Under the pieces are notes generated by a model. That model saw only the letters and a program-made list of their open reading frames with translations. It was not told where the DNA came from and ran no database searches. The translations under genes were made by a program, and so were the position numbers. A DNA stretch of 64,000 bases from Eunapius fragilis. Taxonomy: Eukaryota; Porifera; Demospongiae; Spongillida; Spongillidae. Position 1 is the first letter of the stretch. The number at the start of each line of letters is the position of its first letter. Shown piece after piece: positions 1 through 64,000 of this stretch. Location of the stretch: contig OY811982.1 in the NCBI GenBank assembly GCA_963681505.1, forward strand, positions 4,422,000 to 4,485,999, read 5' to 3'.

Positions 1-103
1 AGTACCATTGAGGACTTCAGGCACTAGAGAACGGTCAATTTCAACACCTAATGTGTTATTCAACCATACACAATCCCGAGAGAGAGAGCGAAATAGCAGT
101 GAG
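1..103 (+). CDS. Raf: RAF exon with CR2 14-3-3 binding site
   Basis: The frame reads [10 protein letters not shown], matching the conserved CR2 phosphoserine site of RAF proteins (RDRSSSAPNV in BRAF, from memory). When phosphorylated, this site binds 14-3-3 and holds the kinase in its autoinhibited state. An Arg/Glu-rich stretch follows, ending at a GT donor at 104-105 in phase 0. The exon may run in from before base 1, or begin after the AG at 19-20. Both are open in frame. Confidence 0.7.
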
Positions 104-3100
104 GTACACATAACAGTACTTATGCATATTATTGATGTGTTTACATGTACATGTACATGTGCACATACATGTACATGTACATCTGCATTTATATTATCAT
201 TGTTCTTTTTGAATACATGTGTGCTCAGTAACTCACAGCGAATCATAATATTGCTATTCAATAGGAAGCACATTTATCACGGAGTCAATCACCTCATTCA
301 CGAAATGCGGGATCTACTACACCAACATCTACGTTGGAACCAAACACAAGGTATTAAGTGATCAGTGTGATAAGGTTTTCATTTTCATTTGGTTACCAGG
401 GTTTCCTACAGAGAGTAGCGCCACACATATGAATTTAGGTGTTTATCAAGTACAGGTGTTGTGTAGATACATGTAGATGGTGGGCTTGTATAGGCTAAAT
501 ATGTAAGAAACATTAGTGGAAGTAGAAACAGATGGTGTAAGGCAATTAGGTGGGCTTGTATAGGCTAAATATGAATGGAAGTAGAAACCTCAGATGGTGT
601 AAGGCAATTAAGCCCTAATCAACATAAATAAAATCATAACAAATACTTTTATCACCTGAATTGTATCATGCTATAGTGTGCTGCTGGGGGAAACACTAGT
701 TACTAAATAACCAGATTTGAAATGAAACAGTGATTATTAAGTATTAGTGTTAATGTCTCAGCTCACTAAATATATTCATGTTTCTTCTATTTCCGATACT
801 TACTCACATGTAGATGTATTTGTGTATAACATTTATACTCAAAAGGTTTTTGTCTTTATACATGTACTTTAGTAACTAGAATCAATTAATCATTCAACCA
901 ATCTAATTACATGTAATGTACATTGGATTCTTACAGTTTTTAGGTATTTACAGGTACATGTATGTGTTTTCTAATAAGGAAGTCCTGCTTTTAGGCAAAG
1001 TAACCATGCAGTATTTATTTTTCCTGTTGAAGCATTGCATAAATGTAATGGCATTATTGTTTGCAGCATTTTCAGTCCTGACTTGAACAATACTTTTGCT
1101 GATGGATCTAATGAAAGGAATATGCGGGTGCTGTCACATCGTCATGGATCATCAAGTTCTAGTCATTTGGATCATGGTTTTGCATCTATGGAAGGAGGAA
1201 CAAAGCAATTTAGGAAGCATTATCGACAAGTAATGCGACATGTTTTGAGTGATTATTGCATAAGCATTGTAGAGCACTGCATCCTCCTGCTCACATTGAT
1301 AAAGTGAAGGTTGTGGGTGTAGTGTTATGCATGCATTAATGAAGGTGAAATACAACTACATACATCTATGTGTAATCTTTAAAATTTAGCAGAATTCCAT
1401 ATTTTTGGGCTATCAAGCCACCAGTTTTACCTCTCAATATATTTATGTATCATTGGCCATGATAATCTGTCTTAAATGTGCTGTAACACAAATGTACATG
1501 TACTTAATATTTTAACTGCTGTAAGATAATATTAATTAGGATGGTGTTGGAATGCATGATGCTGCAATACGATTTGGCAGAATGTTATGTTGCCTTTGTA
1601 GCCTTGTTACAAAAGCGACCTAACTTTCTGAAGGAGAGTCCAAATTACTGTAAATTCAATCAGTTTGTATGGATCATCATATAGTTGGATGCAATCCTTT
1701 AGCTTTAGGCAGAGTTTCAATATGAAGTCTAAAAAAACTCCAATGTTTCTTATTTAGAAGATTGAACACCTTAGGGTATTGCCCATTTTTACATGTATGT
1801 TACCAGATAAGTAAATAATACATGTTGAGTGGTCTCCACATTTATTTATATCTCAACAACAGATTGAAGTAATGAAATCTGACTTCACAATAATGTGTTG
1901 ATATTGTTTTTCAACAAACCATAATAGTTAACTACATGTAACCTCATTACATTAATATTTAGTAACCCCTCTCCATTTAACACATTTGAAGGCTTAGTGG
2001 ACTTATTGAAATGAAATTCCTGTAGCTCAGTGCCAAGTCTGTTTTTGAACTTGGTAAGTTGTTATAGTGGTCCCTCTAAGGCTAGTGTTGATGTTTTCTA
2101 CTACACTCTTAATACAGTGCAAGAGTTTGTTCAATGATTGTAGTGTAAGCATGCTCTTCTCAGGCATTATTACAGACTTTGCTGTACAGAAAATGTACCC
2201 AAGTAGGACAAAGCAAAGAATCATTTTTGTGAATGTACTTTAACGATAAAGATTTTGTAATGTAATGACAGTATTCATTGGGTGCTGTAGGAGGAGGCTT
2301 TTGACAGTGATGGAAACAGTTCTTTACCAAACAGTGGGTGCAACGAGTAAAAGTCGTTCTTTACCAATGGCAACGGAGGTACGGAAACAGTAGCCAACAG
2401 AAAACCTGCGCGCTGCATACATTTCAATGGTGGCCATTGACAAATACTTGTACACCCCCTTTTTCATAGATGTCAATAGCACCCTCAAACATTTCTGTAC
2501 AACACCAAATGAATATTCTTAATGAATTCATAGTTTGAAGCCAAAACTCGTCACTTTTGGGTATATATTTTATAGAGCAATGTGTGTGGAGACTACTCAA
2601 AGTGTTTGGGGTAGCTCGAGCACCCAGTCTTTGAATCTCCCACAGTAGAAAAACGGTGATGCTAACTTTGGAAGACCAAAATCATTATGATGCCTTAGCT
2701 TTTTCATATAATTGATTTGGCCAAACAATTTGTATCACTGACCTGTTGTAACAAAGCAAACAGCCATCCATAAGCTCAAGTGTGTAAGAAGTCTTCAAAA
2801 TGTGTTTATTGGAGAAGGGTTACAAAATATTAGTTTATTAAAGCAATTTATGTTTATTAACTATTATGCTAAACAATATCAAAACGTTGTGCAGTCAAAT
2901 TTTCCTTTTGTATACATGTAATGAATAAACTTGAAGTTGATGAAAAGTAAAATAACTTGGACAACTATCATGTTATTATCTATTGTATCTTCCAAACACT
3001 TAGGGCTACCAATCTTCTATTTCTATTTTCCATGCACCAAGCTAACTACTGTGCATACACAGTTTCTACTCATTTTGTGCCAATGATTTACTAATCCATC

Positions 3101-6100
3101 TCCCATACATTGAAATGGAAACGAGTGGCACAGCTATTCATGCATCTTTGTAATTATTAACAGAACAGTACAAATAAATTGTACCATTAAACGAACAGAT
3201 ATGTAAATCTTAACAAGACTATTCTACATATATACATGTAGCACAATGTTTAGAGCGATTTGAACACCCTTGTGGAAGGATGATATGATTTAAGCATTGA
3301 ACCCCTGTAGTTTCACACAAAAATTGCATCTCATTTACTCATAATGCATACAGTTATGAACGAGCTCTCTGTTTATAACTTCTGAAGGACTAAGGCTATC
3401 ATCTTCCTATTTACATTTTAGTGCCACAGAAAATACAAACACTCGTACCCCTATTGTTCCGTGTATAATTTAGACATCATTTTTGCTACCCTCACACCTA
3501 GGATAATGTACTTGCTTCCTATTTTCCACAAACCATTTCTACATGTATTATCGGTACATTTTCTCCCCCAACACATCCTTCTAGGGAACATACAAAAAGT
3601 GTTTACTCCCATGATTTCAAACTGAAATATCTTTCTCCAAATCATTAGGTACTTAGAGGAGTCCAGTAACTATTGATTTTGTCCTGTTTGTGAATTTTTT
3701 CTTTACTCATTACAAAGATTTTAGGTGAGCAATCTGTGTATATCGTAATAATTTAGGTGCCTGCCTCACATACATTGATTGGGAGAAGGTTTATGTAAAT
3801 AATTGGTATGAGATACAATGTGACAATTACATGTACCGTATATCCTTGTAATGGTAGAGTATCGGAACCTTCGTTAGTAGGTTCTATATAGGATTTGAGG
3901 TGTCTTGAATAAGATTAGCAAAACACCCGATCCCACTACTGTCTATATACTGTAGACTTTAGCAAGTGTACATGTATAAGGATAGAGGTGTCAATTAGTA
4001 AAACTGCCGATGCTTAGAAAGCACAGGCAGCAGAGATAACGCTCACTCATTCCCACACTCGAACCTAAAAAAAAGGGTTTCTGCTTCTTCCAGATTGTGA
4101 AGAGATTTATTGCATTGTATCTTCGTCGCGATTTACTGCTGAATTTGTTTGGTACTATGTCTTTCAGAGTTAGAGTTATGCTTTGCACAGTTTCAATATT
4201 ACTTTTGTCAGTAATATCCCACAACAGATTTAGTCGGCTTGTAAGCCATCACAAGCACACATCATACTTTGGTTGTACATAGTAAGGGCATTGATTTGAT
4301 GCCGATTATGGCCTCTACTAGATTTCTGCTAAGAAAGAAATATTCATAAAATTATTCACGATAGTGTATTTTGTAAACCATTGTCGTTATTAAACTTTTT
4401 GGGGGGGCCAAAGTCACTTTCACATCAGGACACAAATATATGCAGAGGTGCACACATATCAATGGCTTAGCGTCCAACTCTTGTTATTCAGATATGGGAC
4501 CTCATTTATATAAGTACAGAATGATTAACGCTATCGGCTTCCCATTTTCAATGCATCATGCAGTGTACCATACCATTTCTCTATGTAGAATTATTCTCTT
4601 CGATATGTCTGAATTGTACAACCCTAAGGTTCAATGCATAGAAATCTTCTGCAGGAGTATTCAGAACAAATTGGCGTACATTTTATCCACATAGAGGGGT
4701 TCTGTCGTTATTGATTTGTCCTGTTCATTAACTCATAAGATATAAAAATAAATTGGTGATGTAGGGTTTGTAGACAATAACTAAGGAAACAGGGATTATG
4801 GAATTATACATTCATTAATCATATCTACATTTATTTTCAGGCAGCTAAATAATGTGGGTATGTAATATTTATAAATTAATAACGTATAATTCCATAATTC
4901 CTTGTTTCCTTACTTTTTACTCAGACGGTGTCTACAAATCCTACATTTACATCACAAATTAAATTGTCATATCTTGTTTCATAAAAAATGGATGCCATAA
5001 TATTAATGATCGAGGAAGCATGTATACATGTTTCTGGTGCTAAAGGCGAGGGCACCTATTTACGTTACGGGAGGGGGAGGGGAGGGGGGGCATGCCTAAA
5101 AGCACTTCGGTGGTTTCTGGCCACAACTGCAACTGCCGAATAGATCAATCGGATTCCGATGCACCGAAGGAGATTGAAGGGTTAAAAAATAAATGTGTTT
5201 TTTACAATATTCAGGTCACTTGCAGAATTAAAGTCTGCCTTTTTTTGCAAAAAGGAAGCCATTGTATGAAAATAAAACCACATGTAATTGAACACATGGA
5301 TCCCATTTTATTTCTTTTTCTAGCATGTATACACCACAAGGGTGTTACACATCAAGTTGCCATAGCTGTATAAACTGGCTTATGGTTACATGTACTTAGT
5401 AAAACAGGTAGCATTACTCAGCACATCCTCTGCGTTTTCTTTTATTTAAGAATGTGCACGCACTCTATTGCTTCCCAAGTCTAGTGCATGATTGGTAAAG
5501 CAATGCCAAAACGCAAAAAACTTCTGCAATGTGTTGCTTAATACCCTTGTGGTTTATAGGTGCTAGAAAAAGAAATAAAATAGCATCCTTATGTTCAGTC
5601 ACATGTGGTTCTGAGGGATACTTCGTTTTCTTAAACAGTGACATACTATGGCTTCCTTTTTGTTAAAAAAGGCAGTCTTTCAATCTGCAAATGACCTGAA
5701 TATTGTAAACTGTTTTATTTTTATCCCTTTAACCTCCTTCAATACACAAATCATACTTTGGTTGTACATAGTAAGTGATGCCAGTTAGGACTGTAAAATA
5801 ATTATTATTCACGATGGTGTATTTTTAAAACCATTATCGTTATTAATCTTTTTGGGGTCAATGTCACTTTCATATCATGACACAAATATATGAGAATTAA
5901 TCAATGGCGTAGCATCCAACTTCATGTTTTCCAGCCATGGAATGATCCAATGCAGATAATATACATGTATTTGGACCATTTACATTTACATGGAAATCGT
6001 TCCTTCACTTTAACATTTGTGTACACATGTATTTTTTAGTTTTATGTTCATCAGTATGCTGTTTTTGCAGGTTAGCAGTAGCAGTCTGGACCATATGCAT

Positions 6101-9100
6101 GCTATTAGTACAACACCTGATGACCACTCTGAGCGACGCAACTCCATAGACATAAGACAAGAAAAATGCGATGGAAGAGCTATTGGAAATGGTGTATCTC
6201 AAGAGAGAAAAAGATCCTCATTGGACAGGCGGAGCTCTTCTGGGGATCGTCTCTCTATTACTCCAGATAATCTCAGTCCAAATGTTTCTGGCAACTCACT
6301 TGTTACCACACAGGCACGAGGTAATGTGAAGCAATGTGCTATTCATGTATGATTCCATGTAATTTAATTGTGCTTCACTTTAGCTGGGGGGCTTCATAGC
6401 AATTCTGCTGTCGAGCTTAGAATAAACACCCAAAGTAGTGGTTCGAGTACATCATACCACAGTAGTACCTTGCCTAACAGAAAGGGAAAAGTTTCTTCTG
6501 ATGGTGACAAAGGCAAAAAGGTGTGCACATATAAAATTACACCATTTAATGTATTTTGGGTCTTGCTTAGAATAGAAATTTGACAATTTATTGTTTATCA
6601 GGTACGGACCCGAGACAGCACCGAAGTGTGGGAAATACCTTGCCAAGAAATCGAAATAGGGCCAAAAATTGGTTCCGGATCATTTGGTACTGTGTACAAA
6701 GGAAAATGGCACGGTTAGTTATACGTTTGTGGTGTGTATTGATGACCTAAAGACAGGGAATGGAATTTTCTGTGTAAATTATGGCATACATGTATGGTAC
6801 ATGTATTTGGGTCAGCCTTACATGTACCTCCTCAGAACTCAGTCTTTAAATGGTATATTTTACTATATTAATCATCATTTACTGTAATACATGTAGCATA
6901 CATTCTAGGTGTAGCTGACTGTATTAAAGTCCTGGACAGCATCGAGGAAGTATACGTTTATGTAGCATGTATTCATAGCAAATCAATCTCCACAATTCGG
7001 TAAAATATGTCAGCTATGTATGGTGAGAAAACGAAACTTATATAGCGTAACGTGAAGTCAAAAAATTCAAGTTTATTGGGGGTACTAAAAAAAATTCAGT
7101 TTGACAATATTTCAGTACCACGTCCAAAATTAAAAATCATATTTTGATTCTACATGTAATGGTATCTAAAAATACCGAAAATCTCGTTTTTTGCTTAAAA
7201 ACTGTCCATAAGATTTTCAAGACAAGTTTTAAAACGTTTTTACCTCATACTGGAGCCATCTTCATCACACACTTTCCTTGTGTAAGCAAAACAACTCGCT
7301 GAAGTAACTGTGAACCCATTAACAGCTGTAATTGGTAAGAGCATTGCTCAACAATCTCATCGATAAGCCCTTTCCTTTGTTCCTTCTTTGTAATACTTCC
7401 AGGGAATTCCTTATCAATGAGCTGCGCAGCCCTTTTGTTCTTATGGCATTTTTTATGTAAACGGTCAAGTGTTTTCAATGAATATAATTAGCTGCTAATT
7501 GTGAAATAATGTTTATAGTTATAATTCAACTCACTGAATTTTTTTGTTAAAACGAGTTGGGCTAGTGAAACCAATATAAGGAACGTTCTTATCGGACCCC
7601 AAAGACACCTTTAAAAAAAAAAGGCACATTATTTTTACTTCCTCGATGCTGTCCCGGACTATAGTAACTGTTTGTGTTACTGGTGTGTTTGTGAAGGTAT
7701 AGATGGACAAGTGTAAATTTCATATGGAATGTTAACTACGAGAAAATGGATCTTGTGGATTTATATATATAGCATCCAAATCAAATCGATATATCTTCCG
7801 AAATATTAATGCTATTGGGTTCTTATTTTTAACGCAACATTCCACACCATTGTTGTATGAATAAATCCATTTTGGTGTCCTACTCATGCGGGGTACCGGC
7901 GTTACAAGGTCTGATACCCCATAGGGTTCCAAACGGCCACATCTTCAGGTAGGAGTATTCAAATTGTTTCAAATTCATTACATATGTAGAAGCGTTCTGT
8001 CGCTATTGATTTGTTCTGTTTGTTAAAGTTTACTTCATCCGTTACGGAGATATACAATGTAGCTGTTTAAAGCACATGCATGGTTTCCTGCTCGATTCGC
8101 GTCAGTGATTAGACTTTCCAACCTACGAAAAAATCAACATTAGTAATTTAAAGGTTGGAGCAGGCTAAATATGAAACATTCCAGGCTTAGGCTTTTCTAA
8201 AATGCGGGTGATTGTACAGGAGGCGGGTACCTAAATCATTGGCGCGAATCGAGCGGGAAACCGTGCATGCACTTTGCACTGCTATATCTTCGTAACGACT
8301 AACAGAACAAATCATTAGCAACAGGATCCTTCTACATACATACCTGACACTCCTACATGAAAATGTGGCCATTTGGAACCCTATGGGGTATCGGACCTTG
8401 TAACGTCGGTATCCCGCTTGAGTAAGACATCAAAGTGTATTTATGCATATATGTATACCAATGTCCGAAGATATAACGATTGTATTTGGATGCTATATAC
8501 ATGTATGTAAGTCCACAAGGCCCATTTTCTCATAATATATACATGTAGTTCCTCTCATCCTGATTTGAAAGAAAGACTGATTACCTGCATGTGACTGCTT
8601 TATTCCTTTGTGTTTAGAGGTTGCTCATGAGGAGAGAGAAAATTCAATCTTTAATGTATTATCATTAGTTACATGTAGTAGAATGATATCATCATTTCTA
8701 GTGCCTAGTTGGTATTGCGTACATACATTTTTACATGTACAGTACATTGCATTATGGTAATCTAGTTATCATATGCAGCAACAATGTTAATGTACAGTTG
8801 TTACAATAATTGTCTTTGTTAGATAGTTGACATTCTGTAGGTGTTAGTTTTTCAGCAATGCATTGTGATGTATTAGTAAGCACAGCTGCTAATATGCATT
8901 GTGACATTGGATATTTTTGACCTTTTAATGCCATGCATGTGGCATAATGTATTTGTAGACTTAAACCATGAATAAATTATAACTTGGTTGTAGTACATGT
9001 ATGTGTAGAAATGCGCATAGCAATGCACATTTTGACCCGTGATTTGTTTCTCTTGCAACAGCACTCATTACACCATGGTTTGTATCTACAGTATTATGTA

Positions 9101-12100
9101 CAATGTAATTACCTTTGGGTTATTCCACTATGGGTCGATATAGTATATGTTTTCATGTCTTGTCTTCAGATGTGGTCATTCCAAAACCAATTGTACCATC
9201 TCTTACAGTAGTTTTATATTGCATGCCTTTTCTCACAGTTGTTCTCCATAATGCAGTAGGCAATTTCACAATGCCCCCTTTTATTTGGTTTATCCAATAC
9301 ACACTGATTAATTTTTTCCTGACTTTGCTTGTTGGAATGATGTCTGTTTGCACCGTACAAAGGACGTGCTTGTTGGAAGGTTTTATAGTGAACATACCCT
9401 TCAATATGTTATGTAGTCACAAAGGGTGTAGTTATGCATTAATGTATGATTAGGTTGGTGTGTATCAGAATATTGAAACTTGCCAATAGCATTTTACATA
9501 TTGTATGATTAACTTAGTGGGAAACTGATAAGGTGACCTGAGTTTTGATTAAGTTAGGTAGCCATTTTAAGTCCCCTAAAAGTGTCAAAATCAGTAATTG
9601 CCACACACTTGTCTTATCATAACACTCAGCCTCAGAGTTTATATGAATATCATATCCAAACCACATTCACATTACTCTACCGTTAACACTCTTAGAGCCC
9701 CACTAGCTTCCTGCATCTCCTTTTCTGCTTGGAGTATATGTTATACCTGTTGCAATTGTCACATTGACATAGGTCAGAACATCTGAGAGGTCACCAACCT
9801 TATGATAAATTTATGAATAACCACGTCCCTTGTGCGTGCACAGTTTCCCACTCAATTCCCGCCAATGATTTATTCACCCTCCTGTACATTTGATGGGATG
9901 CTGTTTGCCTGAATCATTGGCGGGAATTGAACAAGAAAATGTGCACGCACTATGCACAGCTATGTTTGCAATGGATAGAGTAAAAATTAACGAATAGGAC
10001 AAATCAAAATATACATGATCCCTCTATGTATAAACCAAATTTGAAGTGAATTTTCCTGCAGATAGGTATGGCGGGTTTGAACCCCAAGGGGTATCGGACG
10101 TAGCAACACTGGCACTAAGCTAATGTAAATCTCCAAAATCTACTTTGCCATAGAGAAATAGTGTAGTATGAAGTGCTGAAAATAAGATGTCAATAGCGTG
10201 GGAGATGTTGCGCTTTTAAAGTCAATCATTTTTATAACTTAATATACTGTACATATACATGTATGTGAAGAGCCATCTTCTTGTGCACTGTCCCATTTGT
10301 ATCAAAGATATAAATGGACTTCGTTTGAATAGCTGTACCATTCGAATGATTGAGATTAAGGCTACCGACTTCGTTTCATTTTTCTGTCACATTATTTTCA
10401 GGTCTTCTCCCTATGGTGCATACAAAAGGTGCTATCCCTAGAGGTTCAAAATGTTAATATTTTCCAAGGATGTGTCAAAGGTGTTCATTAATGTTATATA
10501 CCTAGATTTATTGATTTTTTATTTTTATTTTTATTTTTTGCCATATGGAATAATTAATATTGTTTCAAAACAATTCAAATTCTTAAAAGGGGCTAAATAC
10601 TCAATACACTCAATCAACTATAATTTGTCCTGTTGGTTAATATATGATCCACTCATTGTGTGTATAGTGTGCATAGTGTGTTTTCCATCCAATGATTTGG
10701 GCAATACATGTATGTTCCTACTAATGTGTTGGAGGCGGGTGCCTAAATCATTGGTGCAAATTGAGTGGGAAAATGTGCACACACTTTGAGCAACTACATT
10801 GTATATCTTTGCATAGGTAAGACTAAAGTTTCTCGAACTGAAAAAATCAATTGTGACTGAACTCTCACTGATTTTGAAGTGATTTGAGCACTCTTTCAAG
10901 AAGATATTATTAACCCATATGGATAAACACCCTTTGTATGTAAAGTAGGCGGAGGGTCTAGAGGACAGAAATAATATGAGCCATAGAGAAATGGTGTTGC
11001 AAGTGCAACATATATCTAAACACACAGGGAAATTGTCGTAGAAAACCATATATATTCTGTTTAATTTCTCTGCACGCAGTACTGTACATAATACAATTTG
11101 CAAATGCTATGTTTTAATTAAACAGTCGGATTCCCTATGTCGGACATCTGAGAAGTCAATCAAACTTGTATGATCATTTAAACATGTATTGTTCTGGTGT
11201 TTAACCCGACAATGTTACATATTTGTTGCCCTGTTTTTACTGTAAACCTTACATGTAGGTTATGTGGCTGTAAAGAAGCTAAATGTAACCAACCCCACTG
11301 CTCAGCAACTTGAAGCTTTCAAAAATGAAGTTGGTGTCCTAAGGTATGGTATGTTTTACAACTGTAAAGTAAATACTATGAATAATTGCTATGCTAAGCT
11401 GCCATGCTTACATGGAAGTATTACTGCATTGTGATGCATGTACATGTTGGAACATTAAACTTCCAATGAATAGGACTAATTTCACAAAATGGGCACATAC
11501 GTGCATTGAGGAGTTTTGTATAATACTTTTTATATCCAAGGAATGTACAAAAATACTTTAGAGATTAGTTGAACAATCCAAATTAATTTGTTCTGTTGCA
11601 GCATACATGTACATGTACATGGCATGTGTCTATAATAATTTACAGGGTACATGTAACCTGAAATATTTGTTTTCTTATACTTCATTGATTCCAGAAAAAC
11701 ACGTCATGTCAACATTTTACTCTTTATGGGTTGGATAAGTTCAGATCAGATTGCCTTAGTAACACAGTGGTGTGATGGATCTACACTCTATCGTCATATC
11801 CATGTTATGGAAACAAGATTTGAAATGTACCAGCTGATTGACATATCTCGGCAAATATCTCTTGGCATGGAGTAAGTTTTGTACTAACCAATATGTACTT
11901 GTAGAACGAAAATGATATAGTTTTCTACACATGTGCAGTACATGTAGCTACATGTATGTTCCCAATGAAGGCTTTTGTATGTACATTTGCATAGTTGATA
12001 GTAAAATTCATTAAATTAATTAATATCCATGTACATGTACATCAGTCTATTGATAATGGTGCGTCAACAACTGCACTGAATTGACAAGTGTAATCATGAG

Positions 12101-15100
12101 TAACTATAACGAGGCCAGGTATTCAGATGGATTGTAATTGCTGTTAAAGTCAGTACTGCAACAGACACTTAAAGTGAGGAGAGGCCATGCATGAATGAGG
12201 TGGAACCAATGTCCTTGGCAATATTCTGTGTTGTTGCTCATTAAGGATGAAATGTTATGTTTTAGCCTCCATGCTCAGTATGCATGCACGTATATACTTT
12301 CAGTAGCATTAAGCACGTTCGTAATCAATAGACCTTATTTCACCTTCGGGACCCTGTAAAACATAGTTACATCCCTCAGCTGTTTATCATTCAGTTGGTC
12401 TGTATACATTGCATTTCTTTCAAAGGTACAAATACTCGTTTTAAGCTAGCACTTGATTGGCATATTAAGGACTAGTACTAAAGAAGACTGAGAGCATTCA
12501 GCCATCATTTATTTTGTGTTCAAAAAGGAGGACATGTGTATATTTTTTGGTGTGTCTGTGACATCAACGAGCTTTATGGGTGACCAATAGTGGAATCGAA
12601 CTGTTCTACATATAAGTGATGCATCTGTACTTTAGTTTATTCTACATGTAGGTTCACAGTATAGAAAGGAAAAGTGGGAGCCTCAAAGAATTGTATTTCT
12701 ATCTAGGCAAATAATAGGGCATATGTGCAACGAGAACAGTGGATGGGATTTACATTTACATGTTATATTCTAAGCTGTCGCAACAAGGTGCAGGGACCGA
12801 GGGTTTGAACCACATGATTGTATTGTTGGTCAACCAACAAATTCAACCTGTTGGACTTGTAACAAGACATTTGTTTACATTGGTACGCATTTAGAACTAT
12901 TATCTCTATTCTCTTAAAACTTTGTCCACTAGAGAATGATTGAACAGAATTGTGAACTGCCCAAAATTAATAGTAGTGATGTGTGTATTGCATATGATAA
13001 AAGTGATCCTTTTGAAGATAAAGCGAAATGAAATATGTTCACACATTTGTAGATCTCATAGTTGAGGCATGTTATGTCAAAGGCGGATTGTCATGCAGGT
13101 TCCTGAAAGCTGTTCACATGTTCCCGGGACACGAATGCTAGTCATTCCTATGCCACACAATCAATATGCAGTATTTACCTCACTCTAGTCAGAAACTCAG
13201 AAACTAGAAAAAGGGCAGGTATCTTATTCAAATTGGGCACCAGCCCATAAATTGCACCCATATATGACGAATGAATAGTTTTGATGAAATTGTGTCAATG
13301 CAGACTATTAACATGTATTTATATCTGTAATGTTACATGTTAGCGCATTTACAGCCTCTCGCCACTTTAAAGTGGCTGTGCCATGTGCAACTCCAACCTG
13401 TGGAGTTCAGGAAGATGCATTGTTATAATTAATTGCTGTGAGGTTTTTATGGAATGACCAAAGGGTATAATGGCTACAACTACATGGTCATGCTACAGTG
13501 TAAGCACCATAAAACGCTGACATTTTATTTTTGGCAACAGGCATATTCAGAGCATAATTTACAAAATGGGACTGGTTAGGCCAAATGGTCAACAATAGAT
13601 GAATTTGCTTGGCCTTTAAAATGATCAGCCATTTATAATTCTACGACTAATAAGCATATGAAAGCAGCTTAGTATATCTAGCACTGATATTATGCATGCC
13701 ATCAGAACGCATAATGAATTCATAATTATTCAAATCACCATGTATTTCTTCAACAACACGTAATTAATGTACAAAACTGAAGGATAAATTATTTAATTCA
13801 TCATTACATTGCACAATGGTATCCCAGTGTAGATGCATTGCTCCTGAATCTGAAGAACTAGATTCATTACCTGAAGAGTTGAACATTGCACAATGGTATC
13901 CCAGTGTAGATGCATTGCTCCTGAATCTGAAGAACTAGATTCATTACTGGAAGAATTGAGCTCGAAGAAACTTTCAGGTTGTGAACTGGCCCCTGCACTT
14001 TATCATTACCAAATTGATAGTTGGGTCAGCATCAAATAGCTGTGTTGACCTTGTAGAGGATCATCCAGTGTTATATTGATGACCTCTAATCTGTCTTACA
14101 TGTAGTTACTTTTAGTTGTGAAAACAGACGTTCCACTGTTCCATTACTTAATGATAAAGAAAGCAAAAGTTCTATGAAGGACACATTCTGATGCTAATGG
14201 AGCAGGAAATATCTTCCACCATACTGCATGACTGTTCAATATTGGTAGTGATATGCACATGTATGGATTAACATTAACTGGTTTCATTGGAACTTTGGAT
14301 TTTTCTACAACTCTTTTGACAGCTCTTTGGTTATCCTTTGGTTATCTTTTTCATCATTCTTTCGGTTGCTAGAATAAAAATAGTGTCTCTCAACCTCTTG
14401 TCTTCATGCACTGAACTACCTGTGAAACAGAATTCAAGGATCCGCCCTAAAATTTCTATAGTCATACATGACTCTTTCACATAGATCTGCTGCGTGGTTT
14501 GTGTAGTACAGCTTTCCATAGTTTATGAGAGTACGCTTAACTGCATCATTATATTTATGATTCCTATCATGTACCATTTGCCCTAATAGAACATTTTACC
14601 CTATTTTGATAATACTTCTCTCAGTTCAGTTGCAATTTCTAGAAGCTCACAGTATATTTTGAAAGACTTTTCATAGAGTAGATAAACCCTAAGAAGCATA
14701 TCACCCAGTAAATAGAATGATTTTTCCAGTTAATTGCCAGTTCTAGTCTATGTCTCAAAGCACCTCATCCAAAATAACCAAGATAGCTCCTATTTCACTA
14801 ACCTCTTTAACCTACCATTGGTGATGATGCACCATCAGCAGTTGTACCCCACTTACATGTAGCTTTGCACATTTATTTCTGGAAATTGCATCAATGCCCA
14901 AACATTACAGTGCATTTTAAAGGCCTCTACTAAACCATTTGCAATAACTGATAATGGCCTATCTAGTGCAGACCATTTCACTTTCACTATTTTGGGCAAG
15001 CCATACTACCAACAGCAATTCATTGTAAAGTGACTGTAGAGCCATTTATAGAAGCAATGCAAAGATACATACTTGAAATACGTACAATGAGACGTGTTAA

Positions 15101-18100
15101 AAAGTACATGTATAATCACACTTCTTCAACCATAGAGAAACAAATAGACAAAAATATAGACAAAAACTAATAGACAAAAACTTTATTCAATGAATGCGGC
15201 CAGGGAGTACCATCATAAAATCCCGGCCCACTCCTCCATTTGGTGCTTGACCTTTTCAGACAGTGGCTCACTACTCGAACCCCAGCAAAAGCAAGCCGTG
15301 ATCTTACATAATTGCTTGTAATGCAATAGGCTTTGAGTCATTACTAAGGAATTGTGCAATATAATGTGTGAATGTTGTCCATATGGCTTAGTTATGTATT
15401 TCTTACCTACATGTAAGTCCACACCATACCAGGCATCAAGCTCACAAATACTGGGGGTACTTACAGAATGACATCTTCTCCTTTGCCTCAAAATAAGCAA
15501 TATTCACCTTTTTCTTAGCTTTGACCTCTAGAGTTGTCACTTGTCAGAGCAACATAGGAGCAGCTGAATTGAAATCTTGGGCCCTCGTTGCATATTCTCT
15601 TGGCAGAAGACTCATTGTGTGCAGATGTTGACCACTTATGTGCATGATCATAGATGTTACTGGTTCTTATGGAACTAGCTGCAGTAATCCAGTAGACAGT
15701 AAAGTTCCCATTGTACATTATTAGGAAATATTTTTTCCGTTCTATTTTTTCCAATCGGAATTGCATCTGAACAATACAGCCATAATGTTGTTTTGAGTTC
15801 TTGATCCGTTTCTGTTCACCACTTTGGGAAAGTTGTAAAAGAAATAACCTACCTCTTTACCTCGTCTTCTGGCTCAGACATGACCAGTCTTTTCATCAGT
15901 ACAACAGCACCCAGGAATTAATTGAACACGTGGCTGAAACATGCAGGGAACAGCCAACTAATACAGTGTCAATCACCTCAAGTTCACACCCTCGGGACTT
16001 GATTGCAGCTCATACAGGTTGTGGACATGCAGATTACTCGCTGATCCAGCAAATCCAGGCAACACCCTCACCTGGTTGATAGCTATTAGCTAGTGTGCAA
16101 ATATTGTGAGTGTTTCATTAACTCCCTCATGGTAGGGCGCTTGTCTGCAACTTGTGTGTCCTTTTTGCATGAGTATAAACTTGTGGGTTAGCGCAGTACG
16201 CTCACCACATTGCTTAAAATAAAAATAAGGTTTCATTTGCCATTTACAGGGAGAAATATGACTGAATAAACTGAATAGTAGAACTACTGAGCATATATAA
16301 AACACTGGTAGGATATTTCCTAAAATGATCGGAAATTGGCTAATGGCTGCCCGCCGAATTATGCCACTTCATACATGTACAGTACCTATAACTAAAACAC
16401 TTTGATCAGAATCAGTTATGTCAATGCAGAGGGTGAGAGGTCTATTCACAATGGTTAGAAACATCATCATAGGGCGATGTGACCCACGCATACGATGTTG
16501 CGTTGAGCTGGGATTTGCTGTTTTTCTTCAAAGCATTCCTGTTCTTTATTTGCTTCATGCTGTGCCTGAAGTTGTTTTGTTTGTTTTTCTGCGTCATTCT
16601 GTGTTTCAATTTGGTCTTCCTCTGCTTCATACAGTAGTTAATTCACTGTCAATTTTGGCATGCTGTGTGCTCAGGTAGAGTGAATACATAGAATGGGGAT
16701 GTTAGATTAATGTTTTTACATCCTCCGGCGAAATGGTGACTATATCCTAGTATGTTTTATGGTTTTCCAATTAAGCCTATGGTTTAGACTATGGTTTGAA
16801 TCTTGGCCTGAATCTTCTTTAGGGAGCTAATAGAATTGAATTCTGCATCCTTTCTGAGCATCATGCAGCGCAGCAATACTTCACCATATCAGTGCACGCT
16901 TAAAATTGATGCTCACAATGGCGGAGTGATAAAGACGTTATTTGTGTGTAATGTCAACTGCAAGTCCTCTTAATTGTTAATGCTGTACAGCTATTTCCCG
17001 TTTAAATATTAATGTTGAAACCTTAGCTAAATTTTCAATGTTTTGTATCACACACAATGTTTCACACACGGGGCATAATGGATAGATTCACATAACCTTG
17101 TACTTGTACAAGCAGTCAAGGCTTATTTATCACTTCTAATACTTGTCTGTAGCATTCAAGTTTAAACATGCCTTGGTAATCACAAACATTTCCATGTAAC
17201 CTTTTTCATATACATGTACGGCTACCACATTATTTCCTGACACACTAATTGCAAATTCGTTGCAACGTTTAAACAGAGGGCTTATAAGCGGTACCTTATG
17301 CAAACTGTTATTTCGCAAGTGTGCACGAATTCATGCATACATTGCGGTGCGAAGTGACGCATTGCAACTAAATGCGACGCGATGCGATAACTTGCGTCAG
17401 TTTGTGAAAAGAGCTCGCAAATTCAATGTCATGCATGGATCCATTGGACTAGCACTAAGGCACCCCGTATTATTCCAATTACCGTATTGCGAAAGTTGCA
17501 TGCAAGGTCCACATGATGAACATTTTATGAACTACTGATAATGGACTACCCCATTACACGAAGTCTGTGTATATGTGGACAGTGTCTAACAAAATCAACC
17601 TTCTGGGGGGGTTACGAATTTATCAGCATAAAAATTGTATGTGTATTTATAAATCTATATGTGGGGTTGTAGCTGCGAAAAGGAACCTAGCGCATATTTT
17701 TTCAAGTTTCATTTTCTATGAGACACCTATGTCCTCTACAACTTCTTTCATATGCACTGGAAATTAGTCTGTCCATCATGGAGTTTCAGAGGCCTGATTA
17801 CGCGTCCATTTTAATTGCACGCGTTGACTTTGAAGTTCCTTCCTGGAAATTTTTTATAATATGTGCAAGGTCTCTTTTTGCTGCTACGACCCCATATATC
17901 TTTGCGACCGTACATGGCATGCCTTTCACATCTATTCACACGCCATTTTTCTCAAATTGAATCGATTTTGTGCTTTAAAAGTTTTTGTTGGTGGGAATAC
18001 AAAGTACACCAATCCGTTGGGTTAGAATTTTCTGGTCAATTGTCATATGTGCTTCTAATTTGGTTCATTTATAGTGGAATCCTTGGCTATTTAATTGTCC

Positions 18101-21100
18101 AGGTTGTTGTCATGAATGTTATCCATTATGTGGATACTGCTTTGCAAATTGAGTACATGCTTTCCTGCTTGATCCATGCCAATGATTTATGCAAACCACA
18201 TCCCATTCAAACACTTGGGTATGTATAACTTTTACAATACATGGCATGCTCTGTACACGATCTCATAAAATGTAAAACTGCCGCATCATTTCACAATGCC
18301 GTTAACCCCTATTGAAGGACAAATATTGTCTTGAGGGACAATTTTTAACACCCTTTTTGTACGTGACCTCAGTTTAAAATTACGGAAGCAGGCAGTTCTC
18401 GAGTTACTCTCGCTGGTGGTGCATCTTTTGTAAAGGTTAACGGAAAAGATTAGGAGATAGGACAAAGCATACACGGGCGAGGTACGAAAGTCCTGAAAAA
18501 ATGTCATGACATTTGTACCTCGCGCGCTTATGGCTTCTGTTAACCTTTACAAAGGATGCACCACCAGCGAGAGCAACTCGAGAACTGCCTGCTTCCACGA
18601 TTTCTAGTACAAAGTTTACTGACGTCACGTATAAAAAGGGCTTCAAAACTTGTCCCTTATGCAAGACATTTGTCCTTTGTACGGGGCATCAGGTGAATAG
18701 AGGTTAAAATACTAAACTAAGAACCTGAAATATGTATTAGGATAATAGAGATATGTGCTCTCAGAATATAGCGTTAGAACTGCTCAGAGATACCTTTTAC
18801 AGCAGTTACAAGGTGTTTACCTTTCTATCCCCTAACCGCGGAACAGGAAAATTGTGACTTAACAAAGCTTTGAACAGTAAAACATGTAGAATTTTCTACA
18901 AGTACTGATAATTTTGTGTACATGGAAATGAGCGCCTAGGAATGTAAATTCTTACTGTATTAACATACATGCATAATGTGGCATGGATAACATAGGTCAA
19001 AACTATGACATTCAACAGCACATGTGTTCATTGAAGTAATACCCCTTATTCAGATTCAAGTAGAGATGGCTTATTCTTTGGAAAATAATACCAAGTTAGA
19101 AGTAATAAATTAGCGAAGATAAGGTACAAAGGGCTCTTTCAACAGGAACTTAAGATTGTTTGGGGAGCGGACATAAAGGAAGTATGCATGGGATAAAGTT
19201 AGAACTAGGAAACCGTTGCCACCTGAAGTTGGAAAAGAATGAATATTGTTCATTCCTCCGTACGACGAAATACAGCCCTTATCTTCGATGTTTATGATGG
19301 AAAACAAGCTCAATGATTTATTCATATTCAAAGTGTATTCACATACAATGTTGTATTGTTATCTATCTAATAAAATCAGCCACATCATTTAGATCTGCTA
19401 TTATCAAGGGTTTGAATGTGATTTTAGATTTGTGACTTAATTCACAATTCTAAGTCACAAATCCTGGTCAGTCTATTGTTAAACGTTTTAAGCTATGTAA
19501 CTGGTTGTTACATAAAAACCCAAACACAGTTCCATCTTGGAATTTGTAACATTATGTCATATGGCAAAACAACCGCTAGAGTGCTGAAAATGCTTATAGC
19601 ATAAAGCTTTGGTTTTTGTCCCGAGTATGTACATTCCCATTAGTAGTGCACTTGTTATAAGTGCATTTCCTTGTTAGATGTACTGAAAATTATATTCATG
19701 GTTAATGTGGGTACCACGCGTTATCTATGTCTACAATATGCAGTCTATGCCCTAAGTATGGTACGGGTGCTGGGAACAGACGTGGCACTCTTAACGAAGA
19801 CAGATGTTCCTCTCGGGACATGCATTCGTTTGTCATCAATGATAATTTCATATTTTGGACTCTCCTATTATGTGCTGTATATGTGTACATTTACTCATAT
19901 GCATTTGGACTGGCAGGTAAAATATTTCTTATACTGCATTACATGTCCATGTTGTCTATGGGCACATAAGTTGTATCTTTATGTTCATATTATAGCTATC
20001 TTCATGCCAAGAAAATAATTCACCGAGATCTGAAGTCAAACAGTATCCTCATTTATCTACAATGTTGTTTTTATGTAGATTAATTTACAATGTTACCTCC
20101 TTAATGTAAATGTGATAGACATATTTTTACATGATGATTATACAGTAAAGATTGGTGATTTTGGATTGGCTACTGTAAAGACCCGTTGGAGTGGCAATCA
20201 GAAAATGAGGCAACCTACGGGGAGCATCCTTTGGATGGTAAGAGTTGGTTCAGATGATGAATTTGAACATCTAATACCAGTGAACAAATTTTAATCCCAT
20301 AGCAGGGCAAGCATGTCTTGGTCAAGCAATATTTAGCCTCAAAATCAAATTGCTATATTTTCTGAACTGTTAACGGTATTGACGTAATATTTTCAGCACT
20401 TAATACTATGCCATTTCTCTGTGATAAAATAGATTTTTGAATCTTGCACTAGCTTTGTGCCAATATTGATACTGCACTGGTTCTAACCCATACTTTTTGG
20501 TGGCTGTAATTCAAATTCGGTTTGTAGCCATGGCACATGAGCATATAGTGGATGTCATGGGTACTTTAGTGGAAGACATGGTATACAAGATCTAAAGACA
20601 CATATATGTACTATTATTATCATGCTGATAAAGATACTGGCCAGTGACAGTTCTTGTGTAATGAATGAAATATATGGATCTTTTTATTGTAGAGCCAAAT
20701 ACAAAAGGTTTGCCATGAATGCAAAATTGTGGTATGTACGCATTTTTTAACAACATATCGATTAAATATGAGGGTCAAAATCTCAGAGCATCCATGTCTT
20801 GTTATGAAGTGGAGACCATGCTTGATACAACTATCTTAGAGCACTGTACGTGATCACAACCTGCATCAATGCATATGATGCAGACCTCATACCTACTCGT
20901 TTTGGAATGATCCGTAATTTAAAAAGTCATGAATTTAAAAACGCATGTCACTGCGGTAGATTTATTTGAGTTGGTTCATTCAGTTATTTGTATTGCAGAC
21001 CCCAGAAGTACTCATGTGATTTTAAAATGCATGTCACTTCAGTAGATTTTATGAGTTGATTCATTCAATTATTTGTATTGCAGGCCCCAGAAGTAATACG

Positions 21101-24100
21101 CATGCAAGAACCAGACCCTTACACCTTCTTCTGTGATGTTTACTCCTTTGGAATTGTCATTTATGAACTCATATCTGGACAATTACCTTACTCCCATGTG
21201 TCAGAAATAGACCAGGTAATAGCAAAGTGGAATTAAATGCATTGTTTATAATAAATGTATGGTATGCGCTAATAAAAGTACAGTATGAGGCACCCATGTC
21301 TAAAGTGTAACTAACGTTCAGTGCGGTTCAAGTTGGAAAATGCGGTTATGATGCCATGTTTTACATTATTTTATTTAGTTGGGTTGTTATTACTATTACA
21401 TTTATCGAATTGCAGGGTCTCTCTGTGTGTTTCATACATGTATGTTGTTTAGTTACACTGTCATTAATGAAAATTAATACACACAACTAATGTATGAAGG
21501 GAAATATGAGGCACGGTAAGCTTGGAAGTTGGCCTTTCTTTTTGCAATATGATACCACCGTAGAACTTAACACTCATCAGCGGAAATCACATTGTGAAAC
21601 TCATTTCTGTCACCAAGTACCAAATTACTCACATCACTTTGTCCACTTCACACTTTCCCGAATATCCAACCGAATCCAAGTCCGAATTGTAGAGGTTGGT
21701 ATTTTGGGCTTCTACAGCATACCAAAACACCATGTCCCATTCTTTTTTAAATACATGTGGATATATATAGCTGTACAACACTTTGTCATGAACTGTCCCA
21801 TGTATATACAATATGTGACAAAGTACATCTATGGTGGCGAAGCTATCCTAGAGAGGACAGCTGTTGAGTTGGTACGGACGAGGTTAATTAAGATTTAATT
21901 GATCTCATTGAGAACAATTGACTTTGGTCAGTACGTGGAGATGGAAAGTCTGGAGGTAATTGCAGTGGCTTCCTTTCCCCATGTAGAAATAGTATATTAA
22001 TTATTTTTATCCATAGGTATGCAGGGGTATTTACGTTGTGTGAGAGAGATGATGTATGGCCCTTAACGATAGATTTCCCAAATATAGCGATGATTTGGGG
22101 TCACTTTTTATGTGCACTCGCTGCAGCAAATCACACATGATGTTCAGCAAGTAATTTAGCCTGTTATCATTGCACTAGAAATGAATATTTCAAATCACAG
22201 TGTCATGTAGCACCCCTCCTGATAAACAAGACAGTATTGGAATCGCCTTTTTGGTAAGCTTAGCAAAGTTAGGCCAAAATCATGGTATACTTTCATTTAG
22301 ATATGTGGTTGCATTTTAAGCCGGTACTGGTGCATAGGTGTCCGCCATCTCGGAACAAACATTCTGGAAAATACAAAGGTGCAGGTTGCAAAATCATGCA
22401 GAGTAATTGTGAGGTTCAGCTAGTGAACCTTTTTATCTTATGTGGTCTGTTATTGAGGTCCTCAACCAAGCCATTCATGCATTGAAATTGGTGGCTAGGA
22501 TGAAAGGGGTCACTAGTGAACTGTCAAGACACTAACATATCAATAACTCTTCATGGTTTCTTACTTTCCAGTATCAGTGGACTGTACCTTATAATATTGA
22601 AAATGATCCTTGATTAGTGTGTTTTGAGTATTACATTACTGTGAAGCAATTGTTGAAGAGGTTACTCTATGCAAATACATGCATGGTCTTTAAAGTGTGG
22701 AGAACTACATGTATATATTACAAAGGGAGTAGTAGTTAGATTGTGGTCAGAAAACCAAGTGGAAACGTTCTAGGGGTGTGGATTTATATTTATATATATA
22801 GCATCCAAATCATATCTTCCAATATAGTATTGTTATTGGGTTCCTATTTGTAGCACAAATTACCATGCCATTACTATATGGGAATTTAGATTGTAGTGTT
22901 TGCACCAATGATTTAGGCAATTCAATGTATATGACGCAGGTGCATAAATCAGGGGTGTGAATCAAGCAGGAAGTTGTGAACACACTTCGCAAAGCTTTAT
23001 CTTTGCAACAGATGAATTAAAAATTAACGAACAGAACTAATCTATAGCGACAGGGCCTTTTTACATGTAGTTACCCAATTAGAAGTGATTTGAACGCTCC
23101 TACCTCAAGATGTGGCCATTCAGAACCCTACAGGCTTGCTCAAGTAGATTTTTCGATTTGCTATATTGATTACATTTTATTACTGTTTAGTGCCTCAATT
23201 TAGACTCAATTCGATACCACTTTGATTTTTTTCCACTTTTGTTGGTTTCTATGGGATTTGAGGCACCCATAACAACATTCTGTATATTTTCTGTGTTCCT
23301 TTCTCACACTATGAGTCAACATGCAATAGTAAAAACAACAATGAATATGTGAAATAATTGAAGTAGCTTATGTTTTGCTACCCCTTAGTAGAAAATGGCT
23401 ATTTCAAGTCACTGCTAGAGTCTTGAGTTCTCACTGGAACTAATCATTTTCTCTTATGTGATGCAGTTGTGAAAGAGCTTAAATTTGATTGATTGTTGAT
23501 TTTGCTGCCGCATGTTGGCATATGGAGTAAAAACGTGTATTGTGTAATTTGAGAATGGAACACAAATAGCATGCGGAAAAATGCTATGGATGACTCAAAT
23601 CCCATAGAAACTGATTAAAGGGGGAAAGAAATGAACTTGGTACGAAATTGAGTCCAAAATGTATTTTAATTTTAATGAAAGTTTGAAAAAGTATGAAATT
23701 CTATTAAAAGTCATCATGCATACAATTAGAATACATACATACATCAAAACCTGGTGATGAATTGCCACCTTAAAATTGAAGCTCTAAAGAGTGATAAAAT
23801 CAAAGAAAAGTTTTACTCAATATCACGGATATAAAAAGCTGCATGGGCCATAATATTTCCACTAAATTTGGTTGTCATATTGTCCTTGATGCAGGCCCGC
23901 ACTGTAATATATTACAAGATGTATCGATTTGATTTGGATGCATAATTCATAATTCACAACCTTCATTGTCAAGTAGAATGTTCCGAATACTTTACATGTT
24001 GAATTTGTCATTTCATTTAAAATGCTTGCATGATCGCGATCGCAGTAACCTTCTGTTTAAAGCAGCATTATATTGACCATGCAGGGAATTAACTTTATGT

Positions 24101-24263
24101 GAAGTGCCTTTCTTCTTTTGTTATCCAGATTTTGTTTATGGTGGGGTGTGGTTTTCTTCGCCCTGACCCAATGAATATAAAGAAAGAAACACCAAGGGAG
24201 TTCAAGCAACTGTTTGTTCGATGCTGTCAGTTTAAGAAAGAAGACCGACCTCTTTTCCCTCAG
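1..24263 (+). CDS. Raf: RAF family serine/threonine kinase gene (multi-exon, incomplete at both ends)
   Basis: RAF kinase acts downstream of RAS and phosphorylates MEK in the MAPK cascade. The exons I support are about 1-103, 1067 or 1076-1229, 6071-6320, 6384-6520, 6602-6713, 11259-11343, 11695-11871, 19996-20042, 20119-20237, 21084-21215 and 24129-24263. From 1229 onward the codon phases agree at every junction (0, 1, 0, 1, 2, 2, 1, 0, 0). Visible features are a 14-3-3 site (RSISTPNV), a Ser-rich linker, a glycine loop ([11 protein letters not shown]), VAVKK, the gatekeeper region [25 protein letters not shown] and APEVIRMQ. The RAS-binding and C1 domains must lie upstream of the window. 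The final exon (end of the C-lobe and the C-terminal 14-3-3 site) is not seen before the palindrome at 26142. The identity is firm. The exon order between 103 and 1067 is not resolved, because the phases do not match directly. Confidence 0.95.
104..1066 (+). other. RAF intronic stretch with ACATGT microsatellite
   Basis: No firmly supported exon is present. Bases 142-183 form an alternating ACATGT/TACATGTA run that is self-complementary. A candidate exon at about 263-350 has AG and GT flanks and stays in frame with the preceding exon, but its end phase does not fit the exon at 1067, so I do not call it. Confidence 0.6.
480..610. repeat. Imperfect tandem duplication, two units of about 65 bp
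   Basis: The phrase GGTGGGCTTGTATAGGCTAA begins at 479 and recurs about 70 bp later. Both copies are followed by ATGGTGTAAGGCAATTA. The copies differ by a small indel. Confidence 0.85.
1067..1229 (+). CDS. Raf: RAF linker exon (Ser/His-rich), probable
   Basis: An open segment lies between a pyrimidine-rich AG acceptor (exon start 1067, or 1076 at a second AG) and a GTAATG donor after 1229. It encodes a hydrophilic, Ser/His-rich stretch typical of the RAF linker. The exon ends in phase 0, which fits the exon starting at 6071. Its start phase does not match the exon ending at 103, so an exon may be missing between them or the acceptor may differ. Confidence 0.55.
4249..4480 (+). repeat. Direct repeat copy 1 (pair with 5,745-5,930)
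   Basis: Both copies begin near CATACTTTGGTTGTACATAG and continue through a CACGATRGTGTATTTT block and an ATCAATGGCKTAGCRTCCAA block. Divergence is around 10-15 percent by eye. Confidence 0.75.
4738..4976. repeat. Fold-back element (inverted repeat, ~240 bp)
   Basis: The left arm at about 4,738-4,809 and right arm at about 4,884-4,976 are reverse complements with moderate divergence. The shared core reads GGAAACAGGGATTATGGAAT in the left arm. No coding capacity is seen. It is probably a MITE-like non-autonomous element. Confidence 0.75.
5171..5743. repeat. Fold-back element with ~190-bp arms
   Basis: The segment from about 5,171 to 5,355 is the diverged reverse complement of about 5,538-5,743. 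Shared phrases include the CTAGAAAAAGAAATAAAAT block and a GACCTGAATATTGTAAA block. A ~180-bp unmatched middle separates the arms. A 190-bp direct repeat brackets the element, suggesting it inserted into or duplicated an older repeat. Confidence 0.75.
5745..5930 (+). repeat. Direct repeat copy 2 (pair with 4,249-4,480)
   Basis: Same repeat and orientation as the copy at 4,249-4,480, slightly shorter. It lies immediately after the fold-back element at 5,171-5,743. Confidence 0.75.
6071..6320 (+). CDS. Raf: RAF linker exon
   Basis: The exon follows a clear polypyrimidine-AG acceptor (TTTTTGCAG) and ends at GTAATG after 6320, in phase 1. It encodes a Ser/Arg-rich linker with several basic-Ser motifs ([12 protein letters not shown] and similar) that look like kinase sites. 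The next exon supplies the two bases that complete the split codon. This region corresponds to the hinge between CR2 and the kinase domain, where RAF is heavily phosphorylated. Confidence 0.85.
6384..6520 (+). CDS. Raf: RAF linker exon just before the kinase domain
   Basis: The acceptor is CACTTTAG and the exon starts at 6384 with CT, completing an Ala codon from the previous exon. The encoded segment is Ser/Thr/Lys-rich ([19 protein letters not shown]). It ends after KGKK in phase 0 at a weaker donor, GTGTGC. Only 63 bp of intron separate it from the previous exon, and 81 bp from the next. Confidence 0.82.
6602..6713 (+). CDS. Raf: RAF exon: N-region and glycine-rich loop of the kinase
   Basis: This exon encodes [10 protein letters not shown], the N-region that precedes the kinase domain, followed by the glycine loop [14 protein letters not shown]. 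The loop binds ATP phosphates. The exon ends after the first base of a Gly codon, the same position as the vertebrate BRAF exon 11/12 boundary. The N-region reads S-T-E-V where BRAF has S-S-D-D and RAF1 has S-S-Y-Y. One acidic residue is therefore built in. Confidence 0.96.
6924..7664. mobile_element. TIR element of the GGACAGCATCGAGGAAGTA family, ~740 bp
   Basis: The left end (TAAAGTCCTGGACAGCATCG and onward) and the right end are inverted copies of about 28 bp, with one or two mismatches in the core. Inside, a minus-strand open frame at 7,245-7,478 encodes a Lys-rich 77-residue peptide ([19 protein letters not shown]) that I do not recognise. The termini and an internal block around CTCACTGAATTTTT recur in the elements at 27,157-28,240 and 56,585-57,666. 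It is probably a non-autonomous DNA transposon. I could not define a target duplication. Confidence 0.7.
7737..8533. mobile_element. Large fold-back element, ~800 bp with ~370-bp arms
   Basis: The segment 7,737-8,110 pairs as reverse complement with about 8,183-8,533. The outer ends read GAGAAAATGGATCTTGTGGA and its diverged complement. Inner landmarks are AGCATCCAAATC, ACCCCATAGGGTTCCAAA and a bidirectional GATTCGCG block. Copies or parts recur at about 3,200-3,720, 9,820-10,160, 10,618-10,990 and 22,740-23,145. No coding potential is evident. Confidence 0.8.
9820..10160. repeat. Rearranged copy of the 7,737-8,533 fold-back family
   Basis: Contains the inverted pair CAATTCCCGCCAATGATT and AATCATTGGCGGGAATTG, then a GGGGTATCGGACGTAGCAAC block as in the 8.4-kb copy. 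The flanks are eroded. Confidence 0.7.
10618..10990. repeat. Rearranged copy of the 7,737-8,533 fold-back family
   Basis: Shares TTTGTCCTGTTGGTTAATAT, the CCAATGATTTGGGC / CTAAATCATTGG inverted pair and the TTGAGTGGGAAAATGTGCAC block. It is a decayed copy in the same intron. Confidence 0.65.
11259..11343 (+). CDS. Raf: RAF kinase exon: VAVK lysine and alpha-C helix
   Basis: This 85-bp exon equals human BRAF exon 12 in length. It encodes [10 protein letters not shown], with the ATP-anchoring lysine, and FKNEVGVL, whose Glu pairs with that lysine in the active kinase. The acceptor is ACATGTAG and the donor GTATGG. It ends in phase 2, and the split Arg codon is completed by the next exon. Confidence 0.96.
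11695..11871 (+). CDS. Raf: RAF kinase exon: dimer interface, gatekeeper and hinge
   Basis: This 177-bp exon equals BRAF exon 13 in length. It opens with [13 protein letters not shown], which includes the Arg of the RKTR side-to-side dimer interface. It continues to LVTQWCDGS, with the Thr gatekeeper and hinge Cys, and ends in the alpha-E helix (ISRQISLGM). It finishes in phase 2 at a GTAAGT donor. BRAF has GY where this protein has GW. Confidence 0.97.
13800..15780 (-). pseudogene. Decayed coding-like block, unidentified
   Basis: Several minus-strand open stretches follow one another in the same direction: 15,515-15,766, 15,213-15,500 and 14,331-14,519, plus shorter ones. Recognisable texture includes [17 protein letters not shown] and [20 protein letters not shown] do not recognise the family. 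The directionality and patchy reading suggest an old transposon-borne or retroposed gene inside the RAF intron, antisense to it. A chance run of open frames is the alternative. Confidence 0.3.
13809..13948 (+). repeat. Tandem duplication, period 77 bp
   Basis: TTGCACAATGGTATCCCAGT begins at 13,809 and again at 13,886. The two units are almost identical through GAACTAGATTCATTAC, so the duplication is recent. Confidence 0.9.
17656..17899. repeat. Fold-back element (~245 bp)
   Basis: The arms at 17,656-17,703 and 17,850-17,899 are inverted copies with moderate divergence. The left arm reads TATATGTGGGGTTGTAGCTG. Confidence 0.7.
18301..18708. repeat. Fold-back element (~410 bp, long arms)
   Basis: The left arm at about 18,301-18,490 and right arm at about 18,515-18,708 are inverted copies. 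The inner parts (AGGCAGTTCTCGAGTT, GGTGGTGCATC) are nearly identical. The arms leave only a short loop, so this is a near-complete palindrome. Confidence 0.85.
19996..20042 (+). CDS. Raf: RAF kinase exon: catalytic loop HRDLKSN
   Basis: This 47-bp exon equals BRAF exon 14 in length. It encodes [15 protein letters not shown], the catalytic loop with the catalytic Asp. It is flanked by a TTATAG acceptor and a GTATCC donor and sits about 8.1 kb after the previous exon, the largest intron found in the gene. It ends in phase 1, and the next exon completes an Asn codon. Confidence 0.95.
20119..20237 (+). CDS. Raf: RAF kinase exon: DFG and activation segment
   Basis: This 119-bp exon equals BRAF exon 15 in length. 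It encodes [15 protein letters not shown] and then [10 protein letters not shown]. The Val in LATVK aligns with BRAF Val600 and the preceding Thr with Thr599. The exon ends with SILWM in phase 0 at GTAAGA. The intron before it is only 76 bp. Confidence 0.97.
20238..21083 (+). other. RAF intron with duplicated 3' splice region
   Basis: The 3' end of the intron is duplicated. About 20,940-21,013 resembles 21,023-21,105, including TTATTTGTATTGCAG and the first exon codons. The rest of the intron, around 20,300-20,530, contains relics of a dispersed repeat. Confidence 0.8.
20995..21013 (+). promoter_or_regulatory. Decoy or alternative splice acceptor (duplicated)
   Basis: TTGCAG is followed by ACCCCAGAAGTACT, a near copy of the true exon start GCCCCAGAAGTAATA at 21,084. 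Splicing here would give TPEVLM and then a stop, instead of APEVIRMQ. Whether it is used cannot be told from sequence. Confidence 0.6.
21084..21215 (+). CDS. Raf: RAF kinase exon: APE motif, alpha-F helix
   Basis: This 132-bp exon equals BRAF exon 16 in length. It encodes [15 protein letters not shown], then [20 protein letters not shown]. The APE motif anchors the activation segment and the DVYSFG Asp stabilises the catalytic loop. It ends in phase 0 at GTAATA. A near copy of its acceptor and first codons lies about 80 bp upstream. Confidence 0.97.
22740..23145. repeat. Rearranged copy of the 7,737-8,533 fold-back family
   Basis: Contains the TATATATAGCATCCAAATCA start, the CTATTGGGTTCCTATTT block, GCACCAATGATTTAGGC and the GATGTGGCCATTCAGAACCC end, in the same order as family members at 7.7-8.5 kb. 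Confidence 0.7.
23205..23660. repeat. Fold-back element (~455 bp)
   Basis: About 23,207-23,270 is the reverse complement of about 23,594-23,655. Key shared words are ATGGGATTTGAG / CTCAAATCCCAT and GACTCAATT / AATTGAGTC. Confidence 0.75.
24129..24263 (+). CDS. Raf: RAF kinase exon: C-lobe (last exon visible)
   Basis: This 135-bp exon equals BRAF exon 17 in length. It encodes [13 protein letters not shown] at the start and [10 protein letters not shown] at the end, where the RP is the conserved kinase subdomain XI arginine region. A GTAATT donor follows, so at least one more coding exon is expected. BRAF has MVGRG where this protein has MVGCG. Confidence 0.96.
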
Positions 24264-24966
24264 GTAATTAATTTATTATACTGTGATGTATAAATTAATG
24301 TGTAATGAGAAGATTTGTGGCATATAGGAATTGAAGGAAATGGTTGTGCAAAAAGTAAGAAACTAAGGTATTAGTAAACGAAGCTATGTACAGATACAAT
24401 GTAGCACGTGTATATATAGCAACAGAATCAATATGTATAGGTTTTAGTATGATTTTATGCACATATAAGTTGCATTTGCTTTGGTACATAAATACAAGAG
24501 TTAAAAATAATGGTACTTTTTTGTAGAAATACAGTACGATGCCTGTAAAAGAAGGAGATACCAACAATTGTGCTGCACCAAGCAGTGCGCAAATTCCTGT
24601 ATAAAAGGCACAGGGTTTCTCAGGGACTTTCCCCTGCTAAATGGCAAACTATTTTCGTGTTATATGGCTACAATTTGTCCTTCACGATAATATTCTAAAG
24701 GAAAGTATATAGAAGCCGATTGCATTCCCAAGTAGCCTATGTTGTATGCAAGTTTCATTTTGTTATAGGAAGTCTACAGTTAGTGAATCTTAATCGAACT
24801 TGTACTTCTGCTGTTGCACGTGCATGCTCGAGCGCCTAGCCGTGATGATACGTACGTGTGTATATAATGCATTTTCACACACCACCAGTTTCCAAGGCAC
24901 AGTGGTTTAGATATAGGGGTGATGTAGACATTTTTCATACATATATTATACATATTACAATTATCT

Positions 24967-25249
24967 TTTCCATAACCATTTATGAGTTATTGATTAATTT
25001 TAATAGATATAATCAAGCCATTGTAATCAAGATATCAAAAATTGAGATCTGAATATTTTTAATCATAATAATATTAGTTATTTTATTTCATTCTACTGTC
25101 ATTATATAGGCCAATATCATTTCCATAACCATTTATGAGTTATTAATTAATTTCAATAGATATAATCAAGCCATAGTAATCAAGATATAAAAAATTTGAG
25201 ATCACACAAGATTTAATCATAAGAATATTAGTTATTTTATTTCATTCTG
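24967..25249 (+). repeat. Tandem repeat, two units, period ~153 bp
   Basis: TTTCCATAACCATTTATGAG recurs at about 24,968 and 25,121. Both units run through GATATAATCAAGCCAT to ATTAGTTATTTTATTTCATT. Divergence is several percent. Confidence 0.88.
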
Positions 25250-25514
25250 CAAACATTGGCACTATTTTCTTTGGCTTCCGCTTGAAGTAGTGCCTGCGTT
25301 TTCCTGCTTCTTTCACATGGGCTGAGCTAATGTAATGCAGTGTTTCTACTCCTTCACTCCGACCTTCCAGCACACGAGCAATCTGTACCACAATCACTGG
25401 ATCCTTATCCAGATGTACCTGCTGATGTAGGCCTACATTCCTCTGCACTGGTAAGATCTGCAGTTGTGGTTGCAGGTTCACAAACACTGCTTCTACAGAT
25501 ATGTTGGAAAGCAA
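25242..25514 (-). CDS. Unidentified open reading frame (90 aa)
   Basis: The frame encodes a peptide with a basic C-terminal part (KRRHYFKRKPKKIVPMFAE). I recognise no domain. It ends inside the end of the preceding tandem repeat, which makes a complete intact gene unlikely. It may be an exon fragment or a chance frame. Confidence 0.2.
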   Translation of the reverse strand: MLSNISVEAVFVNLQPQLQILPVQRNVGLHQQVHLDKDPVIVVQIARVLEGRSEGVETLHYISSAHVKEAGKRRHYFKRKPKKIVPMFAE

Positions 25515-25572
25515 TTATGCAAGCTGCACTTCTTCGGATCTTCATCTTGCATGGCGCCGTGTAGTTTGTTCG

Positions 25573-25809
25573 TAAGGGGGCGTCTCCAAACTATTTTGGA
25601 AAAGTTAACGTCATTTTGACGTTGGGGGGGGGGGGGGGGGGGTTTCAGGCTCGTTAAGTTTTCCGATGTACTGACCAAAAAAATGGCGTCCGGACTCCCA
25701 CAACCTTCAATATCAATGACGTTATGAGGGGGGGGGGGGGGGGGGGGGTTATAATGAAACGTCACAATGATGTTATCTTTTCCAAAATAGTTTGGAGACA
25801 CCCCCTTAA
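25573..25809. mobile_element. MITE with ~35-bp TIRs and two poly-G tracts
   Basis: The left end TAAGGGGGCGTCTCCAAACT and the right end are inverted copies over about 35 bp. The interior carries runs of 19 G (25,624-25,642) and 21 G (25,728-25,748). There is no coding capacity. The flanking trinucleotides TAA/TTA hint at a Harbinger-type target, but I cannot prove it. A partial relative is at about 63,880-63,970. Confidence 0.75.
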
Positions 25810-26388
25810 CAAAACGCACACTAGCTGCTTTTCTACGGCTTCCATACCTTCTATAAGTAAACACCTTCGTCAGCCAGAAATTGTGTTGCAGAACCTATAT
25901 TATGTACTTCTAGACATACTTGTTGTAAGCTTCCACGATTATAATTTTGTTCTGTCAATTATTGTGGGTTATTAATGTTTTTCATACATGGGTAGCGTTT
26001 AGTTCTGGCCTTATTAGTGACGTTAAACAGAAAGCGGGGCGTTGTCGGCGCGTATTTTCGGGATGCCAGCTGATATCAGCAGCAATTTTTATGAACAATT
26101 TTTAAAAATGGGCTCTAGTTTGTCCTACCTGATGAATGTTAGACATGAAAATCGATTTTTACTACTTCGTGGCAAGAAATTGCTACAACAATGCAGGTTC
26201 CAGTGTGATCTCAAAACACTCTTCTAGTTGGCGAATTTCTTGTGAAAAACCATGTGGCAAGCTAATATGTCATTGAGGCTCCATTCTCTGCTACCAGTGT
26301 AATGCTGTTGTCCTTTAACTCAAATGGAACATAATGCACGGCGCAACACACACTTCATCGATGCACATAACACTTGTTTAAATAGTCT

Positions 26389-26757
26389 TCAACTACTGTA
26401 ATGTACAGCACGTCTGAAAGAGGATCCATTGTCGGTCATCTTCTGTATAATACAGCTGTCAAACCTGCCAAAAGCAGTGTGGGCACTACAAATTCTTTCC
26501 TCAAAACCTTGTTCCCTTCTGTGTCGAAACACCCTTACATTCAGCTCCAATAATCCTCCAACTTTCTTATTAGGGGATGTTTGTATTCTCCGTATTTTTG
26601 TTGGCAATATTTTATGAAATTCATAATCCTTTGTTTCTATACTCATAATTAAATTGGTTTTTATAAGAGTGAATAATAGTTTAAAGATAGATATTGCCAA
26701 TGCAAAATTTATGTAGGTCGGGGGATGAAATTTGACAGCTGAAATTGTTGTCGTCAC
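26389..26757 (-). CDS. Unidentified open frame in arm 1 (122 aa)
   Basis: The longest uninterrupted unidentified frame near the outer end of arm 1. Its middle (KKVGGLLELN, then REQGFE) resembles the conceptual reading of the fold-back repeats at 60.0-60.3 kb. It therefore probably derives from the same dispersed family rather than a host gene. The arm 2 copy at 58,067-58,330 differs by a short indel and is shorter. Confidence 0.25.
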   Translation of the reverse strand: MTTTISAVKFHPPTYINFALAISIFKLLFTLIKTNLIMSIETKDYEFHKILPTKIRRIQTSPNKKVGGLLELNVRVFRHRREQGFEERICSAHTAFGRFDSCIIQKMTDNGSSFRRAVHYSS

Positions 26758-26782
26758 AAAATATGGTGAAACGCCAACGCAA

Positions 26783-26942
26783 TGTACGTCCGCGTAACTT
26801 ATTTATATACTTTGCCTAGCGCCTATTGGTTGCTAAGTACGTGTAGCTAGCAACCGATAGGAACGACCACCTCCCACACAAAAATACATAGCAACACGTA
26901 CTTAGCGACCATGCTTGCCACAAAAGGTCCTACATGCCTGTC
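26783..26942 (+). repeat. ~160-bp dispersed repeat, copy in arm 1
   Basis: Runs from AACTTATTTATATACT through GCGCCTATTGGTTG and GAACGACCACCTCCCAC to CCTACATGCCTGT. It contains internal inverted words around GCTAAGTACGTG. The reverse copy is at about 57,889-58,045 and a diverged third copy at about 63,640-63,778. Confidence 0.85.
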
Positions 26943-27156
26943 TTTCCTCCCTTACTTTCTCCTCAACTAGTGCCTTTTGGACACCACACAACTATAGCAT
27001 TAATCAGGCCTACCTCAGACGCTCATGACAATGTTGGTGTTACTCAAGAGACTTCAAACCAAATAAAGTCCATGTTCTCATTCTCTGCTCATTTAATTTA
27101 TCTTACTAGTATTCATAGTTTGTCCGCATCAGTTAAGGGAAGTTGGTTGTTACTTC

Positions 27157-28240
27157 CAAGTCTGCAACGCCATTGAGGAAGTAAAAATTATGTACTCTTT
27201 AAAATAAAAGGTGCCTTTAGGGTCTAAATAATAGGCTAGACATATTATTTTCTGCAGATCATCTCTTGTATCATTAAAAATTCAGTGAGTTGAATACTAA
27301 TGAGCGAGACTATTATTAACGATAATTAACAAGTAGCACGTGTTGTCACTAATGAAATTAACATGAGAGAGACACTTCGAAACGTTTACATAACTCAAAT
27401 GAATAAGTGTGAACGTATTACATTTCATCAGTATCTTACTCACTGTCCATGTCATCAGAAGAACTGCTGCTTTCAGAATGGGAAGGGTCCTCTTGGGTAT
27501 GCAACAAAAATATCAATCTTTTGCTCTTCAGTTAATGCTTGGGATCTCTTTTTCTTCAATTCCTCTATTTCACCCAACAACACACTCTTGTCTATTGCTG
27601 CTAGTCCCCTCAAGAACTGCCGACATCCTGAAACACACACAAAGTTGTCAAATTCACCAAGAAAAACTGATCCATAACGCATACAACTCAGAAACATATA
27701 GACGCACAAAGGACAAAGGCAAATGGTATCACAAAAGTGCAATAGACATATTCAGAAGGGCCTCTGGGCCCATGAACAAAGGCACAAAAGCACGATAGTC
27801 GTATTCAAAAGAGCCTCTGGGAGCAAGAACAAATAAAGGTACAAGGAGCAGCCCTTATCTAACACTAAACAATGGTTCTGAACAGTTATTTTAGTGAGAA
27901 CTGTTTGTTTACACAGTCTAAAGGTGGCGCCAGTAATGGGGCTAAAGAGTAAAGAATGTATTCTTGAAAGTCAAACAGACAGTGTAAAAGCAGAAGACGA
28001 GATATTGTTTTTTTAGAATCAAATTATTTTGGATGCGGTTGGTCAAATTGAATAAATATTTTTACAGTACCCCCTGTTAACTTGAAATTTTAAACTAATT
28101 TTTAAGCTGCACAAGGTACATTTTTATAGCCAACATAGCTGGTAGATTTCTACACATTGTGGTTATTGTGGGCATGAGTTTAATGTTTTCATTAAGAAGC
28201 CATTAACGTTTACTTCCTTGATGGTGTTGCGGACTTTAAT
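27157..28240. mobile_element. TIR element, GAGGAAGTA family, in arm 1 (~1.08 kb)
   Basis: The left end reads TCTGCAACGCCATTGAGGAA and the right end is its diverged complement. Internal blocks match the 6,924-7,664 element in inverted order. A minus-strand frame at 27,473-27,742 (89 aa, with EEIEELKKKRS-like heptads reading GEIEELKKKRSQALTEEQK) is unidentified. It is probably a longer, still non-autonomous member. Confidence 0.7.
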
Positions 28241-28268
28241 AGGTTTCCTTGCTCTACTTTTACAAAGT

Positions 28269-28303
28269 CATGAACGTTTTCTTACATTTCGAAAACGTTC
28301 ATG
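28269..28303. repeat. Short hairpin, CATGAACGTTTTC arms
   Basis: CATGAACGTTTTC pairs with GAAAACGTTCATG around a 9-nt loop. It lies just outside the TIR element and is repeated in arm 2 near 56,521-56,555. Confidence 0.8.
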
Positions 28304-29377
28304 CAAACATTTATGATTAGGATGATGCAATAGTTTATGGACCCTTCTGCCTTAATCGCGTGAGTTTATTGCTTGTCACTAAACTATAGTATGTGTGAAT
28401 TGAATCAACTATGCAATCTGACGTGTCTACATAATTCGATATGTTCTTATTTTGAGATTGAAAGTTGATGCAGCCAAAAACCGCACTGTACGCTGATGGA
28501 AACATTGCTTGATTTGAATTGGCAATTAATAACTGGCCATTACAAACTAAGTTTTTTTGTGTATCAATTCAGCACCAAGCAGCTGTCATGCCTATGAGGA
28601 TAAGATACAGTTTTTGTAATAAAAATATTTATGATACTTACATGTATATGATCCAATATTCTCTAAAGCATATATAAGCATATATAAGCATATATAAACA
28701 TGTATAAGTATAAATACATGTATAAAACGACAGTGTGCAGCGTAAACACAAGGCCTTGGGTACTATTGCTCGCAGGTGATGTGTTTACAAATTCAGTGCC
28801 TTATAACTACATGTACATGTGTACAATAGATAATCAAATCCTTGATGTGAAAGGATTATCTGATATTGAAAAAATTCAAACCTTTTACTATTTGCTTATT
28901 TATTTATAAAAGTAGTGTGTCCCAACATAAGTATTAAACCATATAACTAGTAATGAAGCAATAACCTGCACATTTTTGTTCTCTAAAAATAGATTCTTGT
29001 GGATCTGGAAAGTCTTGCTGACAGCATGCCTAAAATCAAACGCAGCAACTCTGAACCCGCGTCATTACATTATAGTCAATTGTCTCGTGATGACCAGGAC
29101 CAATTACAACAGTCGTCTTACACCCCTACTGCCTTACCAGGTTCAGAAACCTACCCTTTCTAATGAACTTTTTGTTGTGGTAACTTTTTGTTTTTGCACA
29201 TGACCATTTGTATAGCAATAATATTATGTGTATGCTTTGTATGTTTGTTGCTTTGATGTGCGGTACATGCATTTGTATCTAGATACACTTCTGTAATATA
29301 TTATAACCGCTAGGCTAGCCTTTTCCTGCATTGTCAATAATAATTATAACAATAGTAAAACAATCAATTACCCTCCT

Positions 29378-31030
29378 TGCCCATGCTGTGGAGATATTCA
29401 ACTCATCTGAAAAGAACACACTGGATTCCATCTTATCTCCCCCTATGCGGCAAAAGGCACTATCCTCAAAATTGGATGATTTACAATTTTAACACGTCCT
29501 CCATGGCCGATATGGCATGCCTACTATCCACCTCTGCCCCTGATTCTTCATCATGGCTTTCAGCGTCAGAATGTTTTGGCCTCCACTTTGACCAAAATCA
29601 GTACCATGTTGCTCTCAATTGGTTTCTTGGTTTAGACACGTCAGGTGGCTCTGATTCCCTTTACCAGATTCCTTCCAGGATCTTTTAGGTCGCTTGCTAG
29701 CTACTACTAGTAAACAAGGGTGAGATGTTGTACATCATCATAACTTGTTCTTACCGCTTGGCACACCTTAGGGTCAAAGTTGAAGTAGGCAACAACCTGA
29801 CTCAAGGTCATGAACACTCAAGACTGGTACTGGCAGATGTTCAAGTCCTTAACTGGTCAAACATACCAGACCTATGGCTAATTGAGCACAGAAATACCCA
29901 ATTTGGTCTGATAGGTTTTTGTTCCTATTTCCTATTATGTTCATAAGCCACAAAACCATGTCATGCATGGAAAATAATTAACCACTAAGATCGCACAGGG
30001 CATATAGGTGTTGGCTATTTGCATGACATGGCTCATGAATGCCAACTAATCAGAACAACTCAGGTATACACGTTTAGCCAGACTTTATGCTCAATCAGCC
30101 ATAGGTCTGCATGGTTCCAAGACTAGTCAAAAGGCGCTTTTGGCATTTGACATCTCTGCTTAATTTTGGATGCAGGACACTCCAGTATCAGCTGCTCAGG
30201 CCTCTTAGGTCAGGAAGCACAACAGTAATCCATTGGTCATTAAGACCTATGGAGTGTTGGGTCAGAGACTATGAAGAGTTCGCTCCGTCATCTAAGCTAG
30301 CAATCACCTGCTACAAGCCAATTGGCCTATATGGCAGTCTGAACACCTACATGCCTTGTGATATCAGTGGCATCGTCCATCCTTAGTAGGATTGAGCCCC
30401 TATGAACTATCCTGCATGTGTTCTTAGCCTTAGAACATGCCTTAGAACATGCATGGAGGATACCCGGGAGGATGATGAGTTCGCCATGGTGAAAGTTGGA
30501 CATGTGCAATGCCTTCAACCTTGTGTCTGGGCAGGCTCTCCGATATGAATGTGCCATTCATTTCTTCCATATTATGGGCTTCTTGGTGCTGTGGCTCTCA
30601 TCCCCACTTGTGGCATCCTAAGCCTTTAGGTCATCTGCCATTACAATCAGGTGCTCTGCAAGGTGCCCTTTATTCTTTCCTTTGGTCTTGTGGAAGATAC
30701 AAGACCAAAGATGCTGATGATGATTACCTAACACTGCTTTTTAGTGTTGGTTTCTAGATGATGATGTGTAGGAAATCAGCTACTCTATCTTTAACACACT
30801 TGGACTCCTCCACTGGGCATGCACATTAACACAAGCTTGTCGTGCATCCACAATGACATCAGCATGTTCCCATCAGGTATGAAGGTCTCAAGTGCCGCAC
30901 CTTGTCATATTTGGTGCCTCAATTGGGGATGACATTAATTCTGCACCAGTTACAGTACATTGCCTCCAAGCGCACTGAGGCCATGTGTCAAGACTGGTAG
31001 AAATGGCTTGCTTTGATCCTCTTGCGGATG
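29378..31030 (+). pseudogene. Reverse-transcriptase gene relic (LINE-like or unclassified), arm 1
   Basis: Separate stretches resemble an RT-containing protein family common in invertebrate genomes. One carries the RT motif-A-like LDMCNAFNLVSGQAL at about 30,496. Others resemble the C-terminal region, with LHFDQNQYHVALNWFLGLD at about 29,570 and VEVGNNLTQGHEHSR at about 29,780. The C-terminal-like part precedes the RT-like part, so pieces of more than one copy or a rearrangement are present. It is broken at several points and old. The family is recalled from memory and its class is uncertain. Confidence 0.6.
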
Positions 31031-33780
31031 TGTGGAGGTTATTGAGTAGATATTAAGTAGCTAGAGGGATTGGAAACAACACTAATCAACGCGTGCACTC
31101 CCTGAAGTTCTGGTCCACCAGGCCACCGTGGAATAAAATGGCGGTTTGGTGCATGTATTTCAGCAGATTTGCGCTCGGCTGTGTTAGTTTGATACTTGTG
31201 CTATCTAAATTCTCTATCATATTCAGATGATCTACATTGCTGCTTGCAACGTTAAAAACATCATACAACACAACGGTGTATTGTCATCCGTAACAAAAAC
31301 TGCGCGTCATTTTAGAGATTGGCTACACTTTGTTGAGACCAAAGGTCAGTAGGTGTTTTTGGATTGGTTAACGTGCTTACAAAAATTATCGGGCAATTAT
31401 GCAGTTTATCCAGAGATCATACAATTTTCCCAATGTGGGATATGCACCCACTTTTAGAAAGAAAAATTTTCCCGCAAACGTAACGCATAAACAAGCGTAA
31501 TATACGGTTGCTATAGTCACGGAAACGTCACAGTCCTCCAGTTTTAACTACTACCGACTGTGTTATAGATATAATGGATAACATAATCTTATGTACTGTA
31601 TAAATTAACTGAAACTATTGCCAAATCTTTGCAGCGGAAATAATGGAATATATTGTCATCTTTCATTCGTACTTTCAATTCCATAACACTTCCGCATGTG
31701 CATGTTCTTCTATTAGGAAGAAGTCCATTTGTTTGCGACCACGGGAGAGTATCTTGCTCCGATAGGTTTCTCTATAGAGATCTCTGTATCTGGAAAAGCC
31801 ATTTAACCCATAACCGCAACACCAGGTGAATTTCATCGCAAATAAATTAATTGCGCAATCATTGTTTATTGTCTACTACATAAAAACAGTCGCAATATAT
31901 TTTACTTAGTTCGATGTAATTTTAAATATGTATAAACAGCATATCAACTGAACAGTAGTGTTACATGCAACATGTAAGCTTTTTTCATGGTTTGTTTGTT
32001 ATAATTGACCTGCGTACACTTTTATGCAAAGTTCCGTTGCTGCTATTACTACAACGTTATAAATCATGGTTGTATGTCCTTATCTCCATTAAGAAAGCAT
32101 CGTGACGCCTTTACGTAATTATTATGAAGTAATCATCTAAATTTACGAAATCAAGTAATATAGTGTGGCTTTATTGTAATGGGACAAATATATACTGGTA
32201 AGGGTAATTGTCAACAACATTACTTCTACGACTAGTATTTCAACATTTTCATTGGACAGGCTCTCAATAATTAAGATAACAGTATTCTAAATGTGATGTA
32301 TAAATACATTGCATAGTTCAATCGTTACGAAATGCGAAAGCACGTTAAACGTATCATGTCTCTGTTGCTGATAGACAGGACAGATGGATTGCTAGATAGG
32401 TAGCCAGTCTTGAGAACACCTTTCTCAACTGCCTTTAGTATACACATCCATCCCAATTCACGACACTTTGGGTCATTGGCAGCATGTTTCAGTAGACAGA
32501 GCTGCTACACCTGCAATTCTATCAAGGAGACTGGAGTGAGGGAGAAGTGACCATTTAGATGAGATTAGAGGGACAAAGATTAGCCTAATGCTTAAAATGA
32601 TCAATGCGTGTTCTTTTAAGCCTAATTGGCAATTAATAACTATAACAGCCACGACATAAATAAATTCGTGGTTAATCTATAAATCTTTATGATTTGTATT
32701 GTTAATTATCCGTTGCGTACTTTTGAAATGCTCTGTTAAAGGAGAATGAGCTCAATTGATATGTTGTCATTCTTCTAACATGTAAACGTTTCGATACTGG
32801 ACGAAATCAACATTAGAGAAACGCCATATATCGATAACACCTTTGCACTGCTTAATCATCAGATACATTATAGGTTGGTTCCAGGAATGGATTTGTTTTA
32901 AGCTGGACACATTTATAATAGCCCATGTCATGATGCTTTGATCAATGAGAACTATAGGTAATCCATCGGTTTTCATATTTTTCATGTTTAATCCGAGGAC
33001 ATGATTTATGCTGTGACTTACGTGATGTATGTTTTTGTTGCTTTATTAAATGAGAGTCGTAGAATTTATTGGCACTGTTATTGTGAGATAAGATTGCTAA
33101 CATTGGAGCTCATGGCATAATTTATGATTATTTATACGCATTGCATATGGAGATCGACGTAGAACTGTACAAGACATCCTTAGTGTCTAATATGGTTTGC
33201 ATAGAGAACTTGCGAATGACTTTATATAACAAAGCGTCTTGATTAATAATAGACTACCGTAATCTTATTCATTTAGTATACTGAAAATTATGCTTCAGTT
33301 TAATAGTTTTAATCATAGTTGTTTACGCGTAGCCGATCAGTAGTACTCCTCAATTTGTAAAACCATTAAATAAATATTTGGGACAAATGTACAACATAAT
33401 CACTTGTAATGATACTTTTTCATACATATTAGAGTGAACGTGTTCATAATAGGATTCACTTCATCACCAACTGGCCGAGATAGGATGCGTTGAATATTGG
33501 TTTCATGAATCTCACAACGTACATCCTTATACAATTGAGCAAACTGGTCATCTGAAGACACATTTGCGCTTACTGCTGGTTGATACGTGACTATCTTGAT
33601 TGTCCAAGGTGTGGGAACTTTCGACGGCACATGGTGTAACCTTGTTTTTTAGGTTGAACGAAAGAAAGCCTGCACTTAAACTGCTCGTTGACTGGATCGC
33701 AACGACGCAAACAAGAAAAGCTACTTGACGACGTGGCTGAACGTAACAAAAAGCAACTAAACACTAAGTAGAATCAGAGA
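31031..33780. other. Arm 1 interior without recognised genes
   Basis: Apart from one AGAGGGATTGGAAAC terminus (about 31,060) and the RT fragment at 32.3-32.6 kb, I see only short unassigned frames, such as 31,086-31,271 on the minus strand. The arm 2 counterpart is about 51,031-53,793. Confidence 0.5.
32324..32569 (-). pseudogene. RT-family C-terminal fragment, arm 1
   Basis: The minus strand carries HAANDPKCRELGW, the characteristic tail of the RT protein family found at 29.4-31.0 kb, plus short resemblance to the region before it. It is isolated and opposite in strand to that relic. Confidence 0.5.
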
Positions 33781-34537
33781 TCATATATAGAGGGATTGGA
33801 AACGAGGCCAATCAACACTAATTAACGCGGACAATGCTACCAATGACTTTTAAGGCTTCAGGTGCAGCTAACTATAAAACCTATAACATTCACCAGATTC
33901 AGAACATCAGATACTGAGTGGAATGTTATTGACCATAGGAAAGCTGTTTACATCGAAGGTAGAATTGAGGATTCTCACAGCCCATACCATCTCGTCCTTC
34001 ACCACCACAGACATCAGCACAATTGGCTTCATTACATCCTGGACTTTACATCCTGGACTTGCATCTTGCACAGGGTAAGTGGTATCAGGGAGGGAAATTA
34101 CCCAGGATGGAGGAAAAGAACATTTGTAGCCTCCTACCAAGCTCATTACTAGAACTTTGTCGTCAAATCCTTAAAAACCGACAAAGGAATGATACAGGTA
34201 GGGATGCAGGTAGAGAAGGTTCAGGTGATTCATGCTTAGGAACTCTTTCATCGCACACAAGCATGCCAACCACATGAATGCGATGTCGAGGAATGGAGAC
34301 AACGAGAGAGAGAGTTGCTTGCTTTTCCTTCTTTCTAGGTTCTTCACGGGGCATAATCGGAATCGCCGTGTACTCATACCTACATGTACAAAACAAATCA
34401 GATATAAATAATAGAGATCGCATTACACGTAAAAGTACCCTCTTCGACTAAAATACACAATGCACAGTCGAAATCATGTGCAAGAGAATTTTTTTGGTAT
34501 AGGATGGCGTAGATACGGTTCCACAAAGTTACGCTTG
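33781..34537. mobile_element. Element with AGAGGGATTGGAAAC end, arm 1 part
   Basis: Arm 1 counterpart of 49,861-51,030, cut off by the N gap at 34,538. It includes a short internal duplication, ACATCCTGGACTT, at about 34,036-34,060. Confidence 0.6.
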
Positions 34538-34737
34538 NNNNNNNNNNNNNNNNNNNNNNNNNNNNNNNNNNNNNNNNNNNNNNNNNNNNNNNNNNNNNNN
34601 NNNNNNNNNNNNNNNNNNNNNNNNNNNNNNNNNNNNNNNNNNNNNNNNNNNNNNNNNNNNNNNNNNNNNNNNNNNNNNNNNNNNNNNNNNNNNNNNNNNN
34701 NNNNNNNNNNNNNNNNNNNNNNNNNNNNNNNNNNNNN
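34538..34737. other. Assembly gap (200 N)
   Basis: Exactly 200 Ns. The matching place in arm 2 holds 1,635 bp (48,639-50,273), so 200 is a placeholder length. Confidence 0.99.
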
Positions 34738-37700
34738 CACATTTAACTTATAAAGAACTACATAATTAATTAATGAAACGCATATTAAAATCACAACATG
34801 TAACATGTTTATTAATTTGAGGAAAGAGCACTAACTAGCAGAACCTTACAGAATTGGATTTGGCTATGTCAATTATAAAAATTCTTCTGAATGCTAATTA
34901 TGCTCGTCATGTAAATAGCATCATTTGTAGATGTCACTGAAACCTAAATTCGTTTATCTCACCGATGATACTCAGGGATTGGAGCATAATCATGAATGCG
35001 GTTATAGGGCACATGGGTGGAAAGTAAAAGAAACCGATTCATTTTCTCACGAATTTTGCATTTTGCTACAGTAATATTTTGCTACAGTAATATTAGAAAA
35101 AAATGAATTTTAAAAAAGGTTTTTTCTTTACTAAGATTTATCCAACTATGATTCGAGACCATAATAAAATATTAAGTTCGAAAATACAATGTTAAATTCA
35201 ATGCTGTTATGTGTTGGTCCTAGGACCACTAACGGTCTAGATCTATGACTTACTGCCTCGAGATTTATTAAGGTTAATGTTTACTTCATCGATGGTGTCG
35301 CGTACTTCAGTATAGAACCGCCTTCACTGTCTTTATATCAAAAAATAAAATATTTGACATTAAAAATTTAAATACATATTGCATGATCTAAGCACAGTAT
35401 GAGCTATTCTATGCCGAATGGCAACAACCTCAAACTATATGGCCATAGCCATAAAGGTTAAATAGATACCAGGTGTTCTTTAAATTTGTGGTCAAACTTT
35501 TCACACTTTATATGCAAATGAAATGAACCTTGTAAGTTATAATAGATTACATGTAACATTTAAATAAGCTAAATGAAATGACCACGTGTACCAAACCTTT
35601 GCACATTAGAAACATAGATAGATAGGCCCACTAGATGAGGAATTACCATGAGAGTGGCACCCATTCGTTGCCATACAACTCAAGCTCTTTGGAGCATTGA
35701 TGTTTGCTAATATTCTCTTAGCCATTGTTGAAATAGCACTTCACACAGAATTGGATCACCTGCATGCTTCAAGTTCATCTTAAGTGAGATCTTGTAATGA
35801 TATAAATGTGCCTGAAAGTGTTTCATGTTGTCCTGTTTAACGGTTAAAATTATGCATTCTAACATATACATGTTGTTATACATATAACCATGTACAAATA
35901 CATATATCATTCAATTGATCACAGTCCAGGGATTAGGATTAGGAACCTGATGATTTGATAATTCCTATAAATCATGAAGAGCTTTGATGAATGTAAACAT
36001 TGTGGTACATAGAATCAAATAAAAAACTTTATGAGGTGCATCTTATGATTGTCAAAATTCCCAGTAGACTTGTATATAATCATTTTGTTCCTGACTTCAA
36101 TCTTCCTTATACATACAACTGTTGCATTCACCAGCCCAAAGATTATCAATACCAAATGCACAACGCTCTACGTCTAGTGACTCTTTGAGTGTCCATACTG
36201 TAATACGGGTGACGTCGTTAATTGCCAGTTATGTTTTTAATTATGGCTTATTAGTCGCCGTTCACAAGGAACGACACGGTTGGCTTACATAAAGATATTA
36301 TATGATATAAAAGCGTTTTGTGATATGCATATTTGGTTTACAAGCTTAAAAAACAATTGTCGCAACAAAATATGATATAGGCGGAGCCAAGGGGGCCAGG
36401 ATTTCAAGCCATACAAAATAGAAGACGAAAACACGTTATGTTTACCCATCGCTGTTATTTCTAAGATCCAGGTGTTTCAAAAGACCTCGCGTTTATGTAG
36501 AAATGCGGGTGCTTATTCAAAGCCACTAGTGACAATAAAGGCACCATTTAACGTACACCTGTAGCTGTTAGTTCTCGCATTCCTTTTTATTAAAAACCAA
36601 AATCACCAGTCATAGCTCTTGTACTTAGGGCTTTTTGGTGCACAAAGGGTGTAACCATGTGACACGGAATGGTTTTCAATTACGTGTGCAGATAAATGTG
36701 CAATATGCGGTGAAAGCCCTGTGCAATTTTTGCATATTAATGTGCACTGTGTGGTCAAAGAGTTAAAACAGCTGTGCATCCACAACTTAAATATGTTTTG
36801 AAGACGTATATATGTAGCATCCAACATGTGAAGCTCATCAATTGCAGCTTTGCTTTAACACTTAGAAGACCCGAGATATTGGGTGAAGGCCCAGCAGACG
36901 ATACCACAAGGATGTACTTGCTTAGATGAGAATGATTTACATGTGCAGACAAAAAACATGATTCAGTATCGCTTAATGTAGCGGTTTATTTTCATCGAGA
37001 AATGAACATGAAAATTTTCTATCACCAAAAGATATGTTGCGACATAATGGTTCAATACTGGATGATCCTGTTTCCCATATCTTTATTGATTAGTTTGCGT
37101 ACTTCTTTCCGTCTTGATGCAATTTCAATTCTATTTGGGACTTTTTCATATCTGTCTTCTGCCAACTTACAAAACAAAGAAGATGGTTCCATTGAGAGAT
37201 TGCTCAGCTACTCTTAACCTTGGTGAAGAATAGGAATGATTCAGCAAAAACTACTACTATGGCAGGGCATGTTTATCACATTCATGCATTGGAATCTTAA
37301 AAGCCAGCTAAGCCTTTCTAAATCCACTAATGGCTTTATAATTACGTTAGAAAGATATTATTCGTGCCCCTTAAATTTCATAACTAATTGAATTTGGTGA
37401 TTGTGAAAACAAAACTATTTTTTTCACAAATTAGACTTAGGTCGCAACCCGTGGATTAAACCCAATCAACGTAGTTTACTATGGGAATTAAAATAGATTC
37501 TGATGTTCATAAATTTGCAGACGAACATTAGTTGGAAGTTTTGCAATTATTGCTTGCCGTTTAGTATGCTTGTCTTTGAAGTACAGAGGTTATAACCTCT
37601 ACTGCTAGCATAAATATCTTGGTCATAGTTCTGCAGAGTACTGAAGTTCCGAGTACTGTTGGAGTACTACAATCAGCGCGTTTAAGGAACAAAGCCTGTA

Positions 37701-40302
37701 GGTTGCCGTACAATCATTCACAGCAAATTTTTCCGTAATAGAGTGAGTTTTAATGTACATTGGCATATGAACGAGAACTATATAGATAACTGGGCAATTG
37801 AAGTTACCCGGCGCCGGTCAAGAGCACACAACCAATATTAGAAATCGTATAAATATTTGTGTGAGCGTGAGGATTCTCTAATTGTGATATTGCAAAGCAG
37901 TGGATGGTCAGAAGTAACATATTCCATACAGAAATCGCTCTTGTATACGTATACTATACAATCTTAATAGGGGTTTGGCCTATACGGAGGAACATTGCTT
38001 TAACTTTCCAAGCACTATGGAATCATACATGTAAATAACAAGGTGTTATTGATATTAATGTGCATAGTACTTTTAACCAAATTGCTATAAATTTTTTAAG
38101 GTGGGGGTCAGAATTATTGAAGACATTCCACAGTAAATTATATTAATAATGAGTACGCCCACATTGTATCCTTCATTACATGTATCATTCCTTAACATAA
38201 TCTATTAAGGTAGAGCAATGCCCCAGATTATATTCCATGCACCGAATAACGTAGATGATATATACATATACAGATGTTTATTATAATACTTCTGTTTGAG
38301 ACTAGGTGGTTTAATTAAGCATAGAATTACCCTTCAATATACAAGCATTTCGCAAAGAACGTGGGTGTGGTTTTTAATTCTTGCTTTATACAACTTGCAT
38401 TTTTTCATGAACCTCAATATAGTCCCAAGAATAAAGCTCATGTAAATCATTAATGTAAGCAATTATTGACTAAATTCTTCACTACTTAAATATATTTATA
38501 TTGTATATTTTTCGGGGTAGATAGAAGAATCAGATCTTATTATGGAATAGATTGGTATGGGCCTTCTTGAATGAGTAACATTGAAGATAGGTTTAATTTG
38601 TTCTCTGACTGTTCAACTCAATCATGCATTTGATCCAAAGCTCATATGTAAAGCTTTTTGTGTCCTTTATTTTACCCAGGTGAGTATATGATTACACTTT
38701 AGTTATGAACTGCCTGACATTGAAGAGTTCAATTTATTTTACAGTGATCATGCATAAGACAAAATGTTTACACTTCTAGTAAAGTAAATTGTTGTCTTTT
38801 ATGTTAACATGCAGTACTACTGTGATTGCTGATAGATATTTATTTCACTATAGGGATACCATATGTGGCATAGCTTGTGCAATCAAATTGCATATTAATT
38901 ATTGCCGGTGATTTAAACGAAAACATTAGTGCTGACGAATATGTGCTGGTACCACAGGACAGGTGCCTAGTCTAAGTATCGCTTGTAAAAAGTTATGAAG
39001 ATTTTTATCCTCTAGGGTATTATATACAATCAAGCATATACCCTAACGTCATGCCATGACTGCATAGTTGGTTCTCAAGAGAGTTGGTTCACAATAGGAG
39101 GCAGGTCTTATCTGTGGACGGCTGTGACACAGTGAATTATCATGAGAATAAATACTGAACCATCGTCAACTTTTTAAACGCGATTCCGTAATGACGGAAC
39201 GTCTACAGTTAGACGAAATTGGTCAAAATCATTCTTACAGACGCTCCTTTAAATTTTCTGAATAATCATCCTGCAAAAACATTCAATGTCTTACTCCACA
39301 ATCCAAAAAGGTTAAGCAACAACAAATTGTTGATCTAATCACAATTCGATTCTTCCTAAACAACATCTGCAATGCTTTTTATGAAAGACAATCAAAGCTT
39401 TACACAATCAATTCTTCCAGAGGTTCATCAACTGTAGGAAGGTCAGGACTATGTGTTTACATACCTTTTATTTGAAGTTGTTACAGTGATAATATTTTTG
39501 TGATGACTGACTGTATGTACTTACATATAATAACGGAAGTGGAAGAGCTCATAAAATTTTTAGCTTCAACATTAAAAATCTTGCAAAATTCATACAAATC
39601 ATCAAAGTTATTCATCGAATTGAGCGACTTTATGTTACATAAAACATTAAGACCATTTTGTGACACTCAAATCTTCACTTATTAGCTTCAATGAACTATT
39701 TGTTTGAGTTGAACTTATTGTTGATCAGTCAGATGACATTCTATCCTTCTAAAACATTTACTTCTTTTTCTTCCAAGAAGGCCCGTACCAATCTATTCCA
39801 TAATCAGAAATGATAATTTCCTTAAAAAGGAGCTGTCTAGACATACCATAAAATTTATACGGAAAAATAATTTTCGCTGAACGTAGTTAGTGATGTCTAA
39901 AATGACGGAAATGGAACAGCTTAATAATTTTTCAACCCTACAATTCAACACTGTTGTTTAGTGAAAGATAATACGATTGAGTAAATAGAACATCATGGCC
40001 TTACCATAACCTCATGTCTACATATTAAACCACTGTGTATACAGGTCGGATAGCACTATCCCGTTCCCAGACCGGTCACCTTCAATTGTGTTTTGAAAAT
40101 AGCTACCAAATGTTGTTACAATCATATCTTAATACTTCAATGTATTTATGGAGATGTATTATTGGTCAAACGTCGATTTGTGTAAATCTAAATGGTACAC
40201 TTTTCCATGGTTATATTTGGACTGATGTATTATTACAAGACTATCAGTCTCGGAACAATGGCAACATCCACTGTTCTACTAACAAGTAGTGGCACAAATA
40301 AA
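34738..40302. other. Arm 1 inner half without recognised genes
   Basis: A+T-rich sequence with only short unassigned frames (35,707-35,910 minus, 36,603-36,952 minus, 37,002-37,217 plus). No domain was recognised and no splice-supported exon found. The arm 2 counterpart is 43,073-48,638. Confidence 0.5.
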
Positions 40303-40370
40303 CTGTATCCTCTTTTGTTCCTTCTGTCTTGTGTTGATACACAAGACAGAAGGAACAAAAGAGGATACAG
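40303..40370. repeat. Perfect 32-bp hairpin, arm 1
   Basis: The arms 40,303-40,334 and 40,339-40,370 are exact complements (CTGTATCCTCTTTTGTTCCT and onward) with a 4-nt loop. The same hairpin is in arm 2 at 43,005-43,072. Confidence 0.95.
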
Positions 40371-40815
40371 ACCATACTAGATTACCGCGTTTCAAGACCC
40401 ACATCCAAGAAACAATTCGCTTCCTAAACGTTACTATTGTAATTGTTAATAGTGCACAATAAAATACAACAATGTCGCACTGAAGAATCACCAGCATCAC
40501 TCGATTTCACCATTGATGAAGATCATCTTTCATGGGATGTATTTCATCTCATAATGAATCAGCACATAACCACTAATAACCCAGCCGGATTTTCTTCTAC
40601 TGGTGATATCGAGGGTATCCGCTTGTAAGCAGACTCTTCTGTTCAAATGATAGCTTACTTCGGATAAAGGATCGCTATATGAGTTGATCTTTCATCAGAG
40701 AAAAAAATGTAACCCAGTTTTGAGTGAACTATTTTTGCCATTTCATTTTTATGTTTAGAAAGTTTATTAGGTGCAAACATTGACGATTCCTGTTCGAAAA
40801 GCAAAATATAGCTTT

Positions 40816-41596
40816 CCAAAGACAAGAACCTAATTATTGTATTCTACTGTTGATAAAGTATTCACAATATAGTGATTTGCTACCCTTTACAATGATTTGC
40901 ATAAAGTGATTCACGTTTTCATGCCATATGATTTTCCATTTCATAGACTTTTCTGGGTCGGGGAGTCTTTAAGCAATGAGCAGGCGCAAATTTGACCATT
41001 AGTGCATTGTCGTTGAGGTCTTTCAATTCCGTAATATTAAATCCATAATATTATTATTACACGAATACATTAATTTAAAACATAAGCACTATAAATAACA
41101 GCAAGTGTTTGATGAGACACATCTGGCCATAATTGCCCTGGCATTCCGATCATGAGGGTGAGGCTGAGGCGACTGTAGATGCCCGACATAACCTCATTCA
41201 GAGGTCGACATAAGTTTATCAATTTACAGCACGTTATCAAACTATTTGAGAGAACTATGTACATGCCACGTGGACCCACCCGCATGCGAACAATAAGACA
41301 ACCACACAAGTCATACTAGTTCTAGTACGCCTAGTTGGAGGTTCAGTGCTTGGTTCAAGCTGGGCCTACACATGGAAAAGTAATAGACGTTATGCATGGA
41401 TTTTTAGGCTGGTTTTTATTTAATCTTAAATGTGGCACATCTGAATACCGAACCATTTTTAATAATGACTTCTAAGGTGTTTTTTGTAAACGTTATATTT
41501 CCGCGACGCTTTATACTAAATTCAAGAAACCTATTGCCCCATCCCTAATGTACATTAACATGCAGTGCAATTTTGATGTTAAACGATCACTCTGTA
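40816..41596. other. 781-bp segment present only in arm 1
   Basis: Absent from arm 2, where the flanks join directly with a 1-2 bp overlap. No terminal repeats or target duplications are visible, so a deletion in arm 2 fits better than an insertion in arm 1. A minus-strand frame at 41,070-41,309 is unidentified. Confidence 0.8.
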
Positions 41597-41870
41597 TTCA
41601 AGGCCTAGTACGGTCCTGGAGGTAATAAGAATCATAACTCCAACTCCGAATATGCCAAATTTTAATTAAGGAAATGGTGTCCAAAAACGCCATATCTTAA
41701 AGGCGATTGTTCAAGTTCAAGAATGGACATACAGTGCAATTTTGATGTTATAGATCCACTCGGCGGGCTGTAGTATCGAGGCCTGATAATACGTCTTGAG
41801 GGTAAAACCAACACCAAATGTATTTCTAATGCAAAATTTTAATTACTTGTAGGACAATGGTGTCCAAACT
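41553..41870 (+). repeat. Diverged tandem repeat near the palindrome centre, ~170-bp period
   Basis: Two units share CAGTGCAATTTTGATGTTA, a GCCT(A/G)(A/G)TA block and GCAAAATTTTAATTA/ATGGTGTCC. A third, inverted copy forms 42,457-42,559. Confidence 0.75.
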
Positions 41871-42456
41871 AATATCATGACCTTCTTTACAGCGATGAGT
41901 AAAGCGAAGCTTAGTGCTTTATTGTATATAAATTTTATAAGTCTACATTCGCGGCACACGTTTATTTCTTAATAACTAATTGGACGGCTAAGTACGATTC
42001 CTTGTAAAAGAAATTATGTAGTCAGTGTTTACATAGAAAAGACGCTTCATAAAAAACAGGTAGACATTGCCAAGTTCGGGTTAGGCTTAAAACAATGGCA
42101 GACTATTCAATCAGAAGTGTACAATTTAAATTTCCTCTCCATCATCACCGTTTGATTCGTTGCCATCATCATGAAGTTCAGATCCCTCATCGAAGTTATA
42201 TTCTAATCCGCTTAAGGCTTCATCTAAAACTTTCTGAGTCGAAGCATCCCCAAACAAGTTTGCTACGATTGCGTTCATCACATGGTCAATGCGCGTACAA
42301 TGGACAGTTAATCACGAGCAAATAAATTTTTTTGTGTAAAGGTGTCGATTTCAATCTCCTTAAGCTTCCATGATTATATCGTGTGACGTCACGTACAAAC
42401 GGGTGTGGCACGTATGTAAATTTATAAAAATCGTTCACTGTTGCATTTAGTTTGAC
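41717..42456. other. Palindrome spacer (740 bp)
   Basis: Unique sequence between the arms. Its first ~150 bp (41,717-41,870) is a diverged direct copy of 41,565-41,695, sharing CAGTGCAATTTTGATGTTA and the AATGGTGTCCAAA end. A small acidic minus-strand frame is annotated separately. Confidence 0.8.
42126..42278 (-). CDS. Small acidic open reading frame (50 aa), unidentified
   Basis: The minus strand from an ATG at 42,278 to a stop at 42,126 encodes a peptide with a strongly acidic tail (SELHDDGNESNGDDGEEI). The frame stays open upstream for about ten more codons, so it could be a terminal exon. It lies wholly in the unique spacer and has no partner in the arms. I recognise no family. Confidence 0.3.
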   Translation of the reverse strand: MNAIVANLFGDASTQKVLDEALSGLEYNFDEGSELHDDGNESNGDDGEEI

Positions 42457-43004
42457 ACTTGAACAATCGCCGTTAAGATATGGCGTTTTTGGACACCATT
42501 TTCGTAATTAAAATTTGGCATATTCGGAGTTACCTCCAGGACCGTACTAGGCCTTGAATAAAGCTATATTTTGCTTTTCGAACAGGAATCGTCAATGTTT
42601 GCACCTAATAAACTTTCTAAACATAAAAATGAAATGGCAAAAATAGTTCACTCAAAACTGGGTTACATTTTTTTCTCTGATGAAAGATCAACTCATATAG
42701 CGATCCTTTATCCGAAGTAAGCTATCATTTGAACAGAAGAGTCTGCTTACAAGCGGATACCCTCGATATCACCAGTAGAAGAAAATCCGGCTGGGTTATT
42801 AGTGGTTATGTGCTGATTCATTATGAGATGAAATACATCCCATGAAAGATGATCTTCATCAATGGTGAAATCGAGTGATGCTGGTGATTCTTCAGTGCGA
42901 CATTGTTGTATTTTATTGTGCACTATTAACAATTACAATAGTAACGTTTAGGAAGCGAATTGTTTCTTGGATGTGGGTCTTGAAACGCGGTAATCTAGTA
43001 TGGT

Positions 43005-43072
43005 CTGTATCCTCTTTTGTTCCTTCTGTCTTGTGTATCAACACAAGACAGAAGGAACAAAAGAGGATACAG
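43005..43072. repeat. Perfect 32-bp hairpin, arm 2
   Basis: Counterpart of 40,303-40,370, also perfect. Confidence 0.95.
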
Positions 43073-46000
43073 TTTACTTGTGCCACTACTTATTAGTAGA
43101 ACAGTGGATGTTGCCATTGTTCCGAGACTGATAGTCTTGTAATAATACATCAGTCCAAATATAACCATGGAAAAGTGTACCATTTAGATTTACACAAATC
43201 GACGTTTGACCAATAATACATCTCCATAAATACATTGAAGTATTAAGATATGATTGTAACAACATTTGGTAGCTATTTTCAAAACACAATTGAAGGTGAC
43301 CGGTCTGGGAACGGGATAGTGCTATCCGACCTGTATACACAGTGGTTTAATATGTAGACATGAGGTTATGGTAAGGCCATGATGTTCTATTTACTCAATC
43401 GTATTATCTTTCACTAAACAACAGTGTTGAATTGTAGGGTTGAAAAATTATTAAGCTGTTCCATTTCCGTCATTTTAGACATCACTAACTGCGTTCAGCG
43501 AAAATTATTTTTCCGTATAAATTTTATGGTATGTCTAGACAGCTCCTTTTTAAGGAAATTATCATTTCTGATTATGGAATAGATTGGTACGGGCCTTCTT
43601 GGAAGAAAAAGAAGTAAATGTTTTAGAAGGATAGAATGTCATCTGACTGATCAACAATAAGTTCAACTCAAACAAATAGTTCATTGAAGCTAATAAGTGA
43701 AGATTTGAGTGTCACAAAATGGTCTTAATGTTTTATGTAACATAAAGTCGCTCAATTCGATGAATAACTTTGATGATTTGTATGAATTTTGCAAGATTTT
43801 TAATGTTGAAGCTAAAAATTTTATGAGCTCTTCCACTTCCGTTATTATATGTAAGTACATACAGTCAGTCATCACAAAAATATTATCACTGTAACAACTT
43901 CAAATAAAAGGTATGTAAACACATAGTCCTGACCTTCCTACAGTTGATGAACCTCTGGAAGAATTGATTGTGTAAAGCTTTGATTGTCTTTCATAAAAAG
44001 CATTGCAGATGTTGTTTAGGAAGAATCGAATTGTGATTAGATCAACAATTTGTTGTTGCTTAACCTTTTTGGATTGTGGAGTAAGACATTGAATGTTTTT
44101 GCAGGATGATTATTCAGAAAATTTAAAGGAGCGTCTGTAAGAATGATTTTGACCAATTTCGTCTAACTGTAGACGTTCCGTCATTACGGAATCGCGTTTA
44201 AAAAGTTGACGATGGTTCAGTATTTATTCTCATGATAATTCACTGTGTCACAGCCGTCCACAGATAAGACCTGCCTCCTATTGTGAACCAACTCTCTTGA
44301 GAACCAACTATGCAGTCATGGCATGACGTTAGGGTATATGCTTGATTGTGTATAATACCCTAGAGGATAAAAATCTTCATAACTTTTTACAAGCGATACT
44401 TAGACTAGGCACCTGTCCTGTGGTACCAGCACATATTCGTCAGCACTAATGTTTTCGTTTAAATCACCGGCAATAATTAATATGCAATTTGATTGCACAA
44501 GCTATGCCACATATGGTATCCCTATAGTGAAATAAATATCTATCAGCAATCACAGTAGTACTGCATGTTAACATAAAAGACAACAATTTACTTTACTAGA
44601 AGTGTAAACATTTTGTCTTATGCATGATCACTGTAAAATAAATTGAACTCTTCAATGTCAGGCAGTTCATAACTAAAGTGTAATCATATACTCACCTGGG
44701 TAAAATAAAGGACACAAAAAGCTTTACATATGAGCTTTGGATCAAATGCATGATTGAGTTGAACAGTCAGAGAACAAATTAAACCTATCTTCAATGTTAC
44801 TCATTCAAGAAGGCCCATACCAATCTATTCCATAATAAGATCTGATTCTTCTATCTACCCCGAAAAATATACAATATAAATATATTTAAGTAGTGAAGAA
44901 TTTAGTCAATAATTGCTTACATTAATGATTTACATGAGCTTTATTCTTGGGACTATATTGAGGTTCATGAAAAAATGCAAGTTGTATAAAGCAAGAATTA
45001 AAAACCACACCCACGTTCTTTGCGAAATGCTTGTATATTGAAGGGTAATTCTATGCTTAATTAAACCACCTAGTCTCAAACAGAAGTATTATAATAAACA
45101 TCTGTATATGTATATATCATCTACGTTATTCGGTGCATGGAATATAATCTGGGGCATTGCTCTACCTTAATAGATTATGTTAAGGAATGATACATGTAAT
45201 GAAGGATACAATGTGGGCGTACTCATTATTAATATAATTTACTGTGGAATGTCTTCAATAATTCTGACCCCCACCTTAAAAAATTTATAGCAATTTGGTT
45301 AAAAGTACTATGCACATTAATATCAATAACACCTTGTTATTTACATGTATGATTCCATAGTGCTTGGAAAGTTAAAGCAATGTTCCTCCGTATAGGCCAA
45401 ACCCCTATTAAGATTGTATAGTATACGTATACAAGAGCGATTTCTGTATGGAATATGTTACTTCTGACCATCCACTGCTTTGCAATATCACAATTAGAGA
45501 ATCCTCACGCTCACACAAATATTTATACGATTTCTAATATTGGTTGTGTGCTCTTGACCGGCGCCGGGTAACTTCAATTGCCCAGTTATCTATATAGTTC
45601 TCGTTCATATGCCAATGTACATTAAAACTCACTCTATTACGGAAAAATTTGCTGTGAATGATTGTACGGCAACCTACAGGCTTTGTTCCTTAAACGCGCT
45701 GATTGTAGTACTCCAACAGTACTCGGAACTTCAGTACTCTGCAGAACTATGACCAAGATATTTATGCTAGCAGTAGAGGTTATAACCTCTGTACTTCAAA
45801 GACAAGCATACTAAACGGCAAGCAATAATTGCAAAACTTCCAACTAATGTTCGTCTGCAAATTTATGAACATCAGAATCTATTTTAATTCCCATAGTAAA
45901 CTACGTTGATTGGGTTTAATCCACGGGTTGCGACCTAAGTCTAATTTGTGAAAAAAATAGTTTTGTTTTCACAATCACCAAATTCAATTAGTTATGAAAT

Positions 46001-48067
46001 TTAAGGGGCACGAATAATATCTTTCTAACGTAATTATAAAGCCATTAGTGGATTTAGAAAGGCTTAGCTGGCTTTTAAGATTCCAATGCATGAATGTGAT
46101 AAACATGCCCTGCCATAGTAGTAGTTTTTGCTGAATCATTCCTATTCTTCACCAAGGTTAAGAGTAGCTGAGCAATCTCTCAATGGAACCATCTTCTTTG
46201 TTTTGTAAGTTGGCAGAAGACAGATATGAAAAAGTCCCAAATAGAATTGAAATTGCATCAAGACGGAAAGAAGTACGCAAACTAATCAATAAAGATATGG
46301 GAAACAGGATCATCCAGTATTGAACCATTATGTCGCAACATATCTTTTGGTGATAGAAAATTTTCATGTTCATTTCTCGATGAAAATAAACCGCTACATT
46401 AAGCGATACTGAATCATGTTTTTTGTCTGCACATGTAAATCATTCTCATCTAAGCAAGTACATCCTTGTGGTATCGTCTGCTGGGCCTTCACCCAATATC
46501 TCGGGTCTTCTAAGTGTTAAAGCAAAGCTGCAATTGATGAGCTTCACATGTTGGATGCTACATATATACGTCTTCAAAACATATTTAAGTTGTGGATGCA
46601 CAGCTGTTTTAACTCTTTGACCACACAGTGCACATTAATATGCAAAAATTGCACAGGGCTTTCACCGCATATTGCACATTTATCTGCACACGTAATTGAA
46701 AACCATTCCGTGTCACATGGTTACACCCTTTGTGCACCAAAAAGCCCTAAGTACAAGAGCTATGACTGGTGATTTTGGTTTTTAATAAAAAGGAATGCGA
46801 GAACTAACAGCTACAGGTGTACGTTAAATGGTGCCTTTATTGTCACTAGTGGCTTTGAATAAGCACCCGCATTTCTACATAAACGCGAGGTCTTTTGAAA
46901 CACCTGGATCTTAGAAATAACAGCGATGGGTAAACATAACGTGTTTTCGTCTTCTATTTTGTATGGCTTGAAATCCTGGCCCCCTTGGCTCCGCCTATAT
47001 CATATTTTGTTGCGACAATTGTTTTTTAAGCTTGTAAACCAAATATGCATATCACAAAACGCTTTTATATCATATAATATCTTTATGTAAGCCAACCGTG
47101 TCGTTCCTTGTGAACGGCGACTAATAAGCCATAATTAAAAACATAACTGGCAATTAACGACGTCACCCGTATTACAGTATGGACACTCAAAGAGTCACTA
47201 GACGTAGAGCGTTGTGCATTTGGTATTGATAATCTTTGGGCTGGTGAATGCAACAGTTGTATGTATAAGGAAGATTGAAGTCAGGAACAAAATGATTATA
47301 TACAAGTCTACTGGGAATTTTGACAATCATAAGATGCACCTCATAAAGTTTTTTATTTGATTCTATGTACCACAATGTTTACATTCATCAAAGCTCTTCA
47401 TGATTTATAGGAATTATCAAATCATCAGGTTCCTAATCCTAATCCCTGGACTGTGATCAATTGAATGATATATGTATTTGTACATGGTTATATGTATAAC
47501 AACATGTATATGTTAGAATGCATAATTTTAACCGTTAAACAGGACAACATGAAACACTTTCAGGCACATTTATATCATTACAAGATCTCACTTAAGATGA
47601 ACTTGAAGCATGCAGGTGATCCAATTCTGTGTGAAGTGCTATTTCAACAATGGCTAAGAGAATATTAGCAAACATCAATGCTCCAAAGAGCTTGAGTTGT
47701 ATGGCAACGAATGGGTGCCACTCTCATGGTAATTCCTCATCTAGTGGGCCTATCTATCTATGTTTCTAATGTGCAAAGGTTTGGTACACGTGGTCATTTC
47801 ATTTAGCTTATTTAAATGTTACATGTAATCTATTATAACTTACAAGGTTCATTTCATTTGCATATAAAGTGTGAAAAGTTTGACCACAAATTTAAAGAAC
47901 ACCTGGTATCTATTTAACCTTTATGGCTATGGCCATATAGTTTGAGGTTGTTGCCATTCGGCATAGAATAGCTCATACTGTGCTTAGATCATGCAATATG
48001 TATTTAAATTTTTAATGTCAAATATTTTTATTTTTTGATATAAAGACAGTGAAGGCGGTTCTATACT

Positions 48068-49650
48068 GAAGTACGCGACACCATCGATGAAGTAAACATT
48101 AACCTTAATAAATCTCGAGGCAGTAGTCATAGATCTAGACCGTTAGTGGTCCTAGGACCAACACATAACAGCATTGAATTTAACATTGTATTTTCGAACT
48201 TAATATTTTATTATGGTCTCGAATCATAGTTGGATAAATCTTAGTAAAGAAAAAACCTTTTTTAAAATTCATTTTTTTCTAATATTACTGTAGCAAAATA
48301 TTACTGTAGCAAAATGCAAAAATTCGTGAGAAAATGAATCGGTTTCTTTTACTTTCCACCCATGTGCCCTATAACCGCATTCATGATTATGCTCCAATCC
48401 CTGAGTATCATCGGTGAGATAAACGAATTTAGGTTTCAGTGACATCTACAAATGATGCTATTTACATGACGAGCATAATTAGCATTCAGAAGAATTTTTA
48501 TAATTGACATAGCCAAATCCAATTCTGTAAGGTTCTGCTAGTTAGTGCTCTTTCCTCAAATTAATAAACATGTTACATGTTGTGATTTTAATATGCGTTT
48601 CATTAATTAATTATGTAGTTCTTTATAAGTTAAATGTGTGCTATATATAATAAACATTTTAAAAAGCAATAACCTATTTTACAAATTTGGATTTAACCCT
48701 TTCTCTCTTATGAAAACACAAAAATAGATCTGAACCAGCACCATACACGATTATCATAAATTTTGTGTTTACATGTAATATTGTTGGAATGTAATGAATA
48801 CAATTAGCTGATAATCAAATGCAATAAAATGTTATACCATGCCCTTCGCTACAAGTAGTCCGGCTGTAGTGGTCATTCTCCATTTCGTCCCTAAACGTAA
48901 CAAGATCATGCGAAAGTAATTCAATATCGCATGAACAACGCCCCCCGATTTTACAAACCTGTATCCTTTATTGCTTCACTTGTCGACTTCTCATTACTGC
49001 TAAGGGCGCTGTAGCTTTCCTTGTGACTAGGAGAGGCATCCGAACAACATTCTTTACCAAGATCACAATTCTTCTGCTTATTGTACCGTCAGATCGCTCC
49101 AACTATGCCCTCTTTATGAATGCCCTCGACTTTTTCTCTGTGGTCGTGTCGTTTGACACTTAAAGTTAATCCCACCTTCATAACCTGCTCCTGCGACATG
49201 CACAACACTTCTCAAACATATCAGATTCCTTTTAATCTTCCGGACAACATTTCAGCCTCATTACTTTCGCCACCATTAGACCGTAAAAAAACAGTTCTTG
49301 GTTCAGAACCATAGTGTTAGATAAGGGCTGCTTCTTTTACTTTATTGGTTTGAGTTATGTAATCGTTTCGAAGTGTTTTCAGGTGAATTTCATTACTGAC
49401 CACACGCGCTACTTGTTTATTATCGTCTATAATAGTCTCACTCAGCTGACAACAATCTCGTTTGCAAAGACAGCACCTACTCAAGAGAGGATTGCAGTTT
49501 AACGAATCATCTCGTTTAACTAATAAAGTCCGCGACACCATGGAGGAAGTAAAAATTATGCATTCTATTTTTTAACTGTCTAAATAATAACGTGTGTATC
49601 AAAACTATTATGTACTATGGCAGTCAGTATACAACCCCCCCCCCCCCCCC
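48068..49650. mobile_element. Rearranged member of the GAGGAAGTA TIR family in arm 2
   Basis: A terminus at about 48,070 (GCGACACCATCGATGAAGTA) and an internal block at 49,300-49,450 match the element at 56,585-57,666 in the same orientation. A second terminus at about 49,525 (GCGACACCATGGAGGAAGTA) points the same way instead of inward, so one end looks inverted. Most of it falls in the part that arm 1 has only as Ns. The left terminus is also in arm 1 at about 35,278-35,316. Confidence 0.55.
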
Positions 49651-49652
49651 CC
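49635..49652 (+). repeat. Poly-C tract (18 C)
   Basis: Lies in the portion of arm 2 that is missing from arm 1 and may explain why assembly broke there. Confidence 0.9.
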
Positions 49653-49860
49653 TTTTAGCACATTGAGTGTGCAGTAACACATTTATCTATTTAGCGCATA
49701 CACACGCAATCGCCGCTTTGTGCACTTGAGCCTATCTATAAATCCCACTAGCCCAATTAATTGGGTGCGCATTCGCCGCTTTTGTGCTTTATAAAGAGCC
49801 TCTCTTGTGTGTTGGTGTACTGTACTAATATGTGACAATAAGAAAGATTCTACCAGAGTT

Positions 49861-51030
49861 CATATATAGAGGGATTGGAAACGAATCACGTGCGCCATAG
49901 ACTCCTGTACTTGCGTGCGCGGGCAATGCTCAATAGTGCGATTCACACCTCTATATGTGTTGGAAGGGGTGGATTTCTGGAGGGAAGGATAGAAAATCTG
50001 CTGGTGTGCATCAGCCTCGGTGAGTTAGCTGTGTTTCGGTATCAGCAAATGCGCAAAAATACTTGCCTTAAGTAAATATAGTCTTCGTAAGGTACTTTAC
50101 TTGCGCGTGTACGTATTTGTGGGGGTGCTGTTCCTAAACGCAGTGGGTATTCTGCTCAAACTTTATAAAATGTGATTGTGCATAGTCTGTTGTAGTCGAC
50201 CGTGGGGTTTTTATTAAGTCATCGTGTCTATCGCGTCTGCTATATCGATTTTTGACCGCGAAATTCGTTTTACCAAGCGTAACTTTGTGGAACCGTATCT
50301 ACGCCATCCTATACCAAAAAAATTCTCTTGCACATGATTTCGACTGTGCATTGTGTATTTTAGTCGAAGAGGGTACTTTTACGTGTAATGCGATCTCTAT
50401 TATTTATATCTGATTTGTTTTGTACATGTAGGTATGAGTACACGGCGATTCCGATTATGCCCCGTGAAGAACCTAGAAAGAAGGAAAAGCAAGCAACTCT
50501 CTCTCTCGTTGTCTCCATTCCTCGACATCGCATTCATGTGGTTGGCATGCTTGTGTGCGATGAAAGAGTTCCTAAGCATGAATCACCTGAACCTTCTCTA
50601 CCTGCATCCCTACCTGTATCATTCCCTTTGTCGGTTTTTAAGGATTTGACGACAAAGTTCTAGTAATGAGCTTGGTAGGAGGCTACAAATGTTCTTTTCC
50701 TCCATCCTGGGTAATTTCCTCCCTGATACCACTTACCCTGTGCAAGATGCAAGTCCAGGATGTAAAGTCCAGGATGTAATGAAGCCAATTGTGCTGATGT
50801 CTGTGGTGGTGAAGGACGAGATGGTATGGGCTGTGAGAATCCTCAATTCTACCTTCGATGTAAACAGCTTTCCTATGGTCAATAACATTCCACTCAGTAT
50901 CTGATGTTCTGAATCTGGTGAATGTTATAGGTTTTATAGTTAGCTGCACCTGAAGCCTTAAAAGTCATTGGTAGCATTGTCCGCGTTAATTAGTGTTGAT
51001 TGGCCTCGTTTCCAATCCCTCTATATATGA
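49861..51030. mobile_element. Element with AGAGGGATTGGAAAC inverted ends (~1.17 kb), arm 2
   Basis: The left end (CATATATAGAGGGATTGGAA at 49,861) and the right end (ending about 51,030) are inverted over about 24 bp. A single terminus of the same type lies at about 53,739-53,763. Inside are unidentified frames such as 50,388-50,663 (AIPIMPREEPRKKEKQATL). The arm 1 copy runs from 33,781 into the N gap. Confidence 0.6.
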
Positions 51031-52254
51031 TCTCTGATTCTACTTAGTGTTTAGTTGCTTTTTGTTACGTTCAGCCACGTCGTCAAGTAGCTTTTCTTGT
51101 TTGCGTCGTTGCGATCCAGTCAACGAGCAGTTTAAGTGCAGGCTTTCTTTCGTTCAACCTAAAAACAAGGTTACACCATGTGCCGTCGAAAGTTCCCACA
51201 CCTTGGACAATCAAGATAGTCACGTATCAACCAGCAGTAAGCGCAAATGTGTCTTCAGATGACCAGTTTGCTCAATTGTATAAGGATGTACGTTGTGAGA
51301 TTCATGAAACCAATATTCAACGCATCCTATCTCGGCCAGTTGGTGATGAAGTGAATCCTATTATGAACACGTTCACTCTAATATGTATGAAAAAGTATCA
51401 TTACAAGTGATTATGTTGTACATTTGTCCCAAATATTTATTTAATGGTTTTACAAATTGAGGAGTACGATTTAGGTTCCGCTACTGATCGGCTACGCGTA
51501 AACAACTATGATTAAAACTATTAAACTGAAGCATAATTTTCAGTATACTAAATGAATAAGATTACGGTAGTCTATTATTAATCAAGACGCTTTGTTATAT
51601 AAAGTCATTCGCAAGTTCTCTATGCAAACCATATTAGACACTAAGGATGTCTTGTACAGTTCTACGTCGATCTCCATATGCAATGCGTATAAATAATCAT
51701 AAATTATGCCATGAGCTCCAATGTTAGCAATCTTATCTCACAATAACAGTGCCAATAAATTCTACGACTCTCATTTAATAAAGCAACAAAAACATACATC
51801 ACGTAAGTCACAGCATAAATCATGTCCTCGGATTAAACATGAAAAATATGAAAACCGATGGATTACCTATAGTTCTCATTGATCAAAGCATCATGACATG
51901 GGCTATTATAAATGTGTCCAGCTTAAAACAAATCCATTCCTGGAACCAACCTATAATGTATCTGATGATTAAGCAGTGCAAAGGTGTTATCGATATATGG
52001 CGTTTCTCTAATGTTGATTTCGTCCAGTATCGAAACGTTTACATGTTAGAAGAATGACAACATATCAATTGAGCTCATTCTCCTTTAACAGAGCATTTCA
52101 AAAGTACGCAACGGATAATTAACAATACAAATCATAAAGATTTATAGATTAACCACGAATTTATTTATGTCGTGGCTGTTATAGTTATTAATTGCCAATT
52201 AGGCTTAAAAGAACACGCATTGATCATTTTAAGCATTAGGCTAATCTTTGTCCC

Positions 52255-52500
52255 TCTAATCTCATCTAAATGGTCACTTCTCCCTCACTCCAGTCTCCTT
52301 GATAGAATTGCAGGTGTAGCAGCTCTGTCTACTGAAACATGCTGCCAATGACCCAAAGTGTCGTGAATTGGGATGGATGTGTATACTAAAGGCAGTTGAG
52401 AAAGGTGTTCTCAAGACTGGCTACCTATCTAGCAATCCATCTGTCCTGTCTATCAGCAACAGAGACATGATACGTTTAACGTGCTTTCGCATTTCGTAAC
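52255..52500 (+). pseudogene. RT-family C-terminal fragment, arm 2
   Basis: Inverted-arm copy of 32,324-32,569, with HAANDPKCRELGW starting near 52,338. Confidence 0.5.
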
Positions 52501-53793
52501 GATTGAACTATGCAATGTATTTATACATCACATTTAGAATACTGTTATCTTAATTATTGAGAGCCTGTCCAATGAAAATGTTGAAATACTAGTCGTAGAA
52601 GTAATGTTGTTGACAATTACCCTTACCAGTATATATTTGTCCCATTACAATAAAGCCACACTATATTACTTGATTTCGTAAATTTAGATGATTACTTCAT
52701 AATAATTACGTAAAGGCGTCACGATGCTTTCTTAATGGAGATAAGGACATACAACCATGATTTATAACGTTGTAGTAATAGCAGCAACGGAACTTTGCAT
52801 AAAAGTGTACGCAGGTCAATTATAACAAACAAACCATGAAAAAAGCTTACATGTTGCATGTAACACTACTGTTCAGTTGATATGCTGTTTATACATATTT
52901 AAAATTACATCGAACTAAGTAAAATATATTGCGACTGTTTTTATGTAGTAGACAATAAACAATGATTGCGCAATTAATTTATTTGCGATGAAATTCACCT
53001 GGTGTTGCGGTTATGGGTTAAATGGCTTTTCCAGATACAGAGATCTCTATAGAGAAACCTATCGGAGCAAGATACTCTCCCGTGGTCGCAAACAAATGGA
53101 CTTCTTCCTAATAGAAGAACATGCACATGCGGAAGTGTTATGGAATTGAAAGTACGAATGAAAGATGACAATATATTCCATTATTTCCGCTGCAAAGATT
53201 TGGCAATAGTTTCAGTTAATTTATACAGTACATAAGATTATGTTATCCATTATATCTATAACACAGTCGGTAGTAGTTAAAACTGGAGGACTGTGACGTT
53301 TCCGTGACTATAGCAACCGTATATTACGCTTGTTTATGCGTTACGTTTGCGGGAAAATTTTTCTTTCTAAAAGTGGGTGCATATCCCACATTGGGAAAAT
53401 TGTATGATCTCTGGATAAACTGCATAATTGCCCGATAATTTTTGTAAGCACGTTAACCAATCCAAAAACACCTACTGACCTTTGGTCTCAACAAAGTGTA
53501 GCCAATCTCTAAAATGACGCGCAGTTTTTGTTACGGATGACAATACACCGTTGTGTTGTATGATGTTTTTAACGTTGCAAGCAGCAATGTAGATCATCTG
53601 AATATGATAGAGAATTTAGATAGCACAAGTATCAAACTAACACAGCCGAGCGCAAATCTGCTGAAATACATGCACCAAACCGCCATTTTATTCCACGGTG
53701 GCCTGGTGGACCAGAACTTCAGGGAGTGCACGCGTTGATTAGTGTTGTTTCCAATCCCTCTAGCTACTTAATATCTACTCAATAACCTCCACA

Positions 53794-55446
53794 CATCCGC
53801 AAGAGGATCAAAGCAAGCCATTTCTACCAGTCTTGACACATGGCCTCAGTGCGCTTGGAGGCAATGTACTGTAACTGGTGCAGAATTAATGTCATCCCCA
53901 ATTGAGGCACCAAATATGACAAGGTGCGGCACTTGAGACCTTCATACCTGATGGGAACATGCTGATGTCATTGTGGATGCACGACAAGCTTGTGTTAATG
54001 TGCATGCCCAGTGGAGGAGTCCAAGTGTGTTAAAGATAGAGTAGCTGATTTCCTACACATCATCATCTAGAAACCAACACTAAAAAGCAGTGTTAGGTAA
54101 TCATCATCAGCATCTTTGGTCTTGTATCTTCCACAAGACCAAAGGAAAGAATAAAGGGCACCTTGCAGAGCACCTGATTGTAATGGCAGATGACCTAAAG
54201 GCTTAGGATGCCACAAGTGGGGATGAGAGCCACAGCACCAAGAAGCCCATAATATGGAAGAAATGAATGGCACATTCATATCGGAGAGCCTGCCCAGACA
54301 CAAGGTTGAAGGCATTGCACATGTCCAACTTTCACCATGGCGAACTCATCATCCTCCCGGGTATCCTCCATGCATGTTCTAAGGCATGTTCTAAGGCTAA
54401 GAACACATGCAGGATAGTTCATAGGGGCTCAATCCTACTAAGGATGGACGATGCCACTGATATCACAAGGCATGTAGGTGTTCAGACTGCCATATAGGCC
54501 AATTGGCTTGTAGCAGGTGATTGCTAGCTTAGATGACGGAGCGAACTCTTCATAGTCTCTGACCCAACACTCCATAGGTCTTAATGACCAATGGATTACT
54601 GTTGTGCTTCCTGACCTAAGAGGCCTGAGCAGCTGATACTGGAGTGTCCTGCATCCAAAATTAAGCAGAGATGTCAAATGCCAAAAGCGCCTTTTGACTA
54701 GTCTTGGAACCATGCAGACCTATGGCTGATTGAGCATAAAGTCTGGCTAAACGTGTATACCTGAGTTGTTCTGATTAGTTGGCATTCATGAGCCATGTCA
54801 TGCAAATAGCCAACACCTATATGCCCTGTGCGATCTTAGTGGTTAATTATTTTCCATGCATGACATGGTTTTGTGGCTTATGAACATAATAGGAAATAGG
54901 AACAAAAACCTATCAGACCAAATTGGGTATTTCTGTGCTCAATTAGCCATAGGTCTGGTATGTTTGACCAGTTAAGGACTTGAACATCTGCCAGTACCAG
55001 TCTTGAGTGTTCATGACCTTGAGTCAGGTTGTTGCCTACTTCAACTTTGACCCTAAGGTGTGCCAAGCGGTAAGAACAAGTTATGATGATGTACAACATC
55101 TCACCCTTGTTTACTAGTAGTAGCTAGCAAGCGACCTAAAAGATCCTGGAAGGAATCTGGTAAAGGGAATCAGAGCCACCTGACGTGTCTAAACCAAGAA
55201 ACCAATTGAGAGCAACATGGTACTGATTTTGGTCAAAGTGGAGGCCAAAACATTCTGACGCTGAAAGCCATGATGAAGAATCAGGGGCAGAGGTGGATAG
55301 TAGGCATGCCATATCGGCCATGGAGGACGTGTTAAAATTGTAAATCATCCAATTTTGAGGATAGTGCCTTTTGCCGCATAGGGGGAGATAAGATGGAATC
55401 CAGTGTGTTCTTTTCAGATGAGTTGAATATCTCCACAGCATGGGCA
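53794..55446 (-). pseudogene. Reverse-transcriptase gene relic, arm 2
   Basis: Inverted-arm copy of 29,378-31,030 with the same order and essentially the same state of decay. The element was therefore already broken before the arms diverged. Confidence 0.6.
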
Positions 55447-56584
55447 AGGAGGGTAATTGATTGTTTTACTATTGTTATAATTATTATTGACAATGCAGGA
55501 AAAGGCTAGCCTAGCGGTTATAATATATTACAGAAGTGTATCTAGATACAAATGCATGTACCGCACATCAAAGCAACAAACATACAAAGCATACACATAA
55601 TATTATTGCTATACAAATGGTCATGTGCAAAAACAAAAAGTTACCACAACAAAAAGTTCATTAGAAAGGGTAGGTTTCTGAACCTGGTAAGGCAGTAGGG
55701 GTGTAAGACGACTGTTGTAATTGGTCCTGGTCATCACGAGACAATTGACTATAATGTAATGACGCGGGTTCAGAGTTGCTGCGTTTGATTTTAGGCATGC
55801 TGTCAGCAAGACTTTCCAGATCCACAAGAATCTATTTTTAGAGAACAAAAATGTGCAGGTTATTGCTTCATTACTAGTTATATGGTTTAATACTTATGTT
55901 GGGACACACTACTTTTATAAATAAATAAGCAAATAGTAAAAGGTTTGAATTTTTTCAATATCAGATAATCCTTTCACATCAAGGATTTGATTATCTATTG
56001 TACACATGTACATGTAGTTATAAGGCACTGAATTTGTAAACACATCACCTGCGAGCAATAGTACCCAAGGCCTTGTGTTTACGCTGCACACTGTCGTTTT
56101 ATACATGTATTTATACTTATACATGTTTATATATGCTTATATATGCTTATATATGCTTTAGAGAATATTGGATCATATACATGTAAGTATCATAAATATT
56201 TTTATTACAAAAACTGTATCTTATCCTCATAGGCATGACAGCTGCTTGGTGCTGAATTGATACACAAAAAAACTTAGTTTGTAATGGCCAGTTATTAATT
56301 GCCAATTCAAATCAAGCAATGTTTCCATCAGCGTACAGTGCGGTTTTTGGCTGCATCAACTTTCAATCTCAAAATAAGAACATATCGAATTATGTAGACA
56401 CGTCAGATTGCATAGTTGATTCAATTCACACATACTATAGTTTAGTGACAAGCAATAAACTCACGCGATTAAGGCAGAAGGGTCCATAAACTATTGCATC
56501 ATCCTAATCATAAATGTTTGCATGAACGTTTTCGAAATGTAAGAAAACGTTCATGACTTTGTAAAAGTAGAGCAAGGAAACCTA

Positions 56585-57666
56585 TTAAAGTCCGCAACAC
56601 CATCAAGGAAGTAAACGTTAATGGCTTCTTAATGAAAACATTAAACTCATGCCCACAATAACCACAATGTGTAGAAATCTACCAGCTATGTTGGCTATAA
56701 AAATGTACCTTGTGCAGCTTAAAAATTAGTTTAAAATTTCAAGTTAACAGGGGGTACTGTAAAAATATTTATTCAATTTGACCAACCGCATCCAAAATAA
56801 TTTGATTCTAAAAAAACAATATCTCGTCTTCTGCTTTTACACTGTCTGTTTGACTTTCAAGAATACATTCTTTACTCTTTAGCCCCATTACTGGCGCCAC
56901 CTTTAGACTGTGTAAACAAACAGTTCTCACTAAAATAACTGTTCAGAACCATTGTTTAGTGTTAGATAAGGGCTGCTCCTTGTACCTTTATTTGTTCTTG
57001 CTCCCAGAGGCTCTTTTGAATACGACTATCGTGCTTTTGTGCCTTTGTTCATGGGCCCAGAGGCCCTTCTGAATATGTCTATTGCACTTTTGTGATACCA
57101 TTTGCCTTTGTCCTTTGTGCGTCTATATGTTTCTGAGTTGTATGCGTTATGGATCAGTTTTTCTTGGTGAATTTGACAACTTTGTGTGTGTTTCAGGATG
57201 TCGGCAGTTCTTGAGGGGACTAGCAGCAATAGACAAGAGTGTGTTGTTGGGTGAAATAGAGGAATTGAAGAAAAAGAGATCCCAAGCATTAACTGAAGAG
57301 CAAAAGATTGATATTTTTGTTGCATACCCAAGAGGACCCTTCCCATTCTGAAAGCAGCAGTTCTTCTGATGACATGGACAGTGAGTAAGATACTGATGAA
57401 ATGTAATACGTTCACACTTATTCATTTGAGTTATGTAAACGTTTCGAAGTGTCTCTCTCATGTTAATTTCATTAGTGACAACACGTGCTACTTGTTAATT
57501 ATCGTTAATAATAGTCTCGCTCATTAGTATTCAACTCACTGAATTTTTAATGATACAAGAGATGATCTGCAGAAAATAATATGTCTAGCCTATTATTTAG
57601 ACCCTAAAGGCACCTTTTATTTTAAAGAGTACATAATTTTTACTTCCTCAATGGCGTTGCAGACTT
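56585..57666. mobile_element. TIR element, GAGGAAGTA family, in arm 2 (~1.08 kb)
   Basis: Inverted-arm counterpart of 27,157-28,240. Its frame at 57,082-57,351 on the plus strand matches that of arm 1. Presence in both arms shows the insertion predates the inverted duplication, or was copied by conversion. Confidence 0.7.
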
Positions 57667-57888
57667 GGAAGTAACAACCAACTTCCCTTAACTGATGCGG
57701 ACAAACTATGAATACTAGTAAGATAAATTAAATGAGCAGAGAATGAGAACATGGACTTTATTTGGTTTGAAGTCTCTTGAGTAACACCAACATTGTCATG
57801 AGCGTCTGAGGTAGGCCTGATTAATGCTATAGTTGTGTGGTGTCCAAAAGGCACTAGTTGAGGAGAAAGTAAGGGAGGAAAGACAGGC

Positions 57889-58045
57889 ATGTAGGACCTT
57901 TTGTGGCAAGCATGGTCGCTAAGTACGTGTTGCTATGTATTTTTGTGTGGGAGGTGGTCGTTCCTATCGGTTGCTAGCTACACGTACTTAGCAACCAATA
58001 GGCGCTAGGCAAAGTATATAAATAAGTTACGCGGACGTACATTGC
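57889..58045 (-). repeat. ~160-bp dispersed repeat, copy in arm 2
   Basis: Inverted copy of 26,783-26,942. Confidence 0.85.
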
Positions 58046-58666
58046 GTTGGCGTTTCACCATATTTTGTGACGACAACAATTTCAGCTGTCAAATTTCATC
58101 CCCCGACCTACATAAATTTTGCATTGGCAATATCTATCTTTAAACTATTATTCACTCTTATAAAAACCAATTTAATTATGAGTATAGAAACAAAGGATTA
58201 TGAATTTCATAAAATATTGCCAACAAAAATACGGAGAATACAAACATCCCCTAATAAGAAAGTTGGAGGATTATTGGAGCTGAATGTAAGGATGTTTCGA
58301 CACAGAAGGGAACAAGGTAAGAATTTGTAGTGCCCACACTGCTTTTGGCAGGTTCGACAGCTGTATTATACAGAAGATGACCGACAATGGATCCTCTTTC
58401 AGACGTGCTGTACATTACAGTAGTTGAAGACTATTTAAACAAGTGTTATGTGCATCGATGAAGTGTGTGTTGCGCCGTGCATTATGTTCCGTTTGAGTTA
58501 AAGGACAACAGCATTACACTGGTAGCAGAGAATGGAGCCTCAATGACATATTAGCTTTCCACATGGTTTTTCGCAAGAAATTCGCCAACTAGAAGAGTGT
58601 TTTGAGATCACACTGGAACCTGCATTGTTGTAGCAATTTCTTGCCACGAAAATCGATTTTCATGTC

Positions 58667-59754
58667 AAGTAAACCATTAACATTAATTAAGTTAAACAAT
58701 CATATCAAGGCAAATAAAGATGAAGTTGCAACAGTTTTTGATAAGCGAAGCATGACAATGATTGATATGTAGTAGAATGACCCTTTTAAGAATATAGAAG
58801 ATAAAATGTGTGCTTTACAGGCACAGAAAATAAACTATCACATTGATGCAGTATTGACAGAAAGCATGTAACTAAACAAATGTAAGGGATAGATAGTATG
58901 TTTTATTTCATATGGCTGCATCAAATAAACTGGCTCGTGGAATGCAGCACATTTCTAATGAGACAATTCAATTAACTGCCAGCCCAAAATAATATTCTGT
59001 CCTTGATTGAGCTCTAAGCATTGAATGACTCAGTGTTGCAAATGCACAAAGAAATGCAAGATCTAAAGCTATATTGACTGAAAATTGTATGATTGTGTGC
59101 AAACATATATAACAGTGGCTTTTGCCATCATTGCAGACTGTCACAGAAGCTTCCAGTAATTATTCCCTGTAAAATTTGGACACTTGGTAACCCAAAAATA
59201 CAGTTGTGCAGCTTGAAAGAAATAACTCATGTACATGTACATGCAAAACCTGTTCAGTGTAATAAGTCACCTCACAACACATGGTCCATGAAATCTTGAT
59301 ACCAAAATCAACAAAATTGTGAACTGCGAAATTGTGAACTGTATATACGATTCACATTGCGTCGTTTACTTAGTAATGAGAAATGCCCATTGCATATTAA
59401 GCTTACTACAAGCGATTCTTTAGTGGAACAATATTGAGCACCATTATAAACCATTTTGAATCGTTTATCTTATCAAACTATACAATTCAAATAAAGTGCA
59501 CTACATTAATTATTGCGAGCATCATTTCACGATTAATAATTACACATTAATAATTGCCAATTATGGCGAGCATGTGCTCAAACATGACTACAAGATTTGT
59601 GGGTAATATACGCAAATTCATGGTCATAAACAAGATCTTTGCCAAGCTCATTTAAACCCGAAAAATGGATGACAAATCTTCTACCCCTTCCGTCATCATT
59701 CGGCTCAGTCTCTGAAAGGAAACGGTTATTTATACAGTCATGATGAAATTTTAC
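58667..59754. other. Right flank of palindrome, no gene recognised
   Basis: Unique A+T-rich DNA with no match to the left flank of arm 1. No supported coding sequence was found. Confidence 0.55.
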
Positions 59755-59957
59755 TGGAATATTGAAATAGACCTATATTTAGCAAATTACTCAGGTATGT
59801 GCTGTTACATTGTGAGTGTGCTAAAATATAGGCCTATTTCAATTTTCCAATAATGGTTCTGTCACTCTTGTTCCGTGCTTTTTCACCACCATTGGTCATC
59901 CTATATACCAACGACTCTCTCGTTAGAGAATGTTTTTATTTACTTGTTTCATAAGTT
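59755..59957. repeat. Fold-back element, diverged copy
   Basis: A short inverted pair (ACCTATATTTAGCA / GCTAAAATATAGGCCT at about 59,770 and 59,820) is followed by a right arm resembling that of the element at 60,050-60,332, including TCTCGTTAGAGAATGTTTTT. Confidence 0.7.
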
Positions 59958-60049
59958 TTTTTCACCTTGTCATAGCAGTATCAGAGTCAATAATCAAATG
60001 TATGCAGTACTTTAATAATAATTTTTTTAATAGTTATAAGAACTAGTTG

Positions 60050-60332
60050 AACAAGTAAAGAATAACATTCTCTAACGAGAAAGTTGGTGGGATATAGAAA
60101 TTGGAGGCAATGGTGGTGTAAAAAGGAAGGGAACAAGGTTTTGAGAAAAGGGTAATGAGACAAAAATCCTATGTTTAGCACTTCTGTTACATTTACACGT
60201 GCTAAATATAGGATTTTTGTCTCATTACCCTTTTCTCAAAACCTTGTTCCCTTCCTTTTTACACCACCATTGCCTCCAATTCCTATATCCCACCAACTTT
60301 CTCGTTAGAGAATGTTTTTCTTTACTTGTTTC
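60050..60332. mobile_element. Near-perfect palindromic element, ~132-bp arms, 17-nt loop
   Basis: The arms 60,050-60,181 and 60,199-60,332 are almost exact reverse complements, with landmarks AGAAAGTTGGTGGGATATAG and GGGAACAAGGTTTTGAGAAA. Diverged relatives occur at 59,755-59,957, about 24,300-24,400 and within 26,389-26,757. The low arm divergence suggests recent activity or conversion. Confidence 0.9.
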
Positions 60333-60382
60333 CTCTATTTTTTATTATCATTTTTTTATCGATTATTAATATGGCAACTGCT

Positions 60383-60409
60383 CCCCCCCCCCCCCCCCCC
60401 CCCCCCCCC
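60383..60409 (+). repeat. Poly-C tract (27 C)
   Basis: Uninterrupted run, one of several long G/C homopolymers in the window. Confidence 0.95.
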
Positions 60410-60514
60410 GCTTCAATTACCGTCATGAGCAGACGCCCGCTTTTGTTTGGGATCACTGTAAGGAACGCGGGAGAATTCTAACTCGTCGTTTCGTTGTTTA
60501 GCTCTCCTCTTTTT

Positions 60515-60685
60515 ACAGGGAAAAAAATCATGTTCCGGACCTTGGGTTTTATCCTATCGACCTTGGGATCTGTTCCATCAAATGTATTCACAGTTGTCTT
60601 AGGCACTTTGAATACGTTTGATGGAACAGATCCCAAGGTCGATAGGGTAAAACCCAAGGTCCGGAACACGATTTTTTCCCCTGTG
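60515..60685. repeat. Near-perfect palindrome, ~76-bp arms
   Basis: The arms 60,515-60,590 and 60,609-60,685 are inverted copies with about four mismatches (landmark TTCCGGACCTTGGGTTTTA). Frames on both strands here look alike only because of this symmetry. Confidence 0.9.
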
Positions 60686-60888
60686 TTTGTTTGCACAATT
60701 CTAAATATACGTAAATGTCGCCATGGGAACGCTTCTATTTTACACAACGCATTACGTAATGATTACGTAATCAGTTTTATGCTTTATTGATACCTGAAGA
60801 TGTCCTTCCAGGAGATTCTAAAGCGATTGGTATAATTTGCGCTCTTTAAAACCATTCCTACCCCGAGTTGTACTTGCGCGAGAAGAAT

Positions 60889-60963
60889 TAGACGACGACG
60901 ACGACGACGGAGAAGAATTGGCCTGGGGACGAAGTAAACGAGTTTTTTTTTTTTTTTTTTTTT
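60889..60963. repeat. (GAC)n microsatellite and poly-T tract
   Basis: Six or so GAC/ACG units at about 60,889-60,909 are followed by a run of about 22 T at 60,942-60,963. Confidence 0.85.
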
Positions 60964-60989
60964 GGTTCTCTTGAAGCAAACAGTTTGAA

Positions 60990-61680
60990 GACTGGAACAA
61001 AACATTTAAATGACCGTCTTTGCCTTCTTGTTCGATAGGAACAAAGAGCTAAACTATCCGTTTCTTGGTACGCGAGTTGTTCGCTGGTTGCGTTTTTTTA
61101 ATCATGTTCACGACCCGGGTCAATTCCTATATACTATCGTAGTTCCAATCCTGATGTATAAATGATGGGTTCTTCTTCGGGGACGTGCTCCTTCCCGGCC
61201 TCCTCGCCATGCTGGTTCTGGCCAGGCGGGCCAGGGTGGCAGTGGATGTCCGCTTCGAATTCTATATAGAGCGACCACATTTACAAATGAGGTATGCACG
61301 CATGCATTGCATGGGAAAAGTAGCAACAGAAAAGGAACGTTAATTTCCCAGCTGTCATACTCATAGCGCCACCACGTGGTCGAATATAAAAAGCTATAGT
61401 CCTATAGTGGCCTTACTTATACACTTAGCCTTCAGTGATGCCTTAGTTTTTCAGAAAACAAACACACGTAGTTACGTATAATGTTTATCGAATAGACCTA
61501 GGATCTAGGACTACTCAGTGTTTGACAGACCATTAACTTCAAACGGCTTAGTATCGATCCAAAAACATGCTCTTATATAGTCTCAAACAAAGAACATACC
61601 AAATTTGCGTGCAGTTAAGTTCAGCGCGGCCAGGAATAATTTACTGTCACGGGCGTTTGTTAATTTTTTTCAACTGGACT
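60990..61680. other. No feature recognised
   Basis: Sequence between the poly-T tract and the retroelement fossil. No supported gene or repeat is seen. Confidence 0.5.
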
Positions 61681-61689
61681 ATGACCAAA

Positions 61690-63145
61690 AGTGCCTCAGG
61701 AACCCAGGGGAATGAAGGCAGTTACGGGGACATTGCACAAGTTGCATGAAGGCACTTTTGGGGCCCATCTGGGTGAAAATAAAACTCTCTACCGGGTAAA
61801 GGAGAGTTTCTATTGGCCTGGGCACTTGGATGACTTAGAAAGTGCTGTAAAACTTGTGCTACCTGTGCAGCCAGGAAGAACCCGAGTAAGAGAGGCAGGG
61901 CTTCACTTCGGAATGTAGTTGCAGGGTATCCAATGCAGATCATAGCTGTGGACATTGTTGGACCTACCTCACCATCAACGACAGGGAATGCGTATATACT
62001 GGTGGCTTCAGACTATTTCACAAGATGGGTCGAGGCTTACGACATTCCGAACCAGGAGGCGGTTACAGTGGCAACGAAGCTGGCGGATGAATTTTTCTGT
62101 CGTTTCTCTGTACCCGAACAACTGCATTCTGACAAAGGCCATCAATTTGAGTCGGGAGTCATACAGGAGGTTTGTCATCTGCTCAAGATCTACAAAAGTC
62201 GCACGACACCTTACCACCCACAATCAGACGCCCTTGTATAATGTCATAACAGGACCCTAATCAGCATGCTGGCTACCACTGTGCATGAAAACCCAATAGA
62301 CTGGGAGTTGTATCTCAAAAAGGTCTGCATGGCGTACAACACAAGTGTCCATTCCTCAACCAGATTCTCACCGTTCTACCTGATGTTCGGACAGCAGGCC
62401 AAGCTACCCCTAGACATCGTATATGGCTCTGCACCTTGAGGCCGAGCTGCACTACCAGTATGCGAGGAAATTGAAGCAAACCTTGGAACGTGCCTACAGT
62501 ACTGCCCGCGAACATGCAGTACCTCAGTTGAAAGAGCAAAAGAGACAGACAATGGTAAGGTTCACAGGGATCCGTTTGAGGCAGGTGATCTGGTATGGTA
62601 GAACAATCCAGTAGTACCAAGAGGAGTGCCAAGGAAGCTGCATTGCCCTTGGAGTGGCCTGTTTAAAGTGGTAAAGAGGATATCGTCTGCAGTTTACAGA
62701 ATTCAGGACCAGCGTACCTCGAGGTCTCGTCATCAAATTGTCGTTCACTTTGATCACTTAAAGCGCTGTCCTCTAGATATGCGGATGGAGGCTGCACCAC
62801 CTTCTGGTTCGACACCTCGTCCATTAGTTGGTCAACAAGCCATCTGGTACAAACTTGCAGTATTTTGAGGATGAGGAACCTGAGGAGATGGAAATGGACA
62901 GATCGCATGATCAGAGGACTGAACAAAATCCACCAGATCAGGAAGTAACTGCGACCAGTCCAGAAATTATGGGACAAGAAATGGAAGTCTCGCTGCTGAA
63001 CGATGATCGTAACGTTGTTGAGCAAAGTGAAGAGACGACATCAACTGATGAGCAGCCTTCACAGTACCCTAAGCAGTACTGAGACTTCTATGGTGCACAT
63101 TGCCACTACTGGTGAAACCACTCTTTTCAAAAGGGGTGAAAGTGT
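61690..63145 (+). mobile_element. Ty3/gypsy LTR retroelement fossil, integrase end of pol
   Basis: The readable parts are an integrase zinc-binding-like region (around 61,740-61,880), the integrase catalytic core (around 61,930-62,240, with VDIVGP, SDYFTRW and YHPQSD) and a C-terminal region with a GPY/F-like module (around 62,640-62,770). Gag, protease and reverse transcriptase are not present on the left, so it is 5'-truncated. It is broken, with several breaks, and of moderate age judging by how well the core can still be recognised. Confidence 0.85.
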
Positions 63146-63640
63146 TATGACTGAATTGACAACGCATGCGCATGATGGTCCATGTTGCGTCATATGTCCT
63201 GTTTCACTAGTCCATATAGGATTTCACCCCGACTACGAACTCATTAAATATACGCGACCCGTTTCTAACAAGACTCCCGACGATCGGATCGTTTAGCTTG
63301 TTATAGCAATCGAACTAGAAGTCAAAAATGAGCAGTTTCATCTTTTTTTTAATGTCATAGAACCGCGCTGTTGTAGAGAACAAAAGGGTACTGCCCGCCT
63401 TCGTACCCAGTCCCGGAACATAGTCACCTTCTCCTTATCCTTCTTGGCAACGTATAACTCGGGATATGAACACTTTTAAACAATGAAAATTTTACCAATA
63501 GTTTCAGAATAGGCTGGAAGAGCCGCTTTCATCGATGTTATATTTTGGTAAACAATCGACTATACGGTCTATTTAAGACGCATAATTAGATAACTTGTAA
63601 GACGCGATACCAAATACTATAATTTCCAATGTACATACTT
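63146..63640 (+). repeat. Possible 3' LTR of the Ty3/gypsy fossil
   Basis: A purine-rich tract (AAAAGGGGTGAAAG, 63,127-63,144 region) is followed by TGTTATGACTG, the usual polypurine tract then LTR start. The right end cannot be fixed, because no second LTR is in the window. Confidence 0.4.
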
Positions 63641-63778
63641 CTGCATAACTTATTTATATACTCGGCCTAGCGCCTATTGGTTGTTAAGTATATTCGCGTA
63701 CCTAGCGAGGAACGACCACCTCCCACAAAGGTACATAGCAACGCGTACTTAGCGGCCACAAAACCTACATGCCTGTAC
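63640..63778 (+). repeat. ~160-bp dispersed repeat, third copy
   Basis: A diverged copy of 26,783-26,942 in the same orientation, sharing AACTTATTTATATACT, GCGCCTATTGGTTG and GAACGACCACCTCCCAC. It lies outside the palindrome. Confidence 0.85.
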
Positions 63779-63879
63779 AGGTAATAATGTCATCACATGC
63801 AGAAAGAATAAAAGCAACGCTATTGTGGTTGACTCTCAAGTCTCATCTATAGGCCGAGAACATGTAGTTAGGGGACTTG

Positions 63880-63975
63880 TCCAAACCAAATTTTTGGAAA
63901 AATTAGCGTCATTGTGACGTTAACATATTAACCCCCCCCCCCCCCCCCCCCCCCCTTAACGTCACTGAGTTTTTG
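63880..63975. repeat. Partial relative of the 25,573 MITE with 24-C tract
   Basis: CCAAATTTTTGGAAAAATTA and CGTCATTGTGACGTTAA resemble the left end of the MITE at 25,573. A run of 24 C (63,932-63,955) replaces its G tract. Confidence 0.6.
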
Positions 63976-64000
63976 TTCGATTCCCCAGTGATAGTAGCAT

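Follow-up and report, generated by a model that had tools for sequence, protein, structure and literature searches.

Does the near-perfect palindrome that takes in the last coding exon of a RAF gene in this window (the whole 64,000-nucleotide stretch analysed here) represent a genuine inverted duplication, or did it arise during assembly? BLASTN comparison of the window with itself on the minus strand revealed a palindrome of ~32 kb: read on the opposite strand, 50274-58666 repeats 26142-34537, and 42560-48638 repeats 34738-40815 (Table 1). The outer blocks matched at 99.55% over 8,411 columns with 5 mismatches (26142-34537 vs 58666-50274) and the inner blocks at 99.89% over 6,080 columns with 4 mismatches (34738-40815 vs 48638-42560), both with E=0, giving 9 SNPs in 14,474 compared bases. 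The near-perfect palindrome claimed by the first-pass annotation is thereby confirmed, with the same segment lengths (8,396/8,393 and 6,078/6,079 bp), and the inner limits proposed there (41,716 and 42,457) are approximately reached by a short inner pair, 41592-41720 vs 42563-42452. The arm match is not due to chance, since the longest other inverted match among those listed is a hairpin of 644 columns at 67% identity. Arms of >99% identity thus face each other as inverted copies across a short spacer, as is required of a large palindrome, although a gap interrupts the left arm; once this gap is scored as its partner's 1,635 bp, the arms are collinear over ~16.1 kb. Inverted duplication is a known kind of structure, and we favour, with a probability of about 0.6, a real inverted duplication produced by fold-back or template switching, the interior of which was homogenised by arm-to-arm gene conversion. 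Two readings had been offered earlier, a real inverted duplication whose arms gene conversion keeps similar and a haplotype or assembly fold-over, and the sequence favours the former without settling the matter.

Table 1. Positions of the RAF exons and of the parts of the palindrome within the window.
Feature	Position	Strand	Remarks
Other RAF kinase-domain exon segments	6608-6715, 11258-11344, 11693-11872, HRDLKSN ~20021, 20118-20237, 21084-21221, 24126-24263	+	Limits approximate; span 6608..24263
X, outer left arm up to gap (taken as contig 1 end)	26142..34537	+	Reverse complement of 50274-58666
Last RAF coding exon and stop codon, in left arm	28993..29163	+	Contains RSNSEP at 29041
200-N gap within left arm	34538..34737	.	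Right-arm partner 48639-50273, 1,635 bp
Y, inner left arm past gap (taken as contig 2 start)	34738..40815	+	Reverse complement of 42560-48638
I, 776-bp segment, left arm only	40816..41591	+	1-bp overlap at aligned junction; no target-site duplication seen
IR1, innermost left arm or short inverted repeat	41592..41720	+	Pairs with 42452-42563; core has 3 mismatches and an 18-bp indel
Unpaired spacer	41721..42451	.	731 bp
IR1', innermost right arm or short inverted repeat	42452..42563	-	Pairs with 41592-41720
Y', inner right arm	42560..48638	-	From BLASTN self-comparison
Z, right-arm portion without left-arm counterpart owing to gap	48639..50273	-	1,635 bp; C18 run at 49635-49652
X', outer right arm	50274..58666	-	From BLASTN self-comparison
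Exact inverted copy of last RAF exon, in right arm	55661..55831	-	No other RAF exon beside copy

The identity of the RAF gene was established by phmmer against PDB (B-Raf, 1.9e-35; RAF, 2.9e-33), and the presence of this gene points to an animal genome. The palindrome had been placed next to this gene; it in fact overlaps it, with the last coding exon lying inside the left arm. The gene runs into the arm through a donor (CAG/GTAATT) after 24263 that is phase-matched to an acceptor AG before 28993, followed by the open last exon, and the RSNSEP motif of this exon resembles the C-terminal 14-3-3 site of RAF. Pfam is weak for single exons, having caught two RAF segments and missed the last exon, and we therefore added tblastn searches. 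Among the seven RAF segments searched, only the last exon occurs twice in the window, and inverted copies of the others were not found up to 64000, so that the left arm is probably the original.

The main rival to a real inverted duplication is an assembly error in two steps, which we regard as possible but unlikely. The contig after the gap would be an unpurged second haplotype or a misjoin carrying X'-Z-Y' inverted, a fold-back read would have added Y at its start, and scaffolding would have placed it beside the first contig. The only run of N in the window, at 34538-34737, sits inside the left arm, which rules out a scaffold join at the centre of the palindrome. The first-pass annotation was thus right that the centre is ungapped and no simple scaffold join, but this holds for the centre only: the left arm as a whole is not continuous, because the 200 N stand for 1,635 bp of the right arm. 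An assembly gap between or within a duplicated pair is one mark of false duplication as described in PMC9516828, and here the 200 N interrupt one copy and so separate most of the pair. The arms are of read length, which also suits an error. Past the gap, the sequence opens with a 13.9-kb fold-back (34738-48638), about the size of the false chimeric PacBio palindromes reported in that source, which have the length of raw reads, 7-17 kb (PMC9516828). Fold-back reads are documented, including one with ~2 kb between its segments (PMC12870357), and one-base indels accumulate on either side of the gap. In favour of a real duplication, the two sides of the gap have the order and orientation that the left arm requires, ~1.6 kb apart, and the gap lies inside an SNP-free stretch of the arms, where string-graph assemblers can drop contained reads; gaps of this kind occurred in the diploid and none in the haploid simulations described in PMC10132763.

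A single fold-back read fails as the full explanation, since it would come back to the same flank and the outer flanks differ. They diverge abruptly at 26142 and 58666, and the 5.3 kb on the right (58667-64000) has only short dispersed repeats in common with the left flank; this right flank carries a broken Ty3/gypsy-type integrase (rve 1.5e-12) and hairpin elements. No element end was noticed at 58666 in the printed junctions. Fold-back reads are recognised by a second segment that maps back within 200 bp (the Breakinator default) and returns to the same flank, whereas the spacer here measures 731-1,744 bp and the flanks are different. An error would require not only a fold-back at the contig end but also an independent source of a second flank for X. 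The two haplotypes of X, moreover, would need a divergence of 1.3% and two 8-bp indels in 391 bp, followed by 6.8 kb without a single difference. A technical fold-back should, in our expectation, yield mainly indels, but all four SNPs in Y are transitions. The error also leaves unexplained that homology of the arms picks up again past the 776-bp segment found only on the left, as would be expected if the palindrome were old enough to have acquired an indel, and we count this for a real palindrome. Finally, virtually no fold-backs are reported for PacBio HiFi data in PMC12870357, a statement that covers three PacBio samples and a platform that may differ from the one used here.

The differences between the arms bear on gene conversion as well as on assembly. 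The two long blocks contain 18, namely nine SNPs (eight of them transitions), three indels of 8, 8 and 14 bp and six one-base indels. SNP divergence is 0.06%, with similar densities in the two blocks (5/8,396 and 4/6,078, both small counts). These differences had been called scattered; SNPs and indels are indeed present and few, but they are unevenly placed. The outermost 391 bp hold seven of the 18, an inner cluster extends over 1.8 kb, and all six one-base indels are close to the gap, no farther than 893 bp from its one side and 609 bp from its other. These six aside, 26532-39025 (12,292 compared bases) shows one event only. The one-base indels lie beside the gap and resemble errors in the consensus where contigs end, whereas the nine SNPs, the 776-bp segment and the indels of 8, 8 and 14 bp appear to be of biological origin. 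The earlier argument that the arms cannot come from reading a single sequence twice is therefore only partly right: the latter group speaks for it, the six one-base indels do not.

With these six excluded, a choice made post hoc after inspection of the data, the mean distance of the remaining 12 differences to the closest arm edge is 1,038 bp, a value that none of 100,000 uniform simulations reached; for all 18 the mean edge distance is not significant (P=0.07), and a KS test gives 0.012. That the interior should be homogenised and the edges less so is our own expectation and no published criterion. An edge model of gene conversion gave no estimate of tract length, since in two of three data sets, those of 9 SNPs and of 12 events, the parameter ran up against its upper limit; for the human palindrome P6, inferred minimum tracts average 2,068 bp in the account of PMC3723533. 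We count the predominance of transitions among the SNPs, and the concentration of the larger differences near the arm edges, for a real duplication with a probably converted interior.

On this reading, the ancestral locus would have consisted of RAF through its last exon followed by the downstream region. In a single event, in which either a broken end folded back or replication switched template, ~16 kb may have been copied in inverted orientation just downstream, producing an arm, a short spacer and an inverted arm. If both junctions are real, the one at 58666 would have fused the copy to unrelated sequence, and the copy would therefore carry only an orphan last exon of RAF with its trailing sequence. 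Subsequent arm-to-arm gene conversion may have erased differences in the interior, while differences close to the edges, outer and inner alike, would have survived because conversion tracts are cut short there.

An improbable explanation, in our view, is a real inverted duplication that is young and never underwent conversion, or one whose interior owes its identity to consensus polishing with mixed reads, in which case the clustering at the edges would be historical or a read-placement artefact. The SNP divergence suits a young age, polishing of the consensus with reads from both arms could make the interior look identical, and the outer 391-bp cluster would be about one short-read insert in length. 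However, a young unconverted duplication predicts an even spread, and the 12 larger events are uneven, although all 18 are not clearly so by the same measure; the inner cluster, reaching to 1.8 kb, exceeds the usual short-read insert. We give very little weight to the idea that the palindrome or duplication is larger, that a mobile element was inserted to the right of 58666, and that more inverted RAF exons follow past 64000, where the window stops: the integrase and hairpin elements of the right flank would agree with it, but the match between the flanks is confined to short dispersed repeats, the last RAF exon alone has a second copy within the window, and no element end was noticed at 58666.

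The innermost part of the palindrome can be read in two ways. The pair 41592-41720 vs 42563-42452 aligned at 82% over 130 columns (E 2.65e-33), most of the loss being one 18-bp indel. It may be the innermost arm, but it could also be an unrelated hairpin element, of which the window has many. If segment I and this pair are counted as spacer, the spacer becomes 1,744 bp (40816-42559). Depending on the assignment, inverted homology at the spacer junction is either the ~110 bp of the pair or a 1-bp overlap at Y/IR1'. Fold-backs described in people have spacers of 766-70,466 bp (PMC3907307); the value of 1,744 bp lies inside this range and 731 bp just below it. Segment I was also considered as a mobile-element insertion and rejected, its junction having a 1-bp T overlap and a 2-bp match one base off, without a target-site duplication; further copies of it in the window were limited to 24 bp (E up to 1e-3).

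Similar structures have been described in animals. GSTT2 of African great apes lies in a tandem inverted duplication, 29 kb on human chromosome 22, the duplicates of which are 99.4% identical in people and homogenised by gene conversion according to PMC3375281. The present locus is alike in its near-identical inverted duplicates and in the gene conversion proposed for it from one sequence, but differs in that the last exon of RAF alone was copied, whereas GSTT2 was copied as a whole gene. Mammalian X/Y palindromes likewise have a spacer flanked by inverted arms >99% identical, but in the cases described the arms are larger (104 kb compared for P6; a median of 37 kb among 12 conserved palindromes of the X), and the case for conversion is built on population or species data (PMC3723533, PMC8981503). 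Long inverted repeats of Caenorhabditis, as presented in PMC1803023, offer an invertebrate parallel with near-identical copies whose similarity is maintained within species; they differ in comprising whole gene pairs common to several species, with one example decayed in C. briggsae, and the intergenic arms of two examples measure 160 and 124 bp. In human patients, fold-back inverted duplications have a short unduplicated spacer and inverted homology at the junction, as the present locus may also have, but those described in PMC3907307 are megabase-sized and linked to chromosome breaks, while the one here is 16 kb with sequence on both sides.

If real, the locus would make a palindrome with both junctions, its spacer and a partly copied signalling gene visible at one place, where the contributions of fold-back copying and of gene conversion could be tested. 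We consider it quite doubtful, though worth stating, that an actively converting palindrome has captured the last exon of RAF such that the orphan copy could rewrite the C-terminal 14-3-3 site and 3' sequence, and that read-through into the second arm could give long double-stranded RNA regulating RAF. If false, the locus would be a clear case of assembly error in which a conserved kinase is given a spurious extra last exon. Either way, the copy at 55661-55831 should not be annotated as a second RAF gene.

With regard to other content, RNA families and tRNAs were not detected (the tRNA scan was run on its bacterial setting), a 61-residue coding-like frame in the spacer (42126-42311, minus) had no match in PDB or Pfam, and phmmer of one frame of the arm against PDB returned nothing. 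None of the entries listed by searches of open-licence papers names the locus. Six-frame Pfam searches (E up to 0.05) covered the right arm and spacer, with the left arm itself in one minus frame and the minus strand of 10001-26299 left out; other genes with short exons may escape such a search. No gene other than the RAF exon was recognised in the arms, these searches giving for the right arm and spacer only a sub-threshold match to Lcl_C, which crosses stop codons and recurs in the corresponding stretch of the left arm (E 0.03 in the right, 0.025 in the left).

A self-alignment of the window against its reverse complement reproduced the arm coordinates and lengths of the near-perfect palindrome that the first-pass annotation had described beside the RAF kinase gene. 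We believe, with a probability of about 0.6, that it is a real inverted duplication whose arms have been homogenised by conversion. The two left-arm blocks are separated by a run of N, taken as the junction of two contigs: contig 1 would stop once it has covered the outer 8.4 kb of the left arm; contig 2 would begin with the inner 6.1 kb of that arm and continue through the centre and the entire right arm into the right flank.

Features of the palindrome, the RAF gene and their surroundings (window positions)
Feature	Position	Details
Outer arms, inverted	26142-34537 / 58666-50274	8,411 columns, 5 mismatches, 99.55%, E=0
Inner arms, inverted	34738-40815 / 48638-42560	6,080 columns, 4 mismatches, 99.89%, E=0
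N run	34538-34737	200 bases, sole one in window
Right-arm counterpart of N run	48639-50273	1,635 bp
Left-arm segment without right-arm counterpart	40816-41591	776 bp
Innermost pair	41592-41720 / 42563-42452	BLAST: 4 mismatches over 130 columns
Unpaired spacer, if innermost pair counted as arm	41721-42451	731 bp
Coding-like spacer frame (minus)	42126-42311	61 residues, acidic tail and stop, single-copy region
RAF segments matching B-Raf	from 6608, 11258, 11693	1.9e-35
RAF segments matching RAF	from 20118, 21084, 24126	2.9e-33
HRDLKSN	about 20021	
Donor CAG/GTAATT	directly after segment 24126-24263	
Last RAF exon	28993-29163	AG before, in phase, TAA end; RSNSEP at 29041
Inverted copy of last RAF exon	55661-55831	identical
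PTB/PID domain match (plus)	6976-7242	E 0.0012, below curated cut-off
Ty3/gypsy-type integrase, right flank	61733-62766	rve E 1.5e-12; H2C2 and p58 C-terminal domains
Runs of 18-27 G or C	25624-25642, 25728-25748, 49635-49652, 60383-60409, 63932-63955	
Self-complementary, hairpin-like repeats	60036-60345, 60515-60684, 7856-8449, 18315-18677	

In the two long blocks, where 14,474 bases were compared, the arms differ by 18 events: nine SNPs, all but one of them transitions, together with six one-base indels and three longer ones of 8, 8 and 14 bp. Seven events (five SNPs and both 8-bp indels) fall in the outer 391 bp (26142-26532) and four SNPs in the inner 1.8 kb; 26532-39025 (12,292 compared bases) holds the 14-bp indel, the one-base indels and nothing else. 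All six one-base indels cluster around the gap, no farther than 893 bp to its left and 609 bp to its right, the distribution expected of consensus errors where contig ends are thin. With these excluded, a decision made post hoc once they had been seen, the 12 events have a mean distance of 1,038 bp to the closer arm edge, a value reached by none of 100,000 uniform placements; with all 18, P was 0.07 (KS 0.012). In each of the three sets a simple edge model of conversion outperformed a uniform model (p 3.7e-5, 1.9e-6, 3.8e-4), its tract length hitting the upper bound in two. Gene conversion with kilobase-size tracts could produce this edge pattern, and such tracts resemble those of human palindrome P6, for which the cited part of PMC3723533 infers a mean minimum tract of 2,068 bp.

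A real duplication is further supported by pairing that resumes past the 776-bp indel, by the predominance of transitions, by a SNP density similar in both blocks, and by gap sides that meet in the order and orientation a left arm requires. Copying may have occurred as a fold-back inverted duplication, a class in which 21 of 21 sequenced junctions had an unduplicated spacer of 766-70,466 bp (PMC3907307); a spacer of 1,744 bp here would fall in that range and one of 731 bp just under it. The gap, in a SNP-free part of one arm, can arise where string graphs remove contained reads; the excerpted results of PMC10132763 report such gaps in diploid simulations and none in haploid ones.

A serious case can be made instead for assembly error, i.e. 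a terminal fold-back on contig 2 plus a second haplotype or misjoin giving the outer arm a second flank. Gaps between duplicated copies are listed as a mark of false duplication, and contig 2 starts with a 13.9-kb fold-back, false PacBio palindromic sequence being reported at 7-17 kb (both in the cited part of PMC9516828). PMC12870357, as excerpted, shows a fold-back read with about 2 kb between segments; it puts such reads at about 0.55-0.6% for nanopore genomic DNA and, with three PacBio samples studied altogether, finds virtually none in PacBio HiFi. Two separate faults are needed to cover everything, however, and we regard this explanation as rather unlikely. A fold-back read of one molecule is rejected as a full explanation, as it would return to the left flank and the flank instead changes at 58666.

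At the centre, we read the left-arm-only segment as an indel between the arms; no target-site duplication was found around it, 1 bp being common to both sides at the aligned junction. Pairing restarts beyond it with a core of three mismatches and an 18-bp indel. Alternatively, the innermost pair may be a hairpin element of greater age, which would make the true spacer 1,744 bp; the window contains 13 further hairpin-like repeats (some overlapping, one in both arms), but the pair directly adjoins the arm. The coding-like spacer frame had no PDB or Pfam match.

RAF was searched as translated plus-strand frames, stops as X, against PDB sequences, and its last exon was found via the motif RSxSxP, a 14-3-3 site near the C terminus of RAF kinases. 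This exon sits within the left arm, whose outer edge falls inside the last RAF intron. In tblastn of seven RAF exon segments against the whole window, each matched itself, only the last exon had a second copy (55831-55664, 100%), and the best match elsewhere was E 0.46. The right-arm copy is an orphan as far as 64000, and on this sequence evidence the left arm is therefore likely the original. A weak PTB/PID match also lies within the gene span.

There are precedents for inverted duplications of similar size whose arms are nearly identical, e.g. the GSTT2 duplication of 29 kb on human chromosome 22 (PMC3375281), primate X-chromosome palindromes (PMC8981503) and the 42.7-kb willow W palindrome (PMC7023750), with smaller examples among Caenorhabditis long inverted repeats (PMC1803023), each as described in the portion cited. 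What is distinctive about the RAF locus is that the arm's edge lies within the final intron of a conserved kinase gene, the last exon alone being copied.

Pfam scans (weak for single exons) of the right arm and spacer in six frames and of the left arm in one minus frame, and a PDB search of one frame, recognised no gene in the arms besides the RAF exon. The flanks have only short dispersed repeats in common. The right-flank integrase is broken, its domains being split over two frames, and no Pfam match to a reverse transcriptase occurs between 58600 and it. Some G/C runs fall in related short repeats, and one run belongs to the sequence that the left arm lacks. The self-complementary repeats are perhaps small mobile elements.
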